Below are positions 1-64,000 of a DNA stretch of 64,000 nt, in pieces; position 1 is the first letter of the stretch; each line of letters begins with the position of its first letter. The notes below the pieces were generated by a model. The model did not search any database and was not told the origin of the DNA. It saw nothing but the letters and a program-made list of their open reading frames with translations. Origin of the DNA: Tribonema minus (lineage: Eukaryota; Sar; Xanthophyceae; Tribonematales; Tribonemataceae); NCBI GenBank assembly GCA_017506865.1, contig JAFCMP010000538.1, positions 124,001-188,000 of the forward strand. Reading direction: 5' to 3'. The translations under genes were made by a program, and so were the position numbers.

Positions 1-371
1 GAGTATGATCATATTAAGTAAGAAGGTTCATTCATGCCGCCTCACGCATGTGAGCCTGCATTTAGTTAGCCTCTATTAAATTATGCATTACACCATCAGC
101 ACATCATGAAAGCACAAACTTGCAGCTGTTGTACGTGTCAGTTCAATGAGTAGATGAGTAGACAAGTGGATCGGCACTGCTACTGCAATGGTGACGCTCC
201 TTACATCTGAGCACTGCCCATGACCTTACCACTTGCTTGATGTGCATACAATATATGTTTATCATTTCGCGCAGCTGGCAACCTGTTGGCAATGAAGGAT
301 GGGCAGCTGTGTACCTGATATTAGGCAGAGGTATCACTTGACGTGCATGCAATATTTGTTGTTTGTTGCAG
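1..371. other. Intron of the ABC1 kinase gene (window edge)
   Basis: No coding sequence was recognised here. The stretch ends at the acceptor (cag at 369-371) of the first visible ABC1-kinase exon. At about 273-312 it holds an imperfect copy of that acceptor and of the first codons of the exon, followed by an in-frame disruption. Confidence 0.6.
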
Positions 372-1090
372 CTGGCAACCTATTGGCGATGAAGGATGGG
401 CAGCTGTGCTTTCTTGACTTTGGCATGGTCAGTTACGTGGAGGCACAGCAGCGCTATGGCATCATGGAGGCCGTGGTGCACCTGGTCAACAGGGACTTCA
501 ACTCCCTCGCTAATCTCTACAAGCGGCTGGGCTTCATACCGCCAGAGCAGGCACGTCAAGTTCACTTTTTGTTTCTTCAGCTCTATGCTGCTGCTGTTTG
601 ATGACAAGTGATCGGAAAACAAGTGATCAGGGAGGGGGGTGGGGTCCCTTACGTCAGGACACCATAGGGGAGCACGGTATACTGCGGTTGTGCCGCGCTG
701 CTGTACTGATGGTGTATACAGGTGTACTGATGGTGTACTGCTGTACTGATGGTGTACACAGGTGTATACAGGAGTGTACAGAGCATACACCACTGACGAT
801 ATGGCGCGTCGCTTCTATTGCTTTTTGTATCAGGACACTGAGGCCACTGTTCAGGGACCTGGAGCTTAGGCGCGTTCGACACATACACCATGATCTGAAC
901 TGACGAGCAAGTAACGTTGCTTCTGATGCTTGCTCTGTCAGGACACTGAGCCCATTGCTTGCGCCCTGGAGCTTCGGCGCTTTTGACCCATACCCCATGA
1001 TCTGAACTGACGAGACATTACATTGCTTCTGTTGCTTCCCCCTATCAGGACACTGAGCCCATTGTTCGGGCCCTGGAGCTAGCGCTGCCC
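273..1090 (+). repeat. Tandem copies of ABC1-kinase exon 5' edges (acceptor side)
   Basis: Two sets are visible. The acceptor and first codons of exon 372-550 also occur at about 273-312. The acceptor and first codons of exon 1049-1176 (tcag then gacactgag and ccctggagct) recur at about 826-895 and 938-1015, each followed by the same non-coding segment ending ccatgatctgaactgacgag. Only the last copy of each set continues as open coding sequence. Confidence 0.8.
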
Positions 1091-4000
1091 GATGTGCTCA
1101 ACGCGAGTGTCTCGGAGCTCAACTTCAAGAACGTCATCAACAAGCTCGGCGACGTCATGTATACCTACCCCTTCAGGTGAGCCGTGTAGAGTAAGCTGCT
1201 GTTTTGGGAATGCAACTTCAAATCTTATAGGCATTCCTTTCAGGTCAATCATCAATGGTTGATGTCGCATGGCGCTGGTGCATCTGCAAGGGCACTAGGG
1301 TACCGGAGAGGAGTGTGCGGGGCAGCTGGTGGTGGGGTATGTAGACTATATTTTCAGTTGCTGTGGGGTATGTAGATATCTATGAGCCACTTGCAGTTGG
1401 CGATAATTGCGGTCACAAGTGTACATACATGCGGGCATGTGCTATTGTTGAGCACATGTGAGGTTGCGTTGCCCCGACATGATTTCTGGGCACCACTGCG
1501 GCTTCAGGACACAGTCGGCTTTGTAGTACTACAGGAAGCACCGTGACCCTTTGCATGCTACACAACTTCTCAGGCGCCTCTGTCGATGTGATATTTGTTG
1601 AGTTGATGCATGAGATCGGTTAGGGTAGGGTGAGGGTTAGCGTTGGGCAGCAGCTACATCCTGTTACATCCTGTTCACCTCAGTTCACGCTCGAGTACAG
1701 CTGTGCACCAGGTCGAGCTGCAACTTATGTGCATTGAGTGCACAAGAACTTGTCAAGAAGGGTTACCACCCACCTTCTTCATCAACTGATGATATATGGC
1801 GCATTGTGCTCTATGCTTACACAGTCAATGCATCAACGGTTTCATGAACAGTGGCGCTAACGCGAGTGATTTGATAGAAGCGATGGATATCGGTGCGCTG
1901 GTCATAAGCCACAGCCAACGTCAGTAGGGGTGGATGTAGCCCTAATATTAGGTCTATTTACAACCTAACTTCGCCTGCAGCCCCAGGAGCCACAAAAAGC
2001 TATGTATGTTTCACGAGTCCATTGCTGCGCCCAGATTGCATGCACCAGGCACACATGTAGACCATGTATGGTATGTAAGTATGCTGCAGCGCCGCACCAG
2101 CTCTGGAATCACACCACAACTGTCACGAAAGGACAAGTGAGTTGGCGTCCGCTTCAACCGCATCTACTTCAAGTGCTCTAACTTCAGATGTGTACCCGGT
2201 GAAACGAACTAGATACCAGTTGACATGACCTGCCCTTTGTCCCCCCCCCCCCCCCCCTTTCGTGCAGCCTGCCCCCCTACTACATCGCCATCATCCGGTG
2301 CCTTGGGGTTCTGGAGGGTGTGGCTATACAGGCAGATCCACAGTTCCGCATCATATCGGATGCCTACCCCTACATAGCCAGCAGGCTGCTCACAGATAGC
2401 TCCCCAGAGCTCCAGAGCGCACTCCAGCAGCTGGTGTAAGTGCTCACGTATTTTACTTCTTGTCGCATACTTCTATATTGTCATTTGATGATCACCGATA
2501 CTCACTATCGGTAGATGGTTTTGAGAGCGCGTTGCTGCAGCTGGTGTAAGTTACACTGCTCGCGTATTGTGTTCTTTGTTGCCTTGATACTCATGGTTGG
2601 CCTCAGTGAATGAACCGAGGAGTTGCACAGTGCGCTGAAGTAGCTGGTGTAAATATTCATGTAGGACACTTTTCTCTGACGCTTTGATTCATCAAGTTGG
2701 TCATTTTACGCTCATTGACTTTGGGTGCTGATACTCACTATGGGCCGGTCTGGTTGGGAGATATTTTAGGCACTGCTGCAGAGCGCACTGCAGGAGCTGG
2801 TACACTTGCATAATTCACGGAACTCATTCAAAACCGAGAATGGCTGTTGATGACATACTTTGAAGAAACTGGCTTTGTTGTCAGCTTGAGCATGTACACC
2901 TGAGCTGTGCCTTGTGTCTCGTCATACAATGAACCGAGGAGTTCCACAGTAGCTGGTGTAACTGCTCATGTAGGACACTTTGATTCTCATGCTTTGAAGT
3001 TGTGTCATTTGAATGCATGCAACGCAAAACGTCAGTGGATGGCAAACTTGCACAGCCTATCATGTCGTGTTACTGAGAGCATCAACCCGTGGTGTAGGTG
3101 GCTGTTGCTTGTTTTTGACATCTTGTCGCGTCTGTTGTCCATACATACTGCATGTGATTGATACAAGGATGGGCTGCTTCGGCGGCTATCGATACACACC
3201 ATATGCGTGACAACATACATACATACTGCGCGCACATTTGACCACCACCACACATGAATATGAGTGTGTGACTATATACATACAAACCGTGCATGACAGG
3301 TTCAAGGATGGGCGGCCGCGGTGGGAGCGCTTTGAGGAGCTGCTAATGGAAGCGCAGAACACGCGAGACTATGACGTTACCATGGCCCTCAATCAGATGC
3401 TGGACTATCTGCTCAGCGAAAACGGCCGCCCTATCAGGTATGCACTGTAGTAATGTCTACAAACAGTTGCGGCTGTCATGTCGCCTTTGCATTCAAGTGC
3501 TTGGCGAAGGTTGCTGCCCTACCAGGCACTTGTCGTATTAATTACATAGAAACCTGTGGTTATGACGTCACCATGGCCCTCAATCAGATGCTGGACTATC
3601 TGCTCAGTGAAAATTGCCGCCCTATCAGGTATAGCACAGCTGCAGTAATTTCTACATAAAGTGGCGGTTGTGATGCCGTTGTTGCTTTCCAAGCAGATGT
3701 TGGATAATGTAGTCGGCGAAAGTTGCTGCCCCGCTCATATACTGATTGTATTTATTACATAGGAAACCTTTGACTATGATGTCACCATGGCCCTCAACCA
3801 GATGCTGGACTATCTGCTCAGTGAAAATGGCAGACCCATCAGGTACTGTACCTACCGTATCCACAAGAACACTGCTGGTACCTACCGTATTTATCAGGAC
3901 GAGTGCATATGGCGTCACCATACATGCATACACATACATAAATACATACACTACCTCAGCCAAAACGGTCGGCCTATCAGGTGCGTACTGCAGCACCTGT

Positions 4001-5927
4001 ACATGAAAGTTGTGGTTGTGATGTCGTTGCTTTCAACCAAATGTTGGATAATGTGATCGGCGAAAGTTGCTGCCCTATCAAGCACTCAATGTATCCACTA
4101 CATAGGGAATAACTGCGACGATGATGTCACCATAGCGTTGAACAGTTGCTGGACTATCTGCTCAGCGAAAATGGCAGACCTATGACGTACCGTACCTGCC
4201 GTACACACCATAACACTTACGGTACCTATAATATTCATCAGAACGAGTGATTATGACGCCACCATGGCCCTCAACGAAATGCTGGACTATCTGCTCAGTG
4301 AAAACGGCCGCCCTGCCAGGTAAATACTGTAGAAACCTTGACATAAACTTGCAGTTGTGATGTCGCCGTTGCATCCAAGCAGATGTTGAATTATCTGCTT
4401 GGCGAAAGTTGCTGCCGTATCCAGTACTTGTCGTATTCACTGGGCTACCTATGATGTCACCATAGCGCCTGAACAACACAAACGGTTGGCCTATCTGCTC
4501 CGCCCCATCAGGTGACTACATACGGTACATGCAATGGCACCGGTGAACGGCCTGCCCGCCATGCGAGCGTGTAGATGTTTGTATGGGGGCGGGGGCGGGG
4601 ACTCATTCCCGCTGAATGATGTATACGTAAACATCCTCAAACAGCCCACCCTGATATCGCCTGCCTGTGATGCTAAAGAAGCCTCTGTGCACGGAGAGTG
4701 GACGATGTGCTTAGCTGATTATTACATGTCAAGTCACGTGATTCAGATCTGATGTTCGTGCTAGGGTTCAGTGATTTAGTGGCCGACCATGTGTGCAGCA
4801 GCCTAGTCTACCCGTTCAGGAGATCTCTTGGCAGACTCCACTCCTGCCGTTCTGCACCAGGGGTTGCCATGCCCTTCGTGCCTTAACCCTCATCCATCAC
4901 CTGCTGCTGCCACATTGCTCTGGAAGCAAGTCATCGACCAAGCCCCAATCCACTTATACGCCAGCCCTTCCTATCCCTAGCGAAACCACCGCCTCCTCTG
5001 CTGCTCGACTGAACCCCAATTCACTTGAAATCCAGCCCCCCTAACCCTAGCGCCACCACCGCCTCCTCTGCTGCTCAACCAAACCTCACTCCACTCAAGC
5101 CTCCTAATCCTAGCGCCACCACCGCCTCCGCTGCGGCCGTCACATACCTCAGGGAGCAGCTCAGTGAGCAGCTTGTTGAGGGCATCGACCAAGTCGGCAC
5201 GGAAACCCTCGAGTTCCTTACCACCAACTTGCGCCAGGCCTCCCTCGGAAGCCTCCCGGCGCTCCTCTCCGGTGACCGCCAGGCCTTGAGGCGCGCGCTA
5301 GCGGCGCAAGACCTCACCCCCGCGCTAGCATCACTGCTGCGCGTCGCGGGTCTCATCTCGCAGTCGGAGGGCTTCAATCCGCGCCGCGCGCTGCCGCTGC
5401 TGCGGCGCCTGCTCTCGGAGCCCGAGGCGCAGCGCCTGAGCGTGGAGCTCGCGCAGGCCCTCAGCGAGCGCGCCGTGAGCCGCATCATACGCACGGTGTT
5501 CAACGTGCCGCAGGCGCGGTTCACGCAGCCGGCGGCAGCAGCGGCAGCCAGGCCTCCTGCTCCCGCTGCTGCTGCTGCTGGCGTGCCAGTGTCGCGGCCT
5601 GCAGTGGCGGCGACAGTGCCGCAGGCCCGGGGGGCAGTGAATGGCGCAGTCGGCAGGGGCGGGGCAGACGTGAACAGCGTGGCAGCTGCAAGGGTCGCGC
5701 GCAGCAGAGTGGCTGCACCGCCGGTCGCAGCAGTGGCGGTGGCGGAGGAGACGGTGACGGTCATTGACGGCGGCGCGAATGGCGCTGCTGTAGTGGTGAT
5801 GACGACGGCCGCTGTGCCAGTTGCGGCGGAGGCAGTGCAGGCGACGCCCGTATCGCCAGCGTCGCCGGAGTACGAGAAGGCGCTGCAGAGCAGCGTGCAG
5901 CGACAGCGCCAGCGCCTCTCGCAGTGA
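372..5927 (+). CDS. ABC1/UbiB (AarF) family atypical kinase, chloroplast type, 5'-partial
   Basis: Exons: 372-550, 1049-1176, 2268-2435, 3300-3437, 5153-5927; all four visible junctions keep codon phase. The first visible exon carries the ABC1 signature GNLL (preceded by a split Pro codon, so PGNLL), then FLDFGM, the metal-binding DFG-like motif. Later exons give the family's conserved LPPYY..IIRCLGVLEG and DPQFRIISDAYPYIASRLL blocks, then the helical tail. The ATP-binding and KxGQ parts lie upstream of the window. The last exon adds an unusually long Ala/Pro/Val-rich tail of about 150 residues. ABC1 kinases of this group act in plastid or mitochondrial isoprenoid-quinone metabolism; which compartment applies here cannot be read without the N-terminus. 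Exon 1 appears to end at a GC donor (CAG|GCACGT). A C17 tract precedes the third acceptor. A TGTAA about 215 bp after the stop could belong to the 3' UTR. Confidence 0.88.
690..785. repeat. Short minisatellite in ABC1-kinase intron
   Basis: The units tactgatggtgta and caggtgta alternate imperfectly about five times. Confidence 0.7.
2421..2980 (+). repeat. Decayed copies of an ABC1-kinase splice donor
   Basis: The true donor (exon end 2435, cagctggt|gtaagt) is followed by degraded copies of the same exon end and intron start at about 2525-2560, 2630-2665, 2785-2805 and 2940-2985. Confidence 0.7.
3379..4520 (+). repeat. Array of copies of the 3' edge of ABC1-kinase exon 4
   Basis: About 60 bp of exon (atggccctcaa...ctatctgctcag...) plus its donor at 3379-3443 recur at about 3567-3634, 3783-3846, 3950-3985 (partial), 4128-4180 (partial), 4258-4324 and 4480-4515 (partial). 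Some copies keep an open frame and a usable GT donor. Copies are spaced 150-250 bp apart, and the linkers are related as well (agttgcggttgtgatgtcg). Confidence 0.88.
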
Positions 5928-6791
5928 GCACTTTACAGCAAGTTTTTGAGACACATTCACGCGCGCGCACACACACATACATGCACGCGTGGCCGAAAGA
6001 AGCCCCCTGGCTGGGGCCTGGCAGCCTCGGATTGTCACGACTGTCTTCTCTTAAGTTAAGGTTGTTACAATGGTGGGCGGTAAGAGTGGTGGCGGTGGCT
6101 CCTGAAGGGGAGGGCGCTCTGCATAGTGCCGCTTCTGAGCTGTGTAAAGAGATGTTGCCGCTTGACGCTGCGGCAACAGATGGCGTTACTACTGCTACTA
6201 CACTAATACCACACTTGCATATGCTTCCGTGTTGCTATTGATTGGACATGGGCGCGCTGTTCATGCGTGTGTCAGTAGTATCATTTTTGTGTGCTTCCGC
6301 CTTGTTGGGACCCGTCTTGTGTTGGTCACATTGCTTGTGGTACCTGCGGAATGCCTCACATGATCATGGCTGCCGCAGTTGACAATCCTGTTTCCGTATG
6401 CGCAATGTCAAGAGCTTACCAATGTTGCAGCACATGCAGATAACATTGTCAAGAGCTTGCCAATGTTGCAGCACATGCAGATGCACGCTATTAATGCCGG
6501 ACAATCAGAGCATGCAATGCGGGGTGAACCAGGAGCAAACAGAGACCATCAACAAGGGGAAATTCAATTGACACTTGCACGTATGCATTTATTTAGACGC
6601 GAACTCACTTCCTGCACCCAATGATATTGCTCTTGTGCACATCGGCAGGGGAACGTAGAACAAGCAACAGGATGTAGTCTACAAGCTCACGTGCCGCTGG
6701 TGAAACCAAGAAACAAAACTCATCTGGCAATACCACGGCACCATGTAGTGGGTTGCTGCCATTGTCACAAAAATGTCACTTGTGGCACTGT
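5928..6791. other. Intergenic region, convergent gene ends
   Basis: This lies between the stop codons of the ABC1 kinase (+) and the CBM6-like gene (-). It contains a 41-bp unit present twice in tandem at about 6405-6486 (tgtcaagagctt...gcacatgcag). No gene was recognised. Confidence 0.6.
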
Positions 6792-7965
6792 CTATGCTGC
6801 AGTGAACTGAATGCTGTCAAGAAGCATGTCACGCGGCACTTCGGTAAAGCACACTTTCAGCATCACGGCACCCGCTTCCAGCTCCACATTGCCACCACCG
6901 CCGTATGCCTTTTTTGTAGTAGCACCCTTTGTCAACGCCAGAGTGCCCTCAAGCTGCGCCATTGGCACTGCCGTGTTGCAATCCTCCTCTGCCGTCAAAA
7001 ACATGGAGACAGGCTCCTTGACAGTGGCATCAGCAGCGCTGGTGGACAACCTGGGGTCGAGAAGCGTGAAGGGGCACGTAACAGCTGTGTGAGCTGTGCT
7101 GCAGTGTGCAAGGTCGTGTACAAGAGTTTGCTGCATAAGGCTGCCACCACTGGGGGAGGATATGCATGATATGGTCTGGGTGGTATTCACCACTGGGGTT
7201 CGATGCCACAATAGAAAAGAAAAGTACATCCTGCAGCCATATCACCTCCATATGCTCTGCTGCCGTGACAGAGGTAAAGTCAATTTGGCCTCCACATGCA
7301 AAGGAAATTATACCAGGCATAATGCAATGGACTAAAGTGAGGCTAAAGGGCCACAGCATGGTGATGCGTTCTGCTTCTTGCAGCAACTAGCTCAGTAAAG
7401 CAATTGCAAGACTTCAGTGCAATACTTCAAGCCCTGCCTTGCACAGGCAACTGGCTCGTCCAGATACAAAAAAAGGTGCGTGCCTTGCATGTGTACGACA
7501 AATTGGATAGGGCCGCCATCTGGTACCACAAAAGAGATGCGACGCGTAATTGATAGCCTTCACGACAATCAAGCACCATCTCAATTACCATGTCTCTCAC
7601 CAGTACTTGACGGCGTAGGTGCCCGCAGCTGCTACCTGCACCTGGTAGGTAGCGGATGCCGGTGGCACGATGTGCCCTAGCTGCGTGCCATCTCCGAGGA
7701 AGGGAGGTTCATCTGAGGGTGGCCACTCCTTCTCAGTATTGGAAAAGTAGATGAAACTGCTGCCTTCTATTCGGCCTGGGATCGTGTTGTTCGGGTTGGA
7801 TGATGACGAAGTGGCAATGAAAGAAGGCGCTGCGGTAGGCGCATGAGACGGTGCCTGCGATGGTGCTGCGGAGGGTGCTTCCGAAACCCGCATGATCGGA
7901 GCTGCTGTAACGCAGCTCACCAGCAGCATGTTCGCCACAACAGCTGCCAGCCTGGTCATCAGCAT
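6792..7965 (-). CDS. Secreted protein with a CBM6-like carbohydrate-binding domain
   Basis: The first exon, 7965-7601, starts with a signal peptide (MLMTRLAAVVANMLLVSCV then TAAP). A Pro/Ser/Ala spacer with repeated APS units follows, the kind of linker common in algal wall proteins. Next comes IPGRIEG...QLGHIV...ATYQVQVAAAGTYAVKYW, which matches the start of a family-6 carbohydrate-binding module (PGxIEAE ... YxVxVxxAGxYxVxxR). A second exon starting at 7557 continues in phase (RISFVVPDGGPIQFVVHMQG). The last exon ends at 6792 with VELEAGAVMLKVCF and LLDSIQF, the module's typical C-terminal strands. Exons between about 7440 and 7000 were not resolved; an open stretch around 7350-7170 may be one. 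The ligand is unknown; cell-wall or extracellular glycan binding is an inference from the family and the signal peptide. Confidence 0.55.
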
Positions 7966-9051
7966 CTTTGCCGCCGTGGATCGCGGGAATAGCCGGGAAC
8001 TGGTAGCTTGGAAGATCCACACCCAGCGTGAGCCCACGCCTCTAAGCCAATATTAGATACCTGCTGGTGCGCTGACCTGTTTCTCCTAGATGATAGGAAA
8101 CTCAGTCCCTGCGGCTGCTGCTGCTGCTCAGGGGCTTTTGTAACTCCTTCAACTTCAAGTGCAACTTTCAGTTTCAGCCGTTGACAGTAATTGAGCCGCT
8201 TTTGACGGGCTGAGTGTCAAGCATTGCCAAAATCGGCAGACAAGCAGTTTGGTGAACTCTATGATGAATTTCCGGGTGTTTTCAGAATCGTTGACCGCAC
8301 ATGACATTACTTGCTGACTGCACGAAGCCATGTGTATGATGTTATTGTCTGAGGTGACAAGCAGTGGAAAGTGGCATTCAGTTGTGACTTGAGCACCATA
8401 GTTTTGTAGTGACACACGCACAGGCAAATAACTAGGGTGATGTTCATTTGGCATTCGAGCATCGTGACGGTACTGGAGTGTATTGCCACAAGAAGCGATA
8501 GTGAATTTGATCATGAATCTTCGCATATCGCCGACGCCCTTGACAATTGGCTGGCGTGAGGTGGCACACGTGGGAAGCAGGCTGCCAGTAGGGTGAAACA
8601 ACGATGATATCAGTCGCCCTCTTGTACATGCTCAAATATGGTGTCACGCGTGCTGATGATCAGCACACCAACAATCGAGTCACGTCAAAGTCAATAGAGT
8701 CAAGTCAATCATACGGCCACCAACGGTAGTGAAGGAGGGAGGAGCCAATGATGATGATGACGAGTAATGATGGCAACACTGGCGGCCCATAGAGGGGTGA
8801 TGATTCGGGCACTTGTGTGGCACCACAATCGGGCACTTGTGTGGCACCACAAGTGTTGGTGGATACGAGAAGCGGTGATGAATATATGCATACTATGTGG
8901 TTATTACTAGCACATGTGTCGATCCATTGCTTCTGCCTATTGCCGTGCCTGGCGCATCAGTATACGCACCCACATCTCAAAGCACACACGCACACAAAAT
9001 GTGATGCTCTACACGTGCAGCAACTCTTTCCCACCTGCATGCATACATATA
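7966..9051. other. Spacer between two minus-strand genes
   Basis: No convincing gene was found. An unconfirmed open frame on the minus strand (8601-8155) has no recognisable domain. A tandem duplication (cgggcacttgtgtggcacca, twice) sits at about 8807-8850. Confidence 0.5.
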
Positions 9052-12000
9052 TTACACGAGTCGACTTGCGACTCGACTTGCAAACACCATGTGATTGTCC
9101 AGCTGTGCTGGATCCACAGCCACCCCAACATCACCTCCCACACATGTAACAACCGGCTTCCCCTCACGAACCTCAAACCCGTGCCGCTGCAGCAGCCCCA
9201 CTGCAGCCGCGAGCATTGCAGTGTTGTGCACTTCCATCACAATCTGGTCAATCCTCCCCCAGTCTTCCTCTGCGATGCCCGCCAAAACTGCCATCTCATT
9301 ACCCTCGACATCTATCTTCAAAATGTGTATTTGTTCCCGGTTGCCGACGCCTATTTCTCGCAGGGCAGAGGATAGCGTCCGTATTGTGCAAGGCTTGGGC
9401 GACCACTGCAGCGGCAGTAGAGCCGGGTTAATGGCGCGGTGAGTTGCTGCGGTGCGGTGACTCAGGTGCTGCTGAAGCGTGCTGCATGCCGGCGCCTGTG
9501 CGCAGTACCTGCAAAAAGCAGTTGGTCAAGACGCATCCGTGTGAGTATCTGAGGTGATGGAGATGCATATGCAGCTGAGATTACCTCTATGCCAGAAGTG
9601 ACCCTAATGCGAATGCTGACCGTGAGCTCAACTATGAAAGCTGGCACCTTAGGTAATTCAAGCCCTGAACCTAAGGCTTGCCATGCCCCTGCTGCTACCC
9701 TATCCCATAATGAATGAGAGTTACGCATGCATGTAAGGCGACCCTTGCCCTAGCCCTAACTTTGAGTCTACTCCTGAACTGATTTTTATGTGATTCTGAC
9801 CCTAAACCTGGCATAACACAAACGCCAGTGATTATCAATTGATTGGACATGCAGCACAATGGCACAGATGACAAGCGTACATGAGCAAAGCTCTCGTCCG
9901 TCCTTCCCCTAAGCCTGACCCCAACCCCAAAGCCAAGCAATTCCTCAAGCAATTTCTCGAAGACACCGAGAGGTGACCTCAACCTCAGTTGAGTGTACCG
10001 CCGTCGTTGTCCACTGGCCCGTAACCCTGACCCTAACCCTGACCCCGACCCTAACCCCAACAATAATCCTAACCCTAAACCTAATTCTGACTCACCAGAG
10101 TGTACCATCGTCGTCGTCCACATCCCCTAGTGCGCACGCCGCCACCACCGCCGCCTCCCCTGCGAAGCGCCGCAGATTGTAGCGCAGCGCGGACCGCAGC
10201 AGCGGCGACGGCTCAAACGCCGCTGTCCGCATGCGCGCCGCTTCCATAACGTCCGCCTCCAGCAGCATGAACAGCGAGAACAGCCCCACGTGCGCACCGC
10301 AGTCGACCACCCACCCGCCCGTTTCGCGCATTGTGGAGCCCTGCATGGCAGTGCCTAACCCTGACCCTAACCCTAGCCCCAGCCCTAAGGGCGGAGCATA
10401 CACGCGGTGCTCGAAGACCTCTTCATAGACGTGGTGGACATCGGATGCAGTGCCAGCAGGGTGTGCTGCGACCATGCCGTTGGCCAACTCCGACAGCGCC
10501 AGGCCAGTAGGCAGCGGCGCACAGCTAGGGTTAGGGTTAGACCCATTGGCAGCGATGCTCGGCGCTATGACTATGCCATTGGTCACCTCTGACAGCGCCA
10601 GGCCGGCAGGCAGCGGCGCACAGCTAGGGTTAGGGCTAGGCCCATCGGCAGCAGCGCTCCCATTGGTCAACTCCGACAGCGCCAGACCGGCGGGCAGCGG
10701 CGCACGACTAGGGCTAGGGCTAGGCCCATCATGATCGGCAGCAGTGCCCGGCGGTGGCCCAGCGGTAGGCGCCGCCGCGCGCGCGCAGCAAATGGCAGCC
10801 CTCCCGGACGTGCCAGCTGCCAGTGACGGCGGCGGCGGCGATGTGAAGGGGGAACCGCCACTGCCGCCGACGTGCGCTGGCATGTCAGCGGGATGATGAT
10901 GTTCAGCTGTTGTGTGCGGTTCACTATAATGGTGGTGTTCGTGATGTTCATCAGAAATCCCGTGCTCTCGATGATGCTCAGCAGTGTGTGCATGACTACG
11001 ATGGTGGCGATGATGATGATCAGCTGCGCCGTCATTATGATGATGCTCAACAGACTCAGAGTCTGAGTCTGCATCGCGCTGATGGTGATGACGATCAGCT
11101 GCGTCTGCGACAATGCGCGCAGCAGTAGAACGCCCAGTCTCCGCCCGAATCTTCACACCCAGGCACGCGCAGCGCAGGCGCATCGGCGGCGCGGAGGCGG
11201 TGCGCACGGCGCGTTCCACGGCGGAAAGAACGTTCCTCAGAATGGGAGCGTCAGCGTCGTGCCCGCGCCAGAGCGCGCTTTCCAGAGCCGTTCCGTAGTT
11301 GAGGTAGGAGATGCGCTCGGCCCAAAAGAACTGAAATGATCGAGGGAATGGCAAGGGGGGGCGGGGGGGTGGCAAGGGGTGAAAGGGGGTGAAAGGGTCG
11401 ATCGTGTCGTGCTCAGCAACAGCGAGATTGGATATGAGCGTTGAGAGCGCAGGGAGTAGCCACGCATTTTGCCAGGCACTTGCTGCTTGACCTGCAGCAG
11501 GATCATGATGCTCGGCCATTGTGCATAGCAGCATTTAGGCATGTCACATTTTGTGCACGGCTGTCGCCGCTGCCGCAATGAACAGCAGTACGTGCTGAGC
11601 TGCAAGCTGCACTTAAACTTTGCAGGCACTTCAACTTCACAAGTGATGCACTGTGTGCACCTGATGGAACATGACGACCTGCGCCAGCCCCGCTCTGAGC
11701 GCGGACATTACTGTTGAACTTCACATGCACACAAAATTCACATGTGACGCACCTGATCGGACATGAGCGGTGCAACGACCTGCGCCAGCCCCGTCGGAGC
11801 GCTGACATACTGTTGAACTTCACTTGCACAGAAACGTCAAACCTCACATGCGACGCACCTGATCGAACATGAGCGGCACGATGACCTGCGCCAGCCCCGC
11901 CCTGAGCGCTGCCGCCACCGTACCGCTCCCCCCGTGGTGCACCACCAGCTGACACCTGCCAAACAGCCACGCATGCGCCACGCTCCCGCGCAGCGCATAC

Positions 12001-12253
12001 ACCTTCCCTGCCGCCCACTCCCCTCCAGCACTCTCGCCGCCGCTCGAAAGCGCGTCTTCGCCACCGCAGCAGCTGACAATGACGCGCGCCCCCGCTGCCA
12101 GTGCCCCTTCCACCAATGCGCGCAGCACAAATGCGGGCGCAATGTCAGAGCTGAGCGCTGCCGCCGCCGCCGAGCCCAGGCTCACGTACGCCACGAGTCC
12201 ATCGCCGCGCGCCAGCCACTGCAGCAGCGCAGCCTCCTCCGCTGCCGCTGCTG

Positions 12254-12286
<33 letters not shown>

Positions 12287-12360
12287 GCGCTGCTGCTGCT
12301 GCCGCTGCTGCAGGTGGTGGTGGTGGTGGTGCTGCTGCCACCGCTGCTGCTGCCACCACC

Positions 12361-12402
<42 letters not shown>

Positions 12403-13400
12403 GCCACCGCTGCTGCTGCTGCTGCCGCTGTGGCGGCGTCGGGGGGGTAGATGGCACCGCAGAGGCGTGTGCTTGCGCGCCACTCGGGGCTCCTGTCCAC
12501 GATCAAAGGCGACAGCGCGTAGCACAGCGGCGGCGGCGGCGCACGCACGAGGGCCAGCTGGAATGCTGCTGCTGCTGCTGCTGCTGCTGCAGGTAATGAT
12601 GCTGCTGCTGCTGCTGCTGCTGCAGGTGCTGCTGGCGCATCATGTGCGCCAGCTGAAGGGGGGGTGTCAGCGCCTGTGGAAGCAGTGGAGGGTGCAGCAG
12701 CACCAGCAGCAGCGGCAGCAGCAGAGACAGCATCTGCAGGACGCGATAACACGCGCGCCACATGCGCCGCCACCTCGCCCCAGTGCGGCGTTAACAGGGG
12801 CCACATCCAGTGCTCCACATCAGACCACCCAACGCCTGTCGACTCCGTTTCAGTGCTGTTGACAGTGAGGGCAAGGGCGATTTCGGGGCGCACACGGCGC
12901 AGCCAGCTCGCGAAAGCGGCGGGCATGGGGGTAGGTATCAGGTACGGCTGCAGGGCCACGCATGGGAGGCGCAGGGCATGAGCCACCACACAGCCTTCTA
13001 GCGCAAACAGGTTGAAGACGACGACGTGCGCAGTAACTGCCTTAACTGCCGCCACACACGCCTCCGCTTGCGCCATGCACGTCTGCAGGTGGTGGCCGTC
13101 TGAGGTGGAGAGCACAGGGGGGGTGGCCACGGTGCGTAGGCTGGCGCCTGGTTGCAGGAGGGGGGTGACCCAGGGCTCGTGTGCTGCGTGCGTCACTAGT
13201 ACTGCACTGGTGAAGTGACCGGCGCTGACTAGCTCCCCTGCTAAGGTGGCATGCGGCTGGACATCACCCCTGGTGCCGAAGGCCACCAGCACCGCCGCTG
13301 CTCCCGCTTGGGGCATGTGATGTTGGTGGGACTGCGCAGCGAGATCAGCACCAGACAAAGGGAGAATTGTGGGATCGATGTGGTGCTTGGTGGCATTCAT
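9052..13400 (-). CDS. Fusion of UGT80-like glycosyltransferase and FkbM-type methyltransferase
   Basis: Three exons, 13400-11859, 11330-10096 and 9481-9052, join in phase to give about 1068 residues. The N-terminal half is a GT1/UGT80 (sterol 3-beta-glucosyltransferase-like) enzyme: FGTRGDVQPHATLAGEL near residue 40, YVSLGS, then VVHHGGSGTVAAALRAG and MFDQ|FFWAERI across the first junction. Long Ala tracts coded by CTG/GCA repeats interrupt it. The middle exon completes the glycosyltransferase, then runs without a break through a His-rich linker, three 28-33-residue repeats and into an FkbM SAM-dependent methyltransferase (VVDCGAHVGLFSLF, then FEPSPLLRSAL). The last exon gives LKIDVEGNEMAVLAGI and a C-terminal MEVHN block. 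By family, the first module transfers a sugar to a lipid or small acceptor, and FkbM enzymes O-methylate sugars or polyketides. An enzyme that both adds and methylates a sugar is possible but inferred. Confidence 0.8.
10022..10088. repeat. Telomere-like CCCTAA repeat next to a splice donor
   Basis: Imperfect CCCTAA/CCCTGA units occur about 10 bases after the donor that ends the middle exon of the glycosyltransferase/FkbM gene. On the coding strand they read TTAGGG. Confidence 0.85.
10350..10745 (-). repeat. Telomere-like repeats and 84-99-bp repeats inside a coding exon
   Basis: Between 10350 and 10395, CCCTAA-like units are read on the minus strand as LGLGLGLGSGLG just before the FkbM core. 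Between about 10477 and 10745, three repeats with spacings of 99 and 84 bp encode the motif PLPxGLALSExxNG followed by PNPSCA, whose DNA is again telomere-like. All stay in frame with the flanking conserved domains. Confidence 0.8.
11640..11885 (-). repeat. Copies of the glycosyltransferase exon 1 donor region
   Basis: The exon end GGGCTGGCGCAGGTC...GATCAG|GTGCGTC at 11900-11850 recurs in the intron at about 11800-11745 and 11705-11645. Each copy is followed by the same gtgaagttcaacagt segment, giving three copies spaced roughly 110 bp apart. Confidence 0.85.
12235..12640. repeat. CTG/GCA trinucleotide tracts encoding polyalanine
   Basis: Two blocks (about 12235-12430 and 12560-12640) of mostly CTG/GCC/GCT triplets are read as Ala on the minus strand inside the glycosyltransferase. 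They create long spurious open frames on both strands. Confidence 0.85.
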
Positions 13401-13932
13401 TGGAAAGGCATCGTAGCCATACGATTTGATTTACTGTAGGTAGGTAAGATGTGCATGATCTCGCATGTTGTTGATTGGCTGCAGATGCATGCAAGCGAAT
13501 ACTGTGAGAGAGTACCGACAGTTCAAACATGAAAACGAACCCAGCGGTCTCTGGATTTAAGCTGCACGGCACAAGCGCGAAATGAGAGTTGCTCACCTTT
13601 GAGGAACAGTTGCAGAAAGTAGCTGAATTTAAGAGGCACCCCACCGAGTCATCGAGGGGAGGCGAGGCAGTGAAGAAGGCCCACAAGCGAGCTTGGAAGT
13701 TTGGAAAGTCGAGGCTCACCGAAGCTCGCCCTACTTAGCCCGCTTTGATGACGTGGCTCACTGTTGCGCGCGACACTCCTTTGCATGCACTAAGTCCGCC
13801 TGGTACACGTGTACACCAGCAGCAGATCCTGATCAAAAACTCAGGCCACAAAGTTCAACTCAGAGTTGAACCGGCGATGTAACGAATGAACTGTCGTTTG
13901 CAAATGCTGTGTACATCCAAGCGAGAGGGCTC
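13401..13932. promoter_or_regulatory. Divergent intergenic region, GT-FkbM / kinase
   Basis: 532 bp separate the two start codons and must hold both promoters unless the kinase has an upstream exon here. No defined motif was recognised. Confidence 0.4.
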
Positions 13933-16096
13933 ATGCAAGCTGTTGCGTACTCGGATCTGACGGTGGGAGAAAAGATAGGCGGTGGCGGCGTGGGGTTGGT
14001 GCACCGAGGGTGGTACAACAGAAAGCCTGTCGCGCTCAAAGTGCTGGTAAGTTGAGCACCAGATGTGCTTGAATGAGGCAGCCATTTACAGAATATGCAG
14101 CGTTATCTTCAGCGTGCGAAGCGTTCTGGGCTGTCGCGCAAGGCTGGTGCTTAAAACAGAATGAGGTGAAAATGGCTGGACCCTTCAAGACCGCTTCCTC
14201 CCCTTGACTGTGTACCAGTTCGATGCCAGGATGAATGAAGAGCTCATACGCGAGTTTACGGAGGAGGTCAACGTGTTAGCCCAGCTTCGCCACCCCAATA
14301 TAGTGAGGGTACTGGGAGGAAGCACTTCACCGCCGCACCTGTTTTTCCTGATGGAGCTGTGCGAGTCATCGGTTTACGAGGAGCTGCACATCAAGAGGCG
14401 GCGATACGGCATGCAGGAGCTGCTGAAGATAGCACTGGACACTGTGTACGCCATGCAGTATCTGCACTCTCAGTCACCGCCGGTTGTACACCGCGACCTG
14501 AAGAGCCACAACTTGCTGATTGGCGCCGATGGGAACACCAAGCTGTGCGATTTCGGTGAGTGCATATGTCAACGGCGATGTACATGCATTCATCACTTGT
14601 GCACGGTTCAGGAATGTGCTGACGTGCGCGAAGAACTTGTGATTGGCAGTTGTCATTGAGTACTCAAAGATTTCTGCTGTAGGGGCAGTAGTGAGCGTGG
14701 ATCCTTGCCGTCCTTTGTGCCAACCCTGTCGCCCCACAAAGTTGAGCTCTCGGCTTGGATGCCAGAAGCCATGTAGGTAGGTGTCTTTGGCTCTCAGCGG
14801 CAGTTGCAGCGTTCATGGGCAGTTGCTGTTGACCTGTGCAAAATTGCATGTTGAAATTGCAACGCGAGCACACATGCGGCAGCTGGCATCCAAGAATGAC
14901 GCCACTTCCTCGCATGCACACTCACAACTCACACAACAACTCCCCCCTGACCTTGCGGTTCAGGACTTGTGTGCACAAGCAGCACAACGGCAGGAACGCC
15001 GTGTTACATGGCTCCCGAGCTGCTGCAGAACCGCCCGTTCACCAAATCGGTGGACGTGTACGCGTTCGGCATCCTCCTGTGGGAGCTCTTCTCACAGGAT
15101 CTGCCTTTCAGAGGCCTAGAGGTGGGGGACGTAAAGGAGGTGGTCACCGCTGGTCAGCGACCTACGGTGCCGAGGGGGGATACGCCAAGACAGGTAAGCG
15201 GCGCGGCGTGTGTGTGATGTTGTGCACTGGTGCGCTGCTGTTGCGCACTGTTACACTGCTGTTGAGCGCTGCTGCGCTGCTGTTGAGCACTGTGTTGCAC
15301 TGCTATTGAGCACTGCTGTACTGCTGTTGAGCACTGTTGCGCTGCTGTTGAGCACTGGTGCGCTGCTGTTGAGAGCACTTGCACTGCTATTGAGCGCTGC
15401 TGCGCTGCTGTTGAGCACTTGCACTGCTATTGAGCACTGCTGCGCTGCTGTTGAGCACTGTTGCGCTGCAATGCACTCAACCAGTCTTCCGGCGTCAATG
15501 CCCGCAGCCATCAAGATGAATGATGAATGTCCTAACTATCCCTGTCAATAATTGCTTCGGCGCGCACAACAACGAAATGGGCAGTGACAACACTACATTT
15601 CTGCCATCAGACAGGAATGATTACAGCGGATTGGAAGCAGTGCGGTGTTGTTCAGACAAAGGCGCTCTCTTCGAGCAGCAGGGCACGAAAACAGTTTTGT
15701 GTGTGACTTGTGAGCTGCAACGACTGCACTTCAGATGCTGGAGTACAAGAGTTCTTTGTATGCCATCGGCCACAGTAGCTCGACCCAAGGGCCCGACAAT
15801 TGGCACCATTTGTGCTTCGAAGTAAGCTGAATCCCCTGACGCACCAAGGCTATGAGCTGGCATGTGATGCGCTCCTGTGATCACATGAATACTGACTTGC
15901 CCACGTGCCAACGCTGTCTGTTTTGTAGATCCGCGACATGATGGAACAGTGCTGGGCGCAGGTGCCAATGGAGCGACCCACATTTGGCCAGTGTGTTCCG
16001 GTGCTTCAGGAACTGGTTCAGGAGCACAGCAGCAGGAGCCACGTAGATGACTTAGATGACTTTGGCGGCGATTCCCTTGACTGCTTGCTGAAGTGA
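13933..16096 (+). CDS. TKL/Raf-like serine/threonine protein kinase
   Basis: Exons 13933-14046, 14219-14555, 14964-15193 and 15929-16096 join in phase to about 282 residues, little more than a kinase domain. Visible motifs in order: glycine loop KIGGGGVGLVHRG, VAIK-type lysine in VALKVL, C-helix Glu in EFTEEVNVLAQL, catalytic loop HRDLKSHNLL (the K-S spacing is typical of TKL kinases), DFG split across an exon junction, activation segment ending GTPCYMAPELL, then DVYAFGILLWEL and a C-terminal RPTFGQC helix. All catalytic residues are present, so activity is expected. The start is the first ATG in frame; a stop codon lies upstream in the same frame, but an upstream exon cannot be excluded. A TGTAA sits three bases after the stop. 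Substrate and pathway are unknown. Confidence 0.87.
15225..15475. repeat. 21-24-bp minisatellite in kinase intron
   Basis: About eleven imperfect units of gcgctgctgttgagcactgtt occur in the last kinase intron, just after the donor at 15194. The repeat is open in several frames but not conserved as protein. Confidence 0.9.
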
Positions 16097-17693
16097 CATG
16101 TAAATATACTCGGTGGTCCTGAACAAAGTATTGTGCTTTGCGGGTCCTTCGCTAGCTACGGGAAGCGGATGCCTTGTGTGTTTTCATGCAATGCCTGCGT
16201 GCACAGCGATGCTGCTGTGTACATTCCACTCAAAATGATTCTCATCCAGCGCAGTTCTGAGTCTTGAGCTGCCAAAGCTGGTCACCGCCGCACACGGCGC
16301 TAGCTCAAGTGAGCTGCAATGTTTGCACATGCAAACGATGCCGATTGCAAATGATGGTCTCCTCAGGTATGACCACATGGGCATCAAATTGGCTTCTGTG
16401 CACACATGTGCACCTGAAACGTCATGCCAGCTCCATGCAACTGCTACTAGGGTTAAGGCTCTGCGAAATCCCAATTCATTGGGTGTGTGGCGAGGTCGCC
16501 AAAGTTTTTGTTTGGTTAGAAGGCAGTTCATTCATACTTCAACAACGATGACTGTACTGTCAAATTCGTCTCAATACGCATGAGAGCCATTCTGGACTCA
16601 ATGCAGGCACAAAAGAGGCAAATTTGGGGTCAAATAGTACACTCACATAGTACACTCATAGTACACTCCGTCCACCGTCAGCGACCCAACCCATGTGCAT
16701 TTGTAAACAATAATGCATCATGTGTGATGTGGCCACAGGCACATCGCCAGCACTGCCTCAAGATCATGTACTCCACAATAGGTGCAGTAGCGGACGTTCG
16801 CCTACGTGCTGGCATGTAGAAGCAGTTCACAGTTTTACGCAGCGTAAATCATATGGCCACCTTGAGCGATTCACCACCATATGCAATAACTACGCACGGT
16901 TGAATACTGCAGCCATCTTGGCATGAACTGCTCACCTTCCACTTCTCACGCTCGGCGCCAGTCAACAGTGTTCAAGAAATATGTGCTACATGAGCAAACA
17001 AAGCTGCGCCGTGTTGACTTGATAGCTATGCTCAAGAAAATGTCATGGCAGGCATCAGAGGGTGCGCTGCTGCGCGAGTGCGAGCGCAGCAGCTGTGTTC
17101 TTGGCCATGAAGCAAAGATGACGCACAGGCCTTGCAGACAACCCGCTGCTTCGCAAGCAATCAACGTACAACAGCAAAGAGTACAGCAGATGAGTCCTAA
17201 TGAAATAATGCATTGACAGGCGCACGTCTCCGTCATGGAACCCCTTTGACGTTCGGAGAGGTGCGCTGCTGCTCCGCTGCTCACACACACACATACAAAC
17301 AACAAGCTGCGCTGATCGCTGGCGCTTTCGCTCACGCCGCTCAACGCGCCATTACCTACCCTCGGCAGGAAAACGAAACTCCGCCTTGCACTCTGCACAA
17401 CCTCCAGCCACGTCATTAATGCCTCTGCAACTTGCCGCGCTGCCGCAGCCGCGCAACGGATTGCTATACGTACCCTACTGCTGCGGACCAAGGACTGATG
17501 CGATACAAGGGGCGGCAGTGGGCTCGTGCGCTGCTGAGCTGCTACGCGGAGGTGGCACACAAAATATGACACTGCCGCCGTCGCCGCCGCTGCTGCTGCC
17601 GCGTGCTGCCGCTGCTGCTGCTGCCGCGCGCGGCGCCGCGCCGCGTCGCAGACAACCACGACTCAGACTATGACTCCGACTTTGACTCAGACA
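16097..17693. other. Intergenic region, convergent gene ends
   Basis: No gene was recognised in 1.6 kb. It contains a short repeat of agtacactc (about 16637-16667) and a GAGTC-like stretch at 17660-17695. A 237-codon open frame on the minus strand (17659-16946) has low-complexity composition and no domain, and is probably chance. Confidence 0.5.
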
Positions 17694-18818
17694 CTACTGG
17701 ATCATGGCCGTGGCGTGCTTGAGCCCGCACGCGCGGCCCAGCCGCACGTTGGCGCACGCGCCCTCCTGGAGATACGACCAGCAGTACCCCGCAAGACCGG
17801 CCGTCCCCGAAGGCGCCTTGTAGCCGGGAATCACCTTCTCAAACGTGTACTGCCGCTGCCCCTCCCGGTCCTCTTTACCATCGCTGACCATGTAATCCGG
17901 GTCTGTTTCGAGGAACGCGCAGCAGAAGCGCTGGCTGCAGACGAGCATGCGCTGCTGCCCGCCCATGTTGATGGAGGCGGCGGGCAGGCCGTGGCCGGAG
18001 CACCTGACGGCAGAGTCGGCGATCCAGTCTTGGAAGCTTTCCAGGCACATGCCTGCGCCTACGAACCAGCGCCCGGCGGTGGGGTCCCATCTGGGAGGCA
18101 ATCAAGGCGTGAGACAGGGGGGTGGGGGTAAGATGATGCAGGCCATGAGGGGGCACAGGTGTGCGCAGTGCAATGGCTGTGTACACTAGGTGAAGGTGAA
18201 GGTGAGCTGCTGGTGTAGAGCGAAAACCAGGCATGAATGGCAACAGCTTTCTAAGGCCAACACAGTGCGACGAGAGACTGGTTGCTGCGTGGTGTGACCA
18301 GCATGCATCACATGGGACATGAAATGATGCAGATGAGGCAACATCAACAGCGTCCCCCGACGGACTTGGGACGGCCTCGATTTGCCCGAACGCAAATGTT
18401 TCCGAAAGACAGCTTGTAAGAGAGCTGAGAGCTCGCGCTGTAGTCGCTAGGAATCTCACCTGCCCCCTACTTCCTTGCAAGCTTCAGCATCCTTGAGCGG
18501 GACGTTGAGGTACAGTCGCCGCTTTGTGACACTCGCAAAGGAACAGCTGCTGCTGTTGTCGGAGCTGCTCACGCTGTTGCGATGATCGCCAGCGCTGGTA
18601 TCCCCACTGTCCCCACTGCTGCTACTCGTATCGCTGCTGCCGCTGCTGCTGACATGGCCTTTACAGTCAGCATGGCTTGCGCTATCGTCAGGTCGTCCCA
18701 GGTCAAAATGCCGCGGCGGCGGCGCAGCAGCTGTTTCTGTGCGCCTCCGCTTCACAATTGGCGGCGGAGGCGATGGGGGCGGTGAGTGCAATATGCTGTA
18801 TTCGTCAACGCTGGTCAT
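17694..18818 (-). CDS. DUF5710-domain protein with Ser-rich N-terminus
   Basis: Two exons, 18818-18460 and 18090-17694, join in phase to about 251 residues. The N-terminus is disordered: a Pro run, a basic KRRRTE segment and a long Ser/Asp/Gly stretch. Across the junction lies RLYLNVPLKDAEACKEVGG|RWDPTAGRWFV, a close match to the DUF5710 consensus (YLxVPxxxKDEAKxLGARWDxxxKxWYV). The remaining 130 residues are Cys-rich (SQRFCCAF, GYCWSYLQEG) and were not recognised. DUF5710 is best known from bacterial conjugation and DNA-processing proteins, where it may bind nucleic acid; no function can be assigned here. The first ATG in frame is used. The gene is in tandem with ATG13, 0.6 kb downstream of that gene's stop. 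Confidence 0.72.
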
Positions 18819-19416
18819 TGATCGTCGTCATGCGCTGTGTGCTGTCTGTCTGTCTGTCTGTTTTGGTCGGATTGTCGCGGATGGATCTGTCTCCACTGAC
18901 TACGCCACGACACGCCGCACATTGTATGGAGCCTTCGCGAAGCCGCCTTCCAGAAGCTTCCAACGTGTTGAACAACATCAATCCCGAGAACTTGAAATGC
19001 AATCCCGAGAACACTCTCTGCAATGCAGAAACGGTCTATTTAGAGCACTTGCAGGCGGACTCACGTCGTCTTGACATGGGAAAATGCGTTGCCCTGAAGA
19101 ACAGACAAAACATCATCATGTGCACCGCACTGAGCCCTGCTGCAGCTGCCCAAATCATGGCAACAACGCATACGAGCAGCAAACACGCAGCAGCAAGCGA
19201 GTATGTAGCCATTGACAACTCGACCATACATTGAGTACGTGCAGCCTGTGTCATGTCAAACACATGGTGTGTCCGCGCTGCGCAACTCTGCTGGCTCATT
19301 CCCCCTAGGCTGCTTCGTAGCATATACACACCCAGCATTATTACAAGAGACCACACATGTATATGCACAGTGCGTACAGGGCGGCACACGCCACCCATTA
19401 TGACAGTAGAACAAGG
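18819..19416. other. Spacer between DUF5710 gene and ATG13
   Basis: It must hold the DUF5710 promoter and the ATG13 3' end. A run of four TGTC units lies at 18843-18860. Two near-copies of aatcccgagaac occur at about 18978-19011. No gene was recognised. Confidence 0.45.
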
Positions 19417-22400
19417 CTAGGGGCCAATCAACTCCTTGGCAAAACTTCTGAATGCATCCAGCTCCTCCTCCAGTGATTGCTGCGGGGGGCGAGCACCAGG
19501 AAAATACACCAGCATGCATGAAAGGGGGGGGGGTGAGAGGGTGTTTTGTGCTTCAAGAACTAAAGCCACGGTGTCCTTGTGTGCGTCAAGCTCTGCAGCA
19601 TGAGTCTGATGGAGCACAGTGGCATGGTGTTCAGGCCCACATGTACGTACCCGCTGCATACATACATACTGCCGTCATGCATATATGTACTTCAAGTTTG
19701 CCACAGCAGCGCCAGTTGTTTGCCAACTCTGTGTGAACAGGAAGCAGTCGCTGCTGTGCGCTTGCGCTGTTGGCCGACACTGCATGGTCAGGAAGCACCG
19801 CTGCTGTGCTTGCGCTGCTGGCATGTGGCGCCAAATGCTGAGCGCTGATGCAACAGAGTGCGATGCCTTCACAAGCGCTTCTCACATAACACAACAATGA
19901 GTGTCACATCTGCTCACTACAAGATTGGTTGATTATGGTGTTGAGTGTGAATGTATGCGGCTGAGTCCACACTCGGTTTGCAGAAAAGCAATCTGATGTG
20001 GACGTAGAGTGCACATTGCAGCATTGACCTAGGGATGTCCAGCCAACTTGCACTTAAACATGAAGTTTCAAGACGACTACATAATTTGGGCAAGCGGGGC
20101 GCAGCAGCATGATGGCGCTGACAAGTAGTTCAGATTTCATGAGGCTGGACTTTGTGCAGAAAGCGCCGGTCGATCAGGTTTCAAAAGATTACTGTAGACG
20201 TTGTGCAAGCGGCGTGCACACATATCATGTGGGTGCTACTCAAGTTTGTAAGCGTCTGCTGAAAGTGCTGCACATGATCAGGGCCAGCGTGAAGCGTCTG
20301 CTGCAGCCCTAACCCTAACCCTATCACAGCTGCACACCTGCAATCAGAGCCCATAGCGCAGCGCCAGCGCGTGTTAACCCTCAACCAACCCTGACCCTAA
20401 TTGGGTGACAGTGCTCTGTTGTAGGCCACAACTGCCACTCACCACAGAAGTCCGCCGCATTTGCACAGAGCGACTGCCTTCCACACCCCCTCTGGGTGCT
20501 AGCCCCGCCCCCCCGTCGCCCCGTCCCCTCTCCCCCTGCGCCGCCGCCCCCGCCCCCGACCCCTCCCGGTGCCGCTGCGCAGCATGCGAAAACATGGCGC
20601 TCGCATCGCCCATCATGCTCTGTACGGCGGTTTCATCGGCCGTAACCGCAAACGGCGGGGGTTCCTCATCCCCCTCCAGCACCACCGCCGACGCCAGCAG
20701 CGATCCGCGCATCACTCTGCCGCCGCTGCCGCCGCCGCCGCCGCCGCCACTGCCGTGCGCTCCCGTCAGTGCCGGCACAGACGCCGATGTCAGCGGCGGT
20801 GGCGGCGTGTTGTGCCGCGCGCGCGACACCAGCCTGCTGCCAGGATCGCCGCCGCCGCCGCCGAATGTGAACAGCGCCGCGGGGGCCATGAAAGACGCGG
20901 CCTCGCGCGGAGGCGCGAACGCATAGTGGTGCGGCGGCGCCGCGGCGGCGCTAGCAGCGGCGTGCATGGAGGTGAGGAACGGCGACTCGGGCAGCGACTC
21001 CAGAGTCTGAGTCGCGGGTGTCAGCGCCAGCACGGAGCGCGCCGCCTGCGCGCCGACGATGCTGCCCGCCTCCGATGCCGCGGCGAGCTGCGCGATGGGC
21101 GCCACCGTGAACGGCGGGCTGAAACTGACGACGGGCTGCTCGAGGTTGAAGGCGCCCGGGCCCACACCCTCGTGCGCCGTCCGGAAGCTGAAAGGGGGTG
21201 TCGAGTGCGTGGGAGGGGTCCCCCCCACGCCCATTCCCCAGTCCCCCCCGCTCTCCCCCGCGTTCATGCCGCCGCCCGCGGCAGCAGCAGCGGCAGCAGC
21301 AGCAGCGGCGCTGCCGCCGGATGTCTCCCGCGACATCTCCTTCACCAGCGGCATGTAGCCCTGCATGGTGTGCCGCCGGTGCGGCGGCCACAGGCTCGGC
21401 GGCGCCGGCAGCGACGACGGCAGCGACGGCGCTGCTGGCTGCTGCTGCTGCTGCGCCGCCGCTGCCGCGGCGATCGGCCGCGGCGGCGTGTCTGCGTGCG
21501 TCGGCGGCGCCGCCGCCATGACCCCCCCCCCCGGCATGTACCGCGCTGCCTGCGATGTCGGCGGCGAGGCGGCGCTCGGAACGGGCGCGCCGTAGCCGTA
21601 CGGCGCCGCCACCGCCGTCAACGGCACCTGGCGCTCCTCCCCCTCCTCCTCCTCGTCATCCTGCGCGCCAAGGCGGCGGTCCGCGTGCGGGTGGCGGCGC
21701 TGCTGGTAGTTGTGGTGGCGCGCCATGAGCGCCGCGCCCTGATGCGCGCCCGTGTCCAGCGAGCGGCTGTGTCCCACCTCCACCGCGATAGAGTGCCGGT
21801 GCCCTATCACCTGCCCGCCGCCGCCGCCGCCGCCCCCCCCCCCTCCATCCCCTCCCCCCACCCCGCTATGCGGAATCGGCACCGGCGAAGTTCCGGGCCT
21901 GTACCAGGGCGCCGGCTGCGCGAACCTATCGTGCGCAAGGCCTTCCGTGATGCCACCGAGGCCCGATCCCGCGTAATGTTTGGAAGAGGCGCCGCCCACG
22001 TGCGGCGACTGCGAGTGCGAGAACCCCTCTCCCGGGTCCGCATGCCGCCGGCGCTGTACGCCGTGCGCATGCAGCTGCGCGCCGAGGCCGCTCATGGGCC
22101 GCGCCGCCGCCGCCGCCGCCGCCTGCTGCTGCATGTAGTCGACGATGATGGTGTCGGATTCCAGCAGCGGCGTGGAGGCAGGCGCAGTCAGCGGCGGCGC
22201 GGGCGCCACGCACAGCTCCGCTAGCGAGCGCCGGTACGCCGTCGCCAGCGTCAGCGTGCCGTACGGCGTGTCCAGAGGCTCAAAGCGGTACTCGCGCGTC
22301 GCGACGTGGCGCGCAAACTCCAGCCCGCTGCCGCCGGTGCGCACGCCGAGGCAGAAGCCGATGTCCTCGCCGCCGCCGCCACCGCTGCCGCCGCCGCCGC

Positions 22401-23249
22401 TGCCGCCGCGCCCGCCCGCGCGCGCCGCCTGCAGGCGCCGGTGCAGCTGGTGCGCCGGCAGCACGCGCGTGAACGAGTACAGCGTGCGCAGCAGTATGAC
22501 GATGCGCTTGCACACGTGGCGCAGCTGCGCGAGCGCGTCGCCGCCGGGCGCGGACGGCAGCGGCGCGTAGGTGACGTTCCACCGCTCCAGCAGCGCGCGC
22601 GGCGGCTGCTGCTGCTGCTGCTGCTGATGTTGGGGGTGGTGAGTGGTGGCGGCAGCTGCGGCGGCCTGGCCCTGCCAGAACATGTCTATGCAGAGCGGCA
22701 GGTGCGGGTCCATGCCCCACGGCTCCATGAGCCGCCGCAGAAAGTCCACCTCGTCTATCTCCAAGTTGAACTGGCGTGCGGTGCGGAGGCAGACATGGTT
22801 GCACGTGGAGAGTGGGGGGGGGTCAACGAAACAGTGGGCGGCTTAGGTACAACCAAAAGCGGTGTGCATGAAGTGATTTGCAGCGTACAGGTATTCACTG
22901 CTCCTGCATTTGGATGCATGATCAGCAAGTCAGTCGCGCTGCCAGCTTGCAAGAGCACTGAAAGCGCTGGCAGGGGGAGACCTGCAAGCAGTGCGAGAAA
23001 GTTCTCTAGGAGCGACAAAGCCTTTGCGGTATGCTCCATCATTATGCCACAACACTACGTTCTTACCCGGACTCTCCCCTTCCTGCCGATTTGGGACCTC
23101 GGGAACGCCAGCCTGCTCTGCACGATGATCTCCGCCACCTTCTGCACGCATTCAAACATGACCTGTTCGCATTTCTGCTGGTTGGTGCTCCGGCCCGGCA
23201 ATGATGTGTTCGAGCCGCTGATCGCAGACATCGGCTGGCTGAAGTCCAT
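19417..23249 (-). CDS. ATG13: Autophagy-related protein 13 (ATG13), HORMA domain
   Basis: Exons 23249-23067, 22770-20443 and 19479-19417 join in phase to about 857 residues. The N-terminus gives QKCEQVMFECVQKVAEIIVQSR, the first helix of the Atg13 HORMA fold. The second exon begins FNLEIDEVDFLRRL and continues with LPLCIDMFW, ALLERWNVTY, CKRIVILLRTLYSFTRVLPAHQL and REYRFEPLDTPYGTLTLAT, matching Atg13 block by block, with Gly/Gln/Ala insertions between blocks. The remaining 500 or so residues are low-complexity Pro/Ser/Gly/Ala with scattered basic and SP/TP sites, as expected for the regulated tail that binds the Atg1/ULK kinase. The final 20-residue exon (SLEEELDAF...) is supported only by phase and a good acceptor. 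Atg13 is the regulatory subunit of the Atg1/ULK initiation complex. It lies head to head with an AMBRA1-like gene. Confidence 0.85.
19479..20442. other. ATG13 last intron with short repeats
   Basis: This holds telomere-like units within 45 bases of the donor and again at 20309-20325, and pairs of degenerate repeats (aagcgtctgctg at about 20250 and 20291; caggaagca...gctgctgtg at about 19738 and 19790). Confidence 0.55.
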
Positions 23250-23791
23250 GACTGAAAAAAATGGCTCAAACGGCCGTGCCTTGTGCCTGCTGACGGGAAA
23301 GCAGAGGTGCCAGAAGTCAGGTCTGCAGAGTTTGATGGGAGAGATCAACAGAAATGAGGCAAAGCAGCTGCTGGCCAGGCTGCCAGCACCACTCTTGTCC
23401 CAACGTGTCCGTTGCAGGCTGCAAGAGCAAGCTGAAATGCCAGAGTATGACGTGCATAAGAGCAGCACAAGTGCGACTAGCCGGTCTCTTGAATGCGAAA
23501 CGTGGTGCGAGCAGGACATGCAGCATCTCTCACCTGCACTACGAGCTCATCATTCCTGCTCCGCGCTGCTGCAGTCCCTGTCAAGTGCGACATCAGAAGG
23601 GCAAGTGGAAGTTCGCTCGTGTTGCTACTTCAACTTTGAAAACTCGCTTGTGTTGCGAGCTGCAATTACGTTACGTCTTGGGCTGACCTGCCGTAGAGCG
23701 TGACCTGCAAACGTCTGGAGCAGCATTGACTGGCAGCAGAGCAGCGCGCAGCGCGCTGATTTGTGTGGGGGGATCCATCAGCCCAGCTGTG
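23250..23791. promoter_or_regulatory. Divergent intergenic region, ATG13 / AMBRA1-like
   Basis: The start codons are 542 bp apart on opposite strands. No TATA box or repeated motif stands out. The length is compatible with a shared bidirectional promoter. Confidence 0.5.
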
Positions 23792-25155
23792 ATGGACAAA
23801 ATAACAGACAACAACGTTGTGAGGGTATTGCAGCAGAGGCAGAGACGTGGGCGCACGCTCGAGCTTGACACTTGGGCGGAGGATTGCGTCAACAATAAAG
23901 TGAGTGCTGTCATCATGCAGCGGCGGATCATGTCATGTTGCCGTATGTCAATTTGACATGATACTGATCCCACACTCGTTTCGCGCGTGTCTGCAGTACG
24001 ATGCAGAGTATGTGGAGCTGGAGACAGATCAGCCCTACTGCACTATCGCCGTGGTCTTCAGCCCCGATGGGTAAGAATCCTCTTTGTCAAGCATGGCCTC
24101 ATGTTCACAATGTTGCCGTGCTCTCCAACTCACACACGCCAGTATCTATTCTGCTCGCGCAGCACGACCTTCGCGAGTACACATGGCGATCACACCGTGA
24201 AAGTCACGGATTTCGCGACGGCAAAGCTGCTGCGCTGCTTCGCGGGGCACCCACGCACGCCTTGGACCGTCAAGTACCACCCCACCAACAGCAACTTGCT
24301 AGCCAGCGGCTGCCTGGGAGGGGAGCTGAGGGTCTGGGACGTGCAGCAGGGCACCTGCCTCAAGGTGTACAGCTTCGGGGACTCGGTGATCAGCTTGAGC
24401 TTCCACCCGACCAGCAGCGTGCTGGCGATTTCCAGCGGGCGCCGCGTGCACACGTGGGCGTACGACAAGCAGCAGCTCCCGCACTGCGAGATGCAGAACG
24501 ACCGCAACGTGCGCTGCGTGTGCTTCAATCCCAAGGACGGCGGGAGCCTGCTCATCGCCGTCGCGAACGGCATGCAGGCGGGCGGCGGCGCCGGCAGCAC
24601 CGCCGCCAGCAAGACCCCCACTTTCACCCTCACGATGTGGGACTTTGATCTCAGCGCCGCTCTGTCGGGAACGGTCCCGGCGCTGATGCGCCAGCGCGTC
24701 GTCCTCTCGCGCGCGCTGCTGTACAACGACAGCGGCGTCGACCTGTCCGCGTGCGGGCGGTTCCTCTGCGGCTGCGCCGAGTTCTGGGTGGAAGAGCGCC
24801 CGCAGCAGCAGGATCAGCATGCTGAAGCTGCCGCCGCCACTGCCGCCGCTGCTGCTGCCGTCTGTTCTGCTGGACCGCCGCCGCCGCGGCAACCTTGTGC
24901 CGGCACCGCACACAGCCCACCGCATCAGACCACCGCTGCAGCACACGCGTTGAGCACTGCTGCTGCGTCCGGCGACGCTCCCACTGCAGCCACTGCTGCT
25001 GCTACCCCTGCTCCTGCAACTGCGGCTGCTGCTGCTGCTGGTTGCACTGAGGGTATCGGCGCAGCTGCTGCGATGAGAGCCGCAAAGAGACTGCACAGCT
25101 GGCCAAAGCGAGCACGCTCCGCCGGCGCTCACAGCAGACCAGCAGCAGCAGCAGC

Positions 25156-25189
<34 letters not shown>

Positions 25190-27507
25190 GAAGCAGCGCT
25201 GCCGCCCTGCCCCTGCACCCCCCCCCGCACCATCTCCTCTTGCGCTGCCGAGGCGTGGGAAGACAAGCTTGGTGTCAGGCGTGTGCGCGATCTGATAGCA
25301 CGGGGGTCGACGGTGGGGCTGAAACGTCCCCTGTCGCTGCAAGTCAGTACCTGGGACCAGGGGGGGGCGAGGGAGGATGCGGGTCATGAGGCGTGTCCCA
25401 CTAACACTCCACGCGCGCTCACGCCGGACTCTCCGTGGGGCATTGACTGCCTGCAGGTGAGGCTGTCGCTTGAGCGCATGAGTTTTGCTGTCATGGTGCC
25501 GGTGCGCTTGCAGCGCTGCGTGCGCATGGCTGTCTGGAGCTGTCGCGGTTCACGCTGTGCTGTGCGGTGCGTGCAGGCAGTGACTAGGTTGGGATCAGAA
25601 CCAGGGGCAGGGTTCCACAGAGGACCCCATGATGCTGTGTGCAGGCATTGATTAGAGATGCCAAGTGTACACGGAACATGGTGCTCCCTTGCGCTGTCGT
25701 TCCATGTATACGTGGCTTTGCAGCAACTCGTGATCCTGCAAGTGTCGTAGCTGTGGAAGCGGCAGTGCCATTCAGCTCGTCTGCCGGAGCAGGTTCAGCA
25801 TGCTCACAACTGCTAGCCGGTTTCGTAACTGTCGCTTGCCGGTTGCCGATGTTTGTAGCTGTAGCTTGTCGATTGCAGCGCTCATATCGCGCGTCACACA
25901 CACACACACACCCCAATGTTTGCGTTTATGGCTGAACCGCCGCGACGCGCCCTTCCACACAGGCCGACACCACCCCCGAGCGCCCCGGCCGCTACGTCCC
26001 GCACCTGGTCCTGCTGCAACTGCGGTGGGGGCGGGGTCCCGACTGCGGTCACCGGTGGTGCGAGGGGAGCGCGGGGTGCGGCGGGGAGGGGAGCGTGCGG
26101 CTGCTGCAGGCCTCAACGCTCAGCTTCAACGCGCTGGGCATCACCAGCATCAAGTTCAGCCCGCTGGCGCGGTACATGCTGCTGGGTCGCGGGGTGCGCG
26201 ACGTGGCCTCGGAGGACATGTGAGTTGTCGTTGTTAGCAGCCGCGCTCAGTTTCATATACGAAATGTAACACTCACACAAGACACACACACCACAGTGCT
26301 CAGGGGTATGTATGCGGCTGGCGCGCGGGGTGCGCGACGTGACTTCTGTGTGCAAGCTTTGTATTATGAGGTGTCACAGTGTGCACAGGGGCATCGTGCT
26401 GAGGCGGGCGCGGCGCGTCGGAGGACATGCAAGTTACGCAGCAGCAGCAGTGCTCAGTTTTATATATATGTTGAGCGCCAATATTGAAGATTCCAACACG
26501 CCTTGATGCGAATGCACCCCTGGAGGTTCGTTTGAGCTCAGCACAGCGCCCTCAGCTATGCAACCTCACAGTGCTCACGGGACACACGATGATGAGTAAT
26601 ATTGCCCAAGTCAGCAGGCCGCTTGCCTGACGCCAATCACACACGGCCTGTGGTGTGCGCTTCCTCACCTGTGACTCTCCCTTGCTCACAGTGCGGCGAC
26701 GCGCGCGCAGTGAGGACCAGCAGCAGCAGGCCTCTTGCGTTCTGATTCCTCACCTGTGACTCTCTCATGCTTGCCCCTTTTCCCCCTCAATTGGCACCAT
26801 ACGTACATACCATGCAGCGAGGATGATCAGAAGCAGGCCTCTTGCCCTGTGATTCCTCACTCAGAGGCTCTCCCATGCTTGCCCCTTTTCCCCCCTTAAC
26901 TGGAACCGTACATACATGAAAATATGGGCGCCATAGAGGCAGTTCTGGCAGCGTCAATTTCCACAAAGGTTATTGTGCTCGTCCATGCCTTGCACATCGC
27001 TGAACTCGGCTCAAGTTGCAGGGCGCTCATGGAACGTCGCCAATTGCGCCCCCTAACCCTAACTCAACCCTAACCCTAACCCTAAGATCTCAGTGAAGCC
27101 ACCTCTGCGCACCGACGCTCGCCTCAACCCTAGACATCACCCCACCCTCCACACACCCTGCACGCCATGATTCCTCACCAATGGCTCTCCCATGCCTGCC
27201 CCCCTTCTCCCTCTCACTCGGCGCCATACATACATGCCCACCATGCAGCGAGGACGATCAGGAGCTCATGCCGGCGACGTGCATCTACCGCTGCAAGGAC
27301 CTCACCATGGTCAACATGCTCAACACGGAGAGCGACGACGTCAACTGCGCGCGCTTCCACCCCACCCCCGGCATGGGCTTCGCGTACGGGGCACGCCAGG
27401 GGGGTGTGCGCCTCATGCGCTGCGCCCCCGCCCCTCCCGCCCCCGGCGCCGTGGCCACCGGCCTCGTGTCCGGGACGCTGCTGCAGCCGAGGCCCATTCC
27501 CTGGTGA
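23792..27507 (+). CDS. AMBRA1-like WD40-repeat protein
   Basis: Exons 23792-23899, 23997-24070, 24163-25342, 25963-26219 and 27249-27507 join in phase to about 625 residues. WD40 repeats fill both ends: AVVFSPDG|TTFASTHGDHTV, then GHPRTPWTVKYHPTNSNLLASGCLGGELRVWD and SLSFHPTSSVLAISS, the block order of AMBRA1, where the GHxRTPWxVxFHP motif is characteristic. A low-complexity Ala/Pro linker of about 200 residues follows. The C-terminal half gives ERPGRYVPHLVLLQL, ITSIKFSPLARYMLLGRGVR and DDVNCARFHPTPGMGFAYG, again as in AMBRA1. In animals AMBRA1 links the ULK and Beclin-1 complexes and is a CUL4-DDB1 receptor; plant homologues are poorly known. The stop follows a possible donor (CTG|GTGAGG at 27503), so a further 3' exon is possible. 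Confidence 0.85.
26664..27260 (+). repeat. Copies of the acceptor of the last AMBRA1-like exon
   Basis: The true acceptor region (gattcctcacc...gctctcccatg...catgcag|cgaggacgatcag, 27166-27262) has a near-complete upstream copy at 26746-26832, including catgcag|cgaggatgatcag, and partial copies at about 26664-26735 and 26848-26920. A copy of the exon 4 donor edge (ggggtgcgcgacgtg, then ggaggacatg) lies at about 26325-26430. Confidence 0.8.
27051..27086. repeat. Telomere-like CCCTAA repeat
   Basis: About five CCCTAA units, two imperfect, lie in the last intron of the AMBRA1-like gene. Confidence 0.9.
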
Positions 27508-29752
27508 GGGGGAGCCCCTGGGTTTGTGTGTGTGTGTGTGTGCACAGCCGGGGGGAGGGGAGGGGGGGCGAAGCTGGCGGCGGCTGCGGCGGCGCGGGCG
27601 GCGGCGCCGGCGGCGGCGTCTGGGGATTTGCGCCCACGCCCATGCCTACTGTCACAGCAGCAGCGGCACCTGCAGCGCGGGTGGCGGCAGCGGCGATGCC
27701 TGCGGGCGGCGGCTGAAGCAGCGGCGCGGCGGCGGTGTGGAGGGGGATGCGCCTGCGGCAGCGTGTGCACTCGATGAGCACTGAGGCAGGGGTAGGTATT
27801 GGCCGTCAAGTGTCTGCAACTGCTGAGCGCTGACACAAGAGCAGACGCCGGCCGCGCAGTGGGCAGTGCTGCGCGTCTTGTGTGCTGGCAGCGCCATCCT
27901 TCCAAGTATACGTTTGTCATGTTGTGAATACTGTAGTATGCTACTTTATGTGTGTAAGCGATGGTGCGCGGCGCACAGTGCCACATGTGGGATTGGCCGC
28001 CGACACCCGAGTAGTCTGCCAATGGCGCATGGTGTATGAGATCATACGCTCGTCGCGCCGTAGCAATAATGTTAGCCACCGCCATGGCGAGTGTGCGTAA
28101 TGTGTTGGCCACGACTGGACTGGTGCACCGCCAGTGAATAGACCACGTAATGTCTGTGTCTGGTTGGCATGCGTTTGAGCTCCGTGACTGCTGCTGCTGC
28201 TGCTGCTGCTGCCGCTGTCTTGCTTGTTCCACTTGGTCTCGTTGTGCAAAATGTTTCAGCTGCTGCACAAAAGCGTGCCTACCATGGTTTCCTGATGTTT
28301 CCAGCAGCTACGATGACTTTGTAGGCATGAGTGTTACTTTTCACCCAACATCCGTGGATTGCACTTGTAAATTGATTTGTGTGTTTCCAACAGCGCTTGT
28401 ACCGCGTGCACTTGGTCATTTCAACTACAAAGTAAGTGCACAGCATACGGTACTTCAGCACCTCGTTGCTTTTGTCCATGATGCCATTTCATTCTAAGCC
28501 TTGATGCTATGCATGGTAAGGTTTATTAGAGTCAGGGTCTGGGTCTGGGTGATGCTAGCTTTGCACCATGAGGAATTAACACGATAAGTATGCCATCACT
28601 CGCACGTGTTTGCACATTGACAAGCCTATGCGCGTACTTTTGAATAAATGCAGTGTTCAGGCACAGCAATCATCTGATGCAAACCAATAGCAGCAGCAAA
28701 TTCTCAGAAGAGCACCAGCAATCAGAAGCTCAAGCCACTTGACGGCGCCAGCACCGCATGTTGTCATAGCATATGTCAGCATGCGTGTTGTCATAGCACA
28801 CGTTGACAATGGTCAACAGACCAAGCTCCATTCAAGTGGTGTAGAATGTGACTGGGGATACGTTTCCCCACCGTGCATGTTGCATCGAAACCCGAAGATC
28901 GAATGTAGTTATTAAGGGTAGCAGCGTCGCTGCAGCTGCTTGCCCTGACTGTGTAAATGCGTAAACGGACACGCGCGTCAGGTGCGCCTGTTGTCCCTAA
29001 TGATTTGCTTGAGGGTCTTGTCGTCTGGCGCCTTGCCGCCATGCGTCCGTTTGAACTGCGGCAGCGATCAGCACAAGTAGCAGCAGCGCTCAGCGGGGGT
29101 CAGTACCATATGGCATATACTCAACATACATACATGCGTGCATACATACGCACGATGGCCGCACAGTTGCTGTTTGTTGTCAAGGAGAGTGGGGCGTGAT
29201 GTGGATCAGATGTGGAGTGAGTCTCCCGTGCTGTTTCCTCACAGACAGGGGCAAGTCACTCCATACTTCAGGCACATCGGTATGCTCTTTTATTCCATGT
29301 GTGGCGGTGTCAGGCGATGGTGATGCAGCGCGCACCTAGGCTTACGAGGAAAGCGTGCAGTATGGCCAAGCACGAAATATGCCAGTCCAATTCAGCAGGG
29401 GCGTGCTGAGGTGTGCAGCGCAAAGGGTAGATGTAGCCTGCTAGTTTTTTCATCACTCAATGTTATTTATTCAATTGATTTTTGAAGTACAATAAATGCA
29501 GCTGTTCTTTTGGTTTTGCTTTGCCATTTGACTGCCTGCCCTGTGTAACAGCTGGCCCCTGCAGGGGCCTCCACAGTTGCACACTCAGGAGCACGACGCA
29601 CGCGCTTCGTTCCATCCCACTCGGGCCAGTGAAAGTACGAATTCAACAGTTGATGACAGAGCGCGTGATGCTCGTGTCTACAGCTTCAAGTTGATGCAGC
29701 ACGAAACTGTAAGGTTTTAACGTTATGGATAGGATTAGGATTAGGTCTGGGG
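27508..29752. other. Intergenic region, convergent gene ends
   Basis: No gene was recognised in 2.2 kb. It contains a GT microsatellite (27519-27542) just after the AMBRA1-like stop, a GC-rich Ala-coding-like stretch to about 27780, and a TGC run at 28190-28212. The AMBRA1-like 3' UTR must lie here. Confidence 0.5.
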
Positions 29753-32700
29753 TTAAGTGATGCACACCGTGTCTCGCCCGCACTTCTTCAACAACAAACT
29801 CCCATACTTGCATACACACAGGAACTACACGTACCAAGGTATGTACGAATGCAGAGAAATGCAACAATTACCTCTTCGATGAGCTCTCGTTTCCGCATGT
29901 CCTGGCGTATTTGAATCCAGGAATTCTCGCCGAGACAGCGCCTCTGCATGGCGTCTTGCAGCTTGTACGCGGGAAAGAAGACCAGGGGGTACCTGGCGCC
30001 ACATGTTGAAAATAAAACACATAATATAGCATCAGATATGGCGCGAGTGATTAATCAACAAGTCTCTGAAGCTGTATTGTGAGCGGTGTGCCCGGCATCA
30101 GATGCTATGAGCGGTATGCGAGGCGCATGATTGCTGACGTGTCGCTGAAGCTGTAGCACTGACAGTGCATGATACTTGCCGGTGACTGGCCAGCGTGAGG
30201 GCAGCCCTAGCCCTAACCCTTGACTACGACTCTGCCTGCTCTGTACGTTTCATCTTAAAAGCTGCAAGCTCAGCTTGGTCGGCAGTGCACACATTTGGTG
30301 GGTTACGATTAGAGTTACGTGTGTGGCGCACGCAATGTGCACATTGACATGTGGTATTCCGTTGCATGTCCTTGCACCACATGTTGCTTCATGAACTTTG
30401 TGGCTCGTCATGACATGCTAATCCCGCTCTGTGCTTATATTTGTTACAGAGCGAGTTGTACACGCACACGCATACATCTGATTTTGGTGACGATTATCTC
30501 CAACCCAGCGCTGGCTGGGTCCCTCCGATGTATCCCTAACCCTAACCCTAAACAAGTCAGATCAGGTGAGCGATCTACAAGCCGCCCCTTTCGAAGCTCA
30601 AGCGTGCCCAGCTTGATGAATTGTGACTTTGACTCACACCAGGACTGCTAACCTTGACTTGACCACCTCTTGTCAGGTCATGTCGCACCAAACAACCCTA
30701 ACCCTAACCCTACCTCTGATCTCAACTCCTGTACCCTAAGCTCGTCCCTGCAACAGTGCCCAGGGCTTCACCCTCTAACCTTGACTCCAGCCCTAACCTC
30801 AACCCTAATTGCAACACCCAGGAGTTCACTTGCCTCTTGTCCAGTTCTCTGAACTCATCGAAGTCGATGAGGCCGTCTTTGTTGACGTCAAACTGTAACT
30901 TCAAAATTGTAGTGTCCAGGAGTTCAAACTGTAGCTTCAAATTTGTAATGTCCATGAGTTCACTTCACCTCTTGTCCAGTTCTCTGAACTCATCAAAGTC
31001 GATGAGGCCATCTTTGTTGACGTCAAATTCGTCCAGAGCGCGCTGGAAGTTCCCAGGGAATATGGGTGAGGCGTTGTTGACGGTGTGTAGCAGATCCATG
31101 AACTCCTGTTCGTCTATGCTGCCGGAGCCGTCCGTGTCATACATCCTGAAACAGACTGCAAACAAAAGCAGCAGACACAAGGCACAGTTTTTTACAGTTG
31201 GTGAGTGTCAGCGTCATTCTTTTTCTGAAGACACTCTGCTGGTACGATGTGATGGTTACCGTGTCATACATCCTGGAACAGACTGTTGCAGCGGTGAGGA
31301 ATGGGTGGAGGTATAGGCAGTTGCAAAAATTCAGTGTTGTACATCCTGGAATGGACTGCCGGTGTGATGGCACAGAAGCGGTCAACTCACATGCAAAGTT
31401 CAACTGGATGTGACCGCACGAGAACCGGAGAAGCGGTCAACCTCACATGCAAACCTCACTGGCAAGTTTTATTTGAAATCATTCTACACTTCGAGGTTAC
31501 ATATGTCATGCCTAACCCTAACCCTAAAACAAACTGCCAAAGCACACAAAGACAGTCGGTGAAAGTCAGCATCATACTTGTTCTGAATCCACTGCCCGTG
31601 CGATGGCCACTGCGCTAAAAGTACGTAGACTTGAAAGAAGTCAGCATCACACATACTGAAAGCGGCTGGCGGTGTTGTGACGGAGCAGGCAGAGATTCAG
31701 TCAGCATCACAGTCACCACTAGTGTATGTAGCCAACGACATGCCAATACGTGTTTACATATCTCAAAAAGACTACCAAAGTGGTGGCAGATGGGCCAGAG
31801 TCACTGGCTGTGCGCACAAGTCCTTGATGACAGACACAAAGCACGTTCAAGTCTTCAAAAGACAGGTAGCAAACTGGACATCTCCCATCTGCGGTTTTTG
31901 CGTCTTAAGCGAGAGTTCACAAGAAGTACAAGTGCTGTTTGCGGCGAAGACAAGTGCCGTCACTTGTCGCGATGCTTACAGTGCTTTCATGGCAGCAGAT
32001 AGGGTTAGACCCTAACCCTATCCCTAACCCTAACCCTAACCCTAACCTTAACCCTAGCCCTAACCCTCAGCAAGGCGGTAGATGCTCATAACCGGAAGGC
32101 ATGTAGCTTATTCCACAGTATGGTACGCATGTATGTATGTCAATGAATGCTCACCTGGGACAGATCACAAAGATACAACAACTGTACACCCTAACACTGA
32201 CATGCAGATGCAAGGTGAGCAGCGCATTGATGATGGTGCAGCAGGTGCATCGGGTTGTCCATCAGCCAACCACCTGATTGTCACTGCTTTGATACATCAG
32301 GTGACCCTTGCGTCGTGATCATTAAACCCTATTACGAGTCCTAACCCTACCCCTAACCCTTACGCTGCAATAATGCCATGGGCAGAAAGACCAACCCGCT
32401 CACAAAGCCAGGCGTGCAAGATGTGTTCATCAGCATCTCGTCGTTTATCACCAGGCTTGCATGATCTCAAGCTGCACACCAAACTTTAAGCATGTGCACG
32501 TCGTTATCACCAGTTCTTGCAGGGTTCAACAAACTTCAACACCAGCATCAACTTCACGTGCCCGCACTCACATGCGAGGATCTGCTCCTTGTTGAAGAGG
32601 CAGTACTTCAGGATGATCATGAGCAGCCTGCACAATCAAATTCAACTTCACTCACATGCAGGAGCAGTACTTCAAGATGATCATGAGCAGCCCGCACAAT

Positions 32701-35700
32701 CACCTTCAACTTCACTCACATGAGGATCTGCTGTTTCAAGAGGCAGTTTTCAAGATCATCATGAGCAGCCAGCCTAATCAACTTCAACTTCACTCACATG
32801 TGAGGATCTGCTCCTTGTTGAAGAGGCAGTACTTCAGGATGTCATGAGGTTGTTAGTCTCTGCATGCTACCAACTGATTGTTAAAGCGCATTACACGACC
32901 ATACTGTGACTCATTGGGGTGTAGTTGGCCGCATGATCAACTTCAACTTCACTCACATCTGCTCCTTGTTGAAGAGGCAGTACTCGACGATGATCACGAG
33001 CAGCCCGCATTATCAAGTTTAACTTCACTCACATGAGAGGACAGCACTTCAGGATGCTAATGAGCAGCCCCCATCATCGACTTCAACTTCACTCACATGC
33101 GAGGATCTGCTCCTTGTTGAAGAGGCAGTACTTGAGGATGATCATGAGCAGCGCGCTGAAGCCAATCACGGACTCTGCATCCTGCCCTACTATCTGAAAG
33201 ACCTTGTCCGTGAAGGGGCTGCGCTCAATGTCAATGAGCGACAGAAACTCATCGCAGTCCACCGTGCCGGAGCCGTCTAGGTCAATGTCGTTGAACATGG
33301 CGCGCAGCTGCCGCACGTGCTTGTCGGGAACTGCAGTGCAGCAGTGCCCAGCGCAGCACAGAGCAAGTGGGGGTTGAGTACGGCTAGGGGCATAGGTATA
33401 GGGTAGTGTGGAAGGTGAGGATTGCTAGAGTTAGGGTTGCTATTGGGTGCCCCCTATTTAGTATATGGCGTGAACATGGCGCGCAGCTGCCTTCTGCGTC
33501 CTTGTCCGGAACTGGGTTAGCGCAGCAGTGCCCAGCGCAGCAAGTTTGGGGTGAGTGAGGCTACGATCGTAGAGGGCAGTGAGCTCTTGTTGCTGTTGGG
33601 TGCCCCAGTTATTAGAAGTACATGTCGTTGAACATGGCGCGCAGTTGTCGCACGTGCTTGTTTTTGCCGGAACTGCAGCAGTGCCCAGGCACAGCACAGA
33701 GCAAGTGTGGGGTCAGGCCTGCAACCATAGTTCAGGTGCAGGTGAGCTTTCGTTGCTATTGGGTGCCCCATTAGAAGCATGTTGTGCACATGGCGCGCAG
33801 CTGCCTTATGTGCTTCTCCAGAGCTGCAGTGCAGCAGTGCCCACAACAGCAGATTTCAAGTTTGGGGTGAGTAGGGTTAGGGCTAGGGTCATGGGGTAGA
33901 GTGACAGTGAGGGTTGCTAGGATTAGGGTTGCTTTTTGGCACCGGGTGCCCCCATGCGATACATCTTGTGAACATGCGCGCGCTACCCACTGACCCTAAC
34001 CCTAACCCTAACCCTAACCCTAACCCTAAACCTAACCTTAACCCTAACCCTAACCCTAATTCTAACCCTTGCTTGACCGGCTTGTGACAGCACGCACTGC
34101 ACTCAGGGTTTGCATGCCTTCAATAAGGCTTAGTAAACAGTAAACCAATGGTTCTAGGTGAGGGTCGAGTTCGGGTGCCCGATCGACGCACGTCGTTAGA
34201 TGTGGCGAGCAGTTTCCACATGTACTTTTATTATATTCCACTTGTGGCTGTGGAAATGTCATGTTGTAGGTGTGTCGCCTTGTTCTCACTCTTGGATGTA
34301 GCATGCAAAGCTTGCACGTGTACTTGACCAGAACTGCGGCTGCACTCAGGGGTTGAAGGCTGGAGATAGGTGTTGGAGTTAGGTGTTGCAGTGTTTGGTG
34401 GTCAGGTACAGGGTTAGGGCTACTCTTAGGGTCACGACTGGGGCTACGTCGAGGGGCTGCTGTTGGTGGCGCAGCAGCGCTCAGAAGAGCAGTAGCAGCA
34501 GTGCTCAACAAGAGCAGCAGCGCACACGGCCAGCCTGATGCTTCCATTCAGGTGCCAGGCTAGCGATGTAGCAAACCCTAACCCTAGATGAGCAGGATTG
34601 AAGCAACCGCGCTTGGGAATGGAAGCTGCACTGTGGACATTATAACTCTCGAGTAACCTCAATACATATCGTGGCTGCTGATCCTGCTGACACTGCCATG
34701 AGTGCTTCCCAATGATTGCTTCCCAAGTGCACCCTGAGCACTCCGCTTAGCTCATGTTGAGGTTGCGTCCTGACTTCTGGTCCTGGACTCACTCACTTTC
34801 TCACTCACTCGTTCACTCACTCATTCATTCGCTGCATCTCTGGCCCGCGTTTTTTTTTTTTGTGAGCATCGCTGCCCAGCTGAATAAACCACGCGTGAAC
34901 TGGCGTTGGTAGCAGCTGTTGGCAGCCTGTTGCAGGGCATGACAGTGTGACTCTCCTACATGTCTTGCTGACAGTGAAGTTGCCGTCAGATCCCGATCCA
35001 CACTAACCCTAACCCTAACCCTTACCCTAACCCTAACCACACTCGGCCTGAACTTACTGTAAAGCACAGCCGCCATGCATTCCGGGAAGCGTATGCACAC
35101 TGCCCATCATGATGACATGCTGACGCAATTGTACAAGCAGTGCCGACACTCATCACGCTGCGCAGAACACACCCACAAGCTGGGCCACACAGAGAGGGCA
35201 ACCGACAGGCACCCGTCTGCTCATGACGGCAGCGCCTTCAACGCCGGCCCTACCGCTACCCCTAACCCAAACCAAAAAAAAAAGCAAGACACAGCTCATG
35301 TGCGCCCAGGTGTCGTCACAACAATGCATTTTGGTGCCTGTGTACGACTGTACTGTTGTTCGACAATACCTCGGCGCACTATCAGGATCAGGCCACTTGC
35401 CTACAACAGATGTATGGCGCAATACACCCAAAACAGAGATGACAACAACTAGGCACTTGCCTACATATTGTTGAGTGCCGCATTGTCAACACAATGCCTA
35501 CAGTACTTCTAATGCGAAGTGCGCAGCCAGCTGTTGTCAACGAGCACATTGCAGGCACCGAGGCACGCGCACCATGTACATTATTACTGTGTTGGCAACG
35601 CCCGGCCGCACACTACGAGAGGCTGAATCAGACTTAGCGTGAGAGCTGAAGCTCAACCTGCAGGCTGAAGCAGGCTTTACGAAATAGGGCTCAACTTCGA

Positions 35701-37154
35701 CATAGAGAGTAAGAGTGAGTGTTGAACTTGCAGCGTCACACTCGCATTTGACTTCTTCCACCAGCTGCACACCAGGCAAAATGGTCAGGTCACCTTCAGA
35801 GGCAAAATTGAAGTTACAGCTAGGGTTGGAGCGTCACACTCACATTTGAGTTCCTCCACCAGCTGCTTTGCGTCAGCGCTCAACTCCACCTCCTCCGAGA
35901 CGCCGCGCAAGCCAAAGTGGCGGTGAAACCACCGCATCAGCCAGTTCTCCCGCTTCCGTTTCCGCGCTATGCTCATGCTGTGCGCAGCGCAGCGCGCGCA
36001 GAGGCCGCGACAGATCAGGTACATGCATACCGTGCAGCTTGTGATGCGGAGCAATGATCACCGCGGTGGTGATCCTCGTGACGACTGTGTTGAGCTTGCT
36101 AGGTCTGATACATACATACATACATACATATGCGTGCCTCTCTCATGCTGAGCGGTGACTACCGGAGAATGGTCATGGTCATCCATAGGCATCGAGCAGA
36201 TTGGGCTCCAGACCCAACCTGAGATCGGCGAGAGGCATTCTGTGCTGTTGCTCCATGCGCATCCTGAGCTGCACAGTCGGCAACACTCGTACATCGTAGT
36301 ATTTACAGAGTCCAATGCACCACCTAGGTACCCTATCGGCATGGCGCAACGGGCCGCAGAGCGAAGTCTGAATTCACACGCACATGAATTGTCTCCACCT
36401 GTCTCACATGATTCATTCGAGCGGCACCACCAGACATACTGCGGCCTGCACAGTCAAGGCCGAGGCCCGTTGGACCTAACTTATCAGCATGAGAAGCGTC
36501 AAGATGCCAGCCTCACCTTCGCTGTTGCGACCGAACCGGCGGTGGCGCCGCGACAGCACTGGTGATCACTGGACTCCCCCCTGCCCCCCCTGCCAGTGGT
36601 TTCGGCGCCACCTGTGCAGCCCTAGGGCTCGCCACCGTTCGTGCCACCCCCTCCGCAGCTGTTGACTCCCAGCTATGCAGCACCCGCTTATTCCTTGGCG
36701 AAGCTGCGCCGCTGCTGCTGGCGTCGGTAGCTGGTATCTTATCCAGGGACTTCATTCTCATCAGGGCCCTCTCTTGAGGCGATATGGGGGTCACCAGGTT
36801 GGATGCGGAGGGGCTGACCAGTACTGGCACGGGAGCAATCTTGATCTCCCTCTGAAGTCTGCTGCCTGCTGCGCCTCCTGTGGAATCCAGGTGCGCCGAG
36901 TTCATGCGCCGGTACTCGCCTCTGCCGTTCTCACCCCCCCCACTTCTGCCTTCATCTCCTGTGGGAGCAGATATTTGACGCCTGTAGCGCAAACTCTCCT
37001 GTCGTGGCAGCCCAGGTGAGCTGGCTGCAAGACGGCTGGCGCCGCTTGGACTCAGAAGTCTGACCTGAAGCGCTGGTGCGTCGTCCATGCCGCCGCCCCC
37101 TGCCGACGCAACTCGCCTGAAGTCATTGCCCTGTTTGGCCTTGACAGCGGCCAT
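29753..37154 (-). CDS. EF-hand calcium-binding protein with disordered N-terminus
   Basis: Exons 37154-36517, 35977-35844, 33330-33097, 31155-30969, 29992-29872 and 29806-29753 join in phase to about 455 residues. The first exon is disordered and rich in Ser/Arg/Pro, with many SP sites. The second gives a basic-aromatic helix (RKRKRENWLMRWFHRHFG). Three canonical EF loops follow: DLDGSGTVDCDE, DTDGSGSIDEQE and DVNKDGLIDFDE, each with Asp at position 1 and Glu at 12, so calcium binding is expected. Then comes RYPLVFFPAYKLQDAMQRRCLGENSW, a tail seen in a family of protist and plant EF-hand proteins. Joining the first exon to the second rests on matching phase and a pyrimidine-rich acceptor; an alternative start is the ATG at 35976. 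The last 18-codon exon is the least certain. The introns are packed with exon-edge copies and telomere-like repeats. Confidence 0.78.
30826..31050 (-). repeat. Copy of the third EF-hand exon edge in its own intron
   Basis: The exon end encoding the third EF loop (31040-30969) is repeated at about 30898-30826 with roughly 90% identity, including the AAGAGG donor context. A shorter echo lies at 30900-30960. Confidence 0.85.
32009..32068. repeat. Telomere-like CCCTAA array
   Basis: About ten CCCTAA units, mostly perfect, in an intron of the EF-hand gene. Shorter arrays lie at about 30534-30548, 30697-30715, 31509-31527 and 32322-32360. Confidence 0.92.
32520..33135 (-). repeat. Array of copies of an EF-hand exon donor edge
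   Basis: The true exon end (about 33150-33097: ATCATCCTCAAGTACTGCC, then TTCAACAAGG and a GCAT|GTGAGT donor) recurs about five or six times at roughly 32545-32625, 32655-32690, 32705-32765, 32780-32845, 32950-33000 and 33020-33075. The copies are separated by cttcaacttcactcacatg. Confidence 0.88.
33280..33890 (-). repeat. Array of copies of an EF-hand exon acceptor edge
   Basis: The true exon start with acceptor (33296-33345) is followed upstream on the coding strand by copies at about 33472-33545, 33628-33705 and 33785-33860. All carry catggcgcgcagctg and a cagtgcccagcgcag-like segment. They are spaced about 150 bp apart. Confidence 0.87.
33993..34068. repeat. Telomere-like CCCTAA array
   Basis: The longest such array in the window, about twelve CCCTAA units with few substitutions, in the second intron of the EF-hand gene. 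Another lies at 35003-35039. Confidence 0.93.
35003..35039. repeat. Telomere-like CCCTAA array
   Basis: Six CCCTAA units, one imperfect, in an EF-hand gene intron. Confidence 0.9.
35735..35870 (-). repeat. Copy of the EF-hand gene exon 2 donor edge
   Basis: The exon end with donor (35866-35838, cagctggtggaggaactcaa then gtgagtgtgacgc) is repeated at about 35768-35732 with a degraded donor (gcgagt). Confidence 0.8.
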
Positions 37155-37587
37155 CGTCGGCGTATGATGGTCTGCACTATACTGTCCTCGATGGTCTTGC
37201 TATTTCTCTCTCATCCCGTCTTATTTGTCTGGCGGCACAGCACGCTCTCTCCGAGTGGTTAAGCGATTGCCTGCGGTACGCCGTGGACTACAGCCATCAG
37301 CATATGCCCTCGATCCTCAAACTGATTGATGCCATGGGGGCTGGCACGTCTGCTGTTATTGCTGCTGCTGCTGCTGGTACTGTCACCGCCAGTTTGTGGG
37401 TGATGGATGCGCCTCCTCAAACTGAATCAACACACAATAAAGAAGGTGGCATCTCAAGCACGCATTTTTACGGTTACATTTTGTAACCGCGAAAGTGAAA
37501 CCGTGTCAAATTTTTTTCGAGACATCGCGCAGCCGAGGCAGCAATCGTAGATTACTTGCTGGCCAACTGCATAGAAGAGGCTTCAAG
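37155..37587. promoter_or_regulatory. Divergent intergenic region, EF-hand gene / enkurin
   Basis: 433 bp separate the start codons. A pyrimidine-rich stretch (about 37190-37230) and a TTTTTTTC tract (37509-37518) are present. No defined element was recognised. Confidence 0.4.
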
Positions 37588-40500
37588 ATGAGCAACCTGG
37601 GAGAAGAAACCATATTCAACCTGCTTCCCAGGGAGGAGGTGAAGGCAGAGAAACCTCCGCGCTACAGGAGCTTGTTTGACCCGAAGTCGCCTGTGCCATA
37701 CTCAACCTTCAAGAACACTGGCGGCGGTGTATGTAAGTGACACATGCGTGGTGATAAAGTTTCACGCGTGGCCGCGCTGACTGGCGCCTGCTGACAAGTC
37801 CTGCCGTAATAATGGTACTCATGATGCACCTCGCGACTTGCTCTGTCGAACAGATGGCAAGAGAGACGGAGGCTCGCACAAGCCTGATGTGTACCTGAAG
37901 AGAGGCACTGGTTCGGCGGGAGGTCCATCGCACACCGTCCGATCTACTCCTGAGAAGCGACCTGAGAGAGGGGAAGACTTGCGTAAGGCGGCGGTGCCAC
38001 TGGCCAAGGAGCGGCCTGTAATGGGCGTGAAAGCCGACAAAAACTTCATCACAGGTGCGTTACTGCTGCTGCCGAAGGAATGTGTACACTGTTGAAGTCT
38101 GCATCAGAATCTACGCAGATGGGGACAAGAGGTGGTGTTGAGTGCAGGCATAGCAACAGCTATGCTGTGATCTCAGCCGGTTCTGCCGCCTGGAGTGCCG
38201 CCTTCCAGTTTCAGTAATGTCGTCACCACGGACACTAAATACGCAGCACAGGTAGGCCTGTACCAGCACAAACTTTAAAGCTGGCAGCTGACGACACACG
38301 TGGATGCTTACTACCGTAAAGAAGTAGGGGCACGTCCCCACCATTCAACTTCAAGTAGCACTCCCCCCTTCATTCAAGGTGGAACTTCTCTCCACAAACG
38401 GCATGGCCCCGCCACTGTTTGTCTTGATTTGACGTGACATAGAATGGCTGCTGATAACACCGGTGAGTTGCACCGCCTTGACACATGGCAGAAATCACGC
38501 TGCTTGCTGCCGGACATTGGCACATGGTAGAACACATGCTGCCTGCTGCCAAACGTAACAAGCCCGACCGTTGCCGAGCATTTAAGTTGCAGGTACTTAT
38601 CAGTAGTGGTTTGTACGGCTGCAAGGCGGAGCCTCTTCAAAGCGGTTACAGTATGAATATATCCCTGCTCATGAGCTGCCAGATTTGGCCTAGTAGTGTT
38701 CTTCGCACTTCAATGGTGTCTGCTTTTGTACTACGCCAACGTGTTCTCTCTCAGTGGCCAAGGGAGTACACCAGCCATCTGCTGCATGACACAATTGCAG
38801 CAACACTGCCACTCACTTTGACTTGCCACTGCAACCACATCTGAATCGTGACATGCTCACAAACTGCCTGCCTCACTAGCTTGCTGTGATGCCCCTTGTG
38901 ACCTGCCGCACACGTACGCTGCGCAGCCAACGCCGTGAATGCCATTCTTGCAATAGCATCAACACTGCCACTCATGTTGACTAGCCACTGGGGCCACATC
39001 TGAACCGCGTCATGCTCACAGATCGTCTGCCTCACTAGCTTGTTGCTATGCACTTGTGCTTACTGCCTCACGTACGCTGCGCAGCCAACGCCGTGAACGC
39101 CATTCTTGCGGTGCCCAAGACGCGCACGCCCCCCACCATTGACTACCTGGCAAAGGAGGACTATGGCAAGGTACCGGCCTACCTGGGTCAGATCAAGGTG
39201 AGTCACAGTCAGAGTCAAAGTCACCTTCACACTTTCAAGCATTGTGCATGCTGTTTGTGTGATTGGAGTGCGAAGTATGCGAGTTCTCGCTGCGAGCTCA
39301 TCAGTTACTTCCCTTTTTGTCGCTGTACGGTAGGTAGATAAGATAGGGGGGCTGATAAATGTGCACAGTCAGAGGGCAGCTGCATGCATGCATGACTGTA
39401 GATCAACAAGACAATGTGTGAGTCACGGCTGCTGGCTGCATGTAATTAAATTCTACCTCTCGTGTGATGAGTCGGAGCTGTGTTCGCTGGAGCAGCAGCA
39501 TGCTAACCCTAACCCCTGACACGCATGCAGTCATGGCAGTAGTGCTGTGCAGACGCAACAACAATAAGAGGGCACACAAAGGGACATGGTCAGCACATGT
39601 TCACTTCTGCATAGCTGTTGATCTTACTGCCGTATCAAAGCAGTACTTACCGGTGGAGAACACAGCACGTGTGTGCGCGCAAATGGTATCGTGATGCCTT
39701 GATGTGCCTGTGAGCAAGCGTGCTTACTCTGGCGTGTATGACTCTCATACAACTACTGCATCGCGCTGTCTTTTGCATGTATGCACAGGAGGAGATTCAC
39801 GCAGAGAGTGCCATGATAGACGAGTTCGTCCGGGAGCAGATGGGGCTCAACAACATCGTGCAGGCAAGTGTCAACGCATCTTGCTCAACGACCATTTCAG
39901 CCTGCGCCTGATGCAGAGTAGAGACACTGCCATGGTCGTGATGAGTACTGCAGGCAAGTGCTAGCGCACTTCTCTCTAGCGCACTTCTCTCTCGTTGGTT
40001 ACCTTAACCTGCGCCTAAAGCACAGAGCGGGGACAGTGCATGCTACGCACTGCAGCATGGTCATGATGATTGTGCAGGCAAGTGCCAGCGCATCTCTCTC
40101 AATGACCACTTTAGACTGTTCCTGAAGCAGAGTGGGGACAGTGACTTGGTCATGATGGGCACTGCAGCATATTCGTGATAGTACATACTGAGGCATGGTC
40201 ACATGATGAGCACTGCAGCAGGCTGAGCAGTGCTGCTGCATGATCAGCACTGCAGCAGTGCTGCAGCAGCATGCTGAGCACTGTTGCATAGCCGCATGAT
40301 GAGCACTGCAGCATGGTGACCTGTGCAGCATGGCCATTGCAACGTAAACACGGCCGAATGTGGCAGAACATGGTACAGTCTACATGCCAATGCTTTCTGC
40401 AGACCGTGCGTCGGCTTATGCAGAAGCCGGCAATGCGCAGTAGGATCTCTGGGCATTCGCATTCATTGGGAGTTCACAGCGAGTACAGTTGAGCGCTGTT

Positions 40501-41175
40501 GCAGTAGGGGTGTCCGCATCATCCAGGCAGCAAGGGGGGCTCACGCAATACGTGTTGTACACCAGGACAGGGGTCAAATAAAACATGACTCTCGGGTAGC
40601 ACACTGCATGCTGCCTGCCTTGCTCATTAAAACAGCCGTGTTGTGATAGTGGAGATTGAGTTCAGGTTTTATTGAGCCTAACCCTGCCTCACCCCAGCTC
40701 CCGCACCCTAAACCTAACCCTTACTCAGCCACACCACGCATGCAAGCAAAGTTGTTGCAAGATTACCTGCCTCTCAACTTTGCATTGGAACTCACATGAG
40801 AGCCTCACACACGTTGCCATGAATTCCACAGCATGTTCCTGAAGATAAATGTGCATCTAGCACCAGTTGGCAGCATCAGGGTTGATACCCAGCCTAGTCT
40901 ACCCCACTGACAGCTCATATGCACTCACCATCAACCACAACTGCTCGTCGCCACAGGAGGAGGTAGAGCCCATGCCAGAAGATGAGAGGCTGGAGCTGCT
41001 AGACGCGCTAAAGTCCAAGTGGGACGCAGTCAATGCGCGCTACCAGAAGCTGTGCCACCAGACCTTCTTTGAGCGCGGCCGCTTGGAGCAGAAGAAATCT
41101 CTTGAGAAAATGCTGGACGCAATCGAAGCCGACATTGAGAAGATTGGCAAGGGCCCCATCATGGTCAAGAAGTGA
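37588..41175 (+). CDS. ENKUR: Enkurin homologue (axonemal, FAP106-like)
   Basis: Exons 37588-37732, 37854-38054, 39085-39197, 39789-39863 and 40957-41175 join in phase to 250 residues, close to the usual enkurin length of about 255. Recognisable blocks: ETIFNLLP...KPPRYRS at the N-terminus, KERPVMGVKADKNFI, PPTIDYLAKEDYGKVPAYLGQIK, and the C-terminal enkurin helix ERLELLDALKSKWDAVNARYQKL through EADIEKIGKGPIMVKK. Enkurin is a conserved protein of motile cilia and flagella that lines doublet microtubules in algae and animals, so the organism very likely makes motile flagella at some stage. The fourth exon ends at a strong GC donor (CAG|GCAAGT). The upstream in-frame extension is ignored because homology begins at this ATG. 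Confidence 0.92.
38803..39105 (+). repeat. Duplicated acceptor region in enkurin intron 2
   Basis: A unit of about 150 bp (acactgccactca ... cgtacgctgcgcag|ccaacgccgtgaa) is present twice, ending at about 38948 and 39106. Only the second acceptor leads into the real exon. Confidence 0.88.
39835..40145 (+). repeat. Copies of the enkurin GC donor
   Basis: The donor context gtgcaggcaagtg with the following cgcatcttgctcaacgacca recurs at about 39950-40020 and 40073-40140. The copies keep the GC dinucleotide. A GCAC/GCTG-rich degenerate repeat continues to 40330. Confidence 0.8.
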
Positions 41176-42283
41176 TTTGTGATGGCGCGTGTTGCGCTTC
41201 AACGCGCGTTGACAGTTGAAGTTGTGCCTTGATGTACATATATATATATGTTTTCTGTCGCCATTGGTTGTCTCATGCTCTCACGGTCGTGTGTTGCTGA
41301 GCGATGCCTCGTCTTTCGTTGCTGGTACATTGGACTTGCGTGTACACTGGAAATCACAGCAATCTGACGCTGATTCCGTGTTTTGTGCATTGTGCTGCGA
41401 GATGCTTCTGCAATGTCCGGACTCCAGACTGCAACCCAACACTGAGGCGCGAGTAAAACAACAACATGTCAGCACTCATCGACATATTACCAGAGCCCTA
41501 CAGATATGTGCAGTATCTACACCACAAGAGATATATCGAAAACAGCAGCCACAACAGCCTTGCATCTTCATATCATCACACACCCAGGCTTCAAGCTTCT
41601 CGGCGTTAGTGGCACTAGGGGCAACAGTGGAGATGGCCAACATGACTGTGATGCTTACGTACTGCTGCTGCTACTCAAGACTTGTCCCCTGAGACTCCCC
41701 TCTACATACCCCCCCAAGTTTCTAGTAGGGGAAGGGGAGGAGCCCAGGGGACAAACTCAAGATGCTCGCTGCGTGGTTGGAGTCAATGCTGGAGGTCACG
41801 CATCAAACACACAAAGGCAAAGGATACCAGGCTCAGTTATCCTGCAGCACAGCGTAGGTGTTCGATGGCAGGTTATGCCGCCGTCCCGAGAGACCAGTAC
41901 TCACACATTGAAGTGTCAATATGCAATATGCAGCAAACACAATGCTCAACACTTGCTGCCCTCATGAGCAAAGCATGAGTGGAAGACCACAAGCACAGAG
42001 TGTACGTGACATCAGTCCAACAGCTTTTGAGTCTAGTTGTCATTTTTGAACTTGACGTCTGATCTGGCAGCGAACAACTGTGCCACTGTTACGGCGTTTG
42101 CTTGTTGATCCCTATAGTGATATGTATACCACTTTCACTCGTGTTTGCTGCGCTTACGCGGCAGAGTGTGTCTTGCATATTCAAAGTGCAGACCGCGCAC
42201 ATGCAAACGCACTGCTGCACTGCTCTGAAACAGCTTATGTACTTCAAATCCAGTCCAAAGATCCTACAGTATGTACATTGACT
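41176..42283. other. Intergenic region, convergent gene ends
   Basis: This holds the 3' ends of enkurin and the cyclophilin gene. A TA microsatellite (atatatatatat) lies at 41236-41250. A 158-codon open frame on the plus strand (41216-41692) shows no domain. Confidence 0.5.
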
Positions 42284-42937
42284 TCAACAGCTGGACGTTG
42301 AGCTGGCTGTCCCAGGCCTGCTGTCAGCATGCTTCTTGCTGATCACCGAGGGGTACAGCTGCCCGCAATCATACACTAAGACAGGGTGTTTGGGCCTCCC
42401 CCCCTCGTCCCCCCCGCTACGCCGCACCGCATCCAACGCCTTGTAGCTCTCCTCCCCAATCAGCACTCCGAACACCACCTGCTTCCCATCGAGCCACGGC
42501 ATGTCTACCAGAGTCACCATGAACAGCGAGCAGTTGGTGTCCGGGCCGCTGTTGCAGCAGCTCAGCACGCCGGGCCCGGTGTGCCGCAGCGTGAAGTTCT
42601 CATCGGGAAATAGCGCCTCCGCAGTGAGGCCGCTCACGCGCCCCGTACCGTCCCCCTTCTCTACGTCGCCGCCGTATATGGCGCCATCGGGCTCGATGCG
42701 GTGGAACAGGGTGCCGCGGTAGCACAGCGGCACCTTATTAGCGGCGCTGATGCCACGCTCGCCGGTGATGAGCACGCGGAAGTTTTCCGCGGCGTGCGGC
42801 GCGATGTCGGCGCGCAGCTCGATAACGAAGCGCCCTGCGGGGCGTCCGGCGATGGCGATGTCCATGAAGACGATGGGGTTGTGGGCGCGCGGCGCGCAGA
42901 CGGCGGTGTCCATGACGCGTTTGCCGCCTGCTGCCAT
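42284..42937 (-). CDS. Divergent cyclophilin-type peptidyl-prolyl isomerase
   Basis: A single exon of 217 residues. The fold is clear: VFMDIAIAGRPAGRFVIELRAD, APHAAENFRVL.TGERG, YRGTLFHRIEPDG.IYGGD, GPGVLSCCNSGPDTNCSLF and WLDGKQVVFGVLI. Relative to human cyclophilin A, the catalytic Arg55 (FHRI) and Trp121 are kept. Gln63 is replaced by Tyr, Gln111 by Leu, Phe113 by Met and His126 by Gln; Phe60 and Met61 are also changed. Isomerase activity and cyclosporin binding may therefore be weak; this is inference. The Ser-rich tail (RPGTASSTSS) is unstructured. There is no signal or transit peptide, so a cytosolic or nuclear location is likely. It is the only intron-free gene here besides the MnmM-like and coiled-coil genes. 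Confidence 0.93.
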   Translation of the reverse strand: MAAGGKRVMDTAVCAPRAHNPIVFMDIAIAGRPAGRFVIELRADIAPHAAENFRVLITGERGISAANKVPLCYRGTLFHRIEPDGAIYGGDVEKGDGTGRVSGLTAEALFPDENFTLRHTGPGVLSCCNSGPDTNCSLFMVTLVDMPWLDGKQVVFGVLIGEESYKALDAVRRSGGDEGGRPKHPVLVYDCGQLYPSVISKKHADSRPGTASSTSSC

Positions 42938-43514
42938 CGGTGATGGCTGTGGAAGCGAGGTGTGTCAGGGAGTGTAGAAGCGAGCGCAAGCCAATGTTCA
43001 GCTGCTGGTGCTGTCGCAACGTTGTGAGACTAGGCGCCACTGTGCCATATGCTGCGAAGCTGGATTGTGCGAGCAATGGAACCCTTGATACTCTCGAGGG
43101 ATTAGTCGTGAGTCACGAGCACAGCAAAACCGAACTTTCAAGACCTAACCGGAAGAAGGGCCGGCACGGGAGCAGAACGACTGGCATCCCTGCGTGCAAA
43201 TGCACGGACGCACTCACGTGGCTCCATGCGCTTTCGAGCGTGATGCTATATCGCAGCACAATGAATACCACACCTACATTTTCGCACGACGAACCGAATG
43301 CTATCCATACGCAACGGATCTGCTTCAGCACATGCACGATACTGAAGCCTAAGCTCAGCACTCACCGTATCACTTATGTCCACCGCACGATGACGAGCAA
43401 GCTGCCTCCGCAACATCATGATTAGACGACAGCGCTGCACATTTACCGAGCTACTCAACAACTTCAATTGAGGGTGACCCCATAATGTCCGCCGTTACGT
43501 CAACAACTTGAGGC
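42938..43514. promoter_or_regulatory. Divergent intergenic region, cyclophilin / TRAF-type zinc finger
   Basis: 577 bp separate the start codons. No clear motif or gene was found. Confidence 0.4.
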
Positions 43515-45560
43515 ATGACGGTGGATGCCGCTGCCGAGCAGGCGCCCACTCCTCGAGACAAACAGCAGCAACAGCTGACTGTATGGCGACAAGGAAAAGT
43601 TTCGAGTCACGTTCAGCAGCTATGGTCTGCAGCTCGCATACCGCTGCTACTCTCTGGGCTTACGAGGCACCGCGCTGACCCCGAAGACAACTTGCATGCA
43701 GCCTCGCCTCCAGCACATGCATACTCCTCCGAAAGAGGGGACGACAAGCGCAGGCTTGGCCCTGTCAGACAGACCTCGTACACGCTAGGCAAGACGAGCA
43801 GAGCCAGAGCCAAACCTCTGCATGAGTGGGCTGGCCCCAAGCCAGGGGCTGCTGCGGGACAGGCAACGGGGCAAGGCAACCTGCTCAACTCATCAAGCGG
43901 TACGTGGATGTATGTGCTGATGAACACTGCTGAACTTTAAAATCATAACACCACTCATGTCAAAGATGAAAGGTTCGCTTATTGACCAGCGAAAAATGAA
44001 AACATGTCGCAGCACTGCCCAGCACCATTCGTGTCATGGCACATGCGGCGTGACACGCCTGCAGGGAAAATGGACGACACATTCCAATTTATCTGCAATT
44101 CCTGCTCTCACATGAAGCAGTGACTCACACACACACAACACACACCTCGGCAATAGTGGCAGACGCATTCATGTGCTACAAGGCAGTGTGCTCACGACCA
44201 TTTGCTCGTGCGCGTCACAGGCGTCTCCGCCGTTACGGCTGTCACAACACACACGACAGCCACCGCCAGTGCCGCCAGCACGCACCTGCCAGTTGCCCTC
44301 CCGTCACCCTTCTCTGGTGACAAGGATCTAGCCAGGCTATGCGTGCCGCTGCCACGGCTAGCCGACAACGCTGCTAACAGCGGTGCGGCTACGTTTGGGC
44401 ATGCTCCTGGCTCACCGCTGCGAAGCCTCGCCTACCCCTCTGGAGTCGTGATGCTGTTTCCGCCACCGCCTGAACAACCATCGCAAGGACGAATCGCAAC
44501 GGGCTCATGGGCTGCTCCTGATCAAGCGGAACCACAAGTAAACGACACTCTAGAGCGAAGCGATGACATCATGGCGGACATCACTCCGGACGCAGAAGAA
44601 GTATGCGAGCGCTGCGGCAGCGGCATCCCTGCGCCCCTCATGCGCGCGCACGTACGGTCCAGCTGCCGCCTGCTGCCGTGCGACGCGTGCGCAGCGCTGC
44701 TGCTGCCGCGCGACCACGCCCGCCACTCACACACGGACTGCTCCCGCCGCCCCGTCCCCTGCGCGCGCTGCGGCGCCCGCATCAACGCTCAGCAATACGC
44801 GCAACACAGCGCTCAAGAGTGCCCGGCGCGGCCCGTGCGCTGCGCCGCCTGCAACGAGTTCGTCACCGCACGCGATCTCAGCGCGCACGCCGCCACGCGC
44901 TGCGCGCAGCGGGCAGTGCCGTGCCCGCTGGGCTGCGGCGCGGCGGTGCGCGCCGCCGCCGCCGCCGCGGAGCACTGCTGCGGCGCCGCACCGCCGTGGC
45001 GCTGCGCGTGCGGCGCCGCGGTGACGCTCAGCGCGCGCGCCGCGCACCTCGCGTCGTGCGAGGCGTTCCTCGACGCATGGGAGGGGGCGCTGGAGAGGCT
45101 GCGGCGGGGGCGCTCGCGGGCAGCGCTGGCGCGTGCGGTCGTGCGACTGGCGCGAGGCGTGGGGTGCGGCGCGGCGGCGGCGGCGGCGGCGCTGGCGGAG
45201 GCGGAAGGGGATGCTGGCGCGGCGCATGTGAGGTTGGAGGGAGCAGGGTATAGGGCGGAGATAGAGGCGGTGGCTGGTATGGTGAATGTGGGGCGCTTGT
45301 TGAAGGGGCTGCGGAGGAAGGGGGGGCGGGCTGCTGTTTGGCAGGTAGAAGGAGATGATGATGACGCGATTTCGGATCCAGAAGAGGCGCCTTTGGTAGA
45401 GGGACGGGCGCAGCAGGGGGGTGTAGAGGGGGAGCATGGAACTGCTCAGCAAGGATTAGGGGGGCAGCGTTCCACAGCAGGCTGCGACATTGTTCATCAT
45501 CAGACTGGTGATGAAGAGCATGCTAGTAGACAGGCGGTCGGTGAGGATGAGCCGCAGTAG
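43515..45560 (+). CDS. TRAF-type zinc-finger protein
   Basis: Exons 43515-43899 and 44221-45560 join in phase to 574 residues. The first 350 or so residues are disordered (Gln, Ala, Pro and Ser rich). A Cys/His cluster follows with the spacing of TRAF-type fingers: VCERCGSGI..LMRAHVRSSC, LPCDACAALL..DHARHSHTDC, VPCARCGARI..QYAQHSAQEC, VRCAACNEFV..LSAHAATRC, then VPCPLGCGAAV and a fifth, more diverged WRCACGAAV..HLASC. There is no RING or MATH domain, so this is not a classical TRAF. After the fingers come an Ala-rich helical stretch and an acidic, Gln/Gly-rich tail (GDDDDAISDPEEA). Proteins of this layout usually act as protein-interaction adaptors; partner and process are unknown. The gene ends 373 bp from the convergent NOM1 stop. 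Confidence 0.82.
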
Positions 45561-45933
45561 ATCCTGAGTCATGTTGCAGTAATGATGATTATTTCTTAAG
45601 ACACAGACCCACCAATAACATGCAAGTGAGCATCTTGTTTCCTTTGACAACTGCCTGTAACTGATAGGAATGCAGATGCCGTTGCTCTGACATTTGCTCG
45701 TCAAGCGTGTGTGATGGGTGCGCAAAATCACACGAATCATGCCTTGATTTGTCCTGAAGCATGCATACATACTCTGGCACGGCGCCCAACACTGTTCTGT
45801 CGCATAGACATGCAAACGCCTGAGACACCAGTCACATGGCAAATCATGCAAGTGCCACAAAAAACAACACGACCACAGCCTTGACAATGTCATGAATGCT
45901 TTACAGGGCTGCTCTCGCCACACCACTCTGCAG
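45561..45933. other. Short convergent intergenic region
   Basis: Shared 3' region of the zinc-finger gene and NOM1. No feature was recognised. Confidence 0.5.
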
Positions 45934-48900
45934 CTACCATTCGTCAAACGTCGGCACTGCAAGCGCATCCAGCAACTGCGTAATAGTCTTGAGGCGCTTC
46001 TTGTGCGCCTTCCGCCGCGGTTTGGGCCACTCCTCGGGAGCGGCTCCCATGTACCGCTGCAGCAAGACTAGCACTGTTTCGCGCGCCATGCCTTGGTCCG
46101 TTGAGGCGCCTTTTGTGCCTGCCAGGCGCTGAAATACGCCCAGGAAAGTGCTGTCGTTTGGCTCGGAGAACACCTGCAGAGCACGGCAGGGGGGTAGGTT
46201 TGGGTGAGGTCGTGTAACAAAAGTAGATGGGGGGGGGCGGTCATTCGTATGGGAACGAATCAGAAGAACGTAGAGCTCTCGGTGATACAGTGTGGTTAGC
46301 CGCAAGTGCCTTCCACCAATAACCGTGGTCGCCGCTGCTGCAGCCATTGGCCACGTGTCAAACAGGGCCACCATATACTGTATGCATAGAGAGATGCTAT
46401 CACTTGAGCACTTGAACATTCATTCCTCTCAGGCGTAGAAGCTGAGAGGAACAGAAGACCATGAAGAGTCGATTGTCCTGTCAGAAATGTTTCAAATTGA
46501 CACTTTGGCGAACAACATCAAGCCACTCCTTTCGTACTTCAACAACTGCTCAACGCCGCGGCCAATGCTCGGAACCACGGTCATTGTGACTTCGTTGTCG
46601 CAGACGGTTGTTTTTACAAGTGACATACAAGCATGATGTGCCGGGCCGCTTCCACTCTGACCGCCGGCGCAACGCACAGTGACAAAGTGCACCCCGAAAG
46701 AGGCTCCTCCGACTCTACAAATGACATGGCACACCGTGACAATCAGCACCCCAGCCGAAACAGACACAACGCACCGTGACAGACAGCACCCCGCAGAAAG
46801 CGGCCAAAAGAGGCTCCTCTGACTGTACAACACGACCACACCATGACAGACAGCACCCCGGAGAGAGCAGCCACTCTGACTCTGACTCGACTCACGCACC
46901 GTGACAAACAGCACCCGGAGGAAGAGGCCACCACTGGCAGGCAGCGCCTCCACCTGTATCGTCTTCACCACGCCAATCGACAGGTGCTTGTGCAGCACGA
47001 GGTGCGCTAGCAGGCGTGCCAGGTTGGCGGCGCGTCTGGCGGGCATGTCATCAAACTGCTTGAAGGCGTCCCAGAAGGCTAGCTGGAAGGTGAACTTGTA
47101 CTTGGTCTGCGGGGTGGGCAGGTTAGGGTCGGGGGGGGGGGGGCAATGCTCAGCAAAGGGGGTTTGAAGGCGGTGGAGCGCAATATGCTGCAACGCTGTT
47201 GAGTTCATGTAACTCTGACCCTGAGCCCAACGCTTACGTAGCACCAGAAGTCTTGCATTGGTCGTGTGTGCATCAGCGTGCAGCGTGCCAACTGGCTTTG
47301 CCCAATTGTGCATCATCATAAGCACCGTGCAGGCGGCAGGAGTGAACATGCACCAAGATACACATCATTGAGGGACAGGGTTGAAGAAGTTGAAGCTGAT
47401 TCTCACATCAAACTCGCACAGCCTTGCGCCCAGAAGCGCGTAGTATGGGTTGTAGGCCTTCTCCTGTCCGCAGCAGTCCACCAGTACACGCACGACCTGC
47501 GCAAGCAACCACCGCAGTTCAGTGAAGCAAGCACACAAGCAGGAATCAGAAAGTGTGTGTGGTGCAAAGGCAGCATATTGGCTGTGGGCAGCTTGGTAAG
47601 GGTAGGTGCATAAAAATTGGATGGCATATGTGCAGAAAGTGGACAGCATTAGATGGCATGTATACAGCCATGTGCAGACACCACATAGTGATTCTGTCCG
47701 CAGCAGTCCACCAGGATTACTCAGGGTAAGGGCGTAGCGTAAGGGATAGGGCAGGGTTCCACCAGCATGCGTACCACCTGCAGAGCCCCTGCAGGCAGAC
47801 AGTGACAAAACACAATCAAACCCTTACCCTAGTTGATGTGTGTGCCGCTCATGCGACCTGTTTGTCCTAAACATTGTGATAACTCAAAATGATCACTCGG
47901 AGCACGCAGGTAAAGAAGTGATGCATGCATTGCTGTTCTTCACCAAGTCAGATCTGAAGAACTTTCTTGAAGTTGAGTCTAGCTGCTTACCTTGCGCAAC
48001 TGCTGCGGGTCCTGGCAGTCGACTACGCAAAGTACATGAGTCACGCCAGACCCTCAACAGCCACACAAAGCTACAGATTAATGGTGAAGAGTGACGCCGT
48101 GCAAGGAGTGTTTCACGAATTCATATGGGCTTCAGCGGTGAGGTGCGAACCATGTACAATCTGTGATGCAAAACGCAAAATGTGAGCCATGCAAGGTGTG
48201 ATGCAAGTACCAAGTGGGGTTCAAGAACAAGGTGCAAACCCTACGCAAGATGCGATTCACGTGTCACATCATACGACCGCCTGTGCTGCTGCATGAATAC
48301 CACAATAGCCATATACCTACTGTCTAACCCACCTCTCTGTCCTGCTGGCCTCTAAGGTCCAAGCGCATGAGCCTCTCAAAGGCGTCTTCAAAGTCTGCAG
48401 CGCCCATGATGGCACAGAATACCGCACGTCGCACATCCGTGTTCATGCGCTGGTGCGAGGCGAGCTGCGCCAGTCGTGACACGTCATCGTCCTCCTGGCA
48501 ACATTAATCAATTCATGAGCCAGAGACAAAAATGAATTCATGGACTTGTTCATGAATCAACAACACAAAAAGTGCGTGCTTGGTTGGATGTCGCCGATGC
48601 GGACGTGACGTGGAAGCCACAATGCGTACGTGACGCTGGTGTGTATATACCTACCTACCTGCGGCAATTTCTTTGTTGTTCTGATAGCAGCCACGACGTG
48701 TCGTGTAGTATATGGTGAATCATGGACTTGCCTAGTTCTCACTGCACAGTGACACCAGATGATTGATTGATAGGTGTGGCTGGTACCCTCTCATGGTTCA
48801 CGACATATACTTCTAAATAACAGCAATCAGCTTGAAGTAGAATCAATAGGTGGTGGAGTGGCCATGCCATTTGGTTATTGACACACATGGGCACTGCATA

Positions 48901-51900
48901 GTAGTCAACATGTAACATGCATACCATTAAACCACCGGGCTGGGAGGTATGCCTGCTGGAGTGGCATACCTTGAAGATGGATGGTTAGGGTTAGGATTAG
49001 GGGTTAGGGCTAGGGTTATGCTGCGATAATCATGACTTGAACTGCATGTTTATGGTGCCTCAAGCCCTCTCAGTAAACAAGTCGCCAATAAACTGCAACC
49101 ACATGTGTTCTGCATGTAATATGAGGTACTGCAGAGTTTGAGAAAGATTGCACTGCCCGAATTTCCACAAAACGTACGAGTAGTAACGTAAAAAACAACA
49201 AGACCGCCTTCCACACCCTCACAATCATCGCAGGCTTGAGCAATGACCCTCATTCACCAGCGCCACTCTCCTTCTCCTGCAAGTACGTCTGCTGAGCAAT
49301 GGATGATTAGCCAGCTCACCTCATCATCTGCCCCCTCCCCGCCCCCCCCCTGTTTACCCTCGCCGCCCCCCCCCTCCCCCTCCCCATCACCCCCCCCTGC
49401 CGCGCCCCCCACACCAGTCCACGCCGACCCAACCAGCCACCACCGCCCCCTAGTCTTGACCCCATCCGTAAGGTCTGACCACCCAACACGTAAGCTGGTG
49501 TCAGCTCCAACGCCCCCCTTGGCCGACTTGACCGTGCCCAGCCACCGCCGTAGGCGCTGAGATCTGTCCTGGCCGCCCGCCGCTGCTGCGCGCCGCTTGT
49601 TGTTCTTGAGGTCCGCGATTGCGTCCAGCATGAATTGCACCCTGCGGTGGCGTTCAATGAAGGGTTGGGGCTAGGGTTAGGGTCACCGCAGTAGGATGCA
49701 CAGCCGGGCAGAGCGAGCGTAATGAGGGTTTGCCATGTGTATTTGTACATACCCTGTGCCGTTCAATGGATGTACTAGTGCGGCAGGGTGCATAGCCAGG
49801 CGGAGCGTGCATGATGAGCGTCTGCCATGTATATACATACGGTATGTCATGTCTTAGGTACATATCACACGTTGCACCGACATGCACATATCGGACAGAT
49901 TGTGCATCCGCCGTCGGCCCTGCTATTATGCCCTGCTGTTGTGCCGGATGGGGTGCCTGTCGCTGCACACTGGTTGCTATGTGGTGAGACCAATGCGTGC
50001 ATCGTAATGAAGTCCCCGTGCTGGCATATGCGGTATTGTGACACGATGACAATGCATTGGTACATATGCACCTGGATCGGCACTCACCAATGCAGAAATG
50101 GGTTTCTTCAGTACCAGCAAAAGCGCGCACTTGCTGCGGGCAGTAGGCGGCTTCTTGACTACTGACATCCACATGCATGCACCCACCCACCATCATATGC
50201 ACGGACTTGAGGAGTTGTTTTTGTGAGAAACGACCACACTGGCTCATGACGCAACCCTTTCCGCCTTACGTGAACGCAATTCACCCAAATCCACTCTACC
50301 ACCACCGTGTACGCTCCTGCAACATTCTCACACATCCTCATTCATGCAAAGCATCCACACACACCTGACACCGTGCCCCTCCCCCTCCCCCTCCCCCTCC
50401 CCCTGCGCCGCCAGCACCTCCGCGGAGCGCTGCTTCACCAGCAGCACCACCTCGCGCAGCGCGCTCGGGTCGTCCGCGCGCAGCTGCGCGCCGCAGTGCC
50501 GCAGCAGCAGCAGCAGCAGCTCCACCTCCACGGCGCCGAAGCGCGCCACGAGGCGGCGCACGAGGTCGTAGACGAGCGTGCAGTGCGCGACGCCGAAGAC
50601 GTACAGGTAGCCCAGCAGCAGCGCCAGGTTGCTGCAGCGCGCGCGCTCCTGCTGCCGCCGCTGCTGCTGCTGCCGCCGCTGCTGATCATCATTGTTTGTG
50701 TCGGTGTTATCGTCTCCCAGCGCGGCGTTGAGTTTGTTGGCCAAGGATTCGAGCGCGAAGGCGCCGACTTCGCGGCCGACAGTAATGTTGAGCGCTGATA
50801 GCAGGGCCGCGTAGGGGGGCACCAGCGTCGTCATGATCTGCGGCGCGTGAGCAGGACAGTGCACAGGGTCTCTTAGTTGCTGCCCGTGCCCTGGGCGTTG
50901 CGAGTGCGGTTCGTCACGTGCAAAGTTGTAGCAAGGGTTAGGGTTAGGGTTATAGCGTCGTCATGATCTGCGACGCGTGAGCAGAACAGTGCGCAGCGTC
51001 AATTAGTTGCTGCACGTGCCCTGGGCGTTGCGATTGCGGTTCGTCACATGCAAAGTTGTAGTGAGGGTTAGGGTTGGAGTAGGACACCAGCGTCGTCATG
51101 ATCTGCGACGCGTGAGCAGAACAGTGCGCAAAGTCACTTAGTTGCTGCACGTGGTGTGGGGCATTGCGAGGGCGTTTCGGCATATGTGATATTGTCTCGG
51201 GGGGGCGCAGCGCATAACTCCAAACTTGACTTTACTTGCTGGTCACAAGCTCGACGGTATGCGTGTCCGACGCTGTACCAGCGCAGAGATTGCCTGCCGT
51301 GAGTTCCAGCAAGCTTTGCCGCCGTCACATTGACACTGTACGCACTGGTGAACCTGGCATATGCACATGTGAAGAAAGGTTGCTGGGTGCGCACGTTCGT
51401 GTGCGCTGGCGCATGGCAGGTTTGTGCCTGCCGCAGTCTCTGTCACACAAGTCCGGCGCACCACGCAGCATGAAAACATATCCCACCTAACATACCAGAC
51501 ATACCTAATAGCCACACACCCTACCTGTGTATCGTGCACGCACACCGCGCACGTGGCCTCCACCAGCAGGTCGTTCATGTCGCGCGTGCTCTGGCCGCGG
51601 TACATGTCCGCCAGCGCCCGCGCCACAGGGTCCAGATTCTCCTCCGCCATCCTGTTCAGCTGCCCGTTGAGCATGCGCCGCAGCTGCTGCAGCTTCGCCG
51701 CGTCCGTGCTGCCGCCGCCGCGCAGGTGCGGCGGCACGTACTTGCTGCTGCCGCCGGCAGCAGCAGCGGCGGCGGCGCCGGTGGCGCGGCCGTAGATATC
51801 CTGGCCTGCCACCGGCTGATATGTCGCGCCCGCGTCAATGTCTGCTGCGTAGGCGCCGCCGCCGCCGCCGTCGCCGCTGCTGCTGCCATCGTCGTCGCTG

Positions 51901-52739
51901 CCATCATCGTCCTCGTCCGCAGCGGCGGCGTCGCTGCCGTCGACCGGAGCCGCAGCGTCGTCGACATCGCTGTCAGCTTCGGCACCTTCGTCGTTGTCAC
52001 CCGCAGGGTCTGAGTCAGACTCAGAGTCAGTGTTAAAGGCGGCCAGGTCGCCGGCATCCGAGCCCTCCGAGTCTGTTGGGAGATCGAAGAATGGATGTTT
52101 TTCGATGTCGGCGATCTCTTCTCCTTGTTCTCCAGCAGCTTCATCTTCACCGTCGGTGTCGCTGGCAGCTCCGCTGTCCTCGGCGTCGCTGTCATCAGCA
52201 CCGTGTTGCTTGGACGCAGTCGCTGCTGCTTTGACGCTCTTCTTTCCTGGCCCTAGGATGCTGTCGAGGTTATCGAGGAAGTCGCCGAAGTCGTCTCCCA
52301 AGCCATCCAGCTCTGCCAGCTCCTTGTTCAGCTTCGCCCTTTTCTTCTTCGAATCTCCACCCTTGACCCCCAGCAGCTTTTCCAGGCGCGCTATTTCAGC
52401 CTCCTCTGCTGCGATCATGGGGTCCGCTACGAGATTGTCCCAGGCTCGCTTGCGGCCGCTGCTGCTGGCACGAGGCTTCTGCTGCTGCTGCTTGCTGCTA
52501 GACGCTGCCGCTCGCTGCTGATCCTGCGCAGGCATTTTGCGCGTTTTGGCAGAGGCTTTGCCTGGCGCTGCTGCTGCATCAGAAGATGCATCGGTGCCAT
52601 TGATGTGCGCTTTACTCTGTTGAGTGGCCTCCTGATGGTGATGCTGTTTAGCGGCGTGCTGAGCCTGCCGTTTCTGCGCCGCAGCATTTTTGGCTGCCTT
52701 CCTGCGGTCCTTGTGATTCATCTGCCCACCCTTTGCCAT
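45934..52739 (-). CDS. NOM1: Nucleolar MIF4G-domain protein (NOM1/SGD1), ribosome biogenesis
   Basis: Seven exons (52739-51525, 50837-50365, 49641-49320, 48494-48333, 47496-47407, 47106-46900, 46173-45934) join in phase to about 902 residues; human NOM1 has 860. The first exon encodes a Lys/Arg-rich start, AEEAEIARLEKLLG and a long acidic stretch, then YVPPHLRGG and the first MIF4G helices (LRRMLNGQLNRMAEENLDPVA). MIF4G continues with YAALLSALNITVGREVGAF, LLLGYLYVFGVAHCTLVYDL and QFMLDAIADLKNNKRR, then GRWWLVGSAW. The MA3 domain starts at QRMNTDVRRAVFCAIM and runs through QEKAYNPYYALL and FTFQLAFWDAFKQFDD. In yeast and animals this protein is needed for small ribosomal subunit maturation and recruits the RNA helicase eIF4A3. 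Each of exons 2, 5 and 6 has extra copies of a splice edge in the adjoining intron. Confidence 0.93.
46250..46377. repeat. Dispersed ~128-bp element, copy 1
   Basis: About 85-90% similar over its length to 53495-53622, in the same orientation. It lies in the last NOM1 intron. Both share ggttagccgcaagtgccttc and the caataac...gtggtcgccgctgctgcag core. A short inverted repeat (attcgt/acgaat) marks the left edge of this copy. Confidence 0.82.
46690..46925 (-). repeat. Copies of the NOM1 exon 6 donor
   Basis: The donor edge (cgggtgctgtttgtcacg|gtgcgtg, 46917-46894) recurs three more times downstream in the intron, at about 46860-46838, 46795-46770 and 46755-46735, with a weaker trace at about 46690. 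The linkers share gaggagcctctttcgg. Confidence 0.85.
47440..47790 (-). repeat. Copy of the NOM1 exon 5 acceptor
   Basis: The exon start with acceptor (47500-47465) has an upstream degraded copy at about 47790-47690 (ctgcag|gtggtacgcatgctggtgg and ctgctgcggacag). Confidence 0.75.
48983..49019. repeat. Telomere-like TTAGGG repeat
   Basis: Six TTAGGG-like units lie in an intron of NOM1, in the opposite orientation to most arrays in the window. A similar short stretch at 49663-49682 lies directly before the exon 3 acceptor and reads as a C-rich pyrimidine tract on the coding strand. Confidence 0.88.
50826..51145 (-). repeat. Three copies of the NOM1 exon 2 acceptor region
   Basis: A unit of about 120-140 bp containing gctcacgcgtcgcag|atcatgacgacgct is present three times, with acceptors near 50838, 50967 and 51109. 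The copy at 50838 is the one that continues into open MIF4G coding sequence. Short telomere-like stretches lie between copies. Confidence 0.9.
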
Positions 52740-52792
52740 AGCGCAACGGTGCCACACACAACCTTCGAAGCGAAAACAACAACTTCACGTTG
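52740..52792. promoter_or_regulatory. Extremely short divergent spacer, NOM1 / amidohydrolase
   Basis: Only 53 bp separate the two start codons. Either transcription of both genes starts within the spacer or the transcripts overlap. It contains cgaaaacaacaacttcacgttg; no known core element is visible. Confidence 0.6.
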
Positions 52793-55700
52793 ATGTTGAA
52801 GTTCAGATTTTGTGAAAACATGAAAACTTTCAGCGTGTGTGCGCCAGTGATGAATGAGCTACCGCAGAGCAAAATCACGTCGGGCACGCGCAAACGGGTT
52901 CTGTACACTAATGCCAAGGTGTGGCAGTGGGGAGAAGGCCTGGCACGCACTGGGCATGGCGCCACGTACTCTCTAACAGACTGGTTTGCCGTAAGCCTAG
53001 AAGAGTTCAGCGGCAGCAGCGGCAGCGGCAGCTGTACCTCCTCTATCCTGCAAGCTGGCATCGCGCCAACCCCTGCGGAAGCCAACTACGATTCTGTCAT
53101 AGACCTCAAGGGAGCTCTGGTGGTTCCTGGTTTGCAGGATGCTCACATTCATGTAGGTACGCAGATTCGACACATTGTCGTTGAAAATCTGATCTATTAG
53201 CCCATATATCCTGGTGCCTGCCGACTGCTCCATCGCCAATGTAAGCCAGCTCAATGTACAAAATCTCTCTGCCGCTGCCACGGCAGGTTACACAGGAGAA
53301 TCGGCGCACTACGTGGATCTGAGTGGAGCGCAGTCAATACCAGAGCTGTGGCAATTAGTGCAGGCGAAAGCGGATAGGTCAGCGCCATGCACTGGAATGC
53401 GTTGTAGATTCCTTGCATCTTCAGCCATGCATCACTTCAGCAGCGCCTCTTGATGTGAGCATTAAATGCAACTCAGCACTCTTACCTGGCATTGATGAAA
53501 ACGAATCAAAAGATCGTAGAGCTCTAGGTGACAAGGGATGGTTAGCCGCAAGTGCCTTCCACCAATAACTGTGGTCGCCGCTGCTGCAGCAATTGGCCAC
53601 GAGTCAAACAGTACCACCGTATCCACCAGTCAAAAGACTTTGTGTGCAAGCTTTAGCGTTCGAGGCATGGGTGTTCAGTATTGGAAAGGTCTCACGTGTT
53701 CGATATCATCTGTTGACACGTACGCACTGCTTCTCGTTCCCATCCACACAGCCACCCTGAGCTGTCCTGGCTAGTAGGCGTGGGCTGGGACCAGACAAAC
53801 TTCGGAGGCGTCTATCCGTCCCGCAGTGACCTGGACACAATCGCCAGCGGCAACAGACCCATATTACTCTACCGCAACTGCTGGCACATTGGCGTGGCCA
53901 ACAGCGCGGCGCTGGAGCTATCGGGGCTGATCGCTCGTGACAGCGCCACTGGCGAATGGCGGCCGTGCTCCGATAAGTTTGCTGTGGCGGGGGGGCACGT
54001 TGATGTTGATGGCGATGGGCTGCCCTCCGGCATCGTAAGGGAGACGGCGGTGGAGCTGGTGACAAAGCACATGGGCGCGTCGTCTCACGATGAGCGGCTG
54101 GCGTTTTTCTCCGCGGCGCTGCAGCGGTGCGTGGCGAATGGGCTCACGGCTGTTCAGGTAAGGCGCATTGTGACTTTCCTAGCCTCTACAGACAGGGTGA
54201 CTGTGGCAATCGGAGTTGTTGATTACAGCTTACCAAAGTGTAGTTGAAGCGCACAAAGGTCCTTAGACGGTGTTGTTGGCTGCTATGCTTGCAGTGACCA
54301 CCGTTCTCATCTGTACCTATACAACTACACATACCGACAGCGCGAAACGATGTGTGTCAGTGTGTCCGCATGTGCCTGTGTACCCCCAGCCTCCCCCACT
54401 ACCCTCCGCACACACATATTTCCCCTACCTACGCTCTATACACTTCCACATCAATGGGCCGCTCACGCCTCCTCCCTCTGCCTGCAGACAAACGACGGCG
54501 TTGAGGGCCTGCCAGTGTATCAGGAGCTGCTCGCAGCCGGCAAACTGCCGCTACGCGTGCAGCTCACCATACAGTGCTCAGATCTGCAGCGCTCCCGTAC
54601 CACTGCAACTGGTGACGCCCCTCTAGAGCCTCTGGACGGCTGCGACACACGCGGCATGCTGACGTGCAAGCGCGTCAAGATCTTTGCCGATGGGTCGCTA
54701 GGGGCGGAGACGGCTGCGCTAAGGGTCCCGTACAGGGGGAAGGGGAAGGAAGCAGCAGCAGCGGCGGGGGCGGCGGCGGCAGCTGATAATAGAGGCATAC
54801 TGGTGCACACTTCAGAGGCGCTGACTGCGCAAGTGAAGTTGGCCAAGGAGAGGCGCTTCAGGTAGGTAGTTTGAGTCACTTGCTCATGCCATCACGCATC
54901 AGAAGAGATAGGTTGGTGTGCTGTCACGCTGATAAAAGGAGGTGTCGGTCTGTCACATCGAAGGCATCTATTGCCCATTTAAGGGTCAGGTGCTTAGGGT
55001 GACGCTTAGGGTTATGCGTTACCCTCAAATAGGGTTTAGGTGCTTCCAACCTCGCATGCGCATTCTTGCTCCGTGTCATGGACGTGTCTGTTGTCGAGGC
55101 AACGCTCTACATGCATACTGCCTGAGTTAGGGTTAGGTCTAACCTTACATCTAACCTTACATCTAACCCTAACCCTAACCCTAACCCGAGCTTCCGCTGC
55201 AATGCTCATCATGAAGCTGCCATAGGCACTGCTGACGTTTAGCCACATAGTCTACACTTGCTCCAAGACGGCTCTGTCAAGGTCAACGCAGCGCAGTCAT
55301 CACGTGTTGATGCAACGTCGAGAGCTGCTGCTGCTCACTAGCCTGTTGCTCCACACCGACAGCAGTTGGCATCAAGACGCCAGCCTTGGGCTGCTAGAAC
55401 TGAATCCATTTGTGGTCTGTCTGTTGGCAAGGGTAACTCCCGTAACCGTCAAGCGTGCAACCGCCAACGAGCATGGAACTGCCATTGTGCGTAACTGCCA
55501 AATGTCACTCACTGCCTCCCATGCGCTCCTCTGACACATAGGCTGGAGGTCCACGCCATCAACGGCAATGACACGATGAGCATGTAGCTGCCAACTGCTC
55601 CAACAACAACAATGTCTTCGCCTCCTGTGCGCTTACCCTGACAGGCTGGAGGTCCACGCCATCGGCGACAGGGCAGCGGAGCAAGTCCTGGACGCATTTC

Positions 55701-57808
55701 GCGCAGCAGCGCTCAGCGAGGCTGACCGCCCCATCCTCACACACTGCCAGATACTTGGCCCGGATCTAGTGGAGCGCATGGCGCGGAGTCATGTTGTGGC
55801 TAATATACAGCCGAGCTTTGTGCCGACGGATGGCCGGTTTGTGAGGGAGCGGCTGGAGGACGCTGTGGCAGCGAGCAGCTACTGCTGGAAGGACATGATG
55901 AGGGTAGGTATGCTGCGTTTGCGGTACGCGCATAGGTACATACGATTGAAGACGAGGACGCTGTGGCAGCGAGCAGCTACTGCTGGAAGGGCATGATGAG
56001 GGTAGGTATGCTGTGTTGCCGAGACACGCATACATACCATCGGAGGCCAATTGTGGTGTGTGCTGCGTTTGCGAGACGCGCATACATAGACGCGCATACA
56101 TCAGGACGACCACCATGTATAGTTGGCAATGTGTAATGCATGTGTTCCTGGCATCAGCTACAGTCATTGTTGTGCATTGGCATGGATCTTCTCGACCAAC
56201 TTTCATGGGCTTATGTCGCCAGTGTGTCTCTTGGAGCTGCGTCAGGGCAGTTTGGTTGGCACCTTCATGTGCGCTGCCTGCTCAGCAAACTCACAAGTGA
56301 TATGATCACAACTCATGTTTTTTACGAACAATTGGTCTCTGCTACACGAGAGTTCATGCGCTTGCAGCTCTGCCTGTGCAACTGAATCTCTGCATCATAT
56401 GTGCTTTGGTGGCTGCTGCGTCTGCAGGCGGGCGTGATGTGCGCCGGCGGCAGCGATGCTCCCGTTGAGCACTGCAGCCCACTACACGGCATGCACGACG
56501 CCATTTACAGGGAGGCAAGGCCCGAAAAAGGCGACCAATCACAAATCGCAGCAGCAGCCACGGTCCACCAATCAGATCCACTAGCAGCAATATCAGGTGG
56601 CAGCCAATGGTGCGTTGGCAATGTCTTCTGGCCCGATCAGCGGCTGACGTTTGCAGAGGCTCTGTGGTTGTACACCAAGGGCGCCGCGTTCGCTGACGGT
56701 ACGGAGGCGGTGTCGGGGGCCATCGCTGCGGGGGCTCGCGCGGATTTCACCGTGCTAAAGGCGGAGGTGCTAGAGGATCCACGCCGGCTGCTCGATGCGG
56801 ACAGGTGAGCACTGACATCAATTTCAACTTCAATGTGCAGGTTTTGGTCGCGAGCTGCAGCGCTCTGTGTGGAGTGGGACGGTGTACTGGATGCTTTTGC
56901 GCCTTAGCACCAGCTTTAACCAACGGCACACAACACTTTGTTGAGCCCGCGTCCTCCTTACACGTGAATGCCCCACGTACATGCCTGTATGTATGACCGT
57001 GCCACGTCACGACGCCTTCACTTTGGGTGCAATAGTAGCTGTTTAGGTCCATTCACATGCATATAAGCTTTGAAGCACGGTTTTGCGTGTGCCTGTGAGT
57101 GATGACACAATGCCAGGCTGGCATGAGGGTTGATGGGCAATGCGTGCCATCTATATACTTGAAGGAACCTGGATGTTCACTCCTCTCTCCCGCGGTCGTG
57201 ATTTGTGGCGGTGCAACGCCTGCCTTCGTAACCATGAGGAATCCATTGAGGATGCAATCGCCCTTGTGCTGTGGGCTAATAACGTTTTTCTGTATAGCTT
57301 GTTAGTGAATGTAGCTTTTATTTGTAGACTGGTGATGAATGTGTAAAATTCATTTTTGACTGCGATGGCGGGGCGATGACGAGTTTTCAGCACTGCACAA
57401 AGGTGCGCATGCACAAGGCTGCATAGAAGTACATATTTGTTTCAGCTTCTTCATCCACCAGCAGCCGCAAGTCTCATCATGCCAGCAACTTCAATTCATG
57501 GGACAAGTGATTTGCCTTCGTGCCGAGTCTCCATTTCAACGCTCCCATGCGCCATGCAACGCAGCGTGCGGGAGGTGTGGGTGGCAGGCGTCAGGCGCTA
57601 CAAGCACAGCAGCGCTCAGGAGCCCCCGCCTGTCGTGACTAAAGTGGATGGCCCCAGCGCACCTGGCAAAAATGGCATGACAAGGGTCCCTGATAGTGAC
57701 AATAATGGTGGCAGTGGTGTGGGAGCACTGCCACAGGTGCGCGTGCGGCGCTGTAGATGCTGCACGGGAGATGCGAGCGCCGGTGAGCTGCAGACAACGA
57801 CAAAGTAG
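52793..57808 (+). CDS. YtcJ/LAF3-like metal-dependent amidohydrolase
   Basis: Exons 52793-53156, 53296-53377, 53752-54157, 54488-54861, 55645-55903, 56428-56804 and 57565-57808 join in phase to about 701 residues. Metal-site motifs of the amidohydrolase-3 family appear in order: VVPGLQDAHIHV, CKRVKIFADGSLGAETAALR, EVHAIGDRA, ILTHCQ and CAGGSDAPVE. The conserved ELSWLVGVGWDQTNFGG and NCWHIGVANSAAL blocks support YtcJ/LAF3. All metal ligands are present, so hydrolase activity is likely; the substrate is unknown (plant LAF3 affects phytochrome A signalling). The C-terminal exon encodes VREVWVAGVRR then an unconserved Ser/Gly tail. Introns after exons 4 and 5 hold copies of exon edges (gctggaggtccacgccatc at 55540; the exon 5 end at 55966-56003). 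Confidence 0.9.
53495..53622. repeat. Dispersed ~128-bp element, copy 2
   Basis: Partner of 46250-46377, here in the second intron of the amidohydrolase gene. Confidence 0.82.
55126..55187. repeat. Telomere-like repeats in both orientations
   Basis: TTAGGGTTAGG is followed directly by about seven CCTTACATCTAA or CCCTAA units, so the array inverts within 62 bp. Intron of the amidohydrolase gene. Confidence 0.88.
55536..56012 (+). repeat. Copies of amidohydrolase exon 5 edges
   Basis: The acceptor edge of exon 5 (gctggaggtccacgccatc, 55645) has a copy at 55543. The donor edge (gaggacgctgtggcagcgag ... catgatgag|ggtaggtatgctg, 55856-55912) has a copy at 55956-56011. Both edges of one exon are thus duplicated into the flanking introns. 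Confidence 0.88.
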
Positions 57809-58734
57809 CTGCAACATGCGTGGTCGGTGGACCAGAGCGCTATGCTGCGCTTGCGAGGTGCACACACACCATGACTACCATGACTAGTAGTATTGTCGAC
57901 GTAATACGATTGTGTTTAATCATCGAACTTTGATGCCTGGATGACTCTATATGGTGTGGTGTGCTGACATACTGCTGGTGCTGGTTGCTATTTCACAAAT
58001 GATGCGTTGTGAATGCTGCAGATGAAAAGCTCTGTGATGGTGCCTTTCGAACACGCCGCTGTTCAAGTGCAGGTTTTTGAAGCATGATCTCTCAAGTGCT
58101 GTTGCTTTATGCAGCACCAGCTATCATGCACCAGCATATGCCCTGCCACAACAGTACAAGCGCCACCTGCACGTCTCATGCACCGCCATGGCATCTACAG
58201 CCAATGCACCTGCCCCTGGGCAATCAGTGGAGCTGCAGTCTACCGGCTTCTACTCAGCATTCACCAACAGCTCCAGGACCCCCCACAGCGGCAGCACCTG
58301 CATTTGGCTGGATGACACATGTGAACTTGCAGGGTGTATCTACTGGCAAGGGCTCTTAGTACGGAAGCTGCCACAGTACACAAGCGCTTACTCATCAAGA
58401 CCTGAAAATGCCCATGTGACCATTCGTTGCACGTCAACAGACCACGTCAAGCCAAATGTATACGAGACGTAGGCAGTTGGAATCCAAATGCACAAGCGAA
58501 ATTGGCAGCATTAAGCAGGAGAGCAAGGCAGGCACCACAACAACATTGCATGGCCAAGATGGACATTGATTATTGAGAGCAGGTCATTGTTGCACTTTCC
58601 TAAAGTGCAACAGGTGCATTTAGAGCTTGCTGATTGAAATTGGCAGCACGGGCGCAATGCGCACCAGCCAATCCTGTGTCCAACGTCGTGGTCGCTTTGA
58701 TGCTACATGCATACACATACTGCTATCCCACGTC
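57809..58734. other. Intergenic region, convergent gene ends
   Basis: No gene was recognised. A 131-codon open frame (58077-58472) has no domain. Confidence 0.5.
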
Positions 58735-59772
58735 TCACCGTTGCTGCACCTTGTACGCCACCACCAGCAGAGGCACTCCCTCCGGGCTGTTGAGCCGCGA
58801 ATGCTCAAAAACGCGCCACTCCCTAGTGGCCAGCCCCGCACCCCACTCCTTCACCGCCGCCACCTCCGCCGCCCCTTCCTCGTGCCCGGGGTAACACGTC
58901 ACGGATATAGCGCCTCCCAGCTTCACCAGCTTCGAGGCCTTGTTCAGGCTGTCAAGAGTGTCCTGCACGGTGGAACAGACGGACTTGTCGGAGCCGGGGA
59001 GGAACCCCAGGTTATATGCCACCAGCGCCACGGAGCGCTCCGCTATCGGGGGCTCGCAAGCGGGCGGCAGTTCGCAGAACGACTGCTGTAGGACGCTGAT
59101 GCGCTGCATGGCTTGCGGTGGCAGTGCCTGTTGCAGGCGCGCCTGAGTCTGTGCAACTGCTGACTCCTGCACGTCTATGCAGACCAGCTGCCCTTGTGCT
59201 GCTGCTGCTGCCTCTCCATCCAGTGCGCTGTCGGGAAAGAGCAGGCGCGCCAGAACCAGCGAGTCATAACCCTTGCCAGCGGTGCAGTCGATGACAATGT
59301 CGCCGGGACTGACAGCAGACTTCCACAACAAGTGGGCGAGTTCGATGTGCGAGGCAAGGGGATGATGGCGCCTCGCATAATCCAGCTGCTCCTCTGTTAG
59401 CTCTGTTGCTTCTCCCTGCCGTGTTTCAGATGCTGCTGATGGCCCATGGCCGTGCTTGAGGTGGGCGATTGCACTGGCAGCTGCATGTCTGGCCTTGCGG
59501 GCAGCGGACACAGACTGCAAAGACAGTATTGAAGGGCCGTCCTCAGCCGAGGCCGTATCCAGCGTTTTCAGTGCGTCTCTCAAGGCTTGCGCTGGGCTTT
59601 CGGCGGCACTAGCAAAGCTTCGCAAGCCATTCGCTGGTCTGGCGGTGCCACACAAGCGTGGAAGTGCTGAGGCAAGTCCAGAGACGCCATGACCAGACAC
59701 GAACGAGGACGCAGAGTCGGTGCTTGCAGCGGCCACCAGTATTGTGGCTTTCACACGCCTTCCTCGCCACAT
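58735..59772 (-). CDS. MnmM/YtqB-like SAM-dependent methyltransferase, organelle-targeted
   Basis: A single exon of 345 residues from the ATG at 59772. The first 100 or so residues are Arg/Ser/Ala rich with few acids (MWRGRRVKATILVAAAS), like a mitochondrial or plastid presequence. Next come a charged helix (ELTEEQLDYARRHHPLASHIELAHLLW), SAM-binding motif I (IVIDCTAGKGYDSLVLARLL), motif II (LVCIDVQESAV) and the family hallmark VALVAYNLGFLPGSDKS, then a C-terminal strand set (ISVTCYPGHEEG). Bacterial MnmM methylates the wobble uridine of tRNA (nm5s2U to mnm5s2U), and organellar homologues are expected to do the same; this is inferred from the family. The start codon and first 18 codons lie inside a 645-bp tandem duplication, so a second, truncated copy of the 5' end lies upstream. 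Confidence 0.88.
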   Translation of the reverse strand: MWRGRRVKATILVAAASTDSASSFVSGHGVSGLASALPRLCGTARPANGLRSFASAAESPAQALRDALKTLDTASAEDGPSILSLQSVSAARKARHAAASAIAHLKHGHGPSAASETRQGEATELTEEQLDYARRHHPLASHIELAHLLWKSAVSPGDIVIDCTAGKGYDSLVLARLLFPDSALDGEAAAAAQGQLVCIDVQESAVAQTQARLQQALPPQAMQRISVLQQSFCELPPACEPPIAERSVALVAYNLGFLPGSDKSVCSTVQDTLDSLNKASKLVKLGGAISVTCYPGHEEGAAEVAAVKEWGAGLATREWRVFEHSRLNSPEGVPLLVVAYKVQQR

Positions 59773-61006
59773 GCGGCAGCTACTTGGCGGTGCTTGCGTC
59801 CTTTGTGCCGCAAGTGGTGACTCGCCTACTTCAAAGTCGTGTTGCAAAAGTCAGAAGGGCTTCCTCCCGCCCAATGAGCTAAAACTCAGTGAATTTGTCA
59901 ATTTGGCATCTGTGCAGGTACACGTGCATTTCATGTTGGGCTACGATCAACGAAGCGAAGCATGTCAGGGCCACACTGCAATGTTCGTCGTGCATGCATG
60001 ACAGACACTTCTGGAACCAATAAATCAATGGAATGCAGAAGCCCGACCTTGCCGGATTTGCGAGGGAATCTCATGAGTGGAAGCAGCAGCATTTATTTAT
60101 AAGAGTGGAGTGAGCTCACGCTCTGTCAGGGCCCGAACAGCAAGTGCGTCATACCAGAACACATGCTCTTTCTATGACCACATATACACACCAAACAATA
60201 CACAATGTGGAGGGAGTGTGGGGGCACCGGCTGGAGTAGCAGCCCCCCCCCCTGTCTCAAAACTGTGCCGCAGGCCTGCCTGCCCGGCACTCTGTCTATG
60301 TCAAATATACCCCCACTTGTCGGAAACGCATCACCAGCCGGTGGAATACCAGCACGCAGTGTCGGTGCTTGCAGCGGTCACCAGTATTGTGGCTTTCACA
60401 CGCCTTCCTCGCCACATGCGGCAGCTACTTGGCGGTGCTTGCGTCCTTTGTGCCGCAAGTGGTGACTCGCCTACTTCAAAGTCGTGTTGCAAAAGTCAGA
60501 AGGGCTTCCTTCCGCCCAATGAGCTAAAACTCAGTGAATTTGTCAATTTGGCATCTGTGCAGGTACACGTGCATTTCATGTTGGGCTACGATCAACGAAC
60601 CGAAGCATGTCAGGGCCACACTGCAATGTTCGTCGTGCATGCATCACAGACACTTCTGGAACCAATAAATCAATGGAATGCAGAAGCCCGACCTTGCCGG
60701 ATTTGCGAGGGAATCTCAAGAGTGGAAGCAGCAGCATTTATTTATAAGAGTGGAGTGAGCTCACGCTCTGTCAGGGCCCGAACAGCAAGTGCGTCATACC
60801 AGAACACATGCTCTTTCTATGATCACATATACACACCAAACAATACACAATGTGGAGGGAGTGTGGGGGCACCGGCTGGAGTAGCAGCCCCCCCCCCTGT
60901 CTCAAAACTGTGCCGCAGGCCTGCCTGCCCGGCACCCTGTCTATGTCAAATATACCCCCACTTGTCGGAAACGCATCACCAGCCGGTGGAATACCAGCTG
61001 GTGATT
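59717..61006. repeat. 645-bp direct tandem duplication
   Basis: 59717-60361 and 60362-61006 are near-identical, with about seven substitutions noticed by eye. The unit spans the whole upstream region of the MnmM-like gene plus its first 18 codons. The duplicate ATG is at 60417 on the minus strand. The distal copy ends just before the stop codon of the coiled-coil gene. Confidence 0.95.
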
Positions 61007-61022
61007 TACCGGGCCTGTCATG

Positions 61023-62054
61023 CTATGCACTAACTGATACTGCAACTGCTGCAGGCGTTTGCGTCGGGAATATTCCCTGACTCTGCTGCTGTTGCGCCTT
61101 CGCCGCTGCTGCCTCGCGCTGCAGTGTCGCGTCCCGCGCCGCCTTTGCGCGCGCGCCCGCCGCTGCGGCAGCGGTCGCGGCAACCTTCTGCTCCAGCGCA
61201 CGCGCAGTGTACTCCGTGAACGCGCTCCGCACTGCAGTCAGCTCTGCCTCCGCGGACGCTGCGCGCGCAGTCGCCGCCTCCGCCTCCGCCGTGAGTCGAG
61301 CATGTTCTGCTCCGGCGCGCTCCGTGTAGTTGGTCACGAAGGCGCGCAGCTCCTCCAGTTCGCGCCGCAGTGCTGCAGCGTCATCTGCCTCCGCGTGCTG
61401 CGATGAACTGGGCGCTGTAGATGTAGGTAGCGCAGCGGCTGCTCTGACGCTTGCTGGGCGAGGGTTCCAGGGCGCGGCCGGTGGCGCGGCTGACAGTACT
61501 GAAGGCGCTACACGTGGCTGAGCAGGGAGAGCGACCGGCACCGCAACTGCAGCTGGGGGTGCAGCTGGGGGTGCAGCTGCTGTTGATGTTGAAGCCCCGG
61601 TTATTGATGATGTCAGCGCCTGCTTGGATTGAATCTTGGGCACCGCTGAAGCTGTCGACTGTGCCGCTGCCGCATCGCGGACCGTCGATGACGCTGGTGG
61701 CTGTGGTGCTGCCGCCGCTGCTTTGCCGCTAAACTGGTCACTGAATTGGCGATTCAACAGGGCTCGCAAGGCTTCGACATCGGTCAACTCTTGAAGGTCT
61801 GCTTGAGTCTGCAGCGCCTTCGGTTGTCGCCTCGCGCTCGGCCTCGCTGCTTGAACCTGACTGCCAGCCTCGGCCTTGGATACGTACTCCCTGAGTAGGT
61901 CTGCTGAGTCTGGCAGGTGCGATGATGCGATAACGCGTAGTGCAACCTCGTTGACGGCGGCTGGCCTTGATCGCCCAAAGGCTGATGGTGCTACAAAGCC
62001 TTCCGCGGCGCCCAACGCCAACAGCAGCACGGCGGCAATAGCTCCTGAGTGCAT
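61023..62054 (-). CDS. Ala-rich coiled-coil protein with signal-like, plastid-type presequence
   Basis: A single exon of 343 residues from the ATG at 62054. The start MHSGAIAAVLLLALGAAEG is a clear signal peptide. FVAPSAFGRSRPA follows, resembling the bipartite plastid-targeting sequences of secondary-plastid algae (Phe at the cleavage site, then a basic, Ser/Pro-rich transit segment). The middle is low-complexity Ala/Pro/Ser. The C-terminal third is a strong coiled coil (ALRRELEELRAFVTNY through EAELTAVRSAF and the Ala/Lys/Gln-rich end). No enzymatic domain was recognised; a structural or scaffold role in the plastid is an inference. A further in-frame ATG at 62111 would bury the signal peptide and is disfavoured. 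Confidence 0.75.
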   Translation of the reverse strand: MHSGAIAAVLLLALGAAEGFVAPSAFGRSRPAAVNEVALRVIASSHLPDSADLLREYVSKAEAGSQVQAARPSARRQPKALQTQADLQELTDVEALRALLNRQFSDQFSGKAAAAAPQPPASSTVRDAAAAQSTASAVPKIQSKQALTSSITGASTSTAAAPPAAPPAAVAVPVALPAQPRVAPSVLSAAPPAAPWNPRPASVRAAAALPTSTAPSSSQHAEADDAAALRRELEELRAFVTNYTERAGAEHARLTAEAEAATARAASAEAELTAVRSAFTEYTARALEQKVAATAAAAAGARAKAARDATLQREAAAAKAQQQQSQGIFPTQTPAAVAVSVSA

Positions 62055-62470
62055 TCTTTCTTGAGGGTTGTTGTTGTGGGTTGCAATGGAAATGAAGGTC
62101 GAAGCCCCCATTTTTGTCGTCAGACAACGCGCTTGTGGCCGAACCACAGAGAACCAAAAAGACCAATCTCGGGAAAGACTCGGCCAGTCTTTGGAAAGTT
62201 CCAGACTTTATAAGCACTCAACAGACAAAGGTACGCTGTGCATGCTATGCATGCTCAGCTATGCATGTAGTCTCATGTAGTCCCGACTGCCTATGCACAA
62301 ACAGTCTGCGCGCGCACACTATGACATGTTTCGAACGTTTTACGTCAGGTAGGTAGGTATCAATCAACCTCCGGAACTCGGCAGAACTCCGAAGAAAAGT
62401 TTGGTTTTGGAGAGAGCCCTGAGAGCACACGACGCAGGACACACGACACACAGCAGGAGCCGAAGGCACT
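62055..62470. promoter_or_regulatory. Divergent intergenic region, coiled-coil gene / AN1 zinc finger
   Basis: 416 bp separate the start codons. It contains catgctatgcatgctcagctatgcatg (two gctatgcatg echoes) at about 62240-62268. No known core element was recognised. Confidence 0.4.
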
Positions 62471-64000
62471 ATGGCTGAGTTTACCGAAATTGGCCAGCGG
62501 TGCAGCGCGCCTCTGTGCAACCTGAAGGACTTCCTGCCATTCGGTGAGTGATAGTCTGCTATTTTCAGCCTTGTCTGTTACTGCGTGCACCTGGGCTGGC
62601 AGCAGTACCGGGTTAGTTTCAGGCAAAATATGATGCGCATGTTAGCTTTGATTTTGCCGCCCAGGACAGCTTTCAGAGCAGGAGAGGTTGTGCTGAGCAG
62701 CCGTCATTGGTTAATTTTCCACACCCACCTCTCTGCTGTTTGTGTGTTTTATCAGACTGCGACTGCTGCCAGCAGGTGTTCTGCCTGAACCACAGGTCCT
62801 ATGCCTCCCACGAATGCCCGCTCAGCGGCACCAAGAACATGACGGCCATCGTGTGCCCTCTCTGCAAGAGCACAATACGCCTCAGTGACGCACAGGACGC
62901 CAATGCCGAGGTACGTCGTGCATGTTTACATCTGCCTGCAACATGCAGTGCATGCGAGTCGACAGTGCTCTGTGTTGATGCCAATGCTCGAATTCGTGTT
63001 TGTGTCTTTATGATGATGATAATGTCATGGCGTCATGGTTGGCATCACCCGCTCAGTGAGGCGCTTGGGATGTCTATCACATCACAAGTCCAAATGACGT
63101 CGTCTTCTGTTTGTCGAGCAGCCCAGTCCGACACTCTCAAAAGTGCCTCTGCCGCACACAAAACCTGAAGGTGCACATCACATGATCAGCCATGCACTCA
63201 CAAAACAACACCGTTCCGTCCACCGTTACCCCACTTGCAGTGGGAGCGTCACGCGCGCACGTCGTGCTCCCCGGAGAAAGCAGCCAAGAAGGCGCGCAAG
63301 CGCTGCAACGCCGACGGCTGCAGAGAGGTCCTGGGCCTCTCAAACTCGCACACGTGCGCGCAGTGCCACGCGGCGGTGTGCCTCACGCACCGCTTTGCGG
63401 AGTCGCACAACTGCGCCGTGCGACGCGCCGCCGCGCACTCCGGCAGCCGCACCATCCCTGCGGCTTTTGGCTGGCAGCAAAAGGAGCCATCGCGTGCAGC
63501 ACCACCAGCAGCAGCAGTGTCGCAGCCGCGGCAGCAGGCCAATGGCAGCGGCGGCAGCAGAGCGGTCAGTCAGCAGCAGCGGCAGCGGCAGCAGCAGCAG
63601 CAGCAGCGGCAGCAGCAGCAGGCGACTGCGGGCAACAGCGTGCGGGAGACGGCGGCGCGGCGGCGGCAGCAGCAGGGCACAGCTGGGGGAGCTGCTGCAA
63701 TCGATCTTGCGACAGGGCGTGGCTCGGAACGGTGCCCTCAGTGCTCAGCGTCTTTCAGTGACGTGGCACAGCTGATAGCGCATGTGGAAGGCGCTCACGC
63801 GTCTGCCCATGCGTCTGCTGCGCCGGCGGCGGCGCAGGGGGCGTTGGGGGCTTTGGGGGGTGGCACATGTCCCTTCTGTCAGAGGGGGTTTGCGGACGCT
63901 GTGGAGCTGGTGTCGCATGTGGAGGGGGAGCATAATGGGGGGGCGGGGCTCACTGCAACTTCAACTTCAACAGGCGGCTACGACTACGGCAAGTGCGTGA
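62471..64000 (+). CDS. SAP-type AN1/C2H2 zinc-finger protein, 3'-partial
   Basis: Exons 62471-62543, 62756-62910 and 63241 to the window end join in phase. The first two exons make one AN1 finger: CSAPLCNLKDFLPF|DCDCCQQVFCLNHRSYASHEC. The third adds a second AN1 finger, RCNADGCREVLGLSNSHTCAQCHAAVCLTHRFAESHNC. After a Gln-rich linker with CAG repeats come two C2H2 fingers, CPQCSASFSDVAQLIAHVEGAH and CPFCQRGFADAVELVSHVEGEH. AN1-AN1-C2H2-C2H2 is the architecture of plant stress-associated proteins SAP11/SAP16 and resembles animal ZFAND2, which act in proteasome and stress pathways. The third exon has no ATG near its start and reads through a frame overlapped by two spurious open frames. The coding sequence is still open at the last base, so the stop or a further exon lies outside. 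Confidence 0.88.

Follow-up and report, generated by a model that had tools for sequence, protein, structure and literature searches.

Introns of Tribonema minus were found to carry decayed tandem copies of their own exon edges, splice site included. The observation was confirmed and proved frequent in our sample, in which 33 of 96 introns placed by a gene finder held a copy of at least one adjoining edge. Such copies, termed decoys below, are direct and adjacent repeats lying within 3 kb and usually about 100 bp apart. Judged from the sequence patterns, they most likely arise by local tandem duplication, with splicing acting as the filter, and exon edges and certain genes are probably favoured.

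Edge copies in the genes of the window

The window is a stretch of 64,000 nucleotides and forms part of contig C535 (the genome comprises 158 Mb in 554 contigs). It was examined by self-alignment, by a tandem-repeat search and by direct reading of the letters. The self-alignment gave 52 same-strand repeat pairs with an offset below 3 kb. The first-pass annotation of the window had described decayed tandem copies of donor as well as acceptor edges in its genes, and these were borne out by self-alignment and sequence reading (Table 1). Its gene names held in part. Pfam matches above the cut-off were found for ABC1, EF-hand, enkurin, WD40 and amidohydrolase, whereas the pieces called FkbM and NOM1 matched no family; the names AMBRA1, FkbM and NOM1 are those of the first-pass annotation only. 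The GT piece matched EryCIII-like_C slightly below the Pfam cut-off.

Table 1. Real and decoy exon edges in the window, with positions counted from its first nucleotide
Feature	Positions	Strand	Basis
ABC1 gene: decoy acceptor-edge copy of 337-408 (real exon from 372)	236..311	+	82.9% identity over 76 columns; sequence read; ABC1 Pfam domain
ABC1 gene: two decoy acceptor edges, then the real one (exon from 1049)	807..1080	+	offsets 108 and 214; 81-82% identity
ABC1 gene: exon end with donor 3437, then about 7 decoy donor edges (7 non-overlapping, each of at least 18 nt)	3361..4475	+	self-alignment; sequence read
ABC1 gene: two decoy acceptor edges ahead of the exon starting at about 5112	4934..5151	+	76% identity over 157 columns; offset 71
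Glycosyltransferase-like gene: donor-edge copies downstream of the exon ending at about 11859	11613..11911	-	self-alignment; gene-finder intron
WD40 (AMBRA1-like) gene: decoy acceptor edges 26707-26918, real edge 27168-27265	26707..27265	+	self-alignment; gene-finder intron 26220-27248
EF-hand gene: real donor edge 30952-31027, GC-donor decoy 30818-30892	30818..31027	-	93.4% identity over 76 columns; sequence read
EF-hand gene: real acceptor edge (exon from 31145 downwards), short decoy	31132..31285	-	27-nt match, 96%; sequence read
EF-hand gene: exon end with donor 33096, at least 5 decoy donor edges	32565..33156	-	self-alignment; sequence read
EF-hand gene: real acceptor edge (exon begins 33330), at least 3 decoy acceptor edges	33285..33983	-	self-alignment; sequence read
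Enkurin gene: tandem repeat of period 159 reaching into predicted exon 39084-39200	38792..39109	+	83.2% identity; exon by coding score only
Enkurin gene: repeat from about 9 bases within the exon at the donor (39864), classed as under the 15-nt exon reach	39855..40167	+	self-alignment
Gene named NOM1 in the first-pass annotation: real acceptor edge at about 50840, two decoys upstream	50817..51186	-	85% identity; offset 130
Amidohydrolase gene: decoy 55514-55560, real acceptor edge 55620-55663	55514..55663	+	self-alignment; sequence read; gene-finder intron 54862-55644
Amidohydrolase gene: real donor edge (donor 55904), one decoy 98 bp downstream	55856..56032	+	91.1% identity over 79 bases

The ABC1 gene is the clearest case, with acceptors at about 371, 1048 and 5111 and a donor at 3437. 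Its gene-finder intron 551-1048 has an acceptor family, its exon 5112-5528 is predicted by coding score without a Pfam match, and only short, weak copies follow its donor near 2437. In the EF-hand gene four edges have decoys, and in the amidohydrolase gene two. Real and decoy edges of these three genes were placed by sequence reading; the glycosyltransferase-like, WD40 (AMBRA1-like), enkurin and "NOM1" cases are based on repeat coordinates and coding-score exons and, for some, on predicted introns. The repeat at the glycosyltransferase-like intron 11105-11858 takes in 53 exon bases, and a whole-genome search with the "NOM1" repeat returned its own place only.

Other repeats were also seen in the window. 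The tandem-repeat search found the telomere-like unit CCCTAA in short contig-internal arrays, several of them intronic (10022-10084, 32009-32067, 33993-34069, 35003-35038 and 55138-55187). Long GCT/TGC triplet repeats lie at 12241-12430 and 12564-12634, near the glycosyltransferase-like gene. Positions 59703-60998 hold a 651-bp tandem duplication that is 98.5% identical and far younger than the edge copies.

Frequency and position of edge copies

Kinesin motor genes served as a sample from outside the window. A Pfam search gave 132 matches; 20 gene regions were taken, and from these we kept 30 introns in 17 loci, with junctions set from domain positions and the splice consensus. The initial 31 junctions were reduced to 30 by dropping the low-scoring one in locus L044; in L037 a junction at a decoy donor was exchanged for the upstream donor, and the retained junction L048 5250-8512 is doubtful, as the gene finder splits that intron. 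Donor copies were present in 9 of the 30 introns, acceptor copies in 9 and either type in 13, while shuffled introns gave an edge match in 0 of 150. A gene finder trained on the kinesin exons was then applied to the window and to the 20 kinesin regions. With the first settings it over-split introns and had 2 of 30 right; with the penalty used, -13, 22 of 30 were exactly right. It predicted 154 introns, 101 of which had exon scores of at least 5 on both sides, and a minimum length of 60 nt left 96 of these.

Both edge types were affected, as the first-pass annotation had proposed, with donor copies in 19 and acceptor copies in 20 of the 96 introns. Introns of other loci matched in 20 of 480 cases per edge, and reversed introns in 4 of 96. 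Copies from the own intron covered 20% of exons at the donor edge and 18% at the acceptor edge; examined to 240 nt, coverage was zero beyond 105 nt from the donor and 120 nt from the acceptor. The edge was reached by 66 of 78 exon-to-intron matches. That exon-internal pieces are seldom copied also held, since non-edge matches occurred in 12 of 96 introns compared to 37 of 480 in one control and 9 of 96 in the other. The proposed focus on boundaries was not fully supported, since boundaries are not exclusive: 19 of the 63 repeat families in the gene-finder set were wholly intronic. Local repeat families made up about 21% of the sampled intron bases and edge families 13%, in line with the claim that existing introns are lengthened. 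Introns with edge copies were longer than the others (median 679 vs. 567, P = 0.05). Within the 30 kinesin introns, the smallest offset was 57-174 bp in 23 of 26 families, and edge families overlapped the exon by 20-112 nt, declining away from one edge.

Part of this focus on boundaries is expected, because exon-internal duplications would not persist and the copy in the exon escapes decay. In simulations with a uniform duplication rate, the share of families at an edge was 0.35-0.38 when events dated back no more than 0.17 substitutions per site, and it reached 0.55-0.63 among the oldest events; other settings gave 0.37-0.45, 0.32-0.38 and 0.30, and allowing existing repeats to amplify did not raise the simulated share. 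The gene-finder set had an observed share of 36 of 55 (P = 0.0004 against 0.42), the kinesin set one of 18 of 26, the 8 of 63 families whose exon matches stop short of the edge being excluded from these tests. Families overlapping the exon or lying at most 30 nt from it numbered 46 of 55 compared to 42% simulated, a comparison in which the real multi-copy families were longer than the simulated ones. A span-matched permutation, covering families with offsets up to 400, gave a reach of at least 15 nt into the exon for 31 of 47 families against 15.5 expected and for 14 of 23 single pairs against 6.9; the corresponding numbers in the kinesin set were 18 of 25 against 6.8 and 6 of 9 against 2.8.

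Intron ends were also compared with the exons cut away. By permutation, 26 of 42 families lay at most 30 nt from an intron end, against 14.2 expected, and there was no excess within 10 nt (12 vs. 11.6 families). Matched cuts were evaluated first at a tolerance of 8 nt, where 13 of 146 real ends compared to 5.1% of cuts gave an interval that includes zero, and later, once the permutation had shown a difference for 30 nt and none for 10 nt, at a tolerance of 30 nt, where 25 of 146 real ends compared to 8.4% of random cuts gave a ratio of 2.0 (by-locus interval of the difference 0.014 to 0.155). An approximately two-fold excess of duplications at intron ends is thus probable, and part of it could reflect bases next to splice sites that decay more slowly. 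Edge copies clustered by locus (27 of 71 introns, 22 groups, P = 0.008; P = 0.012 within length classes), and did so in the kinesin set (P = 0.004; P = 0.07 within length classes). It is conceivable, although we regard it as doubtful, that some mutational process makes the exon-intron boundaries of particular genes preferred starting points for tandem duplication, and that introns of this lineage thereby grow from the splice sites. If so, decoy edges would hold dated snapshots of the exon.

Divergence of the decoys and comparison of paralogs

The exon-derived parts of decoys were 89.5% identical to the real edge in 32 donor decoys and 85.1% identical in 42 acceptor decoys, and the intron-derived parts 76-77% identical. 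The exon part was thereby less diverged than the intron part by a factor of 2.2 (donor) and about 1.6 (acceptor), close to the factor of 2 expected if the decoy alone changes in the exon part and both copies change in the intron part. The splice bases of decoys decayed like exon bases, with 57 of 64 GT bases and 74 of 84 AG bases kept, and were neither protected nor purged.

Among 207 distinct changes between exon and decoy 87 were synonymous, compared to 63.6 expected from random placement on the same base, a test that covered exon-decoy changes only; synonymous substitutions in the exon itself would suffice to explain this excess. Changes were biased towards C-to-T (42 of 207) and G-to-A (36 of 207). 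More synonymous changes than under random placement (P < 0.05) were found in 5 of 17 separately tested sets, and in the ABC1 set differences between decoys were low at second codon positions (0.095 vs. 0.179 and 0.188). Base-biased mutation may explain the latter. Both observations are unexpected under strict neutrality unless the mutation bias depends on the base. Some decoys in intron 1 of L037 retain the protein reading. For the most part, decoys appear to evolve near-neutrally.

A search for the light-harvesting family gave 92 matches and one for the RuBisCO small subunit gave none, and the best PDB relatives of one of the light-harvesting exons were fucoxanthin chlorophyll proteins. Such a gene content would point to an alga with a red plastid, probably an ochrophyte. 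Contigs C1 and C79 carry two related pairs of light-harvesting genes, approximately 90% identical over the aligned exons. This is a single pair of loci that came up in a search for length differences. In the plus-strand gene of C1, two decoy acceptors and three decoy donors flank one exon; with two decoy acceptors in the neighbouring gene, the C1 locus has seven decoys at three edges. The C79 locus had no self-repeats at E 1e-4 in the 5.0 kb examined. An intron common to both paralogs measures 966 bp in C1 and 660 bp in C79, so that length alone differs in this pair and no new position was created, which again agrees with the lengthening of existing introns. At exon sites that vary between the paralogs, 31 of 43 decoy cells matched C1, 9 matched C79 and 3 had neither base (counted by hand). 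The seven columns with the C79 state in a decoy were all third codon positions, with the frame set by eye. The simplest reading would be that the decoys arose in the C1 copy once the paralogs had separated, followed by changes at some synonymous sites of the C1 exon; such later change would make the decoys snapshots of the exon. In the C1 light-harvesting genes, very long poly-C tracts lie directly ahead of real and decoy acceptors (L053 5270-5640; about 1510-1830 for the gene on the opposite strand).

A second paralog pair, on C511 and C57, had no edge copies. The C511 gene has an extra intron of approximately 300 bp (L055, about 852-1148) that is absent from C57 (L056, about 713), with GCGCAGGT or a close match at both intron ends. 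The arrangement recalls introns gained when an AGGT site is duplicated.

Origin of the copies and comparison with known systems

The best account of these observations, and one that we hold with fair confidence, is frequent local tandem duplication, tolerated across splice sites, with the spare copy decaying. Short segments, mostly of 57-174 bp, would often be tandemly duplicated in or near introns. Duplication within an exon would alter the protein and presumably be removed. Duplication spanning a splice site would be tolerated, because the copy joined to the coding sequence keeps its splice site and the spare copy lands in the intron. The result would be a longer intron with a decoy edge, after which the decoy would mutate more or less freely and the exon mainly at synonymous sites, as the divergence patterns suggest with some exceptions. 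It is moderately supported that intron ends would be duplicated about twice as often as the intron interior and that some genes would be hotter than others.

Local duplication could also be uniform and without boundary preference, edges seeming favoured through the exon copy that does not decay and the removal of duplications within exons. This alternative has a limited but real chance of being correct. It would fit the wholly intronic families (19 of 63), the 8-nt matched cuts and an intron-only coverage of 0.29 and 0.25 at the ends compared to 0.22 in the middle of kinesin introns of at least 400 bp, but it is at odds with the gap between the simulated shares (0.30-0.45, and 0.55-0.63 for the oldest events) and the observed 36 of 55, with the span-matched permutation (31 against 15.5) and with the two-fold ratio at 30 nt.

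Functional copies, that is alternative exons or splice sites under selection, are improbable. They would agree with the protein reading retained by some decoys (L037 intron 1), the excess of synonymous change in 5 of 17 sets and the small differences at second codon positions among ABC1 decoys. Yet the majority of copies include no more than a portion of an exon (20-112 nt), decoy GT and AG decay as exon bases do and the pooled synonymous excess is small, so functional decoys as a general rule were not favoured. A mobile intron-like element (introner) copying itself among genes could explain why many introns are affected; this is very improbable, since the one array searched genome-wide matched a single place and introns of other loci matched an edge in 20 of 480 cases compared to 19 or 20 of 96 for the own intron. 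Equally hard to believe is an assembly artefact, as divergence among the copies of one set reaches about 30%, exon parts differ less than intron parts and copies occur on many contigs.

Intron lengthening is usually attributed to transposons. Under local tandem duplication, a simple and datable process would do a visible part of it, unevenly among genes. The decoys would leave a record in which the order of duplications and the synonymous changes of the exon can be read, and decoy splice sites within introns would offer a natural test of site choice by the spliceosome. They are also a trap for gene prediction; our gene finder called a decoy region in L050 an exon.

Intronic minisatellites are tandem arrays within introns with units of around 100 bp. 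The arrays described here resemble them in unit size and location, but their unit includes the exon end and the splice site, and selection on the exon preserves one of the copies. A 2009 study by Gao and Lynch reportedly described internal tandem duplications that cross exon-intron boundaries. Passages in two reviews cite that work (PMC3443670; PMC3488318), and parts of other reports describe a duplicated intron-exon boundary giving a new intron in a potato RdRp gene (PMC4974935), human internal tandem repeats at exon-intron boundaries (PMC2812944) and new intron positions through duplication in Drosophila (PMC2891723). The present copies are of this kind, in that direct, neighbouring tandem segments span the boundary and duplicate the splice signals, with 66 of 78 matches reaching the edge. 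In the passages available, the published cases stress a new intron or a changed exon (PMC4974935; PMC2812944), whereas here existing introns lengthen with apparently unchanged coding, at many edges and in many genes, and often with several copies. No description of genome-wide intron growth by edge duplication, or of an edge bias, was present among the literature matches listed, from a search with most subscription journals outside its scope. Boundary-spanning duplication is thus already known; intron growth on such a scale and the edge bias may be new, as this limited evidence faintly suggests.

Intron gain through tandem duplication of an exon segment containing AGGT, as outlined in parts of a review (PMC3443670) and of a Drosophila study (PMC2891723), likewise yields spare splice sites within genes, but the copies at the edges studied here sit in a pre-existing intron and create no new position. 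Mutually exclusive duplicated exons differ in that duplication takes in the entire exon and its two splice sites, compared to an overlap of 20-112 nt in the 30 kinesin introns. Introners differ in placing similar copies at unrelated loci, which were not seen for the one array searched genome-wide; introns of other loci matched in 20 of 480 cases per edge.
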